Source: Asanoa siamensis | GTDB lineage: Bacteria > Actinomycetota > Actinomycetes > Mycobacteriales > Micromonosporaceae | Assembly (NCBI RefSeq): GCF_016862555.1 | Contig: NZ_BONE01000014.1 | Coordinates: 1 to 64,000, forward strand | DNA length: 64,000 nucleotides | Reading direction: 5' to 3' | Shown: in pieces, positions 1-64,000 of the stretch | Position numbering within the stretch: the stretch's first letter is position 1 | How the letters are laid out: each line of letters opens with the position of its first letter | Notes under the pieces: generated by a model | What the model was told of the DNA's origin: nothing | Databases searched by the model: none | What the model saw: the letters and a program-made list of their open reading frames with translations, nothing else | Translations under genes and position numbers: made by a program

Positions 1-3161
<3,161 letters not shown>

Positions 3162-3162
<1 letters not shown>

Positions 3163-3338
3163 TGTACTTCACCGACCGCGGCATCGAGGAGCTCGTCGAG
3201 CGCCGCGGTGGCGAGACGGTGTCGCTGGAGTGGGTCGCCGACCGGCTCCGCGACTTCGTCGACGACAACCCGGAGTTCGAGACGCCGATGGAGCGCTTCG
3301 CCACCTGGCTGGCGCGCCTCGACGACGACGAAGACTGA
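3162..3338 (+). CDS. DUF6104 family small acidic protein
   Basis: A 58-residue protein beginning MYFTDRGIEELVERRGGE and ending in an acidic tail (LDDDED). Its ATG shares one base with the kgd stop codon, so it is almost certainly co-translated with kgd. I place it by recall in the actinobacterial DUF6104 family, typically found directly after kgd. No catalytic motif, signal peptide or membrane segment is visible. The conserved overlap suggests a role linked to the 2-oxoglutarate dehydrogenase complex (inference). A strong hairpin starts 20 bases after its stop. Confidence 0.85.
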
Positions 3339-3357
3339 GCGCTCCCAGGACCGAGAT

Positions 3358-3408
3358 CACTGCGCCCCACTGACCAACCTCGGTAGGTTGGGTTGGTGGG
3401 GCGCAGTG
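3358..3408 (+). promoter_or_regulatory. Perfect 13-bp hairpin overlapping the pta start codon
   Basis: The arms CACTGCGCCCCAC (3358-3370) and GTGGGGCGCAGTG (3396-3408) are exact reverse complements. A second short complementarity, CCAACC/GGTTGG, lies between them. The structure follows the stop of the DUF6104 gene and the right arm contains the likely GTG start of pta (3396). It lacks a T-tract. It could end kgd-operon transcription, occlude pta initiation, or both. Confidence 0.6.
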
Positions 3409-5434
3409 TCTATATCGCGGGTTTCGGCGAAGGTGGCGGCAAGTCGACGGTGGCGCTCGGCCTGGCCGAGCTGCTCTCGCGGCAGGTCGGCCGGATCGGG
3501 GCTTTCCGCCCGCTGGTGACGTACCCGGGTCACGACCCGATCCTGGACCTGCTCCGCGACCGCTACGCGATCTCGCTGCCCGCCACGGACCTCCACGGCG
3601 CCACGTACGCCGAGGCCGCCGCGCTGGTCGCCGCCGGGCGCCGGGAAGATCTGATCTCCCGGATCGTCGAGCGCTACCGGGCCATCGAGCGCCAGGTGCC
3701 GGCGATGGTCGTGATCGGTAGCGATCTCGAGGACAGCGACGACCCCCGGCAGCTCGGCTTCAACACCCGGCTCGCGACCGAGCTCGGCAGCGTGGCCGTC
3801 GCGGTGGTCGACGGGCAGACCGAGGACCCGGCGTCCGCGATGAGCACCGCGTACCACAGCCTGACCGACCTCGGCGCCACCGTGCTCACGGTGATCGCCA
3901 ACCGCGCGCCCGCCGGGGTCGTGCCGCCCGCGCTGCCGGTGCCCGCCTACGTGATCCCCGAGGTGCCCACCGTCTCGGCGCCGACCGTCGGCGAGGTGGC
4001 GACCGCGCTCGGCGCGACGGTCCTCTCCGGCGACGCCGCCGCCCTCGACCGGGACGTGCTCGACCTGGTGGTGGGCGGCGCGCACGTGCCGGCGTTCATC
4101 GACCACCTGACCGACGGCTGCCTGGTGATCACGCCGGGCGACCGGGCCGACCTCATCGTCGCCGCGTCCAGCGCGCACGCCAGCGGCCTGGTCGCGGTCG
4201 CCGGCCTGATGCTCACGCTCGGCGAGCGCCCCGACCCGCGGGTGCTGCGGCTGGTCGACCGCCTCGACACGGGTCTCGCCGTGCTCTCGGTCGAGGCCGA
4301 CAGCTACCACACCGTGGCGGCGGCGTCCCGGATCGAGGGCCGGCCCAGCGCGACCAGCCCCCGCAAGGTGGAGGCCGCGCTCGGCGCGTTCGAGTCGCAT
4401 GTGGACACCACCGCGCTGGCCGGCCGCCTGCAGGTGGCGCGCTCGTCGCGGGTGACACCGCTGATGTTCGAGTACGACCTGATCGACCGCGCCCGCTCCA
4501 CCCGCCGTCGGCTCGTGCTGCCCGAGGGCACCGAGGAGCGGATCCTGCGGGCGGCCGAGATCCTGCTGCGCCGCGGCGTCGCCGACCTGACGCTGCTCGG
4601 CGCGCAGGACGACATCGCCCGCCGGGTCCGCGAGATCGGCGTCGACATCACCGGCGCCACCGTCGTCGACCCGGCCACCAGCCCCTGGCGGGACGAGTTC
4701 GCGGCCACGTACGCCGGCCTGCGCTCGCACAAGGGCGTCACCCTCGACCTGGCCCACGACGTGGTCGCCGACCCCAACTACTTCGGCACGCTGATGGTGC
4801 TGGCGGGCCAGGCCGACGGCATGGTCTCGGGCGCCACCCACACGACCGCGGCCACGATCCGGCCCGCGTTCGAGGTGATCAAGACGGTGCCCGGGGTGTC
4901 GGTCGCGTCCAGCGTTTTCCTCATGCTGCTCGCGGACCGGGTGCTCGTCTACGGCGACTGCGCCGTCAACCCCGACCCGGACGCGGCGCAACTCGCCGAC
5001 ATCGCCCTGTCCAGCGCGGAGACCGCGGCCGCGTTCGGCATCACGCCGCGGGTGGCCATGCTGTCCTATTCCACCGGCACGTCCGGCGCGGGCGCCGACG
5101 TCGACAAGGTGGCCGCGGCGACGCGCATCGTCCGGGAGCGCCGGCCGGACCTGCCCGTCGAGGGCCCCATCCAGTACGACGCGGCGATCGACGCCGACGT
5201 CGCCGCCACGAAGCTGCCGGGCAGCCTGGTGGCCGGGCGGGCGACGGTCTTCATCTTCCCGGACCTCAACACCGGCAACAACACCTACAAGGCCGTGCAA
5301 CGGTCGGCCGGCGCGGTCGCGGTGGGCCCGGTCATGCAGGGCCTGCGCCGCCCCGTCAACGACCTGTCCCGCGGCGCGACGGTGAAGGACATCGTCAACA
5401 CGGTCGCGATCACGGCCATCCAGGCGGCGGCCCG

Positions 5435-5438
<4 letters not shown>
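3396..5438 (+). CDS. pta: Phosphate acetyltransferase (long, DRTGG/P-loop type)
   Basis: Converts acetyl-CoA plus phosphate to acetyl phosphate, feeding AckA for ATP formation or running in reverse for acetate uptake. The ~680-residue length is that of two-part Pta enzymes. An N-terminal BioD-like P-loop region (GFGEGGGKSTVALG, residues ~9-22) and a central DRTGG region precede the C-terminal phosphotransacetylase domain starting near RRLVLPEGTEERIL, with the signature TGTSGAGADVDKV. The GTG at 3396 gives MGRSVYIAGF; an in-frame TTG lies one codon earlier. Neither has a strong Shine-Dalgarno, and both sit inside the hairpin described separately. The gene overlaps ackA by four bases (ATGA). 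Confidence 0.95.
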
Positions 5439-6577
<1,139 letters not shown>

Positions 6578-6608
6578 CCCGGCGGCCCGGCCCGGCGGCC
6601 TGGGCGGC

Positions 6609-6791
6609 TCAGCCCAGGGCGAAGACCAGCACGAGGACGATCACGACCGCGGCGGCGACCACACCGCCGATGATCAGCGGCAGGCGGTTGGGGGCGGCGG
6701 GGGCAACGCTGGGGGCGGCGGCTTCCTCGCGGGCCGTGAAGGCGCGGAACGCCTCCGTGTTGCCGCTCGGGTCCCGGTAGTCGTCAGACAT
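6609..6791 (-). CDS. Small single-pass membrane protein, C-tail anchored
   Basis: About 60 residues, starting MSDDYRDPSGNTEAFRAFTA. A soluble, Ala/Pro-rich N-terminal half is followed by one hydrophobic helix (LPLIIGGVVAAAVVIVLVLV) that runs to the C-terminus, so it is predicted to be tail-anchored. I chose the ATG at 6791 rather than an upstream in-frame ATG because the conserved-looking acidic region begins there. It is convergent with ackA. Function not recognised. Confidence 0.6.
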   Translation of the reverse strand: MSDDYRDPSGNTEAFRAFTAREEAAAPSVAPAAPNRLPLIIGGVVAAAVVIVLVLVFALG

Positions 6792-6877
6792 GCCGACGAC
6801 CATAGCGAACCGGTTCGACCACCCCAAACACCAGAAAGGCTGACGTCTGTCCGGTTCCCAGCACTTACCGTGTGCTC

Positions 6878-7801
6878 ATGGGGGGAAGGCGGTCGTTGCT
6901 GGCATTGCTCGCCTTGCTGCTCCTGTTCGCGATCTCCGCATTCGTCCCGGCCGTGGCCGCCCCCGGCGGCACGTCCGTCGGCGCACCGGTCGGTTACCCG
7001 GTCGGCGTCCGCACCCTCCATCTCGACCGCGGCCCGGCGCGCCCGCTGCCCACCACGGTCTGGTACCCGGCTGCCCCGTCACCGACCGGCCAGCCCGGCA
7101 CCGGCACGGTCGGCCGCGACAAGCCGTTCGCGCCGGGCCGCTTCCCGCTGGTGGTGTTCAGCCACGGCCTGCAGAGCCGCCCGGAGGACCACGTGCAGCT
7201 GACCACCCGCTGGGCGGCGGCGGGCTTCGTGGTGATCGCGCCGGCGTACCCGCACACCAAGAAGAACGCCCCCGCCTACACCCGCGACGACCTGGTCAAC
7301 CAGCCCGCCGACGCGTGGGCGGTGGTCACGGCGGTCAGCGGCCTGGATACCGAGCCGGGTGACCTGTTCGCGGGCCACCTGGACGTCGCCGACGTGGTCG
7401 CCGCGGGCCACTCGGGCGGCGCCTACACGGCGGCCGCGATGTTCAAGAAGGGCCACTCGCCCCGCCTGAAGGGCGCGATCGTGATCGCCGGCGCCCGCCC
7501 ACGCTTCGAGTTCGGCGGCCCACCGGCGGCGATGCTCTTCATCCACGGCGACGCGGACCCGACGGTCCCCTACGCGACGGGCCGGGCGGTCTACGCGCGC
7601 GTGCCGTGGGACAAGGGCTTCCTGACGCTGCACGGCCTCAACCACGGTTCCTACCTGTCGCCGGGCAACCGCGGGTTCAATGAGGTCATGACGTCAACCA
7701 CCGACTTCCTCCGCTGGCGGCTGGACGGCGACAAGCACGCCCGCTGCGCCCCGGGCACCCTGCGCACCGCCTTCGGCCCCGACAAGCCCCTGTGCGGATG
7801 A
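6878..7801 (+). CDS. Secreted alpha/beta hydrolase (lipase/PAF-acetylhydrolase-like)
   Basis: About 307 residues with a Sec signal peptide (MGGRRSLLALL... ending near AVAAPGG, residues ~1-29). The nucleophile elbow is GHSGGAYTAA and an oxyanion-type strand reads VVFSHGLQSRPEDH; FIHGDADPTVPY carries the likely acid and a late LNHGS the catalytic His. These are the marks of the dienelactone-hydrolase/PET-hydrolase branch of serine esterases; the substrate cannot be read from sequence. An in-frame GTG six bases upstream is an alternative start. Its stop overlaps the ATG of the next, paralogous gene (ATGA), so the two form a tandem-duplicate operon. Confidence 0.85.
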   Translation: MGGRRSLLALLALLLLFAISAFVPAVAAPGGTSVGAPVGYPVGVRTLHLDRGPARPLPTTVWYPAAPSPTGQPGTGTVGRDKPFAPGRFPLVVFSHGLQSRPEDHVQLTTRWAAAGFVVIAPAYPHTKKNAPAYTRDDLVNQPADAWAVVTAVSGLDTEPGDLFAGHLDVADVVAAGHSGGAYTAAAMFKKGHSPRLKGAIVIAGARPRFEFGGPPAAMLFIHGDADPTVPYATGRAVYARVPWDKGFLTLHGLNHGSYLSPGNRGFNEVMTSTTDFLRWRLDGDKHARCAPGTLRTAFGPDKPLCG

Positions 7802-8844
7802 GCGGGACTTCTCCCGGCGATGACAGCACCTCCTCGGCCCGTCGTCGGTCATTCCGTGCCTGTCCCGGGTCCGCGGTGGGCACGACCGTCGCTCCCGCCG
7901 GACACCGCTCGCTCCGCTTCGCTGCCAGGTCCGCGGTTGGTTGCGCCGCCTTTCTGAGTGCGGTGCTGTTGGCCGGTTGCAGTGCAGACGCACCGTCACG
8001 CACGCCGGTGTTCCGCACCCCCGTGCCGTCGCCCAGTGTCGTATCGGTCGTGCCGCAGCCGAAGGTGACGGCGCCGGCGCGGGCGTTTGAGGTGGCGGTG
8101 CGGGACCTCGCGCTCAGCCGGGACGGGCGCGCGCTGCCGACCACCGTCTACTATCCGCAGGGTGCGGGCCGGTTCCCCGTCGTGCTGTTCAGTCACGGGC
8201 TGGGTGGGTCGCCGGCCGACTACGCGCCCTTGTTGCGGCGCTGGGCCGCCGCCGGGTTCGTGGTCGCGGCGCCCGCCTATCCGCACACCAGCGGCGACAG
8301 CGACGACTACGACGTGCTGGACGTGGTCAACCAGCCGGCCGACGCCTCGTACGTGATCGGGAAGGTGCTCGAACTCGACGGGCGCACCGGTGACCGGCTC
8401 TTCCGGCGGATCGCCACCGATCGGGTCGCCGCCGCCGGGCACTCGGCCGGTGGGATCACCACCGTCGGGATGTTCACGCTGGCCCGCGATCCCCGGCTCG
8501 ATGCCGGTGTCGTGCTGTCCGGCAACGCCCTCGGGGCCGGCACCGGGTTCCGCGGGACACCGGCGCCGATGCTGTTCGTGCACGGCGAGCGGGACGAAAC
8601 CGTCTCGTACGCGTCGGGAAAGGCCGCCTACGACGCCGTACCCTGGCCGAAGGCGCTCCTGTCCTTTCCCGAGGGTGACCACGGCACCACCCTGCTGCGG
8701 GACGGCGGCGCGTCCTTCCGGGTCCTGGCCGCGACCACGACGGAGTTCCTGCGGTTCACGCTCTACGGCGATCCCGCGGTGAAGCCGCGGATCACGGCGG
8801 CGGCCGCCCGCGACGACGTCGCCACCCTCGACGACCGGCTCTGA
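7798..8844 (+). CDS. Lipoprotein alpha/beta hydrolase, paralogue of the preceding gene
   Basis: Closely parallels the upstream esterase: LPTTVYYPQG, VVLFSHGLGGSPADY, VNQPADA, nucleophile elbow GHSAGGITTV, FVHGERDETVSY and a late GDHGTT. Instead of a cleavable secretory signal it has a lipobox (LLAGC, Cys near codon 61 from the ATG at 7798), so the mature enzyme should be anchored to the outer face of the membrane. The N-terminus is odd: the stretch before the lipobox is encoded by a copy of a dispersed repeat (7862-7941). The ATG at 7798 overlaps the previous stop; a GTG at 7876, inside the repeat, would give a more normal signal peptide of about 35 residues. Confidence 0.85.
   Translation: MSGTSPGDDSTSSARRRSFRACPGSAVGTTVAPAGHRSLRFAARSAVGCAAFLSAVLLAGCSADAPSRTPVFRTPVPSPSVVSVVPQPKVTAPARAFEVAVRDLALSRDGRALPTTVYYPQGAGRFPVVLFSHGLGGSPADYAPLLRRWAAAGFVVAAPAYPHTSGDSDDYDVLDVVNQPADASYVIGKVLELDGRTGDRLFRRIATDRVAAAGHSAGGITTVGMFTLARDPRLDAGVVLSGNALGAGTGFRGTPAPMLFVHGERDETVSYASGKAAYDAVPWPKALLSFPEGDHGTTLLRDGGASFRVLAATTTEFLRFTLYGDPAVKPRITAAAARDDVATLDDRL
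7862..7941 (+). repeat. Dispersed hairpin repeat, copy A
   Basis: An ~80-bp element reading from CCGGGTCCG through GACCGTCGCTCCCGCCGGA to CAGGTCCGCGGTTGG. Close relatives lie at 14226-14306, 62454-62530 and, on the opposite strand, in a tandem array at 27438-27838. This copy begins about 60 bases after the stop of the upstream esterase and is unusual because it is translated as part of the next gene's N-terminus. Confidence 0.8.
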
Positions 8845-8852
8845 CGCACACC

Positions 8853-8888
8853 GACGCCGCGGCGGGGACAGTGCCCCGCCGCGGCGTC
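8853..8888. terminator. Bidirectional terminator-type hairpin between convergent genes
   Basis: Two perfect 15-bp arms, GACGCCGCGGCGGGG (8853-8867) and CCCCGCCGCGGCGTC (8874-8888), with a 6-base loop. It fills the 49-base gap between the lipoprotein esterase and the convergent beta-helix gene. It lacks a clear T-run, as is common for terminators in this group. Confidence 0.75.
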
Positions 8889-8893
8889 GCGCG

Positions 8894-10288
8894 TCACTTG
8901 ACCGGCTTGCGGTTGTCGGCGAACAGGTTGGTGCTGTTCTGCCAGCTCACCCCGGTCTGCGTGGGCCGCGCGATCACGCCGTAGCGGAAGTCGCGGCCGA
9001 ACAGGTTGTCGCGGAACACGATGCCGGAACCGTTGAGGTCGTCCCGCACACCGATGGAGTAGTTGCCGCCGTTGCAGAAGTTCTGCTCGAACAACAGGTT
9101 GGTGACGCTCGGCCCGGTGGTCGAACCGATCATGATGCAGGCGTTGAACGGGTCCTTCGTGGTCGGGTTGTAGGCCTCGATCGTGTTGTGCCGGACCACG
9201 ATGTTGGAGCCGGCGGTGGTCTGCATCGCGTCGTTGTGCGAGCCGGACGCCCGGGTCAGGTGGTGGATCCACGAGTCGATGACCTGGCTGTTGGTGCCGA
9301 GCCGCGGGCCGTCGATCGTGTTGAAGATCTCCACCTTCTTGAGCGTGTAGCCGCCGCAGCACACCGTCGCCGAGTTCTTGCCCTGGCCGTCGATCGTCAC
9401 GTTCTCGACGAGCAGGTTGGCGTTGGCGTCACTCACCTTGATCGAGTAGTTGCTGCCGCAGCTGATCTTCGAGTTGCGGATGATCACGTTCTTGGCGGTG
9501 ACCGTCACGCAGCCCTTGATGTCGAGGCCGCTGACGACCTGGCCCGCCTTGGACAGCGTGAGCCCGCCCGAGGCCTTGAGCGCCGTGCCGTCGGGCACGC
9601 CCGTGTTGCTCGGCCCGGGGAACGAGCTCGGGATGCCCGGACCCTGTCCACCGCCCGCGGGCGGTGCCTCGACCGGCTTCGTCGGTTTCGGGTCCGGCTT
9701 CGCGGTCGCGGTCGGGGTGGGCGTCGGCTTGGCGGTGGGCGTCGGCGCGGTGGTCGGGGCCGGCTGCGTCGGTGCGTCGCCGCCACCGGGCACGGCCACG
9801 CCGCCGTCGACGTTGACCTTCTGCCCGTTCCACGTGGAGTCGATGATCGTCGCCGGCGCGGCGTCCGAGTACATGAAGCCGTTGCGGCAGCCGTGCAGTG
9901 CGACGCGCACGGCGGTGTAGTTGCCGAATACGACCCCGTTGGTCTTGCTTTCCTGACAGAAGATCTGCGTGTCCTCGATCCGCGTGCCGTCGAACCCTTC
10001 GAACACGCGAACCGAGTGATAACCCCCGTATCGAATGGTGCTGTTCCGGATGGTTACGTTGTCAGCCTTTACGTACAGGTACCCGTTGATGGTCTGCCCG
10101 TCGATCACGGTGCCGGGCTTGGTCACGGTGACCGACCCGGACTTGGCGACCGCCACCCCGACGCCCGCGGCGCCGAGCCCGAGCACGGTCAACGCCACCA
10201 GCAGCGCACGTCCGGGCCGTCGGAAGCTGAACCTCCTCCCGGTGCCGTGCGGTGCTCGTCGGGTGCCTTTGCGGGCTGCCGAAAACAT
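8894..10288 (-). CDS. Secreted two-part right-handed beta-helix protein with Pro/Thr linker
   Basis: A 464-residue exported protein. The ATG at 10288 follows a clear AAGGAG ten bases upstream. A basic N-terminus and hydrophobic segment (residues ~28-48) act as signal peptide or anchor. The body contains repeated short strands typical of parallel beta-helix (pectate-lyase/right-handed helix) proteins, such as VTIRNSTIRYGG and VIIRNSKISCGS. The two beta-helix segments look like duplicates (each begins K-x-G-x-V-x-x-G...N-V-x-I-R-N-S) and are separated by a ~45-residue Pro/Thr/Lys linker (residues ~180-230). Many cysteines suggest disulfides. A carbohydrate-binding or polysaccharide-degrading role is inferred from the fold; no catalytic residues can be assigned. 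Confidence 0.8.
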   Translation of the reverse strand: MFSAARKGTRRAPHGTGRRFSFRRPGRALLVALTVLGLGAAGVGVAVAKSGSVTVTKPGTVIDGQTINGYLYVKADNVTIRNSTIRYGGYHSVRVFEGFDGTRIEDTQIFCQESKTNGVVFGNYTAVRVALHGCRNGFMYSDAAPATIIDSTWNGQKVNVDGGVAVPGGGDAPTQPAPTTAPTPTAKPTPTPTATAKPDPKPTKPVEAPPAGGGQGPGIPSSFPGPSNTGVPDGTALKASGGLTLSKAGQVVSGLDIKGCVTVTAKNVIIRNSKISCGSNYSIKVSDANANLLVENVTIDGQGKNSATVCCGGYTLKKVEIFNTIDGPRLGTNSQVIDSWIHHLTRASGSHNDAMQTTAGSNIVVRHNTIEAYNPTTKDPFNACIMIGSTTGPSVTNLLFEQNFCNGGNYSIGVRDDLNGSGIVFRDNLFGRDFRYGVIARPTQTGVSWQNSTNLFADNRKPVK

Positions 10289-10606
10289 CGAGATCTGACT
10301 CCTTCGAAAAGCTTTCCGTGGGTGCCACCGCGGAACGGGAGCGACTTTACCGGGCACGGGAGAACGCGCAGACGGACAGAAAATCCGTTGTGGATCTGGC
10401 CTTTAGCGATCCTTAAGAGCGGCTGTGCGGACCCTTACATGCGGGATTTCGGTTCGCTGATAACCAGCATTTGTCCGATTTGAACTTTCCTAAAGGTCCG
10501 GTTTCTCGCCAACCCGAGATTGGGGCATCCCGTAGCCCGGAAGAGTGATCCATTTGCCCAGCTCGCGCCCCCTGGCGCGGCCGCCCGTACGCGAGAATGT
10601 CCGGCT

Positions 10607-11560
10607 ATGCGGGACAGACCGGCGGGCGTGACCGACACCGACCTCGTCAGCGGGCTGGCAGCCGGCTGGGGTCTGGCCGTGCGCACGGTCGACTACCTGC
10701 CGGTCGGCGCGGGCAGCTACCACTGGTCGGCCGTCACGACCGACGACCGGCGCTGGTTCGTCACCGTCGACGACGTGGCCGGCGGCGCCGCGCTGGACGC
10801 TGCGCTGGCCACGGCGCTGAGGTTGCGCGCGGAGGCCGGGCTGGACTTCGTCGTCGCGCCCGTCGCCACGGTGACTGGCGGCCCCACCTGGCGACTCACC
10901 CCGCGGCACGCGCTGTCCGTCTATCCGCACGTCGACGGCACGACCGGCGACTTCGGCCCGCACCCGCCGGCGGACCGCGCCCGGGTCGTCGACCTGCTGG
11001 CCGCGCTGCACCTCGCCACGCCGGTCGTCGCGGCCACCGCGCCGCGCGCGGACCCGCGCCTGGCCGGCCGCGACGGTCTCGATCGCGCGCTGGCCGACCT
11101 CGACCGCAGGTGGCCCGGCGGTCCCTACGCCGAACCGGCCCGCGACCTGCTCGCCCGCCACGCCGACCGGGTCGCCGGCTGGCTCGCCGACTTCGACGGG
11201 CTGGTCGCCGAGATCCAGGCGACGAGCGCCTCCTGGGTCGTCACCCACGGCGAGCCGCACCCGGGCAACGTCCTCCAGAGCGCCGAAGGCCCGCGCCTGC
11301 TCGACTGGGAGACCGTGCGGCTGGCCCCGTCCGAGCGCGACCTCTGGCTGCTCGACCCCGACCCGGCCCTGCTGACGCGCTACACGGAGGCGACCGGGAT
11401 CGCGGTGTCCCCGGCGGTCATGGCGTTCTATCGACTGCGGTGGCGACTCGACGACATCGCGATCTTCGTCGACGACCTGCGCCGCCCGCACGGCGCCACC
11501 GACGACCCGGCCGCGGCGCTGCGCTATCTCACCGGATATCTCACCTGGCAGGGCGACTGA
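10607..11560 (+). CDS. APH-family phosphotransferase
   Basis: 317 residues, start chosen at the ATG giving MRDRPAGVTDTDLVSGLA. The catalytic loop THGEPHPGNVL (Brenner-type HGD/E-x-H-x-x-N) and the metal-binding LLDWETV identify the aminoglycoside phosphotransferase/choline kinase fold. The N-terminal YLPVGAGSYHW glycine loop resembles spectinomycin-phosphotransferase-like proteins. Note that HGE replaces the usual HGD, though this variant is common in family members. The substrate is unknown; resistance should not be assumed. The gene stands alone between the divergent beta-helix gene and a convergent anti-sigma-type gene. Confidence 0.8.
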   Translation: MRDRPAGVTDTDLVSGLAAGWGLAVRTVDYLPVGAGSYHWSAVTTDDRRWFVTVDDVAGGAALDAALATALRLRAEAGLDFVVAPVATVTGGPTWRLTPRHALSVYPHVDGTTGDFGPHPPADRARVVDLLAALHLATPVVAATAPRADPRLAGRDGLDRALADLDRRWPGGPYAEPARDLLARHADRVAGWLADFDGLVAEIQATSASWVVTHGEPHPGNVLQSAEGPRLLDWETVRLAPSERDLWLLDPDPALLTRYTEATGIAVSPAVMAFYRLRWRLDDIAIFVDDLRRPHGATDDPAAALRYLTGYLTWQGD

Positions 11561-11611
11561 CGGGCACCTGCGAACGGTGGGCAACAACCACCACCAGGTT
11601 GTCGCCACGGC

Positions 11612-12031
11612 TCAGCTGATGCCGGTCCGCCGCGTGATCAGGCGGATGGTCGCCCGGCCGCCCTCGGCCGTCGCGCTCGCCGAGCTCGTCAGCGCGGTCA
11701 GGACCTTCCACGCGAACGAGCTCTCCGCGGGCAGTCGCGCGCCGACCACCGTCGGCACCTCGACCTCGACCAGCAGCGCGTCGTCGGTCACGGAGAACCG
11801 GCACTCCAGCTCGGCGCCCGGCGTCGCGACGACCAGCAGCATCGCGCAGGCCTCGTCGACGGCGATCCGGAGGTCTTCGATCTCGTCCAGGGCGAACTGC
11901 AGCCGGGCCGCGAGCGTCGCGGTCGCGGTGCGGAGCACGCCGAGGTAGCCGCCGTCGGCGGGCACGGACAGGAGCACGACGTCGTCGTCGAACGTCGCGC
12001 CGGAATCGGACTGCGTGGTCATCTGGCTCAC
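11612..12031 (-). CDS. RsbW-like anti-sigma regulatory factor (HATPase fold)
   Basis: A 139-residue single-domain protein of the anti-sigma factor/serine kinase family: DEIEDLRIAVDEACAMLL corresponds to the N-box helix and LTALTSSASATAEGGRATIRLITR to the C-terminal strand region. The conserved N-box Asn appears to be replaced (DEACA), so ATP binding or kinase activity may be altered. GTG at 12031 or ATG at 12022 could be the start. It is expected to bind a sigma-B/F-type factor such as the one encoded at 41397-42545 (inference). No sigma or STAS gene is adjacent here. Confidence 0.75.
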   Translation of the reverse strand: MSQMTTQSDSGATFDDDVVLLSVPADGGYLGVLRTATATLAARLQFALDEIEDLRIAVDEACAMLLVVATPGAELECRFSVTDDALLVEVEVPTVVGARLPAESSFAWKVLTALTSSASATAEGGRATIRLITRRTGIS

Positions 12032-12074
12032 CGGTTGCGGACTCTACCGGGTTGTAAGGAAACCTGCCGACGGC

Positions 12075-12108
12075 ACCGGCCGGCACCCACAGCGGGGCGC
12101 CGGCCGGT
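12075..12108 (-). terminator. GC-rich hairpin after sodN
   Basis: Arms ACCGGCCGGC (12075-12084) and GCCGGCCGGT (12099-12108) with additional ACCC/GGGG pairing inside. It lies 19 bases past the sodN stop in the sense of sodN transcription. Read on the minus strand it is followed by a weak TTTCC stretch. Confidence 0.65.
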
Positions 12109-12126
12109 CACAGGTGCGAGAACCGC

Positions 12127-12531
12127 TCAGGCCTGCTTGGTCTCCCAGAAGATCTTCGCGATCTCGTCGATCTTGGCGAGCAGCTTGTCGCCGGTCGCCG
12201 GGTCGACGGACTCCTTGGTGCCGGCGCCGCCGGCCAGCTTGGTGGCCTCGTTGAACAGCTGGTGCAGCTGCGGGTACTTCTCGAAGTGCGGCGGCTTGAA
12301 GTAGTCGGTCCACAGCACCCACAGGTGGTGCTTGACCAGCTCCGACCGCTGCTCCTTGATGAGCAGCGCCCGGGTGCGGTAGACCGGGTCGTCGTTGGCC
12401 TGGTACTTCTCCTGAATCGCCTTGATCGACTCGGCCTCGATGCGGGCCTGAGCCGGGTCGTATACGCCGCACGGCAGGTCGCAGTGGGCGCTGACGACCG
12501 TCCGCGGCGTTAGGAAGCTTGGAAGTCGCAT
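12127..12531 (-). CDS. sodN: Nickel-type superoxide dismutase
   Basis: Detoxifies superoxide to O2 and H2O2 using a Ni centre. The precursor is 134 residues: a 14-residue propeptide (MRLPSFLTPRTVVS) precedes the conserved mature sequence beginning near A-HCDLPCGVYDPAQAR, the nickel hook in which the new N-terminal His, Cys2 and Cys6 bind Ni. A strong GGAGGAG lies just upstream of the ATG. Family knowledge says maturation requires cleavage before the His by SodX, encoded divergently at 12618. Expression of sodN is usually nickel-dependent through Nur; I could not identify a convincing Nur box in the short intergenic region. Confidence 0.97.
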   Translation of the reverse strand: MRLPSFLTPRTVVSAHCDLPCGVYDPAQARIEAESIKAIQEKYQANDDPVYRTRALLIKEQRSELVKHHLWVLWTDYFKPPHFEKYPQLHQLFNEATKLAGGAGTKESVDPATGDKLLAKIDEIAKIFWETKQA

Positions 12532-12617
12532 CTGGACTCCTCCAAAGAAAGCTTACGATGATCCTCGCTGTGGACATTACCCTCGGCGCTCCACCGAAAC
12601 ATCGCGGAGGAACGTTC

Positions 12618-12941
12618 GTGGCGTCACTTTTCGCCGTGCTGGTGCGCGGTCCGTCGATGGCGCCCACCATGCGTGACGGTGACGCACTACTGGTGTTGCG
12701 CGGCGGTCGTCCGATCCGTCCCGGCGATGTCGTGGTCGCCAGTTTCCGCGCGCGCCCCGATCTGCTCGTCGTGAAACGCGCGGTCCGGCCCCAGGACGGC
12801 GGCTGGTGGCTGCGGGGCGACAACGAGTTCGTCACCGACGACTCCCGCGCGTACGGCGTCGCCGAGGTGCGCGGCCGCGTCGTCGCGCGTTACTGGCCGC
12901 GGCCGTCCCGGATCCGGTCACGCACTATGCTCGACAGTTAG
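12618..12941 (+). CDS. sodX: Nickel superoxide dismutase maturation protease (S26 family)
   Basis: A 107-residue signal-peptidase-like protease that removes the propeptide of Ni-SOD. The catalytic Ser is in RGPSMAPTM and the general-base Lys in VVKRAV; GDNEF.TDDSR is the conserved C-terminal box. There is no transmembrane anchor, fitting a cytosolic substrate. I chose the GTG at 12618, which follows GGAGG at optimal spacing (GCGGAGGAACGTTC), over upstream ATGs that extend into the sodN promoter. Divergent from sodN, as is common in actinobacteria. Confidence 0.92.
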   Translation: MASLFAVLVRGPSMAPTMRDGDALLVLRGGRPIRPGDVVVASFRARPDLLVVKRAVRPQDGGWWLRGDNEFVTDDSRAYGVAEVRGRVVARYWPRPSRIRSRTMLDS

Positions 12942-13040
12942 CGGGCAACCCCCGCTGTGCTTCGCCGGTCACCGCTGACCTCGCGTCGAGCCGGCACCTC
13001 TCTGCCGGCCGACCTTCGACGCGATTATGGAGTACTGCAC

Positions 13041-14216
13041 ATGTCCGCAGAGGATCCGGTTTTCCAACTGCACCGCGGCGGCAAGATGGCGGTCACCTCG
13101 ACCGTCCCACTGACCAGCCGCGACGACCTCTCGCTGGCCTACACACCGGGCGTCGCCCAGGTGTGCGAGGCGATCGCGGCCGATCCCACGCTGGTCGACG
13201 ACTACACCTGGGTGTCGCACACGGTGGCCGTGGTCACCGACGGCTCCGCCGTCCTCGGCCTCGGCAACATCGGCCCGCGCGCCGCGATGCCGGTCATGGA
13301 GGGCAAAGCCGTGCTGTTCAAGCAGTTCGGCGGTGTCGACGCCGTGCCGATCTGCCTCGACACACAGGACATCGACGGCATCATCGACACGGTGACGGCG
13401 CTCGCGCCGTCGTTCGGCGGCATCAACCTCGAGGACATCAGCGCACCGCGCTGCTTCGAGATCGAGCGCCGGCTCGACGAGGCGTTGCCGATCCCCGTGT
13501 TCCACGACGACCAGCACGGCACCGCGATCGTCGTGCTCGCCGCGCTGCGCAACGCGGCGTCCCTGCTCGAACGCAAGCTGACCGACCTGCGCGTGGTGGT
13601 CAGCGGCGCCGGCGCGGCCGGCATCGCGGTCACCAAGATGCTCGTCGCGGGCGGCGTCAACCCGGCCGAGGTGCTGCTCGTCGACTCGCGCGGCATCCTG
13701 CGCTCGGACCGTCCCGACCTGGCCGCGCCCGCCGCGGTCGCCAAGGCGGAGATGGCCGCGCTGACCAACCCGCACCGCCGCGACGGCGGCATCGCCGAGG
13801 CGCTCTCGGGCGCCGACGTGCTCATCGGCGTGTCCGGCGGCGAGATCCCCGAGTCGGCGGTGGCCACGATGGCCTCGGGCGCGATCGTCTTCGCCCTCGC
13901 CAACCCGACACCCGAGGTGCACCCCGAGATCGCGGCGCGGCACGCGGCCCTGGTGGCCACCGGCCGCAGCGATTTCCCCAACCAGATCAACAACGTGCTG
14001 GCGTTCCCGGGCATCTTCCGCGGCGCGCTGGAGGCCCGGGCCACCCGCATCACCGAGGGCATGAAGGTGGCGGCGGCCGACGCGATCGCGAACGTCGTCG
14101 CCGACAGCCTGAGCCCCGAGGCGTTCGTCCCGTCGCCGCTCGACCCGCGCGTCGCACCGGCGGTCGCCACCGCGGTCGCCGAAGCCGCACACCGCGACGG
14201 CGTCGCCCGGGTCTGA
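13041..14216 (+). CDS. Malic enzyme (oxaloacetate-decarboxylating malate dehydrogenase)
   Basis: 391 residues from the ATG at 13041 ([18 protein letters not shown]). Converts malate to pyruvate and CO2 with reduction of NAD(P). Visible motifs are [12 protein letters not shown], the malate/metal site [12 protein letters not shown] and the Rossmann loop [25 protein letters not shown] and FPNQINNVL are late conserved blocks. Short bacterial malic enzymes of this length lack the phosphotransacetylase-like extension. Cofactor choice (NAD or NADP) cannot be told by eye. A dispersed repeat begins about ten bases after its stop. Confidence 0.95.
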
Positions 14217-14225
14217 GAGATTTTT

Positions 14226-14306
14226 CCCGGGTCCGCCGGGGGCACGACCGTCGCTCCCGCCGGACACCGCTCCGCTTCGCTGCGCTGCCAGGTCCGCGGT
14301 TGGCAC
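14226..14306 (+). repeat. Dispersed hairpin repeat, copy B
   Basis: Reads CCGGGTCCGCCGGGGGCACGA at its start and ends CAGGTCCGCGGTTGG, like copy A. It begins ten bases after the malic enzyme stop, in the same orientation relative to that gene as copies A and C have to theirs. The inner part GGG-C-ACGACCGTCGCTCCC folds into a near-perfect stem. Confidence 0.8.
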
Positions 14307-14392
14307 CACCAACCACGGACCTGGTGCCGTTCTCGCTCTGCTCTGCTTCCATGGGCGCGGCGCCGCGGCCGCCCAGCGGCTAGATTCCACAC

Positions 14393-15343
14393 ATGCGTGC
14401 TGCCTTCGCGACCAAGTTCGATGACGCCAACCCGTTGTCCGCGCTCGCCGTCGGTGAGATGCCCGAACCCGAGCAGCGCGACGGCTGGGCCACCGTCGAG
14501 GTGCGGGCCAGTTCGCTCAACCACCACGACCTCTGGTCGCTGCGCGGCGTCGGGCTGCGCGAGCAGCAGCTACCGATGATCCTGGGCTGTGACGCCGCCG
14601 GCATCGCGCCGGGTGGCGAGGAGGTCGTCGTCTATCCGGTCATCACGACCCCGAGCGACCCGCGGGGCTACTCGCTCCTGTCCGAGCACTTCCCGGGGAC
14701 CTTCGCGCAACGCGTCGCCGTACCCGTGGAGAACCTGGTCCCGAAGCCGGCCGACCTGTCCTGGGCCGACGTCGCCTGCCTGCCGACGGCGTGGCTGACC
14801 GCCTACCGGATGCTGACCACCAAGGGTCGGGTCGACGAGACCGACGCGGTGCTGATCCAGGGTGCCGGCGGCGGCGTCGCCACCGCGGCCGCGCTGATCG
14901 CCGTCGCCATGGACAAGCGGGTCTACGTCACGAGCCGCGACGCCGACAAGCGCGACCGGATCAGCGCGCGCGGCGCGACGGCCCTCGAGCCGGGCGCGCG
15001 GCTGCCGGAACGGGTCGGCGTGGTGATCGAGACGGTCGGCGAGGCGACGTTCGAGCACTCGATGAAGGCCAGCGCCCCCGGCGCGCGCATCGTCGTGTCC
15101 GGCGCGACCTCGGGCCACCTACCGACATTCGACCTGCGCCGGGTGTACGCGATGCAACTCGAGATCCTCGGCAGCTCCATGGGCACCCCCGGCGAACTCG
15201 CCGCGCTGCTCGCGTTCTGCGCCGACAAGGCCGTCCGCCCGATCGTCGACGAGGTGATCGGCTTCTCCGAGGTCGAGCGCGCCTTCGGCCGCCTCCACGA
15301 GGGCGACGTGTTCGGCAAGATCGTGCTGGACCACACCCGCTAA
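14393..15343 (+). CDS. Quinone oxidoreductase / zinc-less MDR-family NAD(P)H dehydrogenase
   Basis: 316 residues of the medium-chain dehydrogenase/reductase family. The N-terminal GroES-like domain has SSLNHHDLWSLRG and GCDAAGIAPGGEEV; the Rossmann domain has VLIQGAGGGVATAAALIAVA. The structural-zinc cysteine cluster is absent, fitting a quinone-oxidoreductase-like rather than zinc alcohol dehydrogenase role. The conserved end LHEGDVFGKIVLDH matches the family. Substrate unknown. It has its own spacer upstream and is convergent with a small membrane-protein gene. Confidence 0.85.
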   Translation: MRAAFATKFDDANPLSALAVGEMPEPEQRDGWATVEVRASSLNHHDLWSLRGVGLREQQLPMILGCDAAGIAPGGEEVVVYPVITTPSDPRGYSLLSEHFPGTFAQRVAVPVENLVPKPADLSWADVACLPTAWLTAYRMLTTKGRVDETDAVLIQGAGGGVATAAALIAVAMDKRVYVTSRDADKRDRISARGATALEPGARLPERVGVVIETVGEATFEHSMKASAPGARIVVSGATSGHLPTFDLRRVYAMQLEILGSSMGTPGELAALLAFCADKAVRPIVDEVIGFSEVERAFGRLHEGDVFGKIVLDHTR

Positions 15344-15352
15344 ACGCGGGCC

Positions 15353-15745
15353 TCAGCCGACCCCGAGGGCGCGGTTGCTCGCCGGCGCCAGCATCAGGCC
15401 GCAGAGCAGCAGGCCGAGCGCGATCAGCAGCGCGCCGAGCCAGGCCAGCCCGCCCTGGATCATGTAGTAACCGACGGCACAGAGCATGAGCTGCAACACG
15501 ATGCCCGGCCCGCGGGCGCCGGCGCGGCCCTGGCCGAGCGCGCGCCCGATCAGGAACAGCGCCAGGGCGCCGAACGCCGCGAACACGGCGAGCAGCAGGC
15601 CCGACGTGGTGTCCACCGCTTCTACCGTGAGCAGCTCGTACACCAGGTAGGCGGTGAGCACGACCATGCCGGCGGCTTCCGCGAACAGCAGCCACACGGC
15701 GGCGCGCAGGGTGCTGGGCGCGGGCTCGGCGGGGGTCTCGGACAC
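15353..15745 (-). CDS. Small integral membrane protein, four predicted helices
   Basis: 130 residues from a GTG at 15745 (MSETPAEPAPSTLRAAVWLL). Four hydrophobic segments follow: around residues 14-40, 48-70, 77-95 and 98-118. A basic/Gly stretch (GQGRAGARGPG) separates helices 2 and 3. It is convergent with the quinone oxidoreductase, with a nine-base gap, and divergent from the lipid kinase gene. No family function recognised. Confidence 0.7.
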   Translation of the reverse strand: MSETPAEPAPSTLRAAVWLLFAEAAGMVVLTAYLVYELLTVEAVDTTSGLLLAVFAAFGALALFLIGRALGQGRAGARGPGIVLQLMLCAVGYYMIQGGLAWLGALLIALGLLLCGLMLAPASNRALGVG

Positions 15746-15836
15746 GCGGCCACGATACCGCCGCGGTGCGCGACACAGCTCACGGGCGCGGCAAAGGCCG
15801 CACGGAGGGTGACCGCACGCGGGTACAGTCCGCCAC

Positions 15837-16787
15837 ATGCGGGCCTTGCTGGTGGTCAACCCGAAGGCCACCACAACCTCCGAACGCAGCCGCGACGTCC
15901 TGATCCGTGCGCTGCGAAGCGCTGTCGACCTGCGGGTCGAGTTCACCCGCCGGCGCGGCCACGCGGTCAACCTGGTCCGCGAGGCGGCGCGGCACGGCGT
16001 CGACGTGGTGGTCACCCTCGGTGGGGACGGAACGGTCAACGAGGCCGTCAACGGCCTGATGGGTGCGCTGCCGGAGCTGCCGCCGCTGGGCGACACCACA
16101 CCGGCCGAGCGGTTGCCCGCCCTCGCGGTCGTACCCGGTGGATCGACGAACGTCTTCGCCCGGGCCATCGGGCTCCCGAAAGACTGGATAGAAGGCACCG
16201 GCGTGATCCTCGAGGGGTTGCGCGCGGGCCGGTTCCGCACGATCGGGCTCGGCCGGGCGGACGACCGCTACTTCACTTTCTGTGCAGGATTCGGTCTCGA
16301 CGCGGCGGTCATCCGGCGCGTCGAACGGGCCCGATCGCGCGGCCGTGTGTCGACGAACACGCTGTATCTGCGGTCTACGTTCGGTGAGTATCTGGCGACC
16401 GACCGGCGCCATCCGGCGATCTCGCTGGAGCGGCCGGCCGAGACGATCATCGATGAGCTCGCCTCGGTGATCATCCAGAACACCACGCCGTGGACCTATC
16501 TCGGCGATCGGGCGGTAAGCCCCAATCCGGACGCTTCGTTCGATCTTGGACTTGACGTGCTGGCCCTTCGTCAGCTAGCGGTCGCGACCACGACACGCAC
16601 AGTCACGCAGATTTTGTCGCCGCGCACGAATCCCCACGGCCGGCAAATCGTTCAACTCCACGACATTCACGAATTCACGCTGCTCGCGAGGCGTCCCGAG
16701 GCCTTCCAAGTCGATGGCGACTATCTCGGCGAGCGGGAAAAAGTCAGATTTACCTCCGTGGCGCAAGCGCTGAGAGTAATCTGCTGA
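15837..16787 (+). CDS. Diacylglycerol/sphingosine-kinase-family lipid kinase
   Basis: 316 residues of the DAGK catalytic family (YegS/DgkB type). VVNPKATTT at the N-terminus and VTLGGDGTVNEAVNGL are the nucleotide-binding signature; AVVPGGSTNVFARAIGLP is the second conserved loop. A C-terminal beta-rich domain contains FQVDGDYLGE, the usual end of the family. It phosphorylates a membrane lipid on the cytosolic face; the exact lipid is not deducible. In many actinobacteria this gene sits beside whiB1, as here. Confidence 0.9.
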   Translation: MRALLVVNPKATTTSERSRDVLIRALRSAVDLRVEFTRRRGHAVNLVREAARHGVDVVVTLGGDGTVNEAVNGLMGALPELPPLGDTTPAERLPALAVVPGGSTNVFARAIGLPKDWIEGTGVILEGLRAGRFRTIGLGRADDRYFTFCAGFGLDAAVIRRVERARSRGRVSTNTLYLRSTFGEYLATDRRHPAISLERPAETIIDELASVIIQNTTPWTYLGDRAVSPNPDASFDLGLDVLALRQLAVATTTRTVTQILSPRTNPHGRQIVQLHDIHEFTLLARRPEAFQVDGDYLGEREKVRFTSVAQALRVIC

Positions 16788-16941
16788 GGAGCGGGTACGG
16801 GGTGTCAGGGCGCGGATTTTGGCCGTCGCAGGGGTGACACGTGCCGGAAATGCCAGTAATGTGGCCCGGACCGTACTACATTGATTGCGGCTGGCGAAAT
16901 CCGGGTGCCGGGCAGTTGCTCGAAAACCGGACAAAGGGGTC

Positions 16942-17015
16942 GTGAGCTTGCTCACCCGCTCAGACTTTTTCGCGGCGTCCCCCTTGACATCGCGACAGTT
17001 CGTGAAAGTATTCAC
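16942..17015 (+). promoter_or_regulatory. whiB1 promoter region with two CRP-type palindromes
   Basis: The 421-base gap before whiB1 contains two exact GTGA-N6-TCAC sequences, GTGAGCTTGCTCAC (16942-16955) and GTGAAAGTATTCAC (17002-17015), centred 60 bp apart. The second overlaps the likely -10 region downstream of TTGACA (16984-16989). The half-sites match the cAMP-receptor-protein consensus, and in Mycobacterium tuberculosis the CRP homologue is known to bind the whiB1 promoter. The rest of the spacer, including the ~190-base leader, shows no gene. Confidence 0.65.
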
Positions 17016-17208
17016 AAGCGAAAACGAGTTACGGGAACGTTGCCCGCGAGCACTTAGCGAGCACCCTCGGCGCCGTTCCCGAAGGCTAGTCGCCTGCCCA
17101 CGTGGTGCCGACGTGTCGGATGCTCACCGTCACGGAGTGCAACGCGCGCGCATATAGAAAGATCCACCCGCATCTGTTTGCCATCGCTGAACGAGGAGTG
17201 TTGCCGCC

Positions 17209-17466
17209 ATGGACTGGCGCCACCATGCTGCCTGCCGCGACGAGGACCCGGAGCTGTTCTTCCCGATCGGCACTTCCGGTCCGGCTCTGTTGCAGGTCGA
17301 GCAGGCCAAGGCTGTCTGCCGGCGGTGCTCTGCGACCGACCAGTGCCTGCAGTGGGCTCTGGAGTCCGGTCAGGACGCCGGCGTCTGGGGCGGAATGAGC
17401 GAGGAAGAGCGGCGCGCGGTCAAGCGCCGTGGCGGCCTTCGGGTCCTGCGCGCTCACTCCGCCTGA
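17209..17466 (+). CDS. whiB1: WhiB-family iron-sulfur transcription factor, WhiB1 type
   Basis: 85 residues. The four [4Fe-4S] ligands are Cys9 in HHAACRDED and the CRRC-x5-C cluster in VCRRCSATDQC; the GVWGG turn and a basic C-terminus (RRAVKRRGGLRVLRA) are diagnostic of WhiB1/WblE. In mycobacteria WhiB1 is essential, binds the primary sigma factor and responds to nitric oxide. Context supports the orthology: a lipid kinase precedes it and the PdtaS kinase, TB7.3-like protein and SigR system follow on the same stretch. A perfect terminator lies 20 bases downstream. Confidence 0.95.
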   Translation: MDWRHHAACRDEDPELFFPIGTSGPALLQVEQAKAVCRRCSATDQCLQWALESGQDAGVWGGMSEEERRAVKRRGGLRVLRAHSA

Positions 17467-17485
17467 TCAAGAGCACCAACCGCAA

Positions 17486-17519
17486 GGACGCCCCGGGCAA
17501 CCGGGGCGTCCTGCGTTTT
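17486..17519 (+). terminator. Intrinsic terminator of whiB1
   Basis: Perfect 11-bp arms GGACGCCCCGG (17486-17496) and CCGGGGCGTCC (17501-17511) around a GCAA tetraloop, followed by TGCGTTTT. This is the clearest Rho-independent terminator in the window. Confidence 0.93.
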
Positions 17520-17557
17520 CCCGAAAGTCGTTCAACTGCTGTTCACCTTCGCCGTTC

Positions 17558-17953
17558 CTAGCGGACGCTGGTGATCCGGCAGGTCCCGCCCGGTGCGGGC
17601 GCGTCCAGCGACGCGCTCTCCTCGACGGCGACCACGCCACCCGCGGGAACGTTCCGGGCCGTCATCGACCGCGTGTCGATCCGCACACCGTCGGCGTCGA
17701 GATACTCGACCTGGATGTGGGCCGTACGCGTGTCCGCGCCCGTGTTCCGCACCTCCAGGGCGACCGTGCCGGTCGACCCGCTCAGGTCGCACGCGGTCAC
17801 GTCGACCGACATCTCCTCCGCGCGCGCCCGGTTCTCCCGGTCGCCGAGCCAGATCACGACCGTGACCAGGCCCAACAGCCCGATGATGGTCAGCGCGCCC
17901 GGCAGCGTGGTGTAGAAGGGCGGCTTGGTCGGCTGGCCCGCGTCGCTGGTCAC
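17558..17953 (-). CDS. Membrane-anchored protein with extracytoplasmic Ig-like/FxLYD-type domain
   Basis: 131 residues from a GTG start (MTSDAGQPTKPPFYTTLPG). A single transmembrane helix (residues ~19-36, LTIIGLLGLVTVVIWLG) puts a beta-rich C-terminal domain outside the cell: ALEVRNTGADTRTAHIQVEYLDADG resembles FxLYD/DUF-type beta sandwiches. Two cysteines (in VTACDLS and GGTCRI) may form a disulfide. Convergent with whiB1, sharing the terminator region. Function unknown. Confidence 0.7.
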   Translation of the reverse strand: MTSDAGQPTKPPFYTTLPGALTIIGLLGLVTVVIWLGDRENRARAEEMSVDVTACDLSGSTGTVALEVRNTGADTRTAHIQVEYLDADGVRIDTRSMTARNVPAGGVVAVEESASLDAPAPGGTCRITSVR

Positions 17954-18009
17954 GGCCGCAAGCTATCCGCCCAGCCCCGCCAAACGGAGCAATCACTCCA
18001 AAGTGGGCT

Positions 18010-18099
18010 GTGCCAGCTACCGATGCCTGGACTGTCAGTCGGCATGGAGAAGCAGTGCCGGCTACCGATGCCTGGACTATCAGTCGGCATGGAGAATCC
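18010..18099. repeat. Two tandem 45-bp repeats
   Basis: Units at 18010-18054 and 18055-18099 differ at few positions. Each contains GCTACCGATGCCTGGACT and TCAGTCGGCATGGAGA, with an internal palindrome around GACTGTCAGTC (GACTATCAGTC in the second). They lie in a 483-base gap (17954-18436) with no gene. Confidence 0.85.
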
Positions 18100-18344
18100 A
18101 GGCCGACGGTGGTCCCGCACGCGGCGGCAAGCCCGGAAACCCCGGCCAACGTTGGACCGTCACGTGCCGGCACGCCCTGAAACCCAAGCCCACGGTGGTC
18201 CCGCACGGAGAGTCGTTCTCCGCGCCCGGGTGGTCCGCGCCGCAGCCGACATGCTTTCGCACGTAGCCACATGCGAAAGCATGTGCGGCGCCGGCAAGCC
18301 ACGAAATCCAGGCCGACGGTGGACCCGCACGTGGCGGCGAGCCA
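18095..18344. repeat. Degenerate ~40-bp repeats, at least four copies
   Basis: A 39-bp sequence starting AATCCAGGCCGACGGTGG occurs at 18095 and again at 18305 with three differences. Weaker copies begin near 18137 and at 18181 (AACCCAAGCCCACGGTGGTC). Together with the 45-bp pair and the hairpin at 18250 they occupy most of the gap between the 17558 and 18437 genes. No open reading frame there looks coding. Confidence 0.75.
18250..18283. repeat. Perfect 12-bp inverted repeat
   Basis: Arms CATGCTTTCGCA (18250-18261) and TGCGAAAGCATG (18272-18283) with a ten-base loop. A diverged relative with the same layout lies at 62583-62622, so it is probably a dispersed palindromic element. Confidence 0.8.
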
Positions 18345-18436
18345 CGAGACCCGGCCGGTTCCCGTGCGATCCCGAACCAGGTTCGGGGGTCGGTGGCCTG
18401 ACGGCCTTCGGTATCCGGCCGATGTGCGGGTTTGGG

Positions 18437-19249
18437 TCAGGCCGCGTAGGCCATCGTGCAGATCGGTTCGCGGGCCGTGCGGCTGCGGGTCAGGACCAGG
18501 TGGGCCAGTTCCGCCGCGCCGCCCAGTGGCTCCGCGACCACTGCCGCGCCGGCTGAGCGGGCCGCTGTGATCACCGTCTCGTGCAGGAGGCCCGGCGCCA
18601 GGAAGTAGGACGCGACGCCGATGTGGCGGGCGCCCTCGGCGCGTAGGCAGGCCACCGCCTCGTCGCCCGTCGGTGCGGCCGCCGAGGCGTAGGCGACCTG
18701 GCAGGGTACGCCGCCGAGGGCGGTCGACAGGTTCGCCGCCACCGTCTCCACCGTGGTGCGCGCGGCCGCGTCGCGGGTGCCCGCCGCCGCCAGCACCACG
18801 CCGTCCAGCGGCAGCCGGCCCGGTGCCCAGACGCCCGCCGCCGACGAGGCCGCCGCCAGGCGCCGGCGTAGGGCCGCGAGCAGCAGCGGCGACGTCACAC
18901 CGCCGACCGGGCCGAGCACGTCGGAGATCGACACGGGCATCCGCAACCCCTGCTCCCGCGCGGTCATCAGCGCCGCGGGGATGTCGACCCGGCCGTGGTA
19001 CGCCGACGTCAGCAGCAACGGCACCAGCGTCGCCCGGGCCGCGCCCGCCGCCTCCAGGTCCAGGAGCACGTCGGCCGGCCGCGGCCCGGCGTGGTCGAGG
19101 AACGACAGCCGGACCGGCGTACGCGGCACGGAACGACGCACCGCGGCCACCAGCGCGGCGTTGGCGCGGGCCGCGCGCGGGTCACGGCTGCCGTGTGCCA
19201 CCAGCACCAACGGGCCGGGTGCGGTGGGCTGCCAGAGGCGCAAGGTCAT
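18437..19249 (-). CDS. Sirohydrochlorin chelatase (CbiX/SirB-like)
   Basis: 270 residues from the ATG at 19249. Inserts metal into sirohydrochlorin; beside a sulfite reductase the expected product is siroheme (Fe2+). The chelatase signature LVAHGSRDPRAARAN is at the N-terminus and a second half-domain has GVVLAAAGTRDAAA; the histidine of SAYHGRVDIP fits the metal-binding site. The two-half layout matches CbiX long forms. Start chosen because its ATG overlaps the cysH stop (ATGA), making it the last gene of the sir operon. Confidence 0.88.
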   Translation of the reverse strand: MTLRLWQPTAPGPLVLVAHGSRDPRAARANAALVAAVRRSVPRTPVRLSFLDHAGPRPADVLLDLEAAGAARATLVPLLLTSAYHGRVDIPAALMTAREQGLRMPVSISDVLGPVGGVTSPLLLAALRRRLAAASSAAGVWAPGRLPLDGVVLAAAGTRDAAARTTVETVAANLSTALGGVPCQVAYASAAAPTGDEAVACLRAEGARHIGVASYFLAPGLLHETVITAARSAGAAVVAEPLGGAAELAHLVLTRSRTAREPICTMAYAA

Positions 19250-20010
19250 AGGTGCAGGCCGCATTCCGTCTTGTCGAACATCGCCCACCGGCCGGCGCGC
19301 GGGTCCTCGCCGGCCTTGGTGCGCCGCGTGCACGGCCAGCATCCGATGGAGCTGTAGCCCTGCTTGAACAGTTCGTTGACCGGCACGTTAAACCGGGAGA
19401 TATAGCTGTCGACGTCGGCCTGCGTCCACGCCGCGATCGGGTTGACCTTGACCTTGCCCTTGCGGGCGTCGAACGCGACGACCGGCGTGTTGGCGCGGGT
19501 CGGCGACTCGTCTCGGCGCAACCCGGCGGCCCAGGCGTCGTAGTCGCCCAGCGCCCGCTCGAGCGGCTCGACCTTGCGCATGAAGCAGCACTCGTCGGGG
19601 GCGCGGTTGAACAGCCGCGGGCCATATTCCCCGTCCTGCTGGCCGACGGTCATCCGGGGGCGGATCGACCGCACGTTGACCGGCATGGTGCGGGCCACGG
19701 TGTCGCGGACCTTCAGGGTCTCGGGGAAGTGCAGGCCGGTGTCGAGGAACACGACGTCGACGCCGGGGGCGACGCGGGAGACCAGGTGGGCGACCACGGC
19801 GTCGGCCATCGAGCTCGTCACGCAGAACCGGGCACCGAACGTCTCGGACGCCCAGCGGGCGATCTCCAGCGCCGGCGCGCCTTCCAGGTCGCGGCCGGCG
19901 GCCTCGGCCAGGGACTTGAGCTCGTCGGCGGAGCGCCGGTCGGTCGAAGCCGGGCGCGGGGCACCGCCCAGCGACACCAGACCCAAGCCGGCGGCGTTCA
20001 GGGCACTCAT
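19246..20010 (-). CDS. cysH: Phosphoadenylyl/adenylyl-sulfate reductase
   Basis: 254 residues; reduces activated sulfate (APS or PAPS) to sulfite with thioredoxin. The PP-loop-type N-terminus includes ARFCVTSSMADAVVAHL, and DTGLHFPET is the conserved substrate site. Two cysteine pairs (CCFMRKVEPLER and IGCWPCTRRTKAGEDPRAGRW) match the [4Fe-4S]-binding bacterial APS reductases, so APS is the more likely substrate. KTECGLH at the end carries the catalytic cysteine. It overlaps its neighbours by four bases on both sides. Confidence 0.95.
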   Translation of the reverse strand: MSALNAAGLGLVSLGGAPRPASTDRRSADELKSLAEAAGRDLEGAPALEIARWASETFGARFCVTSSMADAVVAHLVSRVAPGVDVVFLDTGLHFPETLKVRDTVARTMPVNVRSIRPRMTVGQQDGEYGPRLFNRAPDECCFMRKVEPLERALGDYDAWAAGLRRDESPTRANTPVVAFDARKGKVKVNPIAAWTQADVDSYISRFNVPVNELFKQGYSSIGCWPCTRRTKAGEDPRAGRWAMFDKTECGLHL

Positions 20011-20189
20011 CTGATTGCCTCACCTCTTCCGTCCGGGGGAACGAGGCCCGCGGCACGCAGGCCCAGGAACTTGACCGAGAAGACCCGTTGACAGCCGCGG
20101 CACTCCCAGGCGCCGTGCGACTCCTCGTGCGGCCGCAGGTCCTCCTCGGCGCAGTAGGGGCAGTACATCGGCGCGGCCCGCTCGCTCAT
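20007..20189 (-). CDS. Small zinc-ribbon protein of the sulfite-reduction operon
   Basis: 60 residues, MYCPYCAEEDLRPHEE...AWECRGCQRVFSVKFLG. Two CxxC knuckles (CPYC and CRGC) predict one bound zinc or iron-sulfur centre. ATGA overlaps on both sides (sir before it, cysH after it) show strict co-translation. Actinobacterial sir-cysH operons commonly carry such a gene; an electron-transfer or assembly role for Sir or CysH is inference. Confidence 0.85.
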   Translation of the reverse strand: MSERAAPMYCPYCAEEDLRPHEESHGAWECRGCQRVFSVKFLGLRAAGLVPPDGRGEAIR

Positions 20190-21871
20190 CGCAGCGCCTC
20201 CTCGTCGGCCCGCATGACCCACTGGGCGAACGCCTCGTCCGAGCCCGTACGCCCGGAGAGGTAGTTGCGAGCCAGCCGCTCCACGTACGCGGGAAGCTCC
20301 TCCGCCGTGGTCTTGAGGCCGCGCAGCTTGCGGCCGAAACCGGCGGTCTGGCCCTGCGCCATGCCGAGGCCGCCGCCGAGGTGCACCTGGAACCCTTCCA
20401 CCTGGCGGCCGTCGGGCCCGACCACCAACTGTCCTTTGAGGCCGATGTCGGCGGTCTGGGTGCGGGCGCAGGCGTTCGGGCAGCCGTTGATGTTGATGGT
20501 GATGTCGGCGTCGATGTCGCCGAGCCGCTCCTCCAGGCGGGCCACCAGCTCCTGGCCGCGCGCCTTGGTCTCGACGATCGCGAGCTTGCAGAACTCGATG
20601 CCGGTGCAGGCCATCGTCGAGCGCCGCCAGGTCGACGGCCGGGCCTCGAGCCCGATCCCACGCAGCGCGGTCACCAGCGCCTCTGTCCGCTCCTGCGGAA
20701 CATCGAGAACGAGCAGCTTCTGGTACGGCGTGAGGCTGACCCGCCCGCTGCCGTGCGCCTCGACGACGTCGGCCAGCGCCGCGAGCTGCGACCCGGAGAC
20801 CCGGCCGACGACCGGCGCGGCACCGACGTAGTAGCGCCCGTCGCGCTGCCGGTGCACGCCGATGTGGTCGATCGGCTGCTCGGGCAGCACCGGCGCCGGG
20901 CCGTCCAGGAGCGACCGGCCGAGGTATTCCTTCTCGAGGATCTCGCGGAACTTCTCGACGCCCCAGTCGGCGACGAGGAACTTGAGCCGGGCCCGGTGCC
21001 GCAGCCGGCGGTAGCCGTAGTCCCGGAAGATCGAGACCACGCCGGCCCAGACCTCGGGCACCTCGGCGAGCGGCACCCAGACGCCGACGCGCTGGGCGAG
21101 CATGGGGTTGGTGGACAGGCCACCGCCGACCCAGAGGTCGAAGCCCGGGCCGTAGTCGGGGTGCTCGACGCCGAGGAACGAGATGTCGTTGACCTCGTAC
21201 GGCATGTCGGCGAGCCAGGAGATCGACGACTTGAACTTGCGCGGCAGGTTGGAGAACTCCTTGTTGCCGACGAACCGCGCGACGATCTCGTCGAGGGCCG
21301 GCGTCGGGTCGACCACCTCGTCGGCGGAGACACCGGCGACCGGGCTGCCCAGCACCACCCGGGGGCAGTCACCGCAGGCCTCGGTGGTCTGCAGGCCGAC
21401 GGCCTCCAGCCGGCGCCAGATCTCCGGCACGTCCTCGACCCGGATCCAGTGGAGCTGGATGTTCTGCCGGTCGGTGATGTCGGCGCTGTCGCGGGCGAAC
21501 TCGGTGGAGATCTGGGCGATGACCCGGAGCTGTTCGAGGTTGAGCTGGCCGCCGTCGACGCGTACGCGCAGCATGAAGTATTCGTCGTCGAGCTCGTGCG
21601 GCTCGAGCACCGCCGTGCGACCGCCGTCGATGCCGGCCTTGCGCTGGGTGTAGAGGCCCCACCAGCGGAACCGGCCACGCAGGTCGGCGGGGTCGATCGA
21701 GGCGAAGCCGCCGTGGGCGTAGATGTTCTCGATCCGCGCCCGTACGTTCAGCGGGTCGTCGTCCTTCTTGGTGCGCTCGTTGGCGTTGAGCGGCTCGCGG
21801 TGCCCGAGAGCCCACTGGCCCTCGCCCCTGGCGCGGCGGGGCGAACGGGCTGGGGTGCTGCTAACCGCCAT
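20186..21871 (-). CDS. sir: Ferredoxin-dependent sulfite (nitrite) reductase
   Basis: 561 residues; reduces sulfite to sulfide (six electrons) with siroheme and a [4Fe-4S] cluster. Duplicated sulfite-reductase half-repeats are seen (VDGGQLNLEQLRVIAQIS and YQKLLVLDVPQE regions). The cluster ligands are in ACTGIEFCKLAI (C-x5-C) and NGCPNACARTQ (C-x3-C). GDCPRVVLGSPVAG is the conserved first-half box. Neighbouring cysH and a chelatase argue for sulfite rather than nitrite. First gene of a four-gene operon; a short leader peptide lies about 100 bases upstream. Confidence 0.93.
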   Translation of the reverse strand: MAVSSTPARSPRRARGEGQWALGHREPLNANERTKKDDDPLNVRARIENIYAHGGFASIDPADLRGRFRWWGLYTQRKAGIDGGRTAVLEPHELDDEYFMLRVRVDGGQLNLEQLRVIAQISTEFARDSADITDRQNIQLHWIRVEDVPEIWRRLEAVGLQTTEACGDCPRVVLGSPVAGVSADEVVDPTPALDEIVARFVGNKEFSNLPRKFKSSISWLADMPYEVNDISFLGVEHPDYGPGFDLWVGGGLSTNPMLAQRVGVWVPLAEVPEVWAGVVSIFRDYGYRRLRHRARLKFLVADWGVEKFREILEKEYLGRSLLDGPAPVLPEQPIDHIGVHRQRDGRYYVGAAPVVGRVSGSQLAALADVVEAHGSGRVSLTPYQKLLVLDVPQERTEALVTALRGIGLEARPSTWRRSTMACTGIEFCKLAIVETKARGQELVARLEERLGDIDADITININGCPNACARTQTADIGLKGQLVVGPDGRQVEGFQVHLGGGLGMAQGQTAGFGRKLRGLKTTAEELPAYVERLARNYLSGRTGSDEAFAQWVMRADEEALR

Positions 21872-21971
21872 CGCGGCGTTCCTCCGAGGATTTTCGGGGG
21901 GCGCGTCGCGCGAACGGGACTAGACAGAGAGATGCCCGGCGCGGACGCGCCCGGACGTGAGTCGGGCGTCG

Positions 21972-22049
21972 TCAGTGAGCCGGACACATGGCACTGCGAA
22001 CGCGGCCGTAGTCGACATGGCGGCGGACCGTGAGGCCCAGCATCACCAT
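21972..22049 (-). CDS. Putative cysteine-responsive leader peptide of the sir operon
   Basis: A 25-codon frame beginning MVMLGLT, with the core VRRHVDYGRVRSAMCPAH and then a stop. The pattern RRHVD...R..SA.C matches the actinobacterial 'putative leader peptide' family found ahead of sulfur-assimilation genes, with one Cys codon just before the stop. ATG at 22049, GTG at 22046 or ATG at 22043 may be the true start, and the frame could extend further upstream; no strong Shine-Dalgarno is visible. It lies in the 332-base gap between sir and the divergent glycosyltransferase gene. Nothing else coding is seen in that gap. Confidence 0.7.
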   Translation of the reverse strand: MVMLGLTVRRHVDYGRVRSAMCPAH

Positions 22050-22203
22050 GCGACGGTCGGCGGTTGCAGTCACGCTCATCATGCTGCCACAGCACGCTCC
22101 GATTGCCGCAGTCAGTCCCAGATGCCGGGCCCCGCTGTGGCCTGGTTCACGTTAGGCTGATCGGGCAGCTAGGGACATTTGCGGCGCTACGGGGGAGCCG
22201 CTG

Positions 22204-23670
22204 ATGACAGAGCAGCTCGACCGTGCGCGCACGGGGGTGACCGCGGCTCCGCGGCGACTCCTGACCGGCCCATGGGCGGCGATCGTGCCGGCCGCGCTCA
22301 CGTTGCTGATCGCCGGGTTCCAGCTCGGCCGCGCGCCGCTCTGGCGCGACGAGCTCGCGACCTGGAGCGCCGCCACCCGACCGTTGCCCGACCTGTGGCG
22401 GATGCTCGGCGGCATCGACGCGGTGACCGGGCCCTACTACCTGTTCCTGCACGGCTGGACCGCGCTGTTCGGCGACTCGGTCGTGGCGCTGCGGCTGCCC
22501 TCGCTGCTGGCGATGGCCGGCGCCGCGGCGCTGACCACCACGCTCGGCACCCGCCTGTTCGGGGCGAAGACCGGCCTGGTCGCCGGGTTGCTGTTCGCGG
22601 TCGTCCCGAGCACGTCGCGCTACGGACAGGAGGCGCGGGCGTACGCGTTCGCGGCGCTCTTCGCCGTGCTCGCGACGCTCCTGCTGGTGCGGGCGGTCGA
22701 CCGGCCCACCGCCTGGCGGTTCACCGCGTACGGCGCGGCGCTGCTGGGTCTCGGTCTCGCCAACATCATGGCGCTGCTGCTCGTGGCCGGCCATGCGGCC
22801 GCGCTGGTGGGCGGCGCCCGCCGGGCGGTGCTCGGTTTCGCCGCCGCGGTCGGCGCGGTGGGCCTGCTGCTGGTCCCCCTGGTCTGGCGCGGGCGCAGCC
22901 AGCAGGGCGTCCAGCTCGGCTGGGTCGGCACACCGGGCCCGGGCAACCTCGTCGAGCTGCCCGGCAGCGTGCTGCAGGCCCCCGCGGTCGGCGGCGCCCT
23001 GCTGGTGCTCGCCGCGCTGGCCTGGGCGCTGACCGTTGGGCGCTGGCCGACGACGCTGGCCCTGTCGGTCGCGCTGCCCGCGGTGCTGCTCTTCGCCGCC
23101 GCCCAGCTCGCGCCGTTCTGGGTGCCGCGCTATCTGCTCTTCACGGTGTCGCTGCTGTGCGTCCTGGTCGCGGCCGCGGTCAGCCGGGTGCGCCTCGGGT
23201 ACGCGCTCGTCCTCGTGCTCGTGATCGCCGCGCTGGGTGGCCCGGCCCAGGCGGCGCTGCGCCGCACCCACGAGTGGCCGCGCACCGCACCGGTCGACTA
23301 TCCCGCGGCGGTCGCGGTGATCGCGGCCAACGCCCAGCCGGGCGACGGGATCGTCTACGAGCCGCGGGGCGGTTGGCGGATGCTCGACGTCGCGGTGGCG
23401 CGCGGCCTGGGCGGCGGCGCACCCCACGACGTGCTGCTGCGGCAGAGCGCGGTCGACCGGGGTGAGCTGCGGGCGACCGAATGCGGTGACTCGGCGGCCT
23501 GCCTGACGGCGGCCGGCGCACCCCGGCTCTGGTTGCTGACCAACGGCGACCGCGCGGAGCCGCTGTCGACGGTGCCGGGCGAGAAGGGCGCGGCCCTGCG
23601 GGCGGCCTATACGACCCGCCAGGTCTGGCACGAGCCCGGCCTCACCGTGGCGCTCCTGATCCGCCGCTGA
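22204..23670 (+). CDS. GT39-like membrane glycosyltransferase (GT-C fold)
   Basis: 488 residues, start MTEQLDRARTG with GGGGGAGCCG-type purines upstream. About nine to ten hydrophobic helices occupy residues ~25-360. The first outer loop carries LWRDELATW, with the acidic pair typical of GT-C enzymes using polyprenyl-phosphate sugars. RYGQEARAYAF is the family's second conserved motif. The C-terminal ~120 residues form a soluble outer domain with two cysteines (ECGDSAACLT). Probably transfers mannose or another sugar outside the membrane; acceptor unknown. Confidence 0.85.
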   Translation: MTEQLDRARTGVTAAPRRLLTGPWAAIVPAALTLLIAGFQLGRAPLWRDELATWSAATRPLPDLWRMLGGIDAVTGPYYLFLHGWTALFGDSVVALRLPSLLAMAGAAALTTTLGTRLFGAKTGLVAGLLFAVVPSTSRYGQEARAYAFAALFAVLATLLLVRAVDRPTAWRFTAYGAALLGLGLANIMALLLVAGHAAALVGGARRAVLGFAAAVGAVGLLLVPLVWRGRSQQGVQLGWVGTPGPGNLVELPGSVLQAPAVGGALLVLAALAWALTVGRWPTTLALSVALPAVLLFAAAQLAPFWVPRYLLFTVSLLCVLVAAAVSRVRLGYALVLVLVIAALGGPAQAALRRTHEWPRTAPVDYPAAVAVIAANAQPGDGIVYEPRGGWRMLDVAVARGLGGGAPHDVLLRQSAVDRGELRATECGDSAACLTAAGAPRLWLLTNGDRAEPLSTVPGEKGAALRAAYTTRQVWHEPGLTVALLIRR

Positions 23671-23720
23671 CCCGCCACCCACCCGCCGCTCACCCGCCGC
23701 GCATCCGCCGCTCATCCGCC

Positions 23721-23862
23721 GATCTTGGTCGTCGGTCGTGCCTCTGACCGCAACGATCGACCAAGATCCACGGGGGTCGGTGACCACGACTGCCACCAAC
23801 CCATCCCCCGACCCGACCTTGGTCATCCAACGCGGCTCCCACCGCAACCACCGACCAAGATC
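23721..23862. repeat. Two GATCTTGGTC/GACCAAGATC inverted repeats
   Basis: The first pair is GATCTTGGTC (23721-23730) with GACCAAGATC (23759-23768). The second is a truncated ACCTTGGTC (23816-23824) with GACCAAGATC (23853-23862). Both sit between the convergent glycosyltransferase and PdtaS genes, and short CCGCCGCTCA-type repeats precede them. They look like two copies of a mobile palindromic repeat and may also end transcription. Confidence 0.75.
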
Positions 23863-23897
23863 GGCCGCCGGGCGGGCCGGCGGCGGACGCCGCAGGG

Positions 23898-25418
23898 TCA
23901 GCGGGCCTTGCCGAGGGGCACGACCAGGACCGCTTCCGTGCCGCCCTCCGCGCGGTTGCGCAACTCGATCGAGCCGCGAAGCTCCCCCGTCGCCAGCGCC
24001 CGGACGATCTGCAGGCCCAACCGGCCGCCCTTGTCCGGGTCGAAGTCGGGCGGCAGCCCGCGCCCGTTGTCGGCGACCGTGACGTGCAGTTGCTTGCGGA
24101 ACCGGTGGACCGCGACCACGACCTCCGGCTCGACGGCCGCGTCGCCCTCGCCCTCGCCGTCGTCGGAGAACCCGTGCTCGGCCGCGTTGAGCAGCAACTC
24201 GTTGAGCACCATGACCAACGACGTGGCGATCTCCGCGGGCAGCACACCGAACGAGCCCTCGCGGCGCATCCGCACGGCCACCTCGGTGCTCGCCACCTCG
24301 GTCGCGGCGCCGGCGACCTTGTCGACGATGCCGTCGAACTCGACCGCCTCGTCGCTCGACATCGACAGCGTCTCGTGCACCAGGGCGATCGACGCGACCC
24401 GCCGCACCGACTCCTCCAGCGCCGCCCGGGCGGCCGGGATGCCGACCCGGCGCGCCTGCAGCCGCAGCAGCGCCGCGACGGTCTGCAGGTTGTTCTTGAC
24501 CCGGTGGTGGATCTCCCGGATGGTCGCGTCCTTGGTGATCAGCGCGCGGTCGCGGCGGCGTACCTCGGTGATGTCGCGGACCAGCACCAGCGAGCCGATC
24601 GGCACGCCCGCGGGCATCAGCGGCAGCGCCCGGTGCAGCACCGTCGCGCCGCGGGCGTCGACCTCCTTGCGGGCCGGCGCCTCGCCGCGCAGCGACGCGA
24701 GCACCCGGTTGGCCGCGTCGGTGCCCTCCAGGGGGTCGTCGGCCAGCCGTTTGATCAACGAGGCCAGGTCCTCGCCCACGAGATGGGCGGCGAACCCCAG
24801 GCGGCGGTACGCGGACTGCGCGTTCGGGCTCGCGAACGTGACCTTGCCGCCGGCGTCGAGCCGGACCAGCCCGTCACCGACCCGCGGGGCGGACGTGGTC
24901 TCGCCCGGGTGGCGGCGCGGCGGGAACGTGCCGTCCGAGGTCATCTGGGCCAGGTCGTCGGCCGTCGTCAGATAGTTGAGCTCGAGCTGGCTCGGGGTCC
25001 GCGCCGTGGACAGGTTGGTGTCCCGGCCGACCACCGCGATCACGGCGCCGCCCTCCCCGTCGGCGGAGCGCAGCCGCACCGGGATCGCCTCGTGCCGGGC
25101 CGGGGTGTCGCCGTACCAGACCGGGTCGCCTTCTCTCCAGATCCGACCCTCGCGGTACGCGATGTCCAGGTGCGCCACCTCGGGCCCGCCGACGATCCGG
25201 CCGACCTGGTCGTCCTGGTACGCGGTCGGCGCCGTCGTCGGCCGCACCTGCGCCACGCACAGGAACCCGCCGTCGTCGTCGACCGGCACCCAGAGCAGCA
25301 GGTCGGCGAAGGACAGATCGGAGAGCAACTGCCACTCACCGGCGATCCGATGAAGGTGATCGATATCACCGCGCCGCAGGGCGGTGTGCTCTTCGACTAG
25401 GTCACGCAACGTGGACAC
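23898..25418 (-). CDS. pdtaS: PdtaS-like sensor histidine kinase (GAF-PAS-HisKA_2)
   Basis: 506 residues, cytosolic. Residues ~1-150 form a GAF-like sensor domain (SDLSFADLLLWVPVDDDGGFL) and ~170-280 a PAS domain (LVRLDAGGKVTFASPNAQSAYRRLG). The HisKA_2 phosphoacceptor is in IREIHHRVKNNLQTVAALLRLQARR, and the HATPase has NELLLNAAEHG, DNGRGLPP and GLQIV. In mycobacteria PdtaS pairs with the ANTAR-type antiterminator PdtaR, is encoded next to whiB1, and has been linked to copper and nitric-oxide sensing. No pdtaR is visible here. Gene assignment rests on domain order plus synteny. Confidence 0.88.
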   Translation of the reverse strand: MSTLRDLVEEHTALRRGDIDHLHRIAGEWQLLSDLSFADLLLWVPVDDDGGFLCVAQVRPTTAPTAYQDDQVGRIVGGPEVAHLDIAYREGRIWREGDPVWYGDTPARHEAIPVRLRSADGEGGAVIAVVGRDTNLSTARTPSQLELNYLTTADDLAQMTSDGTFPPRRHPGETTSAPRVGDGLVRLDAGGKVTFASPNAQSAYRRLGFAAHLVGEDLASLIKRLADDPLEGTDAANRVLASLRGEAPARKEVDARGATVLHRALPLMPAGVPIGSLVLVRDITEVRRRDRALITKDATIREIHHRVKNNLQTVAALLRLQARRVGIPAARAALEESVRRVASIALVHETLSMSSDEAVEFDGIVDKVAGAATEVASTEVAVRMRREGSFGVLPAEIATSLVMVLNELLLNAAEHGFSDDGEGEGDAAVEPEVVVAVHRFRKQLHVTVADNGRGLPPDFDPDKGGRLGLQIVRALATGELRGSIELRNRAEGGTEAVLVVPLGKAR

Positions 25419-25438
25419 GTAGACCAGCGTGCCACGGC

Positions 25439-26494
25439 TCAGAGCGTCGAGGTGACTTTGGCCAGGCCGCGTGGGGCGTCCGGGTTCTCGCCGCGGGCCA
25501 GCGCCAGGGCCAGCGCCAGGCGTTGCAGCGGGAGGATGTCGAGCAGCGGGGCGAGGCGCTCGTCGACCTCGGGCACGGCGAGGCGGGCGGTGGCGCCAGG
25601 GACGTCGGCCGGGCCCACGGTGACCACGTCGGCGCGGCGCTCGTCGAGGCGGGCCAGCACGTCGCGCATGGCCGCGCCGCCGGGGCCGGCGCCGACGACG
25701 GCGAGCACCGGGACGTCGGGGTCGGCCAGGGCGAGCGGGCCGTGCAGCAGGTCGGCGCCGGAGAACGACAGGGCCGGCAGGTAGGAGGTCTCCATCAGCT
25801 TGAGGGCGGCCTCGCGGGCCGTCGGGTAGGCGTACCCGCGCCCCGTGGTGACCATCCGGGCCGCGAACCGGTAGCGCCGCGCCAGGTCGGGCGCCGTCGG
25901 GTCGGCCAGGGCCGTCGTGGCCAGGTCGGGCAGGGCGGCGAGGGTACGCAGCTCCTCGGCCGGCACAGTGCCGTCGCCACCCCGGATGCCCTCGACGAGC
26001 AGCAGCAGCGCGAGCAGCTCGGCCGTGTAGGTCTTGGTGGCCGCGACCGCCCGCTCGTGCCCGGCGGCGACGTCGACGTGCAACTCGGCGGCGCGCGCCA
26101 GTGCGGAGTCGGGGTTGTTGGTGATCGCCAGGGTGAGCGCGCCGGTCTCCCGGGCCACCCTGACCACCTCGGTCAGGTCGGGCGAACCGCCGCTCTGGCT
26201 CACCCCGACGACCAGCGCGTCGGACAGGTCCGGCCGGGCGCCGAACACCGTCACGGCGCTCGGCGAGGCCAGCCCGGCGGGCAGCCCGAGCCGGATCTCG
26301 GCGAGGTAGGCGCCGTAGAGCGCGGCGTGGTCGGACGTGCCGCGCGCCGTGAACACCACGTGCCGCGGCCGCCGCGCCACGATCGCGGCCGCGACGGCGG
26401 CGACCGGTCCGGCGTGCGCCGGCTCCAGCAGGCGGGCGAACACCTCCGGCTGCTCGGCGATGTCGGCGGCCATCCCGGCGCCCGGTGTACCCAT
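25439..26494 (-). CDS. SIS-domain sugar-phosphate isomerase/deaminase (GlmS isomerase-like)
   Basis: 351 residues with two SIS domains and no glutaminase domain. ARGTSDHAALYGAY and VGVSQSGGSPDLTEVVR are the sugar-phosphate-binding loops of the first SIS; the second contains TGRGYAYPTAREAALKLMETSY. The end LALALARGENPDAPRGLAKVTSTL matches the GlmS C-terminal tail, so it resembles NagB-II-type glucosamine-6-phosphate deaminases or AgaS. Substrate is probably an amino-sugar phosphate. It lies 20 bases upstream of pdtaS in the same direction. Confidence 0.85.
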   Translation of the reverse strand: MGTPGAGMAADIAEQPEVFARLLEPAHAGPVAAVAAAIVARRPRHVVFTARGTSDHAALYGAYLAEIRLGLPAGLASPSAVTVFGARPDLSDALVVGVSQSGGSPDLTEVVRVARETGALTLAITNNPDSALARAAELHVDVAAGHERAVAATKTYTAELLALLLLVEGIRGGDGTVPAEELRTLAALPDLATTALADPTAPDLARRYRFAARMVTTGRGYAYPTAREAALKLMETSYLPALSFSGADLLHGPLALADPDVPVLAVVGAGPGGAAMRDVLARLDERRADVVTVGPADVPGATARLAVPEVDERLAPLLDILPLQRLALALALARGENPDAPRGLAKVTSTL

Positions 26495-26623
26495 CTTTGT
26501 GCCTCCCCTGCGCGCTCCTTGTTCAATTCTGCACGGAAGTCACTCCTATCGCAACGTTCCGAGCATCCCGATAGGCCCGCGCACTCACGCGCCGCGGGAC
26601 CGGCGCCCGTTAGCGTCGCCGGC

Positions 26624-26947
26624 ATGGATCGCACGGGGAAAGCGGCGCTCTGGGTGGTGGCCGGACACGCCGCGCTGTTCGGGGTGGCCTGGCTTGCGAC
26701 ACTGACGCAGCCGAGCCAGGTGGCCGACGGTCAGTGCGAGGGTCTCGGCTTCGGCTGCACCCTCTCACCACGCGACGGGGCGCGGTTCGCCCTCTTCCTC
26801 TTCGGAGCGCCGGCGCTGCTGGTCAGCCTGCTGCTGTGCCTGATCGTGATCGCTGTCGTGGCCGCCCGACGCACCCGCCGTCGCGACGCGGCCGGACTCC
26901 CCCCGCGCGGCGAGCGCACCTTCGCGCCACCGATCGACCTCCGCTGA
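26624..26947 (+). CDS. Small two-helix membrane protein (paralogue 1)
   Basis: 107 residues: MDRTGKAALWVVAGHAALFG starts the first helix, a short outer loop with two cysteines (GQCEGLGFGCTLSPRDGARF) follows, then a second helix (~58-83) and a basic tail. It is clearly related to the next gene at 27089 (shared GKA.LW..A.H, C-loop and RD motif), so the pair arose by local duplication. The cysteines probably form an outer disulfide. No known function. Confidence 0.7.
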   Translation: MDRTGKAALWVVAGHAALFGVAWLATLTQPSQVADGQCEGLGFGCTLSPRDGARFALFLFGAPALLVSLLLCLIVIAVVAARRTRRRDAAGLPPRGERTFAPPIDLR

Positions 26948-26978
26948 TCGCGACCACCCGAACCGCGGGAAAGGCTCG

Positions 26979-27028
26979 CTGTCGCGACCGTCGGCATCCG
27001 ATGAACCTGTCGCGACGGTCGGCAACCG
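26979..27028 (+). repeat. Direct repeat pair of ~22 bp
   Basis: CTGTCGCGACCGTCGGCATC at 26979 recurs as CTGTCGCGACGGTCGGCAAC at 27007, exactly 28 bp later. The pair lies between the two paralogous membrane-protein genes. A palindrome CGTGCC-TTA-GGCACG follows shortly after. Confidence 0.65.
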
Positions 27029-27088
27029 ACGTGCCTTAGGCACGCGCACTCATGCGGAGATGATCAACCCCGTCATAGCGTTCGCGTT

Positions 27089-27538
27089 GTGGAACGCATG
27101 GGGAAGGCGACCCTCTGGATCCTCGCTGCCCACGTGCTGGTGCTGATGCTGTGTTTCGTCGGCACGCTCAACTACCCGTCGGACGCGGAGTGCGCGTTGC
27201 CGGGCGCGTCGTGCGGGTTCGCGACGCGGGACATGCACCTCCTCCTGATCCTCATCCAGGCGGTGCCGATCCTGCTCGCCAGCTTCCTGTCCTGCGTGGC
27301 GGTAGCCGGCATCGTGATCAGCCTTCGCGCACGCCGGCGCTGGCGCGACGACGACGCGCGCGTGGGCTGGCTCGACGATGCCGCGCGAGGGCGCCGACCG
27401 GGCGACGACCTCGTGGCGCAGTGGGAGGCAGTGCTCGCTGACAAAAGAAAGTCGGCGACCGACGACGAACCCCGCAACGGAACGCAGCGAGCGGTGCCTG
27501 GCGGGGATGACGGTCGCGCCCCAGACGGACCCGAGTGA
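27089..27538 (+). CDS. Small two-helix membrane protein (paralogue 2) with repeat-encoded tail
   Basis: 149 residues from a GTG (MERMGKATLWILAAHVLVLM), aligned with the start of paralogue 1. Two helices (residues ~8-25 and ~50-78) flank an outer loop with cysteines (AECALPGASCGFATRD). The cytosolic tail is longer than in paralogue 1, and its last ~25 residues (TDDEPRNGTQRAVPGGDDG...) are encoded by the first unit of the dispersed repeat array. The original stop has apparently been lost by repeat insertion. Function unknown. Confidence 0.7.
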   Translation: MERMGKATLWILAAHVLVLMLCFVGTLNYPSDAECALPGASCGFATRDMHLLLILIQAVPILLASFLSCVAVAGIVISLRARRRWRDDDARVGWLDDAARGRRPGDDLVAQWEAVLADKRKSATDDEPRNGTQRAVPGGDDGRAPDGPE

Positions 27539-27838
27539 GCTGACAAAGAAGGCCGGTGACCGACGAGCCTCGCCGTAAACGCAGCGAGCGGTGCTTCGTG
27601 GGAGCGACAGTCGCGCCACCGACAGACCCGAGTAAAGCCGGCAAGAAAGCCGGTCACCGACAACGAGCCCGGCCGCGAAGCGCAGCGAGCGCTGCCCGGC
27701 GGGAACGACGGTCGTCCCCCAAAGACGCGAACTGACAAAAGAAAGATCCGTGACCCATGACGAGCCTGGCAGCGAAGCGCAGCGGGCGGTGCCTGGCGGG
27801 AGCGACGGTCGCGCCCCCGACGGACCCGAGCAAAAGGA
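27438..27838 (-). repeat. Tandem array of four ~97-bp dispersed-repeat units (copies D1-D4)
   Basis: The core, beginning AACGCAGCGAGCGGTGC or AAGCGCAGCGAGCG, recurs at 27481, 27578, 27678 and 27775. Each unit then has GGGAGCGACGGTCGCGCCCCC-like sequence and GACGGACCCGAG. The linkers (GACAAA-GAAAG...GACGAGCC) are conserved too, giving a 97-101 bp period. The array fills most of the 345-base gap between convergent genes, and relative to the MFS gene it has the same orientation as copies A-C have to theirs. Confidence 0.88.
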
Positions 27839-27866
27839 AATGCCCCCGGATCGCTCCAGGGGCATT
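27839..27866 (-). terminator. Terminator of the MFS transporter gene
   Basis: AATGCCCCCGGA (27839-27850) pairs with TCCAGGGGCATT (27855-27866), with one mismatch and a TCGC loop. In the sense of the MFS gene it is followed by TCCTTTTGC. It lies 18 bases beyond the MFS stop codon. Confidence 0.85.
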
Positions 27867-27883
27867 CCGACGCGCGCAAAACC

Positions 27884-29470
27884 TCAGTCGGCGATCGCTT
27901 CGGCCTTCGCCAGGGCGACCTCGGCCTCGTCGGCCGGGGTCTCGGGCTTGTCGCCGACGCCGCGCAGCGGGATCTCCTTGACGAACCACGCCAGCACCGG
28001 CACCAGGATGACGATCACGGCCGCCCAGACGAAGACGTAGGCGATCGAGTCCGCCAGGCCGCTCATCACCGCTTCGCGGATCTGGGTGGGTAGGTTCTGG
28101 AGCGCGGTCGGGTCGACGCCCGCGCCGCCGCCCTCGCCGGCGAGGGCGCTGCCCGCCGGGGAGTCAGCCAGACGGTGCACGAAGAGTGCGCCGAAGAGGG
28201 CGATGCCGATCGAGCCGCCGATGGAGCGAAAGAACGTCGCCGCGCCGCTGCCCGCGCCGAGGTCCTTCTGCTCGACGCTGTTCTGCGCGATCAGCATCGA
28301 GGTCTGCATCAGGAAGCCCATGCCCACGCCGAGGACGACCATGTAGAGCGACAGGACCAGCTTCGTGGTCCCCGCGTTGATCGTGGAGAGCAGGACCATG
28401 CCGGCCAGCAGGGCCACGCCGCCGAGGATCGGGAAGATCCGGTAGCGGCCGGTCTTCGTGATGACCCGGCCGGCGATCACCGAGATGACCAGCATGCCGA
28501 ACATCAGCGGGAGGAGCAGCAGGCCGCTGTTGGTCGCCGAGGCGCCCTGCACCGTCTGCTGGAACAGCGGCAGGAAGTTCATCGCGCCGAACATCGCGAA
28601 GCCGAGCAGGAAGCCGACCGCGGAGATCAGGGCGAAGTTGCGGTTGGCGAACAGGTGCAGCGGCAGGATCGGCTCCGGCGCGCGGCGCTCGACGAAGCCG
28701 AACACCACCAGCGAGACCACGGTCAGCGCGGCGAGGCCGAGGATCTGCGGCGAGGTCCAGTCGTACTCGTTGCCGCCCCAGGTGGTGATCAGCACGAGCG
28801 CGGTGATGCCGACCGAGAGCAGTGCGGCGCCGAGGTAGTCGATCCGGTGCTCGGTGCGGTAGCGCGGCAGGTGCATCCGGGTCGCCAGGATCAGCAGGGC
28901 CACGCCGCCCAGCGGCAGGTTGACGTAGAACGCCCAGCGCCACGACAGGTGGTCGGTGATGAAGCCGCCGACCAGCGGGCCCGCGACCATCGCGATCGCC
29001 ATGATGCCCGCGATCAGGCCCTGGTAGCGGCCGCGCTCGCGGGGCGGCACCAGGTCACCGATGATCGCCATGACGCCGACCATCAGGCCGCCCGCGCCGA
29101 GGCCCTGCACGGCCCGGAAGGCGATGAGCTCGATCATGCCGTCGTTCGGGCCGCCGAGCATGGCGGAGCCCGCCATTCCGCACAGCGCCGAGCCGATCAG
29201 GAAGATAATGATCGACGTCAGGAAGATGGACTTGCGGCCGTAGAGGTCGCCGAGCTTGCCCCAGATCGGCGTCGACACGGTCGTGCCGAGCACGTAGGCG
29301 GTGACCACCCAGGTGAAGTGGTTGAGCCCACCGAACTCGCCGACGATGCGCGGCAGCGCCGTGCTGACGATCATGTTGTCGAGCATTGCCAGCATCATCG
29401 CGATCATCAGACCGGCGAGGATGACGCGGATCTTCTGCGGAGTCAGCGCCCGCATCGCGTCAGTGGTCAA
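27884..29470 (-). CDS. MFS multidrug efflux transporter, DHA2 (EmrB/QacA) family
   Basis: 528 residues with about 14 transmembrane helices. Motif A-like GKLGDLYGRKSIFL follows helix 2, LDNMIVSTALPRI is the DHA2 signature in helix 1, and GLGAGGLMVGVMAIIGDLVPPRERGRYQG is the motif B/C region. It should export drugs or metabolites by proton antiport. A TTG at 29470 is the likely start (MTTDAMRALTPQ), with a GGGGGG stretch upstream; the ATG five codons in is possible. Divergent from a TetR regulator across a palindromic operator region, so it is probably repressed by it. Confidence 0.92.
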   Translation of the reverse strand: MTTDAMRALTPQKIRVILAGLMIAMMLAMLDNMIVSTALPRIVGEFGGLNHFTWVVTAYVLGTTVSTPIWGKLGDLYGRKSIFLTSIIIFLIGSALCGMAGSAMLGGPNDGMIELIAFRAVQGLGAGGLMVGVMAIIGDLVPPRERGRYQGLIAGIMAIAMVAGPLVGGFITDHLSWRWAFYVNLPLGGVALLILATRMHLPRYRTEHRIDYLGAALLSVGITALVLITTWGGNEYDWTSPQILGLAALTVVSLVVFGFVERRAPEPILPLHLFANRNFALISAVGFLLGFAMFGAMNFLPLFQQTVQGASATNSGLLLLPLMFGMLVISVIAGRVITKTGRYRIFPILGGVALLAGMVLLSTINAGTTKLVLSLYMVVLGVGMGFLMQTSMLIAQNSVEQKDLGAGSGAATFFRSIGGSIGIALFGALFVHRLADSPAGSALAGEGGGAGVDPTALQNLPTQIREAVMSGLADSIAYVFVWAAVIVILVPVLAWFVKEIPLRGVGDKPETPADEAEVALAKAEAIAD

Positions 29471-29496
29471 TCGGAACGCCCCCCATAGTGATCGGA

Positions 29497-29540
29497 CTTA
29501 CCTGCCGACCGGCTAGTGTCCTTACTAGCCGCACGGTAAG
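29497..29540. promoter_or_regulatory. Candidate TetR operator between efflux gene and regulator
   Basis: GGCTAGT (29511-29517) and ACTAGCC (29524-29530) form a perfect 7-bp inverted repeat with a 6-base spacer. Outer half-sites CTTACC (29497-29502) and GGTAAG (29535-29540) flank it nearly symmetrically. The site sits centrally in the 110-base divergent promoter region, where TetR-family operators usually occur. Confidence 0.7.
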
Positions 29541-29580
29541 CTGACGACCAACCGGGCGTCAAGTCGATTTGGGGGACAGA

Positions 29581-30135
29581 GTGACCGAGAGCACGCGGGG
29601 GCGGATCCAGGCCGTCGCGCTCGAGCTCTTCACGGAGAACGGGTACGAGAAGACGTCGCTCCGCGAGATCGCCGAGCGGCTCGGGGTGACGAAGGCGGCC
29701 CTGTACTACCACTTCAAGAGCAAGGACGAGATCGTCTCGAGCTTCGCCGAGGATCGGCTCCAGCGGCTCGACGAGATCATCGAGTGGGCGCAGGCGCAGC
29801 CGCCCGGGTTGACGCGCCGGCAGGAGTTGCTGTCCCGCTACGCCGACGAGTTCTTCGCCAGCAATCACCCGTCTGTGATGCGGTTCTTCGAGCAGAACCA
29901 GACCGTCGTCAAGACCATGTCTGCCGGCATCGGGATGCGCGATCGGATGATGCGGGTGGCGTCGCTGATGGCCGACGACGCCGACGACCCGGCCGAGCAG
30001 CTCCGCACCGCGCTCGCCCTGTTCGCCGTGCACGGGAGCTGGTTCGCGATCAAGCGCGACATCCCGCTCGAGGAGCGCAAGCGGGTCGCCCTCGAGGTGG
30101 CCGAGGACCTGTGGCGGCCGCGGGTCAGCCCGTGA
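29581..30135 (+). CDS. TetR-family transcriptional repressor
   Basis: 184 residues. The N-terminal helix-turn-helix reads RGRIQAVALELFTENGYEKTSLREIAERLGVTKAALYYHFKSKDEIV, a textbook TetR DNA-binding domain. The C-terminal ligand domain is not specific enough to name an inducer. The GTG at 29581 follows GGGGGACA at good spacing; an in-frame TTG upstream is less likely. It probably controls the divergent MFS efflux gene and itself. Its 3' end overlaps the convergent GNAT gene by 11 bases. Confidence 0.92.
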   Translation: MTESTRGRIQAVALELFTENGYEKTSLREIAERLGVTKAALYYHFKSKDEIVSSFAEDRLQRLDEIIEWAQAQPPGLTRRQELLSRYADEFFASNHPSVMRFFEQNQTVVKTMSAGIGMRDRMMRVASLMADDADDPAEQLRTALALFAVHGSWFAIKRDIPLEERKRVALEVAEDLWRPRVSP

Positions 30136-30625
30136 GCTTCAGGCGCAGCGCCTCGAGGTCGACTCCCGGGAACGGTGACCAGTCCCGCTCCGGGACGCGG
30201 GTGAAGCCGAGCCGCGCGTAGAGGCGCTTGGCCGGCGCGGAGAAGCTCCGGACACAGATGACGACGGCGTGGCAGCCCAACGCGGTGGCCCGCTCGACGC
30301 AGGCCCGCGCGAGCGCCTCGCCCGCGCCCCGGCCCTGCGCCGCCGGGTCGACGGCGAGCATCCGGAACTCGGCCTCGCCGTCGCCGGACACCTCCGCGTA
30401 CGCGGTGCCGGGCAGCACGAAGGTGACCGAGCCGAGCACCTGGCCCGTCACCTCGTCGGCGGCCACCAGCAGCACGCCGGCCTCGGCGCGGGTCTGCACG
30501 TCGGCCAGCTTCTTGTCGTAGCCGTGGTCACCGGCGAGCTGACCGTCCGCACGGTAGGCGTCGACGGTCAGCCGCGCGATCGCCGGGAAGTCGGCCGGGG
30601 TCGCGAGCCGGATCTGGAGCGTCAT
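30125..30625 (-). CDS. GNAT-family N-acetyltransferase
   Basis: 166 residues starting MTLQIRLATPADFPAIARL. The acetyl-CoA-binding motif A is FRMLAVDPAAQGRGAGEALARACVERA (R/Q-x-x-G-x-G/A). The C-terminal region SAPAKRLYARLGFTRVPERDW is a typical motif B. The acceptor substrate is unknown. Its ATG overlaps the stop of the biotinyl-protein gene (ATGA), so it is the distal gene of that two-gene unit. Confidence 0.88.
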   Translation of the reverse strand: MTLQIRLATPADFPAIARLTVDAYRADGQLAGDHGYDKKLADVQTRAEAGVLLVAADEVTGQVLGSVTFVLPGTAYAEVSGDGEAEFRMLAVDPAAQGRGAGEALARACVERATALGCHAVVICVRSFSAPAKRLYARLGFTRVPERDWSPFPGVDLEALRLKLTG

Positions 30626-30837
30626 TCGATGACGGCGATCAGGTCGCCCTCCTGGACGACGTCGCCCTCGTTGACGGCGATCTGCTTGAGGGTGCCGGCG
30701 CCCTCGGCGAGCACCGGGATCTCCATCTTCATCGACTCGAGGATGACCAGCGTGTCGCCCTCGTCGACGGTGTCGCCCGCCGACGCCACGACCTTCCACA
30801 CGTTCGCCACCATCTCGGCGCGGATCTCGTCAGCCAT
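30622..30837 (-). CDS. Biotin/lipoyl attachment-domain protein (TB7.3-like)
   Basis: 71 residues, little more than a single biotinyl domain: MADEIRAEMVANVWKVVAS, the attachment site ILESMKMEIPV (Lys in MKM) and NEGDVVQEGDLIAVIE. Equivalent to mycobacterial biotinylated protein TB7.3, which is likewise encoded between pdtaS and the rshA/sigH genes. It may serve a biotin-dependent carboxylase in trans (inference). The upstream in-frame ATG at 30894 is unlikely, since the conserved fold starts at 30837. Divergent from the bL37 gene. Confidence 0.9.
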   Translation of the reverse strand: MADEIRAEMVANVWKVVASAGDTVDEGDTLVILESMKMEIPVLAEGAGTLKQIAVNEGDVVQEGDLIAVIE

Positions 30838-30981
30838 CGCGGGCTCCTCCCCACAGGTCGTGGCGGCACACCGTCGGGCCGCGTCAGCATCCAACCATGC
30901 GGCGGCCGTGGGTGTCCGCCTGGCGGGCCGTCTACGATCGTCGGGTTACCGGTCAGAACGGGTCGGAACGGAGGTCGACGA

Positions 30982-31056
30982 ATGGCGAAGAAGAGCCGTA
31001 AGAAGAAGGCACGTAAGAAGAGCGCCGCCAACCACGGCAAGCGCCCCAACTCCTGA
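30982..31056 (+). CDS. 50S ribosomal protein bL37 (24 residues)
   Basis: A 24-codon gene, MAKKSRKKKARKKSAANHG followed by KRPNS, with a strong GGAGG nine bases before the ATG and a perfect terminator right behind it. Over half the residues are Lys or Arg. The pattern MAK..RKK...K..ANHGKRPN is that of bL37, the tiny protein found in the large subunit of mycobacterial ribosomes. It is too short for most gene finders. It stands alone as a monocistronic unit between the divergent TB7.3-like gene and convergent rsrA. Confidence 0.9.
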   Translation: MAKKSRKKKARKKSAANHGKRPNS

Positions 31057-31064
31057 ATGCCAAC

Positions 31065-31098
31065 GTCGCCGGCCCCAGCGGGCCGGCGACGGGCTTTT
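31065..31098 (+). terminator. Intrinsic terminator of the bL37 gene
   Basis: Perfect 11-bp arms GTCGCCGGCCC (31065-31075) and GGGCCGGCGAC (31080-31090), a CAGC loop, then GGGCTTTT. The last T is also the first base of the complementary rsrA stop codon, so the terminator abuts the convergent gene. Confidence 0.93.
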
Positions 31099-31358
31099 CA
31101 CGCTTCGGTACGGAGCTCGGTGAGCTTGCCGCGCAGCCGGGCGAGCAGCTCGGCCGGTGCGGTCTCGTTGCCGCAGCAGCGTGCCACCAGCGCCTTGACC
31201 TCCTGCTCGATGCCGTATTCGCGCAGGCACGGCGAACACTCGTCGAGGTGGTCGCGGATCAGGCCGCGGCGCTCGTCGGCGCACTCGAGGTCGAGGTAGA
31301 GGTAGACCTCTTCGAGCACTTCGCTGCAGTCGGTCTCGTGGGGGTTACCGCAACTCAC
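31098..31358 (-). CDS. rsrA: Redox-sensing zinc anti-sigma factor RsrA (RshA)
   Basis: 86 residues from a GTG preceded by GAGGAA. It holds SigR inactive under reducing conditions and releases it when thiols oxidise. The zinc-binding anti-sigma (ZAS) signature HLDECSPC (H-x3-C-x2-C) is present, with further cysteines near the N-terminus (MSCGNPHETDCSEV) and a late CC pair. Encoded six bases after sigR in the same direction, the classic arrangement. The pair is expected to be autoregulated via the SigR-type promoter upstream. Confidence 0.95.
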   Translation of the reverse strand: MSCGNPHETDCSEVLEEVYLYLDLECADERRGLIRDHLDECSPCLREYGIEQEVKALVARCCGNETAPAELLARLRGKLTELRTEA

Positions 31359-31364
31359 GGTTCC

Positions 31365-32003
31365 TCACACCTCCTGGCGGGCAGCGGCGGCGTCACCCGT
31401 CGGGGTGCGGGTGAAGCCTCGATCCGCAGCGTAGCGCTCCAGAAGGTTGCGCAGGTTGCGGCGACCGCGGTGAAGTCGCGACATGACCGTGCCGATCGGC
31501 GTGTTCATGATGTCGGCGATCTCCTTGTAGGAGAAGCCCTCGACGTCGGCGAGGTAGACGGCCAGCCGGAACTCCTCCGGGAGCTGCTGCAGCGCGTTCT
31601 TCACGTCGCTGTCCGGCAGCCGGTCGAGCGCCTCGGTCTCGGCGGAGCGCAGCCCGCTGGACGTGTGCGACTCGGCGTTGGCGAGCTGCCAGTCGGTGAT
31701 CTCCTCCGTCGGTGCCTGGACGGGCTGGCGCTGCCGGCGGCGGTAGGAGTTGATGTAGGTGTTGGTGAGGATCCGGTAGAGCCACGCCTTGAGGTTGGTG
31801 CCCTCCTCGAACTGGTGGAAGGCGGCGTAGGCCTTGAGGAACGTCTCCTGGACCAGGTCCTCGGCGTCGGCCGGGTTGCGGGTCATCCGCAGGGCCGCGG
31901 CGTAGAGCTGGTCGACGAAGGGCAGCGCGTCCCGCTCGAACCGCGCGCGACGCTCGTCGGTCGGCTCCTCGGTTCGGGTCTTCTCCGGCTGCGTCAACCG
32001 CAC
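31365..32003 (-). CDS. sigR: ECF sigma factor SigR (SigH), disulfide-stress response
   Basis: 212 residues from the GTG at 32003, which follows GAGGGGG at short spacing. Region 2 contains [23 protein letters not shown] and [24 protein letters not shown]; region 4 contains [26 protein letters not shown] and [15 protein letters not shown]. These match S. coelicolor SigR and mycobacterial SigH closely. The frame stays open for 84 more codons upstream, including an in-frame GTG at 32177 that could start a stress-induced longer isoform. Controls thioredoxin, mycothiol and protease genes in relatives. Confidence 0.95.
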
Positions 32004-32219
32004 GTCCCCCCTCAACTGTCCCGACGAGGATACGCGGCGCGTACCGGTCGCCGACTCAGTTGTGGATGGGTTGCCCCGGATCAGGCCGTGAGTAACGTCG
32101 CTCGCCGGCCATTCGGGCGCGGTGAGAAGTGCGCGGACCCGGCCGGTGTCCCGGCCGCCTCGCGTAGCTGCATGCACTGGGAAGAGCCCCCTTGCCGTCT
32201 TTACAGGTACGACGGCTGT

Positions 32220-32246
32220 AACAGCGTGGGCTCGTGGGGAATTCCC
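32220..32246 (-). promoter_or_regulatory. SigR-type autoregulatory promoter of sigR
   Basis: On the minus strand, GGGAAT (32246-32241) is followed after exactly 18 bases by GTTA (32222-32219). This fits the known SigR consensus GGAAT-N18-GTT. The predicted transcript starts near 32213 and has a ~200-base leader before the GTG at 32003. It implies positive autoregulation of sigR-rsrA. Confidence 0.72.
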
Positions 32247-32259
32247 GCAGGTCAACCCA

Positions 32260-32291
32260 CTCGCCTCGGGGATTGTGGTCCCCGAGGCGAG
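32260..32291. terminator. 13-bp perfect hairpin upstream of sigR
   Basis: CTCGCCTCGGGGA (32260-32272) pairs exactly with TCCCCGAGGCGAG (32279-32291). It lies between the end of the alpha/beta-hydrolase gene and the SigR-type promoter, so it probably insulates sigR from the upstream gene. No T-run follows. Confidence 0.6.
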
Positions 32292-32395
32292 GTGGGCCTG
32301 GGAGGTTGATGCGGACCGGGGGGTCCGCGGACTCGTGGAGGGAGTCCCCAGGGCAAGCCTGGCTCATCAGGTGCAACGAGTCATGGTCCGGACAG

Positions 32396-33010
32396 TTACG
32401 GACGCGCCCACCCCTTGCCCCGCAGCCACTCCACCACCAGCTGCCCCAGGCCACGCGGGTCGCCGCGCAGGTCGTGCCGCTGGCCCGGGCGGACCACGAC
32501 CTCGACCCCGGGAGAGGGATCCGGCACCCCGAACGGGTCACGGTCGCCGTTGACGACCAGCGTGGGCACGCCGGTGAGCAGCTCCTGCGCCCGCGACCGC
32601 TCCGGGCGCCCCGGCGGGTGCAACGGGAAGGCCAGGCAGACGATGCCGGCCGCGCCGAGCGCGACCGACGTGCGGCAGGCGACCCGGGCTCCGCTGGACC
32701 GCCCGCCCACCACCAGCGGTGGCGGCTCGGGGAAGCCCTTGACGATCTCGTGGACGACCGCCGTCCAGGCGGCGTCGAGCTGGTTGGCGGGCGCGGGCGC
32801 GCGCCGGCCGGCGACCCGGTAGGGCTGGGTCACCCGCACCACGGAGACGCCGGCCGCGACGCAGGCACGGCGAACCGCCATCAGGTCGGGCGCCTCGACG
32901 CCCCCACCGGCGCCGTGCCCGAGCACGAACAACGCCGCCGGCCGGCCGTCGACCTCGTCGATCTCGGCGACGGCCGGGCCGTGCGGTGTCGCGATCTGTA
33001 TGACGCCCAT
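32396..33010 (-). CDS. Alpha/beta-hydrolase family protein (KANL3/Tex30-like)
   Basis: 204 residues. The nucleophile elbow is GGRSSGARVA (G-x-S-x-G), the oxyanion strand LFVLGHGAGGGVEAP, the acid is likely in LVVNGDRDPFG and the His in RPGQRHDLRG. This matches the short dienelactone-hydrolase-like or KANL3/Tex30 alpha/beta hydrolases. Substrate unknown. It is followed by a ~100-base spacer with a hairpin before the sigR promoter, and preceded by a WhiB gene in the same direction. Confidence 0.82.
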   Translation of the reverse strand: MGVIQIATPHGPAVAEIDEVDGRPAALFVLGHGAGGGVEAPDLMAVRRACVAAGVSVVRVTQPYRVAGRRAPAPANQLDAAWTAVVHEIVKGFPEPPPLVVGGRSSGARVACRTSVALGAAGIVCLAFPLHPPGRPERSRAQELLTGVPTLVVNGDRDPFGVPDPSPGVEVVVRPGQRHDLRGDPRGLGQLVVEWLRGKGWARP

Positions 33011-33040
33011 GGCCCCATTGTGCTGGCCAGGGGCCGCCCG

Positions 33041-33430
33041 TCAGCTGACCGGCACCAGTTCGAGCGAAAGGTCGCGCATCGGCGGCCCCGAGTCGATGGT
33101 CTCGCTGCCCCGGGTGAGCTGGCCGCGCCAGGCCACCAGCATCGCCCGCCGCTCGCGCGGCGTGGTGCCGCCCCAGACGCCGTGGCAGTCGCCGACCTCG
33201 AGCGCCCACGCCAGACACGCACCCTGCACGTCGCAGGTGCGGCACAGCGCGAGAGCGGTGTCGGCCGGCTCGCTCGGGGCCGGGAAGAACGTCTCCGGAT
33301 CGACGGACTGACACACACCCCTGGTGCGCCAGGCTTCGTCGAGCTGTCGTTCGGCCGAGGCGCGGAGCAGTCGTGGATCCCGACGTGCGGATGCGACCTC
33401 GTGCGGGCGTGGCATTCGCGCCCGTGTCAT
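33041..33430 (-). CDS. WhiB-family transcription factor (second copy)
   Basis: 129 residues, longer than WhiB1 at both ends. Cluster ligands are in TRGVCQSVD and ALCRTCDVQGAC (C-x2-C-x5-C), and GVWGGTTPRERRAM follows. The ~38-residue N-terminal extension is basic and the C-terminus carries an unrelated SLELVPVS tail. The exact WhiB subgroup is not clear to me. The ATG at 33430 is preceded by a GGGGGAGG. A 9-bp inverted repeat lies in its promoter region. Confidence 0.9.
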   Translation of the reverse strand: MTRARMPRPHEVASARRDPRLLRASAERQLDEAWRTRGVCQSVDPETFFPAPSEPADTALALCRTCDVQGACLAWALEVGDCHGVWGGTTPRERRAMLVAWRGQLTRGSETIDSGPPMRDLSLELVPVS

Positions 33431-33490
33431 CTACAACCCACCTCCCCCGTGGGGCCGGCTACCGCGTTGGTGCGGCGGAAGATCTGGGAT

Positions 33491-33538
33491 CAATGGGTGT
33501 TTCGCCCAGCGCGAGAACGCACCCATTGCCGGCGCTGT
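33491..33538. promoter_or_regulatory. Inverted repeat in the promoter region of the second whiB gene
   Basis: CAATGGGTG (33491-33499) and CACCCATTG (33530-33538) are exact complements separated by 30 bases, with partial inner pairing. It lies 60-110 bases upstream of the WhiB start, in a 227-base gap with no other feature, and could bind a dimeric regulator. Confidence 0.5.
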
Positions 33539-33657
33539 GTTCTATCGCACTAGTGACGCGCGAGACAAGGGTTTAGTTGGAACATGCGGAAAGTCCGGTC
33601 CGCGAAACCGCTACAAGGTTTCCCGAAAGGGAAAAATCAACCGGCGTAAATCAATGA

Positions 33658-34371
33658 TCAAAAGAGGGTCAGCTCGACCGGCTCTTCGTGCGGTGCCGCC
33701 AACGCCGGCGCGGCCACCGCGGTCACCAGATCGGGGCCGTCGTTGCGCACGTCGCCGACCGCCGGACCGACAGCGCGGATCTCGATGCCGGCCAGGGTCG
33801 CGTCGGACGGCGGGGCCAGCAGGTCCGCGGGCGCGCCGCCCCCGGCGAGCCAGGCCGCCCAGCGGTCGGGCGCCAGCACCAGCGGCATCCGGTTGTGCAC
33901 CAATGCGAGGTCGCCGAGCGCCGGCATCGTCACGATGCTGCAGGTGATCAGCTTCTGGTCGCCCCAGGCGGCCCACAGGCCACCGAAGACGATGGGCTCC
34001 GCGGCCGTCATGAAATAGGCCTGCTTGCCGCCGCCCGGCTTGCGGACCCACTCGTACCAGCCGTCGGCCGGCACCAGGCAGCGCTTGCCGGCGAAGGACC
34101 GCGCGTACGCCGGGGTGGTGGCGACCGTCTCGGCCCGGGCGTTGATCATGCGAGCCGCGCCCTTGGTGTCACCGGCCCAACTCGGCACGAGCCCCCAGCG
34201 GGCCACCGAGAGCGCACGGCCGCCCAGCGACGCGGACATCCGGACCACCGGCACCGGGTCGGTCGGCGCGACGTTGTAGTCGGCCACGAGGCCGTCGCGG
34301 GTGTCGTCGAACGCCTCGAAGAGCGCGCTGAGGTCGGGCGCGTCCCTGGTCGTCGCGTACCGCCCGCACAT
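33658..34371 (-). CDS. SRAP (YedK/HMCES) abasic-site DNA-protein crosslink protein
   Basis: 237 residues. The catalytic Cys2 (MCGRYA) forms a thiazolidine link to abasic sites in single-stranded DNA. Other SRAP landmarks are YNVAPTDPVPVV, the active-site NARAET, RCLVPADGWYEW and the late HNRMPLVL. This protects stalled replication forks. The gene neighbours aroA and rsgA as in mycobacteria. Divergent from aroA with an ~90-base spacer. Confidence 0.93.
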   Translation of the reverse strand: MCGRYATTRDAPDLSALFEAFDDTRDGLVADYNVAPTDPVPVVRMSASLGGRALSVARWGLVPSWAGDTKGAARMINARAETVATTPAYARSFAGKRCLVPADGWYEWVRKPGGGKQAYFMTAAEPIVFGGLWAAWGDQKLITCSIVTMPALGDLALVHNRMPLVLAPDRWAAWLAGGGAPADLLAPPSDATLAGIEIRAVGPAVGDVRNDGPDLVTAVAAPALAAPHEEPVELTLF

Positions 34372-34460
34372 GCCGCCACGCTAGCGCACCGTCGTCCCGG
34401 TACGCGGGAGCGGGAAATGTCGATCGCGGACCGCGCGGGCGGCAGGTCAGACTGGAGCAC

Positions 34461-35741
34461 GTGCCTCCACACGTGCCATGGAACGCGCCGACGGCCGCCG
34501 AGCCGGTCGACGCGACCGTCCAGCTGCCCGGCTCCAAGTCGATGACCGCCCGGGCGCTGGTGCTCAGCGCGATCGGGGTCGGTCCCTCCACGCTCTCCCG
34601 CCCGCTGCGCTCCCGCGACACCGAGATGATGGCCGGCGGCCTGCGCGCCATGGGCGTCAGCGTCTCCACGGTCGACGACGACCGCTGGGTGGTCCGCCCC
34701 GGCACGCTGCAGGGCCCCGCGCACGTCGACGTCGGCCAGGCCGGCACCGTCATGCGGTTCATGCCGGCGATCGCCGGGCTGGCGCAGGGCAACGTCACCT
34801 TCGACGGCGACCCGTCCGTGCGGCAGCGCCCGCTGCGCCCGCTGGTCGACGCGTTGCGCACGCTCGGGGTCAGCATCGACACCCCGCCGACCGGCAGCCT
34901 GCCGATGACGGTCCGCGGCACGGGCCGGGTCACCGGCGGCGAGGTGGTGCTCGACGCGTCCGCCTCCAGCCAGCTCGTCTCGGGTCTGCTGCTGGCCGCG
35001 CCCGACTTCGACCGCGGTGTCGTCGTGCGGCACGTCGGCCCGCCGGTGCCGTCCGCGCCCCACATCCGGATGACCGTGCAGATGCTGCGCGCGGCCGGCG
35101 CCGGCATCGACGAGTCGGCGCCCGACGTCTGGGTCGTCGAGCCGGGCAAGCTGACCGGGCGGGGCTGGACGATCGAGCCCGACCTCTCCGGCGCCATGCC
35201 GTTCTTCGCGGCGGCGCTGGTCACCGGCGGCGCGGTCACGCTGCTCGGCTGGCCGCGCAGCAGCGCCCAGCCGGTCGACCGGCTCCGCGCGCTGCTCGAC
35301 CAGATCGGCGGCGAGATCACGCTCGGCACCGACGGGCTGACCGTGCGGGGCACGGGCGCCGTGCACGGCCTCGACGCCGACCTCTCCGACGTCGGCGAGA
35401 TGACCCCGGTGCTGGCGGCGCTCGCGACGCTGGCCGACTCGCCGTCGCGGCTGCGCGGTGTCGGGCACATCCGCGGCCACGAGACCGACCGGCTCGCCGC
35501 GCTGGCCCACGAGCTGACCGCGCTCGGCGCCTCGGTCACGGAGACCCCCGACAGCCTGGAGATCACTCCTCGGCCGCTGCGCGGCGGCGTCTTCCACACC
35601 TACGACGACCACCGGATGGCGCACGCCGGCGCGGTGGTCGGCCTGGCGGTGCCCGGAGTCGCGCTCGACGACGTGGCGTGTACCTCGAAGACGATGCCCG
35701 ACTTCCCGGCACTATGGTCGGCGATGGTGACGGGCAAGTAG
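34461..35741 (+). CDS. aroA: 3-phosphoshikimate 1-carboxyvinyltransferase (EPSP synthase)
   Basis: 426 residues; sixth step of the shikimate pathway, joining PEP and shikimate-3-phosphate. Visible motifs are LPGSKSMTARALVLSA at the N-terminus, the PEP-site GQAGTVMRFMPAIA (usual GNAGT is here GQAGT) and YDDHRMAHAGAVVGLAV near the end. GTG at 34461 gives MPPHVPWNAPTAAEPV; a second GTG at 34473 is also plausible. It ends 12 bases before the likely rsgA start, so the two genes form an operon. Confidence 0.96.
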   Translation: MPPHVPWNAPTAAEPVDATVQLPGSKSMTARALVLSAIGVGPSTLSRPLRSRDTEMMAGGLRAMGVSVSTVDDDRWVVRPGTLQGPAHVDVGQAGTVMRFMPAIAGLAQGNVTFDGDPSVRQRPLRPLVDALRTLGVSIDTPPTGSLPMTVRGTGRVTGGEVVLDASASSQLVSGLLLAAPDFDRGVVVRHVGPPVPSAPHIRMTVQMLRAAGAGIDESAPDVWVVEPGKLTGRGWTIEPDLSGAMPFFAAALVTGGAVTLLGWPRSSAQPVDRLRALLDQIGGEITLGTDGLTVRGTGAVHGLDADLSDVGEMTPVLAALATLADSPSRLRGVGHIRGHETDRLAALAHELTALGASVTETPDSLEITPRPLRGGVFHTYDDHRMAHAGAVVGLAVPGVALDDVACTSKTMPDFPALWSAMVTGK

Positions 35742-35753
35742 GGGGAGAAGGCA

Positions 35754-36767
35754 CTGCCGGGCAGGAAGCGGGAGTACGACGAGGACGACGTGCGGGTGCG
35801 GCCCGGCCGTTCCTCCCGTCCGCGCACGCGGACCCGACCCAAGCACGACGACGCGGTCGACGGGTTCGTGTTCGCGGTCGACCGGGGGCGCTACACGGTC
35901 GAGGTGGGCGACGACGCGCCCGTGACCGCGATGCGCGCCCGCGAGCTGGGCCGCAAGTCCGTCGTGGTGGGCGACCGGGTCTCGCTGGTCGGTGACACGT
36001 CCGGCGCGGCCGGCGCGCTGGCCCGGATCGTCCGGATCGCCGAGCGCACCTCGGTCCTGCGCCGCACCGCCGACGACGACGACACCACGCCCGAGGGCCG
36101 GCTCGAGCGGGTCGTCGTGGCCAACGCCGACCAGCTCGTCATCGTCAGCTCGCTGAGCGATCCGCCGCCGCGGACGGGTTTCATCGACCGCTGCCTCGTC
36201 GCCGCGTACGACGCCGACATCGACCCGCTGCTCTGCCTGACGAAGGCCGACCTGGCGGGGCCCGACGAGGTGCTCGGCTACTACGCCGAGCTCGACCTGC
36301 CGCACGTGCTGGTGCGGCCCGACTCCGACCTGACCGCCGTGCGCGAGCGGCTGGCCGACCGGGTGAGCGTGCTCGTGGGTCACTCCGGGGTGGGCAAGTC
36401 GACCCTCGTCAACCGGCTCGTGCCGGACGCCGACCGGGCGGTGGGGGTGGTCAGCGCGATCGGCCGCGGCCGGCACACCTCCACGAGCGCGGTGGCGCTG
36501 CGGCTGCCCGGCGTGCCCGGTTGGATCATCGACACGCCCGGCGTACGCAGCTTCGGGCTGGCCCATGTCTCGGCGGAGAGCCTGCTCCACGGCTTCCCGG
36601 ACCTGGTCGAGGGCACGGTCGACTGCCCGCCCAACTGCGAGCACACCCCGACCGAGGCCGAGTGCGCGCTGGACGCCTGGGTCGCCGCCGGCAACGCCGA
36701 CCCCCGCCGGCTGGCCTCGTACCGGCGCCTCCTCGCCTCCCGCGCCGGAGCCGACACCGAAAACTAG
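35754..36767 (+). CDS. rsgA: Ribosome small-subunit-dependent GTPase A, probable CTG start
   Basis: Circularly permuted GTPase that helps mature the 30S subunit. After an OB-fold region (FVFAVDRGRYTVEVG), the G motifs occur as CLTKADLA (G4), GHSGVGKSTLVNRL (G1) and DTPGVRSFG (G3); a C-terminal cysteine/histidine zinc site reads CPPNCEHTPTEAEC. The first ATG/GTG start is at 35790 (MRVRPGRSSRPR), but codons upstream, PGRKREYDEDDV, resemble the conserved N-terminus of actinobacterial homologues. A CTG at 35754, six bases after GGGGGAGAAGGCA-type purines, would include them. End positions are secure, the start less so. Confidence 0.88.
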   Translation: MPGRKREYDEDDVRVRPGRSSRPRTRTRPKHDDAVDGFVFAVDRGRYTVEVGDDAPVTAMRARELGRKSVVVGDRVSLVGDTSGAAGALARIVRIAERTSVLRRTADDDDTTPEGRLERVVVANADQLVIVSSLSDPPPRTGFIDRCLVAAYDADIDPLLCLTKADLAGPDEVLGYYAELDLPHVLVRPDSDLTAVRERLADRVSVLVGHSGVGKSTLVNRLVPDADRAVGVVSAIGRGRHTSTSAVALRLPGVPGWIIDTPGVRSFGLAHVSAESLLHGFPDLVEGTVDCPPNCEHTPTEAECALDAWVAAGNADPRRLASYRRLLASRAGADTEN

Positions 36768-36781
36768 TAGCGTTTGCGGCC

Positions 36782-37576
36782 ATGGCCCCCCGGTACGCGG
36801 ACGATCTCTCGCTCGCCCATGTTCTCGCCGACACCGCCGACAAGATCTCCATGGACCGGTTCCGGGCCCTCGACCTCCGGGTCGAGTCCAAGCCCGACCT
36901 GACCCCCGTCTCCGACGCCGACCAGGCGGTCGAGCGGGCGCTGCGGGCCACCCTCGGCCGCACCCGGCCACGGGACAGCGTGCTGGGCGAGGAGTACGGC
37001 GTCTCCGCGGCGGCCGCCGGCCCGGGCCACCGGCAGTGGGTGATCGACCCGATCGACGGCACCAAGAACTACATCCGCGGCGTACCCATCTGGGCGACGC
37101 TGATCGCGCTGATGGAGGGCGACCAGCCGGTGGTCGGCCTGGTCTCCGCCCCCGCGCTCGGCCGGCGCTGGTGGGCCGCGCTCGGGCACGGCGCGTTCGC
37201 CGGCCGGCACACCGCCGCCGCGACACCCATCCGGGTCTCGGGTGTACGCCGGATCGGTGACGCGAGCTTCTGCTACTCGAGCCTGCACGGCTGGGAGGAG
37301 ACGGAGCGGCTGGAGCCGGTCCTCGACCTGATCCGGCAGAGCTGGCGGAGCCGGGCATATGGCGACTTCTACGGATACATGCTGGTCGCCGAGGGTGCCG
37401 TCGACATCATGGTCGAGCCGGAGCTGTCGCTCTGGGACGTGGCCGCGCTGATTCCGATCGTCACCGAGGCGGGTGGTGTTTTCACCGATCTGTCCGGTCA
37501 ACCGGGACCGGCGGGTGGCAGCGCGGTAGCCACCAACGGAAAAATTCATGAAGAGGTGTTAACCCGCCTGAGCTGA
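36782..37576 (+). CDS. hisN: Histidinol-phosphatase, inositol-monophosphatase family
   Basis: 264 residues. The metal-binding motifs of the Li+-sensitive phosphatases are clear: LGEEYG, WVIDPIDGTKNYIRG and, near the end, LSLWDVAALIPIVTEAGG. These belong to the HisN branch rather than SuhB, so the likely reaction is histidinol phosphate to histidinol. Fourteen bases separate it from rsgA, so it may share transcription with aroA-rsgA. Confidence 0.9.
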   Translation: MAPRYADDLSLAHVLADTADKISMDRFRALDLRVESKPDLTPVSDADQAVERALRATLGRTRPRDSVLGEEYGVSAAAAGPGHRQWVIDPIDGTKNYIRGVPIWATLIALMEGDQPVVGLVSAPALGRRWWAALGHGAFAGRHTAAATPIRVSGVRRIGDASFCYSSLHGWEETERLEPVLDLIRQSWRSRAYGDFYGYMLVAEGAVDIMVEPELSLWDVAALIPIVTEAGGVFTDLSGQPGPAGGSAVATNGKIHEEVLTRLS

Positions 37577-37704
37577 CCGCTTGTCGGGTTCCGGGAGATC
37601 ATCTCTGACCGGATGTTTTGATCGAAATACCCGGTGTGATCACGGGTTGCCGAGTTCGGCCGGTCGCCAAGCGGGATGCCAGGAACCTCCGTTACTGTGC
37701 GCGG

Positions 37705-38700
37705 GTGCTGTCCACCAGTTGGTCATTTCTCGCGGCGATGGTCATCGCGTACGGGATCGCCAACCTCCTCCAGTCGGTCGCGGCATCACGCACCAAGCTG
37801 CACACGTCGTGCAACCCGAAACTGCTGGTCCGGCTGGCCAGCCAACGGATCTACCTGTACGGCGTGGCCTTCCAGATCGTCGGCTTCCTGCTCGCCTTCG
37901 TCGCGCGCCGGGACCTGCCGCTCTTCCTCGTGCAGTCGGCGGCGTCGGCCGGCCTCGGGGTGACCGCGCTGTGCGGCGTGCTGATCCTGCGCTGGAAGCT
38001 CCCCAAGGCCGAGGTCGGCCTGCTGGCGCTGCTCTTCGGTGGCCTCTTCGCACTCGTCATCTCCGCCCAGCCGGCGACGGCGCACGGCATCGGCTCCGGC
38101 GGCCTCGGTGCGCTGCTGGCCTGGCTCGCCGCGATCGCCGTCGGCGGCATCTTCGCGGCCCGGCTGCACGGCGCGCCGGGCTCGGTGGCCCTCGGCAGCC
38201 TCGCGGGCATGGCGTTCTCCGCCGCCGCGGTCGCCGGCCGCCCGCTGGCCTCCAGCCACTCCATCTCCGAGTTCGTCTCGAGCCCGCTGCTCTACGTGCT
38301 GATCGGCGCCTCGCTGCTCGGCCAACTGCTGATCGGCCTCGCGATGCAGCGCGGCTCGACGACCGCCGCCGTCGCGTCGATGGACGCCGCCGCCGCGGTG
38401 CCGGCGGCCGCGATCGGCCTGCTCTTCCTCGGCGACAAGATCCACCCCGGCCGCGAGTGGGTGGCCGCGCTCGGCTTCTTCGTCACCCTGGCCGCGGTGA
38501 TCGGCCTGACCCGGTACGCGGAACCCCAGCACCACCACCGGACCGCCGAGGCGAAGCCGCGCGCCCTGACCGCCGGCCCACGGGCGCTCAAGGCCCGCGC
38601 CCTGGCCGCCCGGCACATCGCGACCGACGCCGCCCGTACGGTCGTCGCCCGCCCGATGCCCGCCGGTCCCCCGCCGGGTTCCGGTCCGGCCCGGCGCTAG
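37705..38700 (+). CDS. DMT-superfamily-like multi-pass membrane protein
   Basis: About 331 residues with nine to ten hydrophobic helices up to residue ~280, then an Ala/Arg/Pro-rich cytosolic tail. The arrangement resembles EamA/DMT-type transporters, including the late SMDAAAAVPAAAIGLLFLGDKI helix region common to that fold. Substrate not deducible. I chose the GTG at 37705, near the first hydrophobic residues; ATG at 37738 would also work. Nothing nearby identifies its job. Confidence 0.75.
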   Translation: MLSTSWSFLAAMVIAYGIANLLQSVAASRTKLHTSCNPKLLVRLASQRIYLYGVAFQIVGFLLAFVARRDLPLFLVQSAASAGLGVTALCGVLILRWKLPKAEVGLLALLFGGLFALVISAQPATAHGIGSGGLGALLAWLAAIAVGGIFAARLHGAPGSVALGSLAGMAFSAAAVAGRPLASSHSISEFVSSPLLYVLIGASLLGQLLIGLAMQRGSTTAAVASMDAAAAVPAAAIGLLFLGDKIHPGREWVAALGFFVTLAAVIGLTRYAEPQHHHRTAEAKPRALTAGPRALKARALAARHIATDAARTVVARPMPAGPPPGSGPARR

Positions 38701-38822
38701 CCGTCGCCACACCGGGCGCAAACCGCCTGATCGGCGCGACGCGTCGGTTCGCCGCCCGAGCGGGGCGGGGTCGCGGCAAACCCGTCCGCATGAGCCCCCC
38801 TGGTACGGGGTATCGGACCCCC

Positions 38823-39704
38823 ATGGCGCTCACCCGAACGCTCGCCCAAGCGGTCGTCGTGATCACCGGAGCCTCCAACGGCACCGGTGCGGCGACGGCC
38901 CTCGAGGTGGCGCGCGGCGGCGGCACGGTGGTGCTGGCCGCGCGCGGCGAACCGGCCCTGGACGCGGTCGCCGAACGCTGCCGGGCATTCGGTGGCCGGG
39001 CGGCCGTGCTGCCCACCGACGTCACCGATCCGGACGCCGTCATGCGGCTCGGGGAGACCGCCGCGGCGCTGTTCGGCCGGATCGACGGCTGGGTCAACAA
39101 CGCCACCACCGGCGCGGTCGGGCTCTTCGAGGAGATACCGGTCGACCAGCTACGCCAGGTCGTCGAGGTCAACCTGCTCGGCGTCGCGTACGGGATGCGG
39201 GCCGCCCTGCCCCACCTGCGCGCGGCCGGCGGCGGCGTGCTGGTCAACAACGCGTCGGCGCTGTCCACCATCGCCCTGCCGTACCAGTCGATCTACAACG
39301 CGGCGAAACAGGGCGTCCGCGGGCTCGCCGACACCGTCCGCCAGGAACTCCGGGTCACCGGCGAGCGCCGGATCGCCATCTGCACGGTTCTGCCGGCCGG
39401 CACGACCGCACCGGTCCGCCGGTACGCGGCGGGCCTGCGCATCGCCCCGCCACCCCCGGTCCAGCCGCCGGAGGTGGCGGCCCACACCATCGTGCGGCTG
39501 CTCACGAGGCCACGCCGGGAGGCGTACGCCGGAGGTCTGGCCGGGCTGCCGTGGATGACCTGGCGACCCGTACCCGTCGTGACCGGGTTCGAGCGACGCG
39601 CCGCGGCGTTGCGCGCGTCCGCGATGCTGGGACTCGCCGCCGGCACCGCCGCGGGCACCATCGCGGCCGTCACCCGGCGACACGCGAGGGGGCGGCGATG
39701 GTGA
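38823..39704 (+). CDS. Short-chain dehydrogenase/reductase with C-terminal membrane-like tail
   Basis: 293 residues. The NAD(P)-binding TGASNGTGAATAL (T-G-x3-G-x-G), NNATTG, the catalytic Ser in NNASALS and YNAAK (Y-x3-K) define a classical SDR. After the catalytic core a tail of ~50 residues includes LRASAMLGLAAGTAAGTIAAV, a possible membrane-associating helix. Substrate unknown. A GGGTAT-like sequence lies just upstream (ACGGGGTATCGG), reminiscent of sigma-B/F -10 elements; no convincing -35 was found. Confidence 0.82.
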   Translation: MALTRTLAQAVVVITGASNGTGAATALEVARGGGTVVLAARGEPALDAVAERCRAFGGRAAVLPTDVTDPDAVMRLGETAAALFGRIDGWVNNATTGAVGLFEEIPVDQLRQVVEVNLLGVAYGMRAALPHLRAAGGGVLVNNASALSTIALPYQSIYNAAKQGVRGLADTVRQELRVTGERRIAICTVLPAGTTAPVRRYAAGLRIAPPPPVQPPEVAAHTIVRLLTRPRREAYAGGLAGLPWMTWRPVPVVTGFERRAAALRASAMLGLAAGTAAGTIAAVTRRHARGRRW

Positions 39705-39769
39705 CGACGACACGTCACACGCGTGGTAGGGCGCGCGCGTCCCTCCCCGACCTGCACAATGGAGCGATC

Positions 39770-40489
39770 ATGCCGACCGACGTGCATTTTCTGGTAGCCG
39801 CCGACGATCCGTACGCGGTCGTCCAGCTCCAGGGCGTGCTCGACCGCCGGTCGGCCGAGGCGCTGCGGGGTGCCCTGCTGTCCGTCGTCGCCGACCGCAC
39901 GCCGACCGTGATCGAGGTTTCCGGCCACCGGATCGACGACCCGGCCGTGCTGTCGACCTTCGGCGAGGTCGCCCGCGAGACCGCGGACTGGCCCGCCGGC
40001 CACCCGGTGATCAGCGTGCCCGCCCCGTTCGCCGGAAGCTGGCAGGGCGTCGGGTTCCGGATCGCCGACGGGGTCGGCACGGCCGCCGGATACTCGCCCG
40101 ACGACCTGCTGCGCGCCGACCTCGAGCCGATGACCGGTGCCGCCCGCCGGGCCCGCGAGCTGGTCACCGAGGCGTGCGCCCGCTGGGAGCTGCCCGCCGT
40201 GGCCGGTCCCGCCTGCATCGTGGTCACCGAGCTCGTCAACAACGTGGTCGCGCACGCCCAGACGGCGATGACGCTGCTGGTCGGGCGGGGCGCCGACGGC
40301 GACACGCTGCACCTGTCGGTGCGCGACTGGGCCACCGCGCTGCCCGTCTACCAGGGGCCGGTGCCGACGAGCTCGTACGGCGGCCGGGGCCTGCTGCTCA
40401 TCCAGTCGGTGGCACTGCGCTGGGGCACCACCGACCTGCCCGACGGCAAGGTCGTCTGGTCGGTCGTCGCCGGGGACGACGACGAGTGA
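39770..40489 (+). CDS. STAS-HATPase fusion regulator (anti-sigma antagonist plus serine-kinase-like)
   Basis: 239 residues. The first ~95 residues form a STAS-like domain (VQLQGVLDRRSAEALRGALL); the usual phosphoserine segment is replaced by IDDPAVLS. The second part is a HATPase of the RsbW type, with the N-box ELVNNVVAHA and the G2-like GGRGLLLIQ. The G1 box is degenerate (RDWATALP). The ATG at 39770 follows a GGAG. Carrying both an antagonist-like and a kinase-like module on one chain, it probably interferes with or senses the sigma-B/F-type partner switch encoded next door. Confidence 0.78.
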   Translation: MPTDVHFLVAADDPYAVVQLQGVLDRRSAEALRGALLSVVADRTPTVIEVSGHRIDDPAVLSTFGEVARETADWPAGHPVISVPAPFAGSWQGVGFRIADGVGTAAGYSPDDLLRADLEPMTGAARRARELVTEACARWELPAVAGPACIVVTELVNNVVAHAQTAMTLLVGRGADGDTLHLSVRDWATALPVYQGPVPTSSYGGRGLLLIQSVALRWGTTDLPDGKVVWSVVAGDDDE

Positions 40490-40531
40490 ACTCGCTGGGC
40501 AAAACGCCGCTCACCAGGCAGGCTGAGAGCT

Positions 40532-40975
40532 GTGACCGGCAAGACTGACGCGCGGCTGCGCGAGCTGATCCTGCTGCGCCGTGTCCGCGACCGGATCGAC
40601 CGCGACTACGCCGAGCCGCTCGACGTGGAGGCGCTGGCCCGCGGCGTGCACCTCTCGGCGGGGCACCTGAGCCGTGAGTTCCGCGCCGCCTTCGGCGAGT
40701 CGCCCTACAGCTACCTGATGACCCGGCGCATCGAGCGGGCCATGCTGCTGCTGCGCCGGGGCGACCTGTCGGTCACCGAGGTCTGCTTCGCGGTCGGCTG
40801 CGCGTCGTTGGGCACCTTCAGCACCCGGTTCTCCGAGCTCGTCGGCATGTCGCCGAGCGAATACCGGCGCCGGGCCGCCGCCGACGGGGCCGGCATCCCG
40901 GGCTGCGTCGCCAAGCAGGTCATGCGACCGATCAGGAATCGAGAAGCGGTCGCCGTCGTCCGCGACCTAACCTGA
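40532..40975 (+). CDS. AraC-family transcriptional regulator
   Basis: 147 residues from a GTG. The DNA-binding domain has DVEALARGVHLSAGHLSREFRAAFGESPYSYLMTRRIERAMLLLRR and the second helix-turn-helix VTEVCFAVGCASLGTFSTRFSELVGMSPSEYRR. There is no separate effector domain; only ~45 residues follow. The following VOC gene begins five bases later, so the two likely form an operon, a pairing often seen for small AraC/glyoxalase units. Confidence 0.9.
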   Translation: MTGKTDARLRELILLRRVRDRIDRDYAEPLDVEALARGVHLSAGHLSREFRAAFGESPYSYLMTRRIERAMLLLRRGDLSVTEVCFAVGCASLGTFSTRFSELVGMSPSEYRRRAAADGAGIPGCVAKQVMRPIRNREAVAVVRDLT

Positions 40976-40980
40976 CCCGC

Positions 40981-41391
40981 ATGAGCATGCTGATTTTCCA
41001 CACGTTCCTGCCGGCCGACGACCCGGAGAAGTCGCTCGAGTTCTACCGGGACGCGCTGGGTTTCGAGGTGCGCAACGACGTCGGCTACGGCGACATGCGG
41101 TGGATCACCGTCGCGCCGCCCGGTGAGCAGACCTCGATCGTGCTGCACCCGCCGGGCGCCGACCCGGGCATCACCGACGACGAGCGGCGGACCATCGCCG
41201 AGCTGATGGCCAAGGGCAGCTACGCCTCGATCGTGCTCGGCTCGTCGGACCTGACCGCCACGTTCGAGCGCATCCAGGCGAGCGGCGCCGAGGTCGTCCA
41301 GGAGCCGATGGACCAGCCGTACGGGGTGCGGGACTGCGCCTTCCGCGACCCCGCCGGCAACATGGTCAGGATCAACCAGCTCTCGTCCTGA
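40981..41391 (+). CDS. VOC (glyoxalase/bleomycin-resistance) superfamily protein
   Basis: 136 residues with two beta-alpha-beta-beta-beta modules. HTFLPADDPEKSLEFYRDALGFEV opens the fold, and VRDCAFRDPAGNMVRINQ closes it with the usual D-P-x-G-N. Putative metal ligands include His7 and a late Glu/Asp, but the substrate is not clear. It directly follows the AraC regulator gene. Confidence 0.88.
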   Translation: MSMLIFHTFLPADDPEKSLEFYRDALGFEVRNDVGYGDMRWITVAPPGEQTSIVLHPPGADPGITDDERRTIAELMAKGSYASIVLGSSDLTATFERIQASGAEVVQEPMDQPYGVRDCAFRDPAGNMVRINQLSS

Positions 41392-41396
41392 GGCTT

Positions 41397-42545
41397 TCAG
41401 GCGTGCGGCGCGGCCAGCACCGGGGCGAGGCCGGCGACGCGCAGCGTGCGGCGCACGAAGACCTGCATGTCGCCGATGCGCAGCCGGACCCCGGCGGCCC
41501 GCGCGGCCTCCAGGCCGGCGAGCAGGGCCGACACCCCGGCCGCGTCGATGATGGGCACACCCGCCAGGCTCACCGCGACCTCGCGCGGCGCCGGCCGGGA
41601 CCCGGCCACCTCGACCGCCTCGAGAAGCGCGGCCCGCAGCGGGTCCGCGGTGTCCCGGTCGACCTCGCCGGACACGTCGAGGCGGACCAGGCCGCCCTTG
41701 TCGCGCCGGCGGACGCTGATCTCGTGCTGTTCGCCGGGCCCGTTGCCCGCCTGCCACTGCCGCGGCGCGTCGCTGAGCATCGCTTCGCGCAGCCAGGCCA
41801 GCGCCCGGGAGAGCAGCCGGGACACGTGCATCTGCGAGATGCCCAGCTCGGTGGCGATCTCGGTCTGCGTCTTGTTGCCGTAGAACCGCAGCGCCAGGAT
41901 GCGCCGCTCGCGCTCGGGGAGCCGGCACATCAGGCTGGCCACCGTCAGGCGGTCGTCGACCGCCTCCAGGCCCACGTCGGAGCCGCCGATCAGGTCACCC
42001 AGCTCGGCCTCGCTCTCGGCGCGGGCCGGCATGTTGAGGGAGAGCGGCGTGTAGGCGGCCGCGGTCTCCAGGGCCGACAGCACGTCCTCCTCGTCGACCC
42101 GGAGGCGCTCGGCCAGCTCGGCCACGGTGGGCGCGCGGCGCAGCTTGGCCGTCAGCTCCGTGGACGCCCGGTTGACCTCGATGCTGAGCTCCTGCATCCG
42201 GCGCGGCACGTGGACACCCCAGGTGCGGTCCCGGAAGTGCCGGCGCAGCTCACCGATGATGGTCGCTGCGGCGAAGCCGGTGAAAGCCCCACGTTCGGGG
42301 TCAAAACGGTCGACAGCCTTCAGAAGCCCCAGCCGGGCGACCTGTTCCAGGTCGTCCATCGGCTCGCCGCGGCCGCGGTAGCGCCGCGCCAGCCGCCCGG
42401 CGAAGGGCATGGCGGACCGGACCAGGCGTTCCCGCGCCGCCTCGCGCGCATCATCTCCGCAACGGTGGGCATATGACATGGCGACGGCGTCGAGGGCCGG
42501 CAGATCCAACTCGCCGGAAGCGGGCAGGCCGCTGTGAAGGGTCAT
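41397..42545 (-). CDS. Sigma-B/F-type sigma factor fused to a C-terminal STAS domain
   Basis: 382 residues. The sigma part has region 2 (MDDLEQVARLGLLKAVDRFDPERGAFTGFA, residues ~63-92), region 3 (~115-190) and region 4 with the helix-turn-helix QTEIATELGISQMHVSRLLSRAL (~227-250), all of SigB/SigF type. After a ~30-residue linker a STAS domain occupies ~283-380 (KGGLVRLDVSGEVDRDTADPL, IIDAAGVSALLAG). The Ser/Thr that anti-sigma kinases phosphorylate (D-S/T-S/T-G) is Ala-Ala here, so this STAS should be permanently in the unphosphorylated-like state. Free-standing SigF factors are ~260 residues, so the fusion is clear from length and reading frame. Confidence 0.9.
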   Translation of the reverse strand: MTLHSGLPASGELDLPALDAVAMSYAHRCGDDAREAARERLVRSAMPFAGRLARRYRGRGEPMDDLEQVARLGLLKAVDRFDPERGAFTGFAAATIIGELRRHFRDRTWGVHVPRRMQELSIEVNRASTELTAKLRRAPTVAELAERLRVDEEDVLSALETAAAYTPLSLNMPARAESEAELGDLIGGSDVGLEAVDDRLTVASLMCRLPERERRILALRFYGNKTQTEIATELGISQMHVSRLLSRALAWLREAMLSDAPRQWQAGNGPGEQHEISVRRRDKGGLVRLDVSGEVDRDTADPLRAALLEAVEVAGSRPAPREVAVSLAGVPIIDAAGVSALLAGLEAARAAGVRLRIGDMQVFVRRTLRVAGLAPVLAAPHA

Positions 42546-42647
42546 CGCGCGAACTCCTCAATCGCCCTCACCGCCACCCTGGTCGGGCGGGGAGAGATGG
42601 CACCGGTGTGCGGAATGTGCGCTCTGATGCCCGCGTGTTGAGCACCC

Positions 42648-42668
42648 GGGGACGGGGTAGCCGTCCCC
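42648..42668. terminator. Small perfect hairpin upstream of the sigma-STAS gene
   Basis: GGGGACGG (42648-42655) pairs with CCGTCCCC (42661-42668). It lies in the 251-base divergent region between the sigma-STAS gene and the DUF5709 gene. Either a regulatory hairpin or part of a promoter region; nothing else is seen there. Confidence 0.4.
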
Positions 42669-42796
42669 TCTTCGTGACCATACGTCGGGCCGCGCGAACC
42701 GAGCAATGAAAAGCGAACGCATTAGTTGCTTGGAGGCATCGATCACATCACCGGACCGCCGGTTGCACCCGGCCCGTCAGGGGTAGAAAGGCCGGT

Positions 42797-43396
42797 ATGG
42801 CCCGCGAAGACGAGTACCCAGAGCCCTGGTCGGATCCGGAGAGCGAAGGCCTGCCGGGCACCGCCGACGACGACTCCACCGCGTACGACGACGTCGACTC
42901 GGAACGCGAGATCCAGGGACCGGACCCGGCCGCGCTGCCGGTCGACTCGCCCCTGGGCGTCGACCGCTTCGGCACCACCGCCGAGGAGGCCGAGCAGGGC
43001 GAGTCACTCGACTACAAGCTGGCGCGGGAGAACACTCCCGAACCGGTCGACGACCCCCTGGCGACCCCGGCCGACCAGCGGATCCTCGACGAGGAGGACA
43101 TCGGCACCGAGAACGCCCAGGCGCAGCTCGACGCCGACGTGCTCGACGACGGGCCCACCGGTGACCCCGACTCCGAGGTGTCGCTCTACGACACCGACGG
43201 GCTCGAGCTCGACGGCGGTGGGCGGCCCATAGGGCGTCTGGTCGACCCGGCCCAGTTCGCCGGCGAGGACGAGCCCGAGGGCGCGCTCATCGACGACGAG
43301 GGCGACTCGATCGCGGACGACGCGGGCGCGGCCGGCGGCGGCGCCACGGCCGAGGAGCTGGCCATGCACGAGACGGAAGAGCCGCCGTACGAGTAA
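42797..43396 (+). CDS. DUF5709 family acidic protein
   Basis: 199 residues, strongly acidic (Asp/Glu), low complexity and Gly/Pro-rich, with no membrane helix. Start MAREDEYPEPWSDPESEG; conserved-looking segments are VDRFGTTAEEAEQGESLDYKLARE and the C-terminal EELAMHETEEPPYE. I place it in DUF5709 by composition and the EEAEQGESLD motif, seen across actinobacteria. Function unknown; some relatives are stress-induced (uncertain recall). It converges on the response-regulator gene with only six bases between. Confidence 0.8.
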   Translation: MAREDEYPEPWSDPESEGLPGTADDDSTAYDDVDSEREIQGPDPAALPVDSPLGVDRFGTTAEEAEQGESLDYKLARENTPEPVDDPLATPADQRILDEEDIGTENAQAQLDADVLDDGPTGDPDSEVSLYDTDGLELDGGGRPIGRLVDPAQFAGEDEPEGALIDDEGDSIADDAGAAGGGATAEELAMHETEEPPYE

Positions 43397-43402
43397 CCGC
43401 TC

Positions 43403-44044
43403 CTAGTCCAGACCCTGCTCGATCGCGTACCGGGTCAGCTCGACCCGGTTGTGCAGCTGGAGCTTGCCCAGCGTGTTCTGCACGTGGTTCTGCACGGTGC
43501 GGTGCGAGACGCCCAGCCGCTCGGCGATCTGCTTGTACGACAGTCCTTTCGCGACCAACCGCAGCACCTCGGTCTCCCGCTCGGTCAGCTCCGGCGCGGC
43601 CGGCGCGGGCGCGGCGGCGAGCCGCCGGTACTCGCCCAGCACCAGGCCGGCCAGCCCGGGCGTGAACACCGCCTCGCCCGCCGCGGCCCGGCCGACCGCC
43701 GCCAGGAACTCGTCCGGCGCCGCCGACTTGACCAGGTAGCCGGTCGCGCCCGCCTTGACCGCGTCGAGCACGCTCTGCTGCTCGCCGCTGGCCGACAGCA
43801 TCAGCACCTTGACCTCCGGCAGCGCGGCCCGCAGCCCGTGGATCACCTCGACGCCGGACACGTCGGGCAGCTGCAGGTCGAGCACGACCACGTCGGGTCG
43901 GGTCGCGCCGGCGATCCGCACCGCCTGCCGGCCCTCCCCCGTGGTCGCCACGACCTCGTAGCCGGCTTCGGCCAGATCGCGCGCGACACCCGTACGCCAC
44001 ATCGGATGGTCGTCGACCACCATCACCCGGATCGGGTCAGTCAT
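43403..44044 (-). CDS. NarL/LuxR-family response regulator
   Basis: 213 residues. The receiver domain has the acidic pair in VMVVDDHPMW, the phosphoacceptor Asp in VVVLDLQLPDVSG and the conserved Lys of GYLVKSAAPDEF. A LuxR-type helix-turn-helix follows: LTERETEVLRLVAKGLSYKQIAERLGVSHRTVQNHVQNTLGKL. Its ATG overlaps the stop of the sensor kinase (ATGA), so the two are a cognate pair. Target genes are unknown, though the adjacent phosphatase gene makes the stress circuit a candidate. Confidence 0.93.
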   Translation of the reverse strand: MTDPIRVMVVDDHPMWRTGVARDLAEAGYEVVATTGEGRQAVRIAGATRPDVVVLDLQLPDVSGVEVIHGLRAALPEVKVLMLSASGEQQSVLDAVKAGATGYLVKSAAPDEFLAAVGRAAAGEAVFTPGLAGLVLGEYRRLAAAPAPAAPELTERETEVLRLVAKGLSYKQIAERLGVSHRTVQNHVQNTLGKLQLHNRVELTRYAIEQGLD

Positions 44045-45177
44045 GCCACGAGCTTAGGAACCACCAGCTCGATCTCGGTGCCCTGGCCCGGTGCCGAGTG
44101 GATGCGGACGGTCCCGCCGAGGTCGGTGACCCGGCCGCGGATCGACTGCGCGACACCCAGCCGGCCCTCCCGCTCGGCCGCCGCCAGCCGGCCCGGCGGG
44201 ATGCCGGCGCCGTCGTCGCGGACCGTGACGGTCACCGCGGCGGGCTCGTCCTCGACCAGCACGAAGACCCGGGCGTCGGCACCCGCGTGCCGGGCGGCGT
44301 TGTCGAGCGCGGCGCCGACGGCCGCGGCGAGCTGGGCCGCCACCTCCGTGGGCAGCGGCACCGCCGTCGCGGGCGCGGCGACCGAGACGACGTCGCTGGC
44401 GTACGCGCTGACGAGCGCGCCGAGATCGACCACGCCGGAGGTGGCCGGCGGCGGCGGGCCGGTCGCGACCAGCCGGCGCAGCGCGGCCTCCTGCTCCCCC
44501 GCCAGCCGGGCCAGCTCGCCGGCCTCGCCGTCGAGGCTCGCACCGCGCCGCCGGACCAGCGCGAGCACCTGCAGCACCGAGTCGTGGATGTCCCGGGCCA
44601 GCCGCTCCCGCTCCCGGTTGGCCGCCTCCAACTCGGTCGCCCGCTGCAACCGGGCCTCCGCGATCGCGCCCAGCCGGGCCACGTGCCCGACGCCGACGGC
44701 GGCCAGCAGCATCAGGGTGGTGCCGGTCAGCGACGCCTGATTCAGCCTCGGCCGCACCGCCAGGTCGGCGAGGCCGAGCAGCAGGGCGGCCACGACCCCG
44801 AGCCGCCGCCCGCCGGCCACCGCCCAGGCCAGCACCGGCGCGGCCAGCCAGGCCACGGCGAGCCCCGGCGTGCCGTTGCCGAGCGCGTCCCGGCCGATCA
44901 CCCACTCGGCGGAGAGCAGCACCCCGGCGGTGACCGCGAGGTCGGTGGCGAGCAGCCCCCAGCGCCGCCGCTCCGGCCGGGTGAACAGCCAGCTCGCCGC
45001 GACGGTCCAGCCGACCAGGACGACGACGACCGGGATCGCGGCCAGCGGGCGGCGGTAGTCGCTGACGTTGCTGACGATCAGGGCCAGCGCGAAGGCCAGC
45101 GAGGCGAACCGGTAGACCACGATGGCGCGCCACAGGGGCCCCTGCAGGCCGCCGCTGGTCGGCGCCGCCGACGTCAC
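44041..45177 (-). CDS. HisKA_3 sensor histidine kinase
   Basis: 378 residues. Five to six N-terminal transmembrane helices (to about residue 150) make a membrane sensor with little outer sequence. The phosphoacceptor is the His of RLARDIHDSVLQVLALVRRRG (around residue 197), typical of NarX/DesK-type kinases. The HATPase has LDNAARHAGAD, DDGAGIPP and GVAQSIRGRVTDLGG. It overlaps the phosphatase gene upstream and the response regulator downstream by four bases each, forming a three-gene operon. Confidence 0.92.
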   Translation of the reverse strand: MTSAAPTSGGLQGPLWRAIVVYRFASLAFALALIVSNVSDYRRPLAAIPVVVVLVGWTVAASWLFTRPERRRWGLLATDLAVTAGVLLSAEWVIGRDALGNGTPGLAVAWLAAPVLAWAVAGGRRLGVVAALLLGLADLAVRPRLNQASLTGTTLMLLAAVGVGHVARLGAIAEARLQRATELEAANRERERLARDIHDSVLQVLALVRRRGASLDGEAGELARLAGEQEAALRRLVATGPPPPATSGVVDLGALVSAYASDVVSVAAPATAVPLPTEVAAQLAAAVGAALDNAARHAGADARVFVLVEDEPAAVTVTVRDDGAGIPPGRLAAAEREGRLGVAQSIRGRVTDLGGTVRIHSAPGQGTEIELVVPKLVA

Positions 45178-47495
45178 GACGGCCGGGGCCGCAGCGCGAG
45201 GACGCAGGTGTCGTCGCCGGGGTTGGCCGGCTGCAGGCGCTCGATGAGCGCGTCGACCGGGAGCTGGCCGGTGCTCGCGACGGTGCGCAGCAGCGGGCCG
45301 AGCCAGTCGCTGTCGTAGCCGCCCCGGCGCTCGATCAGGCCGTCGGTGTAGAGCAGCACCGTGTCCCCTTCGGCCAGCGTCGTCGTGACGGTGTCGTACG
45401 TGCTGTCGGGGCGTGCCCCGACGATCATCCCGGGTGGCCGGGTGAGCGCCGCCGCGGTGCCCCCGGAGACCAGGATCGGCGGCGGGTGCCCGGCCTGCGC
45501 CCAGGTGAGCTCCCGCGTCTCCGGATCGAAGTGTGCCACCACGACGGTCGCTGTGGGTTCACTGGCGTCGTCGTGCACTATCCGGTTCAGGTAGGCGAGC
45601 AGCTCGCCCGGCTCCGTGCTGGTGACCGCCAGCGCCGCCACCGAGTGCCGCAGGCGGGCCATGGTCGCGGCGGCGGTGATGCCGTGCCCGGCCACGTCGC
45701 CGACCGCGAGCAGGCTGCGGCCGTCGGGCAGCTCGACGATGTCGTACCAGTCGCCGCCGACCCGGCTGACCACCTCGGCCGGCAGGTAGCGGACCGCGAC
45801 GTCGAGCCCGGGCAGGCGCAGCACGCCGGTCGGGATCGGCAGGATGATCTGCTGCAGCGCGGTCACCAGCCGGTGCTCGGTCTGCTGGCTGCGCAGCCGC
45901 TCGGCCAGCTCCGCCTCGATGTCGACCAGCCGGGCCCGGTCGCGGGCGGCCGCCTCGCGCGCCGTGACGTCCTGGACGATGCCGTAGACCTTGAGCACCC
46001 GGCCGGTTCGGTCGCGCACGGTTTCGAACCGGGCCCGCAGGTGGCGCTCCTGCCCCTCGGCCAGGATGCGGTAGTTGAGGTCCGCCGACTGCCCGTCCTC
46101 GAACACCCGGGCCAGCCGCGGCGCGATCCGCGGGGCGTCCTCGGGGTGCAGCTGGGCGACCGCCTCGTCCAGGGTCGGCGGGCCGCTCTCGGGGTCGCGC
46201 CGGAAGATCGCGTACAGGCCCTCGGACCAGTAGACGCCGCCGGTGGTCAGGTCCCACTCGCCCCAGCCGAGGCGGCCGAGCCGCTCCGTCTGCGCGATCC
46301 GGGCGGCCAGCCGGCGCTCCTCGTCGTGCCGGGTCCAGGTGAGCAGGACGCCGCCGCCGAACCGGGAGATCCGTACGGTGAAGACCGCCGTCTCGACGCC
46401 CGGTGTCTGCGGCGTGTAGGTGAACGGGCCGATCTCCCTCGGCCGCCCCGTCTCGAGCACCTGGGCCAACGAGTGCCACACCTCGCCGCCGACGATGCTC
46501 GGGTAGCTGGTCGCGGTGCTCGTGCCGACGAGCTCCCGGCCGCGCAGGCCGGTCACGTCGCTGGCCTCCGGGCTGGCCGCCACCAGCACCCAGTCGACGA
46601 TGGTGCCGGCGGCGTCGCGGATCGGCACGGAGACACCGACCGCGCCGGGCAGGGCGTCGAGCATCGACTGCGCGTCGGTGATCCAGCCCGCCTGGTGCGG
46701 GTGGGACCGCAGGCGCTCGACCACCTCGTCGCTGACGGCGTCGACGGTCCGGCTGACGGCCGCGCGTACCTCCGGTGGGAAGGGTTGCCGCTGCGCGAAG
46801 AAGGCCACCACGACGGCGCCGGCCTCGGCGCCGACCGGGACCACCGCCCGGGACGGCCATTCCGCGCCGGGACCGCCGACCAGCAGGTAGTGCGGCGGCG
46901 TCGCGGTGCGGTCGGGCAGGAAGAGCGGGTCCCGGGTACGCGCGACGTAGCCGGCCTCGGTCGGCGGGTGGGCCGGCACCCGGCTCCACGCGTCGACCAC
47001 GGCCGGCGGCACCCCGGCAGCGCCGACGAGCTGCAGGGAAGCGTCCGGCTCGACCGCGTACACGGCGACCGCGTCGGCGCCCACCTCGTGCCGCAGGCGG
47101 TCGCGCAGCGTGCCGGCCAGGTCGGCCAGCGGCTCCCGGCCGGGCGCGGCGACCGCCCGCGCGGCCATCCGGGCCGCCTCCGCGGCGGCGGCGCTGGCCA
47201 TCCGGCGCACCTCGTCGAACGGGGCCGCCGGGGCGGGCGAGCGGTCGAGGATCGCCGCGGCGGCCTCCGGCTCCGACACGCCGGAGCGGTCGGCCAAGCC
47301 GCGCAGCCGCTGTCTCGCCTCTACCGGTGAACACTCCAGTCGCTCCGCCAACACCGCCACCGCGGCGTCGATCAGGGCGGCCAGCGGGCCGTCCGCTCCG
47401 GGGACCTTCCGGTTGTCCGGCACGATCCGACGATCCCACAGACGCGGGCGTGTCGGCGCGGGCTTGCGACCAGCGCCACCTCGGCTGGCGGGCAT
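45174..47495 (-). CDS. Multi-sensor PP2C/SpoIIE-type serine phosphatase (ANTAR-GAF-PAS-PAS-SpoIIE)
   Basis: 773 residues as drawn. Order: an ANTAR-like helical segment (~35-85, ALIDAAVAVLAERLECSPVEARQRL), a GAF-like domain (~110-270), PAS (~275-395), PAS_3 type (~400-510) and a SpoIIE/PP2C catalytic domain (~545-770). The phosphatase motifs GGDWYDIVELPDGRSLLAVGDVAGHG and DTVLLYTDGLIERR carry the metal-binding Asp residues. Such proteins dephosphorylate STAS antagonists and so free sigma factors. The start could instead be GTG 47423 (MPDNRKVPG). Adjacent STAS and anti-sigma genes are the likely partners. Confidence 0.9.
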   Translation of the reverse strand: MPASRGGAGRKPAPTRPRLWDRRIVPDNRKVPGADGPLAALIDAAVAVLAERLECSPVEARQRLRGLADRSGVSEPEAAAAILDRSPAPAAPFDEVRRMASAAAAEAARMAARAVAAPGREPLADLAGTLRDRLRHEVGADAVAVYAVEPDASLQLVGAAGVPPAVVDAWSRVPAHPPTEAGYVARTRDPLFLPDRTATPPHYLLVGGPGAEWPSRAVVPVGAEAGAVVVAFFAQRQPFPPEVRAAVSRTVDAVSDEVVERLRSHPHQAGWITDAQSMLDALPGAVGVSVPIRDAAGTIVDWVLVAASPEASDVTGLRGRELVGTSTATSYPSIVGGEVWHSLAQVLETGRPREIGPFTYTPQTPGVETAVFTVRISRFGGGVLLTWTRHDEERRLAARIAQTERLGRLGWGEWDLTTGGVYWSEGLYAIFRRDPESGPPTLDEAVAQLHPEDAPRIAPRLARVFEDGQSADLNYRILAEGQERHLRARFETVRDRTGRVLKVYGIVQDVTAREAAARDRARLVDIEAELAERLRSQQTEHRLVTALQQIILPIPTGVLRLPGLDVAVRYLPAEVVSRVGGDWYDIVELPDGRSLLAVGDVAGHGITAAATMARLRHSVAALAVTSTEPGELLAYLNRIVHDDASEPTATVVVAHFDPETRELTWAQAGHPPPILVSGGTAAALTRPPGMIVGARPDSTYDTVTTTLAEGDTVLLYTDGLIERRGGYDSDWLGPLLRTVASTGQLPVDALIERLQPANPGDDTCVLALRPRPS

Positions 47496-47616
47496 CCGTC
47501 AGGGCGGATGCGGGGCCGGCCGGCACGACGTAGTGTGATTGCGGGACACCGCCCGCGGACGGTGGCTCCAGGCTGCGACAACGGCGGCCACCCGGCTAGC
47601 ACCTCCGAGGCGGCAC

Positions 47617-48327
47617 ATGACCGACGACGGGCACCATCGGCCTGAGGCGGTCGCGCCCGCCACGGGGTCGCTGCTGCTGGCCGAGACGTTCTCACGGGGT
47701 CAGGTGACCGATCTCCGGCACTCGTTCGCGGGCTGCGCCGAGGCGGCGGGCCTCCGCGACCAGCGCCTCGACGACTTCGTGCTCGCGGTCAACGAACTGA
47801 TCACCAACGCGGTACGCCACGGCGGCGGCGCCGGGCAACTACGCCTCTGGCGCGCGGGGGCGACGCTCGTCTGCGAGGTGTCGGACGGCGGCGCCGGCAT
47901 CGGCGCGGAACGCCTGGCCAACCACGAACGCCCGGCCCCGGACACGGCGGGCGGCTGGGGCCTCTGGCTGGCCGACCAGCTCAGCGACAGCATGGCGGTA
48001 GCCACGGGCCCGGCGGGCACGACGGTCCGGATCACCACGTCCCTGGACGAGGCGGACGGCCGCGTCGGCACCCTGGCCGCCGTCGCCAGCCGCGACGACA
48101 CCACCGCCGGCCTGGCCGGCGGGGCCGGTGGCTTGGGCGCCGCGAGCAGCGGACTCGGCGGTCGAGGCGGCGTGACGGGTGCATCCGGCGGCGACGGCGG
48201 TGCGGCCAGCGGCCTGGGCGCCGGGGATGAAGGCCTGGCCGGTGCGGCCGGCGGACTGGGCGGTGCGGGTGACGGCCTGGGCGGTCGGGTCGCGGACCCG
48301 GCGGGGGCGCGGGAGCGCCTGGAGTGA
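47617..48327 (+). CDS. RsbW-like anti-sigma serine kinase with Gly-rich C-terminal tail
   Basis: 236 residues from the ATG at 47617. The HATPase core has a normal N-box (DFVLAVNELITNAVRHGG), SDGGAGIG and WGLWLADQLSD, so ATP binding is expected. After ~155 residues it ends in a ~75-residue low-complexity tail of repeated GGLGA-, GGAGDGLGG-type units, not found in ordinary RsbW. The gene overlaps the following STAS gene by four bases (GTGA), the standard arrangement of an anti-sigma kinase and its antagonist, and is divergent from the phosphatase gene. Confidence 0.85.
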   Translation: MTDDGHHRPEAVAPATGSLLLAETFSRGQVTDLRHSFAGCAEAAGLRDQRLDDFVLAVNELITNAVRHGGGAGQLRLWRAGATLVCEVSDGGAGIGAERLANHERPAPDTAGGWGLWLADQLSDSMAVATGPAGTTVRITTSLDEADGRVGTLAAVASRDDTTAGLAGGAGGLGAASSGLGGRGGVTGASGGDGGAASGLGAGDEGLAGAAGGLGGAGDGLGGRVADPAGARERLE

Positions 48328-48707
48328 GCACCGACCCGGCGGCGCCGCGGCAGGCCACCGGCGGTCCGTGGATCGAGGAGACGGAGCTGGCCGCTCCGCT
48401 CGTGATCAGCATCGAACCGGCTGACGCACTGGTGCGGTTGCGGGTGGCCGGGGAGCTGGACATGTCGACGGCGCCCGGGTTGTTGGCGCGGATCGAGGCG
48501 CTGGCCGCGGCCGGGTCGCCGCGGCTGGTGGTCGACCTGACCGCTCTGATCTTTTGTGACTCGGCCGGGCTCACGACGTTCGTGCGCGGCGATCGGCGGT
48601 GCATGGAGGCGGGCGGCTGGCTACGCCTGACGGGCGCGCGCGGTCAGGTGGCTCGGGTGATCGACATCAGCGGCGTGGCCGACGCCCTGGGTTATCGGCC
48701 GTCCTGA
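48324..48707 (+). CDS. STAS-domain anti-sigma factor antagonist
   Basis: 127 residues, one STAS domain with a ~25-residue N-terminal arm. VRLRVAGELDMSTAPGLLARIEALA begins the fold, and ALIFCDSAGLTTFVRG contains the Ser expected to be phosphorylated by the partner kinase encoded just upstream (overlap GTGA). In the dephosphorylated form it should bind that kinase and release the sigma factor; the SpoIIE phosphatase at 45174 is the obvious activator. Confidence 0.92.
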   Translation: MSTDPAAPRQATGGPWIEETELAAPLVISIEPADALVRLRVAGELDMSTAPGLLARIEALAAAGSPRLVVDLTALIFCDSAGLTTFVRGDRRCMEAGGWLRLTGARGQVARVIDISGVADALGYRPS

Positions 48708-48736
48708 GGTCGTGCTGGCGCGTCCCCCCGTGCTCC

Positions 48737-49258
48737 TTATCGGTTGTCCTGGTCGAGATCGGGATCCGCCTGGTCAGGCGGCTCGGGTAGGAGTTGGCCG
48801 CTCAACCACGCGTCGGCGTCGAGATCGAGCCGCTCGGCCTCACTGCCGCGCGGCACCTGGGCGTAGGTGTCCGCCAGGAAGGCGGCGACCGTCGCCCGCG
48901 GCGCCTCGAGCAGCGCCTGGCCGTCGGGTGAGCTCAGCGCCAGCGCGATCGCGTCGCCCTGGGTCGTGCGCCACGGCCAGATCCGCACGTCGCCGAGCCC
49001 GGTCGGCTCGTTGAGGCCCGCCGCGAGCAGGTCGCGGGCGAACGACCAACTCACCGTGTCGCGCCGTCGACGATCCAGGAAGAACCGGACCCGCACCGCG
49101 TACGGGTCGGCCGGGTCGTAGTGCAGCCCGCAGGCCACCGGCACCCCCGTCGCGTCCGGCGCCAGCAGCCGGACCACCGTCTCCACCGCGACCGCGGCCG
49201 GCTGTCGCGTCTTCTTTCCGCCCGATCCGTCGACCGCCGGAACCGGCTCACGCTCCAT
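48737..49258 (-). CDS. SsgA-family sporulation/cell-division regulator (SALP)
   Basis: 173 residues. The core VACGLHYDPADPYAVRVRFFLD and TVSWSFARDLLAAGLNEPTGLGDVRIWPWR is the SsgA/SsgB signature, with the C-terminal region LEAPRATVAAFLADTYAQVPRGSE. SALPs guide FtsZ and peptidoglycan machinery during sporulation in mycelial actinomycetes, which supports a filamentous, spore-forming host. A ~35-residue N-terminal extension and acidic tail are extra to the core. It is convergent with the STAS gene. Confidence 0.9.
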   Translation of the reverse strand: MEREPVPAVDGSGGKKTRQPAAVAVETVVRLLAPDATGVPVACGLHYDPADPYAVRVRFFLDRRRRDTVSWSFARDLLAAGLNEPTGLGDVRIWPWRTTQGDAIALALSSPDGQALLEAPRATVAAFLADTYAQVPRGSEAERLDLDADAWLSGQLLPEPPDQADPDLDQDNR

Positions 49259-49383
49259 GCCGTCCCCCTCTCACCCGGTCGTGCACCATGCCGATCGGAG
49301 GCTCACCCGATCGTGTTTCGTGAATGGTGCCGTGTGTCAAGAGGGTGGGGTCGCACACCGCGTGCGCGCAACCCGTCCTTTCT

Positions 49384-49403
49384 CGGTCCCACCGGGGGGA
49401 CCG
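49384..49403 (-). terminator. Hairpin after lysE
   Basis: CGGTCCC (49384-49390) pairs with GGGACCG (49397-49403). It lies 21-41 bases beyond the lysE stop in the sense of its transcription. A plausible but short terminator without a T-run. Confidence 0.45.
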
Positions 49404-49424
49404 TCGGGGATGGACCGACGGAGG

Positions 49425-50024
49425 TCAGGAGAGCAGCAGGCCGACAGCGATCGCGACCATGACGGCGGCGACCACCCCGTCGAGCACCCGCCAGGCCCCC
49501 GGCCGGGCCAGCACAGGGGCCAGCTTGCGGGCACCACCGCCGAGCGCGGCGAACCAGACGGCGCTGGCCGCGACCGCCCCGGCGGCGAACACCCACTGGT
49601 GGCGGTGCTGGCTGGCGACCGCACCGAGCAGCAGCACGGTGTCGAGGTAGACGTGCGGGTTGAGGTAGGTGAAGGCCAGGCAGGCGACCAGCGTGGCCCG
49701 TAGCGTCGCGGGCCGGGCGGCGCCGGCGTGCAGGGCGGCGGCCGGGCGGGCGGCGCGGCGGGCGGCGAGCACCGCGTACGCCAGCAGGAACGCCGCACCG
49801 CACCACTTGGCGACCTGCAGCAGCATCGGCCGGTCCGCGATCGCGGTGCCCATCCCGGCGACCCCGAGTGCGATCAGCAGCGCGTCGGAGGCGGCACAGG
49901 TGATCACCACGGCCCAGACGTGCTCCCGGCGGAGCCCCTGGCGCAGCACGAACGCGTTCTGGGCGCCGATGGCCGCGATGAGGGCGAGCGAGTTGGCGAA
50001 GCCGGCGAGCACGGAGGTGAACAT
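49425..50024 (-). CDS. lysE: LysE/ArgO-family amino-acid exporter
   Basis: 199 residues with about six hydrophobic helices. IAAIGAQNAFVLRQGLRREHVW is the LysE signature after helix 1 and LAFTYLNPHVYLDTVLLLG a second conserved segment. It exports basic amino acids (lysine, arginine) when their level is high, for example during peptide feeding. Divergent from its expected regulator lysG across 71 bases. Confidence 0.93.
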   Translation of the reverse strand: MFTSVLAGFANSLALIAAIGAQNAFVLRQGLRREHVWAVVITCAASDALLIALGVAGMGTAIADRPMLLQVAKWCGAAFLLAYAVLAARRAARPAAALHAGAARPATLRATLVACLAFTYLNPHVYLDTVLLLGAVASQHRHQWVFAAGAVAASAVWFAALGGGARKLAPVLARPGAWRVLDGVVAAVMVAIAVGLLLS

Positions 50025-50095
50025 GGCCGAACCGTACGTGCGGCGCAGGCCGTACTCCAGCTAAGGTTTTTCATGCTTGTTTAGAATTTCTCATC

Positions 50096-50974
50096 ATGGC
50101 GCTCGACTCGACCCAACTGGCGACATTCGCCGCGGTGGTCGACGAAGGCAGCTTCGAAGCCGCGGCCCGCGTCCTGCACGTGACCCCGTCCGCGGTCAGC
50201 CAACGGATCAAGGCACTGGAGCAGGCGGTCGGCCAGGTCGTGCTGCGCCGGGCCAAGCCGTGCCGGGCGACCCCCGCCGGCCGGCCGTTGCTGCGGTTGG
50301 CGGGCCAGATAGCGGTCCTGGAACGCGAGGCGCTGGCGGCCGCGGGCCAACGCGGCGCCACCTGGTCCCGGGCGGCGATCGTGGTCAACGCGGACTCGCT
50401 GGCCACCTGGTTCCTGCCGGCGCTGGTCACGGCCGGGGACCGGATCCTCTTCGACGTACGCGAGGACGACCAGGACCACACCGCCGAGTTGCTGCGCGAC
50501 GGCGCGGTGATGGCCGCGGTGACCGCACAGCGCGAGGCGGTGCAGGGTTGCCGAGCGGAACGCCTGGGCGCGATGCGCTACGTGGCGACGGCGGCCCCGT
50601 CGGTGGCGGCCCGCTGGTTCCCGGCGGGTGGCACTCCCGAGGAGTTCGCGGTGGCACCGATGCTGGTGCTGGACCGCAAGGACCGGTTGCAGCACCGTTT
50701 CCTGCGCCTGCTCAGCACCCGCCCACCGGAGCCACCGACGCACTACGTGCCATCGGCCTGGGGCTTCACGGAAGCGATCCGCCTGGGGGTGGGCTGGGGC
50801 CTGATGCCGGAACAGATAGCCACGACAGATTTGGGAGCGGGCCGAGTGATCCGCTTGGCGGGAAGCCAGCAGTTGGACATCCCGCTCTACTGGCAACACT
50901 GGAAACTGAACTCCACAGTGCTCAAGGCACTAACGACGGCAGTCCGCACCGCCGCGGCGGCGGCCCTCCGCTGA
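50096..50974 (+). CDS. lysG: LysG/ArgP-type LysR-family regulator
   Basis: 292 residues. The LysR helix-turn-helix is LATFAAVVDEGSFEAAARVLHVTPSAVSQRIKALEQAVGQVVLRR, followed by a periplasmic-binding-like effector domain. Homologues activate lysE in response to lysine, arginine or histidine, and the divergent position fits exactly. The 71-base spacer is the most AT-rich stretch of this region (AAGGTTTTTCATGC, TTTAGAATTTCTC) and should contain both promoters and the LysG site. Confidence 0.92.
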   Translation: MALDSTQLATFAAVVDEGSFEAAARVLHVTPSAVSQRIKALEQAVGQVVLRRAKPCRATPAGRPLLRLAGQIAVLEREALAAAGQRGATWSRAAIVVNADSLATWFLPALVTAGDRILFDVREDDQDHTAELLRDGAVMAAVTAQREAVQGCRAERLGAMRYVATAAPSVAARWFPAGGTPEEFAVAPMLVLDRKDRLQHRFLRLLSTRPPEPPTHYVPSAWGFTEAIRLGVGWGLMPEQIATTDLGAGRVIRLAGSQQLDIPLYWQHWKLNSTVLKALTTAVRTAAAAALR

Positions 50975-51297
50975 ACGCCGAGAGAAACGAGGACTCGCCC
51001 GGGACGACCCTCAACCACCCGAACCGCCGGAACAAGGCGCACCGAAGCGCCGCCGCTGTCGGCGGACGAGGCGCGGGACCTACTCGCGCTGGCCAGTGAA
51101 CTCAGGCGCCAACTCGCCACCGACGTCGGCGCCACCGATCCGCCAAGGCTGCAGTTGGCACGGCCCGGTCCCACCGTGGCACCGCCACCTTCCGTCTCCG
51201 CTTAGCCGACCCGCGCGATCGGGTTTGGAGCGGTCGCCGCAGCCCGGTCCCGACGTGCCGCCACGCCCGTCCGTCGTCGCCTGGCCAGCCCGGGCGA
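50975..51297. other. Spacer without a convincing gene; possible decayed coding remnant
   Basis: This 323-base stretch between lysG and the FtsX-like gene has no credible start-to-stop gene. On the plus strand, 51057-51205 translates as SADEARDLLALASELRRQLA... and ends PPPSVSA-stop, which looks protein-like, but no start codon precedes it and the frame changes upstream. It may be the tail of a lost gene. No repeat or terminator is evident. Confidence 0.35.
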
Positions 51298-54200
51298 TCA
51301 GGTCGCCGAGCGGTCGCCGCGGCCCGTGACGGCCAGGACCGCCAGCACCACGGCGCCCGTGCCCCAGACGATGGTCAAGGTGAGTGGGTCCGGCAGCGTC
51401 GGGAGCGGAACAGGCCACGCGTCGTCCGGGAAGACCGGCGTCGCCGGGCCCGCGACGGCCCACGTGCCGACCGCCAGCAACGGGCCGACGATGACGCCCA
51501 CCAAGGTCGGCCAGAGACGTAGGCGCCGGGCCGCCCCGCGGAGGGTGCGGGCGCTGACGCCCTGCGCCCGAAGTACGCGGCCGCGGGCCGCGCGGTTCGT
51601 GCGCTCCACCGCGGCTACCAGGCCCAGGCCGAACAGCACCAGCAGCACCGCGAAGGCCGCCGTGACCAGTTCGTAGCGGGCCGCCAGCGCCGCGCCCGAG
51701 GCGTCGGCGTAGTCGGCGTGGTCCGCCGCCACCGTCTGGTCGAGGACCGTCAGGCCCGCGGCCGTCAGGCGGGCCACCGCGTCATCCGGCGCGTCCGGGC
51801 CCAGCCAGACCTGCGGGAAGCCGCCCTCGCCCATCGGGGCGGCGCGGTTCAGGTATTCGAGGTCTACCAGCAGGCCCGACGAGCCGACGCCGGGGAGGGT
51901 GGGGCGGGAACCGATCGCCGTGGCCGGCGCCGGCTCCGTGCGGCCCGGTGACACCACCGCCCAGCCCGTGTCGGTCTCCCGTGCGGTGGCGGAGTCGGTG
52001 CGCAGCACCGGCACCACCTCGGGCACGTCGGCGACGACCAGCCGTTGGGGCGCGTCGGTCGCGGTCATCTCGACCGTGACCGCGCCGCCGCCGGTCGAGA
52101 CCTTCGGTGCGGTGACGATGACGCCACCCTGGATCAGACCGCGCCAGCGATTGCTGTCGCTGAGCACCTCCGGGCCGGCGACCACCTGGTCGGGACCGGT
52201 CTGGCTGATCTCGTGGACGGTGACCCGCATCGTCGAGGGCACCGGTTCGACCTCGATCGCGATCAGCCGGCAGCCGGCCTCGCACGCGGGCAAATCGTTG
52301 GCGTAACTGTGCCGGCCCAGGTGGACGTCGCCGAGCGCCACCGGGCGTTCGCTGCCGCCGGGCGGCTGCACGATGGCCCGTAGCTCCGGCTCCGCCCCCG
52401 GCCGGAAGGCGCCGCGGACCGGGTCGAAGGTGGGCATCTCGACCGTCGCGTCGATCTGGATGCGGCGGCCGGTGATCGGCGCCGAGGGCGGCACCGGCGG
52501 ACGCAGCCCGCGCACCAGGTCGGCGGGCACCGAGTCGGGTGGCGCGACCGCCACGAGCCGTTCGCTGTCGACCGCCATGGTCGGCGGGCCGGACCCGGTC
52601 GAGGGGATCGCGACCACGGCCATCGCCCAGCGGCCCTCCGGGTCGGCCTCGCGCACCGCGGTCCGTAGGTTGCCCCCGCTGATCAGGTTGACGTTGAGGA
52701 GCTGGGCGGCGCCGAGCTCGACGCCGGCGCGCTGCGCCCGGGCCGCGTCGCCCGCGTCGACCGCCAGCACCGTGAAGCAGAGCAGGGAGGCGCCGAGCAC
52801 GGCCAGCGTCACGGCCCGCCGGGGCGCCGCCCGGCGGGACAGCTCGATCCCGGCCAGCGCGGCGGAGAGCCGGCCGGCGGACAGCGCGCGCAGGCCGGCC
52901 CGGCGGGCGGCGGGCGCGAGCAGACGGCTGGCGAGGAGGGCTCCGCCGAGGATCACCAGCGCGGGCGCCAGGACCGCGATGCCCCCGCGCGGCGGCCCGG
53001 TCGCGTTGCGCGCTTCCAGCACCGCGAACGCGGCCAGCGCGACCACCATCGCGTCGACGGTCAGCGAGCGCCAGGCCCCACCCTGCCGGAGCACCTTGCG
53101 GAGCAGGTCGATCGCCCGGCCGGTGACCACGGTGCGGTAGGCGAGGGCCACGGCCAGCACCGCGCCGGCCATCGCGACCAGCGCGTAGCGGCGCAGGCCG
53201 GAATCCAGGCTGAGGTCGACGTCGCCGCCCGGCACCGCGTACGCGCCGACGAACTGGCCGGCGAGCAGGCCCAGCGGCGCACCCGCGAGCACCGCGACCA
53301 CGTCGGGCCCGGCCGCCAGGGTCCAGCGGTAGGGCACCGGTAGGCCGCGCACCGCCACCTGGCCGAGCTCTGTGCGCCGGGCCTCGGCGCCGGCCGCGGC
53401 GGCCAGGAAGATGACGAACCAGCAGAGCGGGACGACCGTGAGCGCCAGCCACGGCACGAGCGAGCGGACCGCCGCCCTGCTCTGCTCGATCCGCTCGACC
53501 AGGTCGTCGGTGCCCGCGACGAGGGTGGTGTCCCGCTCGTTGGCCTCGGCCGTCAGCCGCTCGATCTTCTCCGGGTAGTGGTCGACCCAGTCGACCGTGA
53601 GTTGCGCCGGGTCGGCGATGAGGTCGTAGGTCTGCGTCTCCGGGACCAGCCCGGTGAGCAGCCGGCCGGTGGCCCGGGACCCGAAGATCGGCTCGACGCC
53701 GACCCGGTTGATCGTGCTGGCCGCGCGCACGTGCGGATCCACGAACAGACCCGGCGGGTACGGCGAGACGGCTCCCCAGTAGGGGTGGGTCGGGTCGATC
53801 GGGTGGTAGACGCCGACGATCGAGAGCGACACCGTCTGACCCATGCGGACGAGCTGGGCGGCGCCCTCCACGGTCTGGAACTCCGCCTGCCGGAACGAGA
53901 TCGCGTCACCGACGCCGGCCTCGAGCTGGGCGGCGCTCTCCTTGCCGATCATCACCTCGGCCCGGCCGGTGGGGCAGCGCCCGGCGTCGAGCGTGACGTG
54001 CGCGCACACACCGTCGCGATAGGACAGCTGCCACGAGAGGTCCATCGTCTTCGGCGCGACGTCGATGGCGGAGCCGAAGACGAGGTCGAACCCGGGCGTG
54101 GCGAACGCCGGGCCGCCGAGCCGCTCGAAGGCGTCGCCGATCTCCCGCGGGTCCTTGTTGCTGGTGAAGCTCAGCACCCGCTCGTGGGGTGCCGCGGCCG

Positions 54201-54348
54201 CGACCTCGTTGGCCACGACGGACCGTTCGGCGGCCACGGTGTAGGCGGGGCCGGCCACCGCCGCGGTCACCGGCAACGCACCGAGCAGCAGCAGGACGGC
54301 GGTGCGCCAGCGGGCCGCGCGGAGCAGGTCGACGATCACGCCGATCAT
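51298..54348 (-). CDS. FtsX-like large permease, ABC-transporter membrane protein type (1)
   Basis: 1,016 residues, start MIGVIVDLLRAARWRTAVLL. One N-terminal helix, a large outer domain, a central cluster of helices (~295-510, with GVLP-like ARGLPVPYRW and LIELSRRAAPRRAVTLAVLG), a second outer domain and three final helices. This is the double-FtsX layout of macrolide-exporter/lipoprotein-release permeases. Its ATG overlaps the stop of the related permease upstream (ATGA). No ATP-binding subunit is encoded nearby. Substrate unknown. Confidence 0.85.
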   Translation of the reverse strand: MIGVIVDLLRAARWRTAVLLLLGALPVTAAVAGPAYTVAAERSVVANEVAAAAPHERVLSFTSNKDPREIGDAFERLGGPAFATPGFDLVFGSAIDVAPKTMDLSWQLSYRDGVCAHVTLDAGRCPTGRAEVMIGKESAAQLEAGVGDAISFRQAEFQTVEGAAQLVRMGQTVSLSIVGVYHPIDPTHPYWGAVSPYPPGLFVDPHVRAASTINRVGVEPIFGSRATGRLLTGLVPETQTYDLIADPAQLTVDWVDHYPEKIERLTAEANERDTTLVAGTDDLVERIEQSRAAVRSLVPWLALTVVPLCWFVIFLAAAAGAEARRTELGQVAVRGLPVPYRWTLAAGPDVVAVLAGAPLGLLAGQFVGAYAVPGGDVDLSLDSGLRRYALVAMAGAVLAVALAYRTVVTGRAIDLLRKVLRQGGAWRSLTVDAMVVALAAFAVLEARNATGPPRGGIAVLAPALVILGGALLASRLLAPAARRAGLRALSAGRLSAALAGIELSRRAAPRRAVTLAVLGASLLCFTVLAVDAGDAARAQRAGVELGAAQLLNVNLISGGNLRTAVREADPEGRWAMAVVAIPSTGSGPPTMAVDSERLVAVAPPDSVPADLVRGLRPPVPPSAPITGRRIQIDATVEMPTFDPVRGAFRPGAEPELRAIVQPPGGSERPVALGDVHLGRHSYANDLPACEAGCRLIAIEVEPVPSTMRVTVHEISQTGPDQVVAGPEVLSDSNRWRGLIQGGVIVTAPKVSTGGGAVTVEMTATDAPQRLVVADVPEVVPVLRTDSATARETDTGWAVVSPGRTEPAPATAIGSRPTLPGVGSSGLLVDLEYLNRAAPMGEGGFPQVWLGPDAPDDAVARLTAAGLTVLDQTVAADHADYADASGAALAARYELVTAAFAVLLVLFGLGLVAAVERTNRAARGRVLRAQGVSARTLRGAARRLRLWPTLVGVIVGPLLAVGTWAVAGPATPVFPDDAWPVPLPTLPDPLTLTIVWGTGAVVLAVLAVTGRGDRSAT

Positions 54349-57300
54349 GTGGGCTCACCCCCGTCGCGCCGGACGCGGCCGGAGGCCAGCGCGACGACCA
54401 GCGCGAACACCAGGGCGGCGGAGACCGCGGCGAGCAGGAGCGGCAGCGGGCGCACCGCGGCCGGTGGAGGCAGCACGTCCCAGCGGTCCGGGAACGCGGA
54501 CAGCGGCGCCGCGAGGACGGTACGCGCGGGCACCGCGGTGACGACGCCGGCCACCAGCGCGACGGCGGACACGATCAGGTAGCCACCGAACATCGCGCGC
54601 CGGGCGGTGCGGGCGCTGAGCCCCTGCTGGCGCAGCGCCGCGAGCTCGGCGCCGCGGGGCCGCCGCTCCACCGCGACGATCACCCCGAGCGCGCCAGCGG
54701 CGAGCAGCACCATCAGCGCGGCGGCGATGAGCTGGAACCGGGTCGTGGACGGCGGCGCCTGGCGGGAGTAACGGTCGGCCAGCGCCGCGATCGTGCCGCC
54801 GCCGTAGACCGCCACGTCGTGCGCCGCGAGCCGGTCGGCCAGGTCGGCCGGCGCCGCGCTGGTGGCCCACACCTGCAGCGACTCGCCGCCGCCGAGGTCG
54901 CTGCTCATCAGGTCGGCGGTCTCGAGGTCGACCAGCACCGCGTCGCGCCCGACCCGGGGGACCGCCACGGCCGAGCCGGTGATGGTGATCGGGACGGCGC
55001 TGCCCGGGAACGCCACCACGTGCGGGTCGGAGGCGTCGAACTCGGCACGCCGCACGCCGGCCGCGATGGCCGGGAGCCGCTCGGGGTTGTCGTCGACGTA
55101 GACGAACGGGTCGTTCGGGGACGGTGGCGGGGGGCCGGGCGTGACGACCAGACCCGTCGCGGTGCTGGCGACGGCCGCCGGTGCCGGGCCGCCCCCGACG
55201 GCGGTGCGCCAGCGGGACCGTTCGGCGAACGCCGGCGTGTCGATGCCGCCCTCCGCGCCACGCAGCGCCGAGAGCAGCACGGCGTCGGGCGCCGGGTATT
55301 CGGGCGACTCGATCGGGAGCCCGGGAAGCGCCGGCGCGGGCGGCGCCGTCGCCTCGGGGACCACGCCCGACCCGACGATCTCGAAGGAGACCAGCCGGCA
55401 CCCGGCCGCACAGCCCGGCGCGGCGGCGCGGTAGTCGCCGGCACCACCCTTGACCCAGCCGAAGTCGGCATGGACCGCCGCGCCGCCGGTCGTCTGGAGG
55501 GCCGCCTTGACCTGGGCGCTGCCGCGCAGCGCGGTCGCCGTCAGGGTCAGCTCCGCCCCCGTCACGGTCAGCGGGGCCGGTGGCTCCGGCCGCAGCCGGG
55601 CCGCGACCGCCGCGGCGTCGGCCCCGCCGTAGTCGCCGCGCCAGCGCGGCACGGTCGCGAGCCGGGTGGTGTCGACGGCCAGCACGCCGAGGTTGGCCGA
55701 CGCCACGACGGCCATCGCGAACTCGCCCCGCGGGTCGATCTCCCGGGTCGCCGCGAGCAGCACCGTGCGGCTCGGTGCCGTGACCAGCAGGACCTGGTCG
55801 GCGCCGATCTCGGTGGCGGCCCGCTCGGCGCCGGAGCGGGTCGTGGTGTCGGAGGTGGTCACCGCGACGCAGAACAGCGTGACGGCCGCCGTGAGCAGTG
55901 CGGTCAGCCGGGGGACGGCCGGCCGGCGCGCCAGTTCGGTCGCGGTGAACGCGACACCGAGGCGGCCGGCCCGCAGTGCCCGCCGCGCGACGCCGGCCGC
56001 GATCGGCACGACGACGCGGGCCAGGACCACGCCCAGGGCGAACGCGAGCAGGGCCGGGGCGAGCAGGGCCAGCCACGTGCTCTGCTGGCCGGCGCCCTCG
56101 ACCGGGTCGCGGCTCGCGTAGGACCAGGCCTCGTAGGCGCCGGCCAGCGCGAGGATGACCAGCACGCCGTCGACCGCGCCGTAGCGCCAGCCGGTGCGGC
56201 GCGGCGGCACCGCCCGCATCAGCAGCGCGACCGGCGCCGAGAGCGCCCGGCGCTCCGCGATCGCGGCGGCCAGGATCGCGCCGAGCACGGTCACCGCAGC
56301 GGCGGCCACCGAGAGCAGGTCGGTGGTCGTGGGGGAGAACTCCGCGATGCCGACACCGGCGCGCAACGGCACCATGACCGCGAGCCCGACCAGGCCGCCG
56401 AGCAGCATCGGCACCGCGCTCTGGCCCAGCGTCAGCGCGAGCATCCGGGATCCGCCGGCGCCGCGGAGCTTGAGCAGGCCGATGTCGCGGTGCCGCTCCA
56501 GCGCCCCGTGCCGCACCGCGAGGAACAGCGCGATCCAGCAGAACGCGAGCAGCTCGATCATGCTGATCGGCACCGCGTACACGATGTCCAGTTGGCTGTT
56601 GTAGATGGTCACCGCGAGCACCCGCAGCGGCGTCTGCGGCTCGTAACCGCGCTCGCCGAGTGTCGGGGTCGCCTCGACGATGCGGTCGCGCACGGACAGC
56701 GGCGGGTGGTGCTGGAACACGTCGCCGCTCGCCACGGCGTCGACGACCAGCGTGGTGGTCTGCGGCCGCGCGGCGACGATCGTCTCCGGCACCGTGAACA
56801 GCGGCGGGTTCTGCTGGCCGGAGTCGAGCAGGCGGGCGGCCGCCCAGTAGTCGGAGTAGGGGTCGCGGATCCGGTAGACGGCCGTGACGGTGAACGGCTT
56901 CTCCTCGTAGCCCGGCGCGTAGGCCAGCGCGTCGCCGACCTCGACCCCGAAGTTGCGGGCCGTCGGCTCGCTCACCGCGACCTCGCCGGGGCGGCTCGGG
57001 CAGGCGCCGTCGAGGTCGACCTCGGCGCAGAAGCCGGTGCGGTTGACGAGGAGGACGTTGTTGCTGTTGGAGCCGACGACCACCGAGCCGTTGACCACCC
57101 AGCTGCCGTGCACCCGCAGGTCAGGCAGGCCGATCTCGGTGCCGACCTCCTGCTCGGCCTGGCTGACCGCGTCGGGGCGCAGGTCGGCCTGGTCGATGGG
57201 CCGGCGCATGAACACGGCCCGGTCGAGCACCGGCGCGGCCTCGGCCGTGGCGTGGGCCAGGTCGCGGGTGGCCGTGGCGATGTATTGCGGTGCCGCGGCG

Positions 57301-57389
57301 GCCGCGCCGGCGGAGAGCACGGTGAGCAGGAACAGCGTGATGGACGGAGCGCGCCGGCTGGCCAGCGCGCGCAGGATGAGCCCGAACAT
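54345..57389 (-). CDS. FtsX-like large permease, ABC-transporter membrane protein type (2)
   Basis: 1,014 residues from the ATG at 57389 (MFGLILRALASRRAPSITLF), which has a GGGAGCGGGGG purine stretch before it; a longer reading with 87 Arg-rich residues is unlikely to be real. Overall layout is the same as the downstream permease, with FtsX core segments LLKLRGAGGSRMLALTLGQSAVPMLLGG and AALRQQGLSARTARRAMFGGYLIVSAVALV. The two are paralogues of near-equal length translated as one unit, so they probably form a heterodimeric membrane complex. Confidence 0.85.
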   Translation of the reverse strand: MFGLILRALASRRAPSITLFLLTVLSAGAAAAAPQYIATATRDLAHATAEAAPVLDRAVFMRRPIDQADLRPDAVSQAEQEVGTEIGLPDLRVHGSWVVNGSVVVGSNSNNVLLVNRTGFCAEVDLDGACPSRPGEVAVSEPTARNFGVEVGDALAYAPGYEEKPFTVTAVYRIRDPYSDYWAAARLLDSGQQNPPLFTVPETIVAARPQTTTLVVDAVASGDVFQHHPPLSVRDRIVEATPTLGERGYEPQTPLRVLAVTIYNSQLDIVYAVPISMIELLAFCWIALFLAVRHGALERHRDIGLLKLRGAGGSRMLALTLGQSAVPMLLGGLVGLAVMVPLRAGVGIAEFSPTTTDLLSVAAAAVTVLGAILAAAIAERRALSAPVALLMRAVPPRRTGWRYGAVDGVLVILALAGAYEAWSYASRDPVEGAGQQSTWLALLAPALLAFALGVVLARVVVPIAAGVARRALRAGRLGVAFTATELARRPAVPRLTALLTAAVTLFCVAVTTSDTTTRSGAERAATEIGADQVLLVTAPSRTVLLAATREIDPRGEFAMAVVASANLGVLAVDTTRLATVPRWRGDYGGADAAAVAARLRPEPPAPLTVTGAELTLTATALRGSAQVKAALQTTGGAAVHADFGWVKGGAGDYRAAAPGCAAGCRLVSFEIVGSGVVPEATAPPAPALPGLPIESPEYPAPDAVLLSALRGAEGGIDTPAFAERSRWRTAVGGGPAPAAVASTATGLVVTPGPPPPSPNDPFVYVDDNPERLPAIAAGVRRAEFDASDPHVVAFPGSAVPITITGSAVAVPRVGRDAVLVDLETADLMSSDLGGGESLQVWATSAAPADLADRLAAHDVAVYGGGTIAALADRYSRQAPPSTTRFQLIAAALMVLLAAGALGVIVAVERRPRGAELAALRQQGLSARTARRAMFGGYLIVSAVALVAGVVTAVPARTVLAAPLSAFPDRWDVLPPPAAVRPLPLLLAAVSAALVFALVVALASGRVRRDGGEPT

Positions 57390-57540
57390 CCCCCGCTCCC
57401 GTCGTCGGGCCCGGCGGCGGCGCCGGGCTCGTCTCTGGTGGACGCGTCCACCGTGCGGAGAGGTTGTCACGATCGATCGCTCTGCGCTGCCCCGGAACCC
57501 CGAGACTGTGAAACTTGCGCGCACCCAGCAGGATGGCTGC

Positions 57541-57807
57541 ATGGAACTCGTTCGTAAGATCCCCGCCATCCGGTGGTTCGCCCGGATCGGTGCCGTGCTG
57601 ACGACCGCGTCGCTCGCCGTCCTCGTGCCGGCCATGGCCTGGGCCAGCACCTCCGGCGCCTACGACGTGGCGGTCGAGGCGGCCCGCAGCCGCCGTCGTG
57701 GCGGCTTCGGCTTCTTCGGCGTCGCCGGCCTGCTCTGCTGCCTGGTCGTGGTCGCGGTGGTGGTCGTCGCGGTCCTTCTCGTCAACAAGAACCGCAAGCG
57801 CCGCTAG
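57541..57807 (+). CDS. Small membrane protein with two hydrophobic segments
   Basis: 88 residues: MELVRKIPAIRWFARIG precedes a first hydrophobic segment (~17-35, possibly a signal peptide ending AWASTSG), then a basic loop (ARSRRRGGFG) and a second helix (LLCCLVVVAVVVVAVLL) with a CC pair and a basic end. It is divergent from the FtsX-like permeases. The stop overlaps the stop of the convergent solute-binding-protein gene (CTAG). Function unknown. Confidence 0.65.
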   Translation: MELVRKIPAIRWFARIGAVLTTASLAVLVPAMAWASTSGAYDVAVEAARSRRRGGFGFFGVAGLLCCLVVVAVVVVAVLLVNKNRKRR

Positions 57808-59069
57808 CTCGCCAGGGCGGTCGCGGCGGCGCGGGAGAACTCGACGGCGGCGTCCGCCGGGCCGTACTTGTCGGTGGCCACCGTGTCGGCCGCCGCGGCC
57901 AGCAACTCCCGCAGCTTGGTGTGCGCGGCCGGGGGCGGCGCCGGCGCGGGGCCGATCCGGTCGCGCATCGCGTTCTCGAACTCGTGCGCGGTGCGGGCCG
58001 GCCCCTGGGCCAGGTCGGCGGCGTTGGCCTCGCGCACCTCGAGGTTGGGCGCGAAGCCGCGGTCGTCGCCGAGGGCGCGCCCAGCCTGCGGGTCGTTGGT
58101 CAGGAAGTCGATCACGTCGGCGAGCACCTCCGGCGACCGGGTGCCCCGGTAGCCGGCCCAGTAGTAGCTGGCCCGCGTCCACTGCCCGCGGGCGTCGCCG
58201 GGGCAGCCGACCAGGGCGAGGTCGTCGTCGGTGCGCCCCTGCCAGGCCGCGAAGTCGGTCGACCAGCCGAACGCGGCCGCGGCGGTGCCCTTCGTCAGCG
58301 CCTGCTCACCCGTCGGCTCCCCGGCCTTCGCGATCGCCCCGTCCTCGCGCGCGTCGCGCCACATCGTGAACCAGCGCGTCACGTCGGGCGCGTTGAAGCC
58401 GGGCCCGCCCTTCTTCTCGTACAGCTCCCGCCCCTGGGCCCGCAGCCACATCCAGAACGCGTCCAGGTCGCCGGATCCGTCGGCCAGGCCCGCGACGTCC
58501 TCGCCGCTCTCCGCGTGCACGTCCCGCGCCCAGGCGAACAGCTGCGGGTAGGTCATCCCGCTCTTGGGCTCGGCGACCCCGAGGTCCTTGACCAGCGTGC
58601 GGTTGTAGACGACGGCCGGCGTCCCGGCGCCGGCGGCGACCGCGAACGTCTTGCCGCCGACCTTGCCGTAGTCCGCGAGCCCCACCGGGAATCGGGTCAC
58701 GTCGATCTGACCGCCCGCGACCGGCGCGCTCAGGTCGAGCAGCAGCCCACGGCCGGCGTAGTCGACCAGCCACGCGTCGTCGATCTGGAAGAGGTCGGGC
58801 GCGTTGCCGCCGACCGCCTGAGTGGCGAGCCGGTCGTAGTAACCGGCCGCGCCCTGCCAGGTGACCTTGAAGTTGGTGCCGGGATGGCGCGTCGAATAGA
58901 GCTTGAGCGCGGCCTCGGTGTGCTCCGCCCGGGCCTGGTCGCCGTACCAGAACACGGACAGCGTCACCGGCCCGGTGGATCCTTCGGACCGGCCCGCCGA
59001 GCAGCCGCCCGCCAGCAGGGTGACGACGGCGAGCAGGGCGACGACCGGCCGGCGTGGGAAGCCGCGCAC
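57804..59069 (-). CDS. Family-1 extracellular solute-binding lipoprotein (sugar ABC type)
   Basis: 421 residues with a lipobox (TLLAGGCSAG, Cys ~23). The mature part resembles maltose/carbohydrate-binding proteins: PVTLSVFWYGDQARAEHTEAALKLYSTRHPGTNF, APDLFQIDDAWLVDYA and GYRGTRSPEVLADVIDFL are typical family-1 blocks. The associated permeases and ATPase are not in this window, so it is an orphan component or uses distant partners. It overlaps the small membrane-protein gene tail-to-tail by four bases. Confidence 0.88.
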   Translation of the reverse strand: MRGFPRRPVVALLAVVTLLAGGCSAGRSEGSTGPVTLSVFWYGDQARAEHTEAALKLYSTRHPGTNFKVTWQGAAGYYDRLATQAVGGNAPDLFQIDDAWLVDYAGRGLLLDLSAPVAGGQIDVTRFPVGLADYGKVGGKTFAVAAGAGTPAVVYNRTLVKDLGVAEPKSGMTYPQLFAWARDVHAESGEDVAGLADGSGDLDAFWMWLRAQGRELYEKKGGPGFNAPDVTRWFTMWRDAREDGAIAKAGEPTGEQALTKGTAAAAFGWSTDFAAWQGRTDDDLALVGCPGDARGQWTRASYYWAGYRGTRSPEVLADVIDFLTNDPQAGRALGDDRGFAPNLEVREANAADLAQGPARTAHEFENAMRDRIGPAPAPPPAAHTKLRELLAAAADTVATDKYGPADAAVEFSRAAATALAS

Positions 59070-59157
59070 GCCTGGACTCCTCGCTGCTGGGTTACTGGAT
59101 CGTCAACTACACCGCCCGTACCGACGGGGTGTCAACTGCTCGTGATCTACTGAATCG

Positions 59158-59988
59158 GTGGAGCTGCTGCACCAGGGGAAAGTCCGCGACGTCTACGCCG
59201 ACGGCGACGAGCTGGTGCTGGTCGCCTCCGACCGGCTGTCCATCTACGACGTCATCCTGCCGACGCCGATTCCCGACAAGGGCGCCATCCTGACCCGGCT
59301 CTCGCTGTGGTGGTTCGCGCAGCTCGCCGGCATCGTGCCCAACCACGTGATCTCGGCGACCGACGTGCCGGCCGAGTTCGCCGGGCGGGCGATCCGGGTC
59401 CGGCGGCTCGACATGCTGCCGGTCGAGTGCGTCGCGCGCGGCTACCTGACCGGCGGCGGCAAGCGGGAGTACGACGAGACCGGCACCGTCTCCGGCATCC
59501 CGCTCGCGCCCGGCCTGGTCGAGGCGCAGCGGCTGCCCGAGCCCATCTTCACCCCGTCGTCCAAGGCGCCGAAGGGCGAGCACGACGAGCCGATCTCGTT
59601 CGACCAGGTGATCGCCGAGGTCGGTCGGGAGACCGCGGAGGCGATCCGGGACATCACGATGGCCGTCTACCGGCGTGGCGCGGAGCTGGCCGCCGAGCGG
59701 GGCGTGCTGATCGCCGACACGAAGATCGAGCTGGGCCGGGCGACGGACGGCACGCTGGTGCTGGGCGACGAGGTGCTCACCCCGGACTCGTCACGGTTCT
59801 GGCCGGCCGACGACTACGAGCCGGGGCGCACGCAGTTCTCCTTCGACAAGCAGTTCGTCCGCGACTGGGCGACGGACGCGGGCTGGGACAAGAAGTCGCC
59901 GCCGCCACCGGTGCCGGACGACGTCGTCGCCGTGACCCGCGCCCGCTATATCGACATTTATGAGCGTTTGACAGGCGAAGCCTGGTAA
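59158..59988 (+). CDS. purC: Phosphoribosylaminoimidazole-succinocarboxamide synthase
   Basis: 276 residues; purine-pathway step joining CAIR and aspartate with [31 protein letters not shown] is the N-terminal signature, [20 protein letters not shown] and [28 protein letters not shown] are later ones, and FDKQFVRDW ends the conserved core. The GTG at 59158 is the start. A usual-length, single-domain enzyme. Convergent with glpK with five bases between stops. Confidence 0.97.
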
Positions 59989-59993
59989 AAGGC

Positions 59994-61460
59994 TCAAACC
60001 CAGTCGAGCGTACGCGTGACCGCCTTGCGCCATTGGCTCCACTCGCGTTCGCGGCGAGCCTTGTCGACGAGCGGCTGCCATTCCGCGTCGGGCCGCCAAT
60101 GCGCGCGCAGCGCGTCGAGGTCCGGCCAGAATCCCACCGCGAGCCCGGCCGCGTAGGCCGCGCCGAGACAGGTGGTCTCGGTGACCCGGGGCCGGACGAC
60201 CGGCAGGTCGAGCACGTCGGACAGCGTCTGCATGAGCAGGTTGTTGACGGTCATCCCGCCGTCGACCCGCAGCCGGCGCAAGGCCACGTCGGTGTCGGCG
60301 TCCATCGCCTCGACCACCTCGCGGGTCTGCCAGGCGCTCGCCTCCAGCGCCGCGCGGGCCAGGTGGGCCCGGGTGATGTAGCCGGTCAGCCCGGCGATCA
60401 CGCCCCGCGCGTCGCCGCGCCAGTGCGGCGCGAACAGTCCGGAGAACGCGGGCACGATGTAGCAGCCGCCGTTGTCGTCGACGGACGCGGCCAGCGCCTC
60501 GATCTCGTCGGCGCTGCCGATCAGGCCGAGGTTGTCACGCAGCCACTGGACCAGCGCGCCGGTCACGGCGATGGCACCTTCCAGGGCGTACGCGGGACGC
60601 TCGGAACCGACCTGGTAACCGACCGTGGTGAGCAGCCCGTGCCGGGACACCACCGGGGTCGCACCGGTGTTGACCAGCAGGAAGCTGCCCGTACCGTAGG
60701 TGCACTTGCCCTCGCCCGGCTGGAAGCACGCCTGGCCGAACAGCGCCGCCTGCTGGTCGCCGAGGGCGCCGGCCACGGGGACGCCGTCCATCCGGCCGCC
60801 GCGGGCCGGGCCGTACACCTCGGACGACGGTCTGATCTCGGGCAGCATCGCCGCCGGGATGCGCAGCGCGTCGAGCAGGTCCGGGCTCCAGTCGAGCGTA
60901 CGCAGGTCCATCAGCAGCGTCCGGCTGGCGTTGGTCACGTCGGTGACGTGCCGGCCGGTCAGGTTCCAGATCAACCAGCTGTCGACGGTGCCGAACAGCA
61001 CCTCGCCACGCTCGGCCCGCCCGCGCAGGCCGTCGACGTTGTCCAGCAGCCAGCGCAGCTTGGGCCCGGCGAAGTAGGTGGCCAACGGCAGGCCGGTGAT
61101 GCGGCGGATGTCGGCCTCGCGGTCGGCGAGCGTACGCAGGACGGGTTCGGTCCGGGTGTCCTGCCACACGATCGCGTGATGCACCGGCTCGCCGGTGGCC
61201 CGGTCCCAGACGACGGTGGTCTCGCGCTGGTTGGTGATCCCGAGCGCGGCGATGTCGTAGCCGGCGGTCGCCTCCTCGACCACGGCCCGCACGTTGGCCC
61301 AGATCTCGGCGGCGTCGTGCTCGACCCAGCCCGGCTTGGGATAGCGCTGGCGGTGCTCGCGCCGGGCGACGGCGGCGATCCCACCGTCACCGTCGAAGAC
61401 GATGCACCGGGAGGAGGTGGTGCCTTGATCGATCGCGGCGACGTAGGGCATGCGGGCCAT
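59994..61460 (-). CDS. glpK: Glycerol kinase
   Basis: 488 residues; phosphorylates glycerol with ATP. ALDQGTTSS-type start ([17 protein letters not shown]), [32 protein letters not shown] and [19 protein letters not shown] are the FGGY-family signatures. Start either MARMPYV at 61460 or the ATG three codons on. No glpF or glpD neighbours are seen. It is divergent from the PRPP synthetase gene, with a 38-base spacer. Confidence 0.95.
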
Positions 61461-61498
61461 TGTGCCGGGCGGATCGTCGCCCGAATAGGATCGGTTTC

Positions 61499-62434
61499 GT
61501 GCGCGACATCGCGGTATTCAGCGGTAGTGCCCATCCGGAGCTGGCCGCCGACATCTGTGCCCACCTCGGCGTCCCACTGCTCCCGACGCGGGTCTCCCGG
61601 TTCGCCAACGACTGCCTCGAGGTGCAGCTGCAGGCCAACTGCCGGGAACGCGACGTCTTCCTGATCCAGCCGATCGTCGCGCCGACCCAGGAGAACCTGG
61701 TCGAGCTGCTCTTCATGATCGACGCGGCCCGCGGTGCGTCGGCGGGCCGGATCACGGTGGTGCTGCCCCATTTCGCGTACGCCCGCTCGGACAAGAAGGA
61801 CGCGCCCCGCATCTCGATCGGCGCCCGCCTGGTCGCCGACCTCCTGGTGTCGGCGGGCGCCCACCGGGTGCTGGCGATGACGCTGCACTCGCCGCAGGTG
61901 CACGGCTTCTTCAGCGTGCCGGTCGACCACCTGCACGCGCTGCGCGAGCTGGCGGCGCACTTCCGCGGCGAGGACCTGAGCGAGACGGTCGTGGTCTCCC
62001 CGGACCTGGGCAACGCGAAGGAGGCGGCGGCGTTCGCCCGCATGCTGGGCACGCCGGTGGCCGCGGGCGCGAAGCAGCGTTTTCATGACAAGGTCCGCAT
62101 CAGCGCGGTGATCGGCGACGTCGCCGACCGCGACGTGATCGTCCTGGACGACGAGATCGCCAAGGGCAGCACGGTGATCGAGCTGGTCGACCACCTCCAC
62201 CAGCTCAAGGCCCGCTCGATCCGCCTGGTCTGCACACACGGCCTCTTCGCGGACGACGCCCTGGACAGGCTGTCGGCACTGGACGGCGTCACGGAGATCA
62301 TCTGCACGAACACGGTGCCGATCCCGATCGAAAAACGCGTGCCGCAGCTGACGATCCTGTCGGTGGCGCCGGCCCTGGCGGAAGCGATGCGCCGCATCCA
62401 CAACGGCGAGTCGGTCAGCGCGCTGTTCGCCTAG
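61499..62434 (+). CDS. prs: Ribose-phosphate pyrophosphokinase with variant PRPP loop
   Basis: 311 residues from the GTG at 61499. Makes PRPP from ribose 5-phosphate and [37 protein letters not shown] (the ATP site) and [19 protein letters not shown] are recognisable. The PRPP-binding motif reads [17 protein letters not shown] where most enzymes have a TGGT-type loop, so this is probably a paralogue with altered regulation or kinetics. No other purine gene follows. A dispersed repeat begins 20 bases past the stop. Confidence 0.87.
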
Positions 62435-62453
62435 ACACGATCGAGGATCCGTT

Positions 62454-62530
62454 CCCGGGTCCGTCGGGGGCGCGACCGTCGCTCCCGCCGGACACCGCTC
62501 GCTCCGCGTCGCTGCCACGCGCGCGTCGGG
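62454..62530 (+). repeat. Dispersed hairpin repeat, copy C
   Basis: Starts CCCGGGTCCGTCGGGGGCGC and shares GACCGTCGCTCCCGCCGGACACCGCTCGCTCCG with copies A and B. It begins 20 bases after the prs stop in the same direction as that gene, and its far end (GTCACGGACC) matches the linker of array unit D4. Confidence 0.82.
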
Positions 62531-62582
62531 TCACGGACCTTCTCCCATCAGTCGACCGCGGGCCGGGGCCTGCGCATCGGCC

Positions 62583-62622
62583 GCACATGTTTCGGCATGT
62601 ACACACATCGCAGAGCATGTGC
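62583..62622. repeat. Inverted repeat related to the 18.25-kb hairpin
   Basis: GCACATG (62583-62589) and CATGTGC (62616-62622) are exact complements. The whole 36-base core aligns with the element at 18250-18283 (shared CATG...TTTCG...ACACAT...GCATGTG), differing mainly in the inner arms. Confidence 0.65.
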
Positions 62623-62642
62623 CCGCTTCGTAGAGTGGGCGG

Positions 62643-63341
62643 ATGTCCCAGCCGCAGGTGCTCGTTCAACCGTCAGGACTGAGCGGGCGGGCCCGGGATT
62701 TCCTGGCCGCGCACGCCCGGGTGGTGCCGGTCGGGACCGGGCCGGGTGAGGACGAATGCCGGGCCGAGATGCGGGCGGCGTTGGGATACTGCGACGAGAG
62801 CGCCCTGGCCACGCTGCGGCGCATTCAGCGGCGATACTCGGGTCTGGCCTTCACCAGCCGGCTCCGGGACAGCGAGATCGTCTTCGAACCCGTTCTGGAC
62901 GTCGATCCCGATACCGGCGAGATCGTCTTCGGGTCCGCGATCATGGACGCCGCACCGGACGGGTGCCGCAGTGGGTTCGTCAGGCCCGACGGGACGCTCT
63001 GGTTCGGCCTGTTCGAGACCGACGCGCAGGCGTTTCCCTCGCTCGACCACTTCCTGGAATGTGAAGCGCTGCTCCACCACGCGCACCGCCGGCGGCCCTT
63101 GTCGACCGAGACACCGCCGGATGCCGATGAACACCTGGCCGTCCTGCGTGGGCGGTACCCGCGCCTGCGGCCGGTGGACGCGGCGAGCGGCTTCTGCGTC
63201 GGGTGGTGGAGCGACGGCGAGCGGCTCGTGTTCGCCAACGGACTGGACGCACGGTTGGCAGCGGACGGCCGCGGTGCGAGTCCGGTGCCAACCGTCGTCA
63301 CGACCTGGCTGGGAGAACCCCGGCCATCAGGAGGCACGTAG
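62643..63341 (+). CDS. Conserved-looking protein of unknown function
   Basis: 232 residues starting MSQPQVLVQPSGLSGRARDF. Codon use is like the neighbours and there is no signal peptide or membrane helix. Central repeats of acidic/aromatic strands (FTSRLRDSEIVFEPVLDVDPDTGEIVFGSAIMD, GTLWFGLFETDAQAFPSLDHFLE) suggest an alpha/beta or SMI1-like fold, but I cannot assign a family. It starts just after an inverted repeat and its 3' end overlaps a decayed minus-strand frame. Confidence 0.65.
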   Translation: MSQPQVLVQPSGLSGRARDFLAAHARVVPVGTGPGEDECRAEMRAALGYCDESALATLRRIQRRYSGLAFTSRLRDSEIVFEPVLDVDPDTGEIVFGSAIMDAAPDGCRSGFVRPDGTLWFGLFETDAQAFPSLDHFLECEALLHHAHRRRPLSTETPPDADEHLAVLRGRYPRLRPVDAASGFCVGWWSDGERLVFANGLDARLAADGRGASPVPTVVTTWLGEPRPSGGT

Positions 63342-63590
63342 GCAGCGCACGTAGAGATGGCGTTGTCCGTCTCCCGGGTCGGTGCCCAGGCCCGTCGCGT
63401 CCGTGGTCCGGCGGCACAGGAACACGTCCACGACGCCGCCGTTGACGTCGCGCGGCCCCACCAGGTCCGACGCCTCGGTCGTAGGACGTCACGCGGCGGC
63501 CGCCAGCGGACTCCCGGGAGACCTTGGTGCCTTCCCGGTCGATCCTCGGCCTCGTCGGGCACCTGGGCCGCCGCCCGCCAACGTGGTAGT
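63327..63590 (-). pseudogene. Decayed open reading frame, frameshifted
   Basis: Protein-like sequence on the minus strand is split over three frames: AAAQVPDEAEDR, then REGTKVSRESAGGRRVTSY, then EASDLVGPRDVNGG and VVDVFLCRRTTDATG, ending RHLYVRCLRAS-stop at 63327. At least two frameshifts separate the pieces. The parent family is not recognised. It sits between the 62643 gene and an IS5 remnant, consistent with local decay. Confidence 0.45.
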
Positions 63591-63615
63591 GCCGGTGAGC
63601 GGGTTCCGGGCCGGC

Positions 63616-64000
63616 TAGGCCGTGTCCTGCCGATCATCGAAGCCAGATGAGGGCGGCGATGAGGAGGAGTGATGAGCGGTAGAGGGCGGCGCGTTTGGCG
63701 TATCGGGTGGCTAGGGCTCGCCATTGTTTGAGGCGGTTGAAGCAACGCTCGAAGACGTTGCGGTGTCTGTAGAGCTGCTTGTCGAAGTCGTGTAGTCGTC
63801 CGCCCTGGCTGCCTTTGGTGGCTCGGCGGGTGACCTGGTCGGTGCGTTCCGGGATGGTGTGGGCGATGCCGCGGCGGCGCAGACCGGCGCGTGTGGGGTT
63901 GTGGGCGTAGGCCTTGTCCGCGATGAGCATGTCCGGCTTTGCGTCGCGAACGGCCTGCCGCGTCCGTCGACGGCGAGGTGAATCTTGGTGGTCAGGCCGC
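63616..64000 (-). mobile_element. IS5-family insertion sequence remnant (runs off the window)
   Basis: A transposase-coding segment runs from 63634 to beyond the right edge. The sequence GGCCGTGTCCTGCCGATC just outside its stop could be the terminal inverted repeat, but the other end is outside the window so it cannot be confirmed. No target duplication can be checked. Confidence 0.7.
63634..64000 (-). pseudogene. IS5-family DDE transposase, internally deleted and frameshifted
   Basis: The C-terminal 98 residues are intact: MLIADKAYAHNPTRAGLRR carries the second Asp, and RNVFERCFNRLKQWR the Glu within the R-x3-E-x6-K signature. Upstream, GLTTKIHLAVDGRGRPFA carries the first Asp, but in a different frame. 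The distance between the first two Asp blocks is far shorter than in working IS5 transposases. An internal deletion with frameshift is therefore likely, and the element is probably inactive. The 5' end is outside the window. Confidence 0.8.

Follow-up and report, generated by a model that had tools for sequence, protein, structure and literature searches.

A dispersed REP-like hairpin repeat behind genes of Asanoa siamensis, a candidate element of transcript 3′ ends

Why would a short hairpin recur behind genes of a high-GC bacterium? The question is raised by a window of 64,000 nucleotides of Asanoa siamensis (contig NZ_BONE01000014.1), in which a reading of the sequence alone had noticed repeat copies near 7862, 14226 and 62454 and an array of four units. 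These had been ascribed a role in transcript termination or stabilisation, or else insertion next to terminators.

Copies in the window and across the genome

The repeat unit is about 40 nt long and hairpin-capable (module A, positions 0-40), and a longer unit consists of module A, a variable middle and a module C. Copies at all three places are confirmed by direct reading, by repeat search and by a covariance model whose training copies included 7863, 14225 and 62453 (Table 1). The single copies lie on the plus strand after plus-strand genes and the array on the minus strand like the MFS gene, as had been described. A distance of 10-60 bases from the stop codon was also about right, the gaps being 61 nt (7863), 8 nt (14225), 18 nt (62453) and 52 nt (array unit adjoining the MFS gene). 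The 7863 copy sits within the open frame 7798-8844, which continues across it, so its intergenic status depends on the true start of the gene in that frame.

Table 1. Repeat copies and adjoining features in the window.
Feature	Coordinates	Strand	Evidence
alpha/beta-hydrolase-like gene, upstream of 7863 copy	6905..7801	+	gene call; Pfam Chlorophyllase and PAF-AH_p_II barely over cut-off
single copy, module A	7863..7903	+	covariance model 72.5 bits at 7862-7905, sequence reading; longer unit to ~7939
malic enzyme gene, upstream of 14225 copy	12957..14216	+	Pfam malic and Malic_M
single copy, module A	14225..14265	+	covariance model 71.6 bits; longer unit to ~14300
four-unit head-to-tail array, diverged copies	27443..27832	-	repeat family search, covariance model, nhmmer
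ordinary terminator-like hairpin, T-rich tail (GGAATGCCCC..GGGGGCATTTCCTTTT), between MFS stop and array	27833..27870	-	fold -26.1 kcal/mol, z -2.74
MFS transporter gene, upstream of array	27884..29470	-	Pfam MFS_1, 199.7 bits
ribose-phosphate pyrophosphokinase-like gene, upstream of 62453 copy	61460..62434	+	Pfam Pribosyltran_N, 150.2 bits
single copy, module A	62453..62493	+	covariance model 70.1 bits; longer unit to ~62540

The sequence said to be shared by all copies, represented by the 19-mer GACCGTCGCTCCCGCCGGA, is exact in the three single copies but in none of the array units, two of which carry it with 2 mismatches and two with more than 3. Allowing up to 3 mismatches, it has 6 matches in the window, 5 of them in the single copies and the array, where shuffles expect 0.38. 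The array units lie 97, 101 and 97 nt apart. Three are found by the covariance model, at 27789-27832 (67.8 bits), 27494-27537 (44.8 bits) and 27591-27634 (26.7 bits), and the fourth, 27688-27721, by nhmmer only. Clusters seen in the window and in three congeners (G005, G003 and G001) are head-to-tail, and inverted neighbours occur too (147065 and 147322 of contig C7 of the own genome).

Genome-wide, the 16-base core with at most one mismatch has 104 copies, against 2 for a reversed-pattern control; these numbers are pattern counts rather than the result of a DNA or covariance-model search. At gathering score no Rfam family was found in the window, with two sub-threshold matches only for 14150-14420. 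A scan of 20 loci, picked because at many of them the upstream gene is on the opposite strand, yielded four tRNA matches only, and in the one tRNA locus worked out (L037) the tRNA is directed away from the element. A known RNA family was rejected as the identity of the repeat, since none was found. In the literature the sequence GACCGTCGCTCC has a single occurrence in each of 2 papers, and term searches returned no title or abstract recognised as this repeat family.

Placement behind genes and persistence among relatives

The repeat is extragenic, with only 5 of 187 copies from six species lying within a called gene. The upstream gene is on the same strand for 140 of these copies and on the opposite strand for 32; for 15 none was called. 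Within 1.70 Mb of the own genome (contigs C7, C10, C14, C18 and C48, taken because copies are present; genes called by a simple codon-score caller), 34 of 46 strong copies, three window-array units among them, follow a same-strand gene (binomial p 1.5e-4 for orientation). Convergent genes flank 21 of the 46 (8.7 expected; binomial p 4.4e-5) and divergent genes 3 (12.6 expected), while 12 copies lie in a same-sense tandem context. The claim of oriented placement thus survived a comparison with random orientation and position in this sample. Its word ‘constant’ did not: placement is biased to gene ends in the sense direction, but 9 of the 46 copies are opposed to both neighbouring genes.

T-tract terminators are found at 2 of 18 convergent gene ends with the element versus 19 of 214 without, and at 1 of 12 versus 42 of 501 tandem gene ends. 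They are equally rare at ends with and without the element, and are neither replaced nor accompanied by it; a T-tract terminator replacement was rejected, the frequencies showing no difference in these small numbers. No T enrichment is seen downstream of module A in the position table of the 187 copies. Insertion next to terminators describes 19 of the 187 by a loose automatic rule, the window array included, and hence only a minority.

Copies recur at the same place in one or more relatives for 19 of 24 sites, and the 14225 site has a copy at the equivalent place in all five congeners. Between orthologs, module A is 90.5% identical, whereas the sequence preceding it reaches 65%, that following it 60% and unrelated stretches 57.5%, the flanks lying near the random baseline. 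Over 121 ortholog pairs (4 of 125 dropped for frame shift), positions 1, 3-6, 9, 10 and 38, which played no part in picking the copies, changed 0-4 times each and nine interleaved positions 33-64 times, in copies and pairs that are not independent of one another. Positions 28-36 are 96-100% one base over the 187 copies, partly by the way copies were picked. The 3-kb loci of the relatives had to match positions 21-36 exactly to be chosen (for G001-G004, 20 places in each taken by coordinates and further loci from searches; for G005, loci from searches), and so they give no measure of conservation at those positions. Positions 39-40 vary with the species, a pattern that could stem from homogenisation of the copies with one another instead of selection on each of them.

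Fold and pairing

The stem first proposed, GGG-x-GCGA-CCG-TCGC-x-CCC, is not the conserved fold, having 83.2% of cells paired and no covariation. Instead, CYCGGG..CG in the 5′ arm pairs with CG..CCCG-CC-RG in the 3′ arm: 98.1% of cells are paired, covariation exceeds that of 500 of 500 shuffles, and RNAalifold gave the same helix unprompted. An alignment of element sequences (A1) comprises 57 of 87. The sole pair that changes on both sides is 2-37 (Y-R), which is C-G or T-A in 178 of 178 indel-free copies; the 187 copies were reduced to 185 of at least 26 bits for this tally and then to those without core indels. Four of the 185 break the rule as aligned, each having by eye an indel that restores it. 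Truly without it is one unit of the window array (27688-27721, 25.7 bits). T-G, which an RNA helix would tolerate, occurs in none of the 178 copies. Just 2 of 125 ortholog pairs disagree at 2-37, and in these the whole module differs too; the C-G and T-A forms may be two old classes. An account of this coupling as many independent compensations was withdrawn: since the variable interior positions turn over quickly, independence from them is no proof of repeated events.

At the pairs, wobble favours the sense strand (G.U 63, versus A.C 7), with 53 of the 63 at one pair. Five window units, when folded, give -20 to -25 kcal/mol (z -0.15 to -1.77), energies that are not unusual at so high a GC content. 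Related units, their 3′ arm largely alike, occur after genes in other genera of the family, and placement is as in the own genus at 25 of 31 readable loci (36 loci, 5 without readable motif dropped). In one genus (g31) the 3′ arm is linear and near-invariant while the 5′ arm folds on itself, which contradicts a single fold in all genera.

Kinship and possible role

The repeat is REP-like, but it bears neither a GTAG nor a CGTC tag, and the genome around it has no Y1 transposase. It is a short palindrome with many extragenic copies, lying 3′ of genes and in unidirectional or convergent rather than divergent settings. As in the GTAG REPs and BIMEs with RAYT of Escherichia coli, Pseudomonas and others, the palindrome is GC-rich and imperfect, numbers around a hundred copies, is rich between convergent genes and is clustered in places. 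It differs from them in that the GTAG head is absent from the position table of the 187 copies, clusters are mostly head-to-tail and most tested sites are common to several species. The Y1 transposase (PF01797, RAYT) has no match in the own genome, on which ground a RAYT-driven REP was rejected; one of 6 genomes of the genus has a single match, with an internal stop. Integron attC sites are imperfect hairpins that directly follow a stop codon, always in one orientation, and have AAC/GTT end boxes. The repeat shares the oriented hairpin after the stop, but its consensus has no such boxes. MITEs have terminal inverted repeats and a target-site duplication; at the ends of module A there is only CY..RG. 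Unlike a classic intrinsic terminator, the repeat combines a predicted hairpin with no U-tract.

CGTC REPs of alpha-Proteobacteria, as described in PMC3733652, likewise have no known dedicated transposase and a unidirectional or convergent placement. They carry an unpaired CGTC at one end, an 8-9 bp stem, a 4-5 nt loop and a CCA tail, whereas the CGTC of the present element (24-27) lies inside the 3′ arm, largely paired (pairs 11-25, 10-27 and 15-24), and its stem and tail differ. By the same account tagged REPs are found chiefly among gamma- and alpha-Proteobacteria; the string ‘actino’ has no occurrence in its main text (PMC3733652). The present repeat is a REP-like kind outside those groups. 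For three Actinomycetota, RepRanger lists 2,283 to 5,512 predicted REP palindromes per genome (PMC12306157). Those lists are also of predicted palindromes in high-GC genomes, but are set apart by their description as tool predictions from the one sequence family found here (PMC12306157).

PMC3733652 does not decide whether tagged REPs work as RNA, work as DNA or are parasitic. The element probably does a job at transcript ends, to judge from its near-constancy among related species while the surrounding DNA changes freely, and there is an even chance that the repeat is a cis-element under selection at transcript 3′ ends, with a trans-acting factor reading its sequence. In the mRNA, the unit would form a GC-rich imperfect hairpin that either helps transcription to stop in the absence of a U-tract or protects the 3′ end against exonucleases. 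A putative factor, protein or RNA, would read the 3′ arm; it is invoked to account for a degree of sequence conservation far beyond the needs of a plain terminator. New sites would arise occasionally by some copying route, followed by vertical inheritance. The genome-wide copy number, conservation, orientation and place, the fold with its covariation, the G.U excess and the placement in other genera speak for such an element, and of the role first ascribed to the repeat a function at 3′ ends is favoured by conservation and sense-strand wobble, while termination remains a candidate. Against it stand the confinement of both-side change to pair 2-37, where T-G is missing, the concentration of wobbles at one pair, the ordinary single-copy energies, the unaffected T-tracts, the g31 fold, the opposed copies and positions 39-40.

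A non-autonomous mobile hairpin of REP or MITE type, settling behind genes as the least harmful place and having no present job, would explain why presence varies among the six species (7863 in 2; 62453 in 2, the own species and G001 only; the array in 1, not being found in syntenic stretches of the five congeners). It would also suit the tandem clusters, the lower core count in G005 (58 with at most one mismatch, versus 104) and the 7863 site in G001 and G004, which has no element and where two genes appear to overlap at ATGA. This account is nevertheless unlikely, as 19 of 24 sites are common to a relative and near-unchanged while their flanks diverge, and fixed and free positions stand side by side. 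The own genome has no Y1 transposase, and no target duplication was seen at the empty sites read, whose flanks are too diverged for this to be certain. Carriage by plasmids, phages or viruses was rejected, their collections holding no match to the element (E <= 1e-3; one exact degenerate pattern). Quite improbable is a double-stranded DNA site between transcription units, oriented by a bound protein and serving gyrase, a nucleoid protein or a polymerase roadblock. The strict C-G or T-A at 2-37 and the near-invariant linear 3′ arm even where the fold differs (g31) would suit it, as would the convergent enrichment reported also for REPs, some of them gyrase targets (PMC3733652); however, within the own genus the 5′ arm tracks the 3′ arm, orientation behind the upstream gene is fixed and wobble is in excess on the sense strand. 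Slightly less probable still is a plain intrinsic terminator without a U-tract, repeated by copying and not itself read. Hairpins of -20 to -25 kcal/mol do follow stops in the window, and 353 of 1,427 transcript ends of Streptomyces clavuligerus are highly structured but U-poor (PMC8269248), resembling the repeat as GC stem-loops after genes without a U-tract. The account of those ends describes no dispersed consensus, and their structured class peaks at -32 kcal/mol at 30 °C, stronger than the present hairpins (PMC8269248). A plain terminator has no use for a fixed sequence, whereas here positions 28-36 are near-uniform, in part through the selection of copies, and the 3′-arm strand recurs in other genera.

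If the selected element does set 3′ ends, it would offer a recognisable end signal for high-GC genomes, where many ends lack U-tracts, and its mostly shared sites, with near-fixed beside free positions, are natural material for site-by-site tests of function. A wider reading, which is doubtful, is that of a family-wide, sequence-specific 3′-end signal in a group of high-GC bacteria, in which the strand GACCGTCGCTCCCGC would be read by a putative factor responsible for setting or guarding the 3′ ends of mRNAs. The strand would be borne on a unit of which every genus has refashioned the other arm, as a bacterial counterpart of consensus 3′-end signals. Of 110 copies, 61 stand in frame with the stop codon upstream, and TAA stops upstream of the element are four times commoner than background; were the wider reading true, these would imply a part for ribosomes as well, as they complete the gene. 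Stop read-through as the cause of the in-frame bias found no support, since in the frame of the gene linkers look no more like coding sequence than ordinary gene ends do (-0.42 versus -0.43). The linker period follows the element.

Copies and anatomy of the repeat

The three single copies and the four-unit array of the dispersed hairpin repeat lie where the sequence-only reading had placed them, as found by reading of the sequence, a repeat search and a model search alike (see table). The dispersal it described also holds genome-wide: in the A. siamensis assembly (G000, 8.78 Mb in 219 contigs), the core GACCGTCGCTCCCGCC with up to one mismatch gave 48 forward and 56 reverse matches, while a reversed-pattern control gave one on each strand. 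The five congeners searched (G001 to G005) carry 23 to 53 exact copies each. Beyond them, exact copies occur in 7 of 55 relatives searched, eight in G028, two in G030 and one each in five; by eye, at least some of the single copies in those five fall within coding-like sequence. Exact copies are unevenly spread along G003:C1 (32/38 below 4.3 Mb of 9.07 Mb) and G005:C1 (34/46 below 4.5 Mb of 7.96 Mb).

Copies of the repeat and other features of the window, with occurrence among six species (A. siamensis and G001-G005)
Feature	Position	Strand	Remarks
Single copy	7863	+	A. siamensis and G002
Single copy	14225	+	six of six species
Single copy	62453	+	A. siamensis and G001
Four-unit array beyond the MFS gene stop	27443-27832	-	A. 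siamensis only
Weak model match	48006-48048	-	21 bits, E 0.0045; far under true copies, probably chance
Other short tandem repeats	18007-18352		two 45-nt copies at 93% and four of ~43-48 nt (families D18 and D4)
Open frame	7798-8844		alpha/beta-hydrolase-like protein with lipobox-like LLAGC; stays open through the repeat
Inverted stretch	~51.4-62.4 kb		inverted relative to G001, G003, G004, G005; colinear with G002
Left inversion breakpoint	~50,972-51,386
Right inversion breakpoint	62,434-64,906		in the gap holding the 62453 copy

Across 187 copies from the six species, the unit starts sharply at positions -2 to 0. Module A, roughly 40 nt long and conserved, is followed by a variable middle and then by a short module C, read by eye as GCCAGGTCCGCG. 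The middle, also by eye, holds either CGCTN-type pentamers or a GGGCC..GGCCC hairpin, or is missing. A single base accounts for 96-100% of copies at positions 1, 3-6, 9, 10, 21-25, 28-36 and 38, and positions 0, 7, 8, 11, 12, 14, 17, 19, 20, 39 and 40 are variable. Positions 2 and 37 combine C with G in 134/185 copies and T with A in 47/185; the remaining four rows are shifted by indels and fit this rule once read by eye, and one further array unit, below the score of the 185, breaks it. In 300 shuffles per column, whether position 2 is C or T showed no dependence on any other column but 0 and 39.

Placement behind genes

The fixed orientation behind genes claimed for the repeat describes most copies, not all. 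Among 46 strong copies in 1.70 Mb of A. siamensis sequence (three being array units), the upstream gene is on the same strand for 34, with a stop-to-element gap of at most 62 nt in 27 of these. The copies comprise 21 between convergent genes, 12 in same-sense tandem, 9 against both genes, 3 between divergent genes and 1 at a contig end, where intergenic length would give 8.7, 11.9, 11.9 and 12.6 of 45 copies for the first four settings. Tabulating all 187 copies gave a same-strand upstream gene for 140 (median gap 21 nt; 94 at most 40 nt away), an opposite-strand one for 32 and none called for 15; five copies lie inside a called gene. Insertion next to terminators, also proposed earlier, could apply to the 19/187 copies that a T-tract hairpin precedes under a loose rule, and T-tract terminators are equally rare at gene ends with and without the element.

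The junction with the gene was studied in the 110 copies of the six species lying up to 60 nt past a stop. The element starts in frame, with a gap that is a multiple of three, in 61 of them (40.9/72 with each ortholog group counted once), and differing ortholog gaps differ by a multiple of three in 27/54 pairs (p 0.013). The linker is A-rich with a three-base period set by the element, since in each of the three phase classes A peaks on the element's own third base; in the gene's frame it is no more coding-like than ordinary gene ends. GATC occurs in the linker of 38/59 A. siamensis copies vs 94/578 gene ends lacking the element, and TAA stops are found in 42/110 element genes (12/35 in A. siamensis) vs 120/1340 background genes. 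At the 7863 site, the G002 repeat is open in the same frame as 7798-8844 (by eye); G001 and G004 lack the repeat, and there the neighbouring genes seem to overlap in an ATGA.

Fold and probable mode of action

From 57 distinct copies, RNAalifold predicted pairs 1-38, 2-37, 3-34, 4-33, 5-32, 6-31, 9-28 and 10-27, to which 11-25, 15-24, 16-23 and 18-21 were added by hand. In this extended set 98.1% of cells are paired, the covariation score lies above 500/500 shuffles, and pairing falls to 29-56% when the partner is shifted by 1-3 columns. Two other measures, pairs in which both sides vary and additional pair types, gave no excess over shuffles. Both sides change in pair 2-37 alone, and support for the fold therefore leans on one pair. 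With all variants pooled (162 copies) alifold gave a poor consensus; run on the two loop variants separately, it recovered the outer stem in each. The stem first proposed, GGG-x-GCGA-CCG-TCGC-x-CCC, pairs in 83.2% without covariation and is rejected as the conserved fold. For five window units the predicted energy ranges from -20.4 to -25.1 kcal/mol, with z between -0.15 and -1.77.

Wobbles at pairs, read on the sense strand, amount to 63 G.U vs 7 A.C, 53 of the 63 at one pair. Because of these sense wobbles and the fixed orientation behind the gene, action at the RNA level is favoured; because the 3' arm is near-fixed, it is likewise favoured that the element's sequence is itself read. The element probably acts at 3' ends, with termination, 3'-end protection or effects on ribosomes at the stop as candidate actions. 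Earlier work, as cited in a 2025 REP paper (PMC12306157), has E. coli REPs less than 16 nt from a stop able to lower translation; here, among the 110 copies up to 60 nt past a stop, 46 lie at most 15 nt away. The element resembles REPs in shape and location. Because the tag and transposase tests both fail and most of its clusters run head-to-tail, it is filed apart from described REP families, as a variant.

History among congeners and other genera

Relatives' copies have orthologous sites at 24 places in A. siamensis, of which 19 hold a copy in the same orientation, two in the opposite only and three none. Mean identity of module A over 125 ortholog pairs is 90.5%, compared with 65% for the 37 nt before it, 60% for the stretch after and 57.5% for unrelated upstream stretches. 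Counted over the 121 pairs free of frame shifts, there were 0-4 changes at each of positions 1, 3-6, 9, 10 and 38, and 33-64 at positions 0, 7, 8, 11, 12, 14, 19, 39 and 40. This contrast calls for either selection on the fixed positions or refreshing by conversion that leaves the variable ones alone; selection is the simpler reading. Two ortholog pairs differ in their 2-37 state and strongly in the module interior, as if the whole module had been replaced. Positions 39-40 depend on species, being AC in 49/58 A. siamensis and 11/25 G002 copies and most commonly GG in G001 (11/24), G003 (9/22), G004 (15/24) and G005 (17/32).

A covariance model (E <= 0.01) matched 43/150 family genomes in 16/44 genera, where genomes with a single weak match may reflect chance. 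In multi-copy genera the 3' arm is mostly kept, with single changes at loci L439, L447, L442, L423, L436, L397 and L404, and the 5' arm is different: TCCCGGG in g29; ACTCGGG or GCTCGGG in g66 (T-A form in 8/8 loci read); TCCCGGG, TCCCAGG or TCCCGGC in g61; GCGACGG in g24, with a 12-bp hairpin predicted in 4/5 copies read; and ACCGCGGCG or ACCGCGACG in g31, where the end is CCCGCGG. By eye, 17/18 loci of g29, g66 and g61 follow the 2-37 rule, and the exception carries a deletion. The g31 5' arm is mostly self-folding, so a single hairpin shared by the genera is not established; the conserved 3' strand is. Among 31 readable loci in other genera, the upstream gene is on the same strand in 25, opposite in five and absent in one. 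In the G031-type genus g31, G094 and G126 match at more than 20 places each, with identical score over model positions 8-33, which suggests that this genus has its own large, very uniform repeat family.
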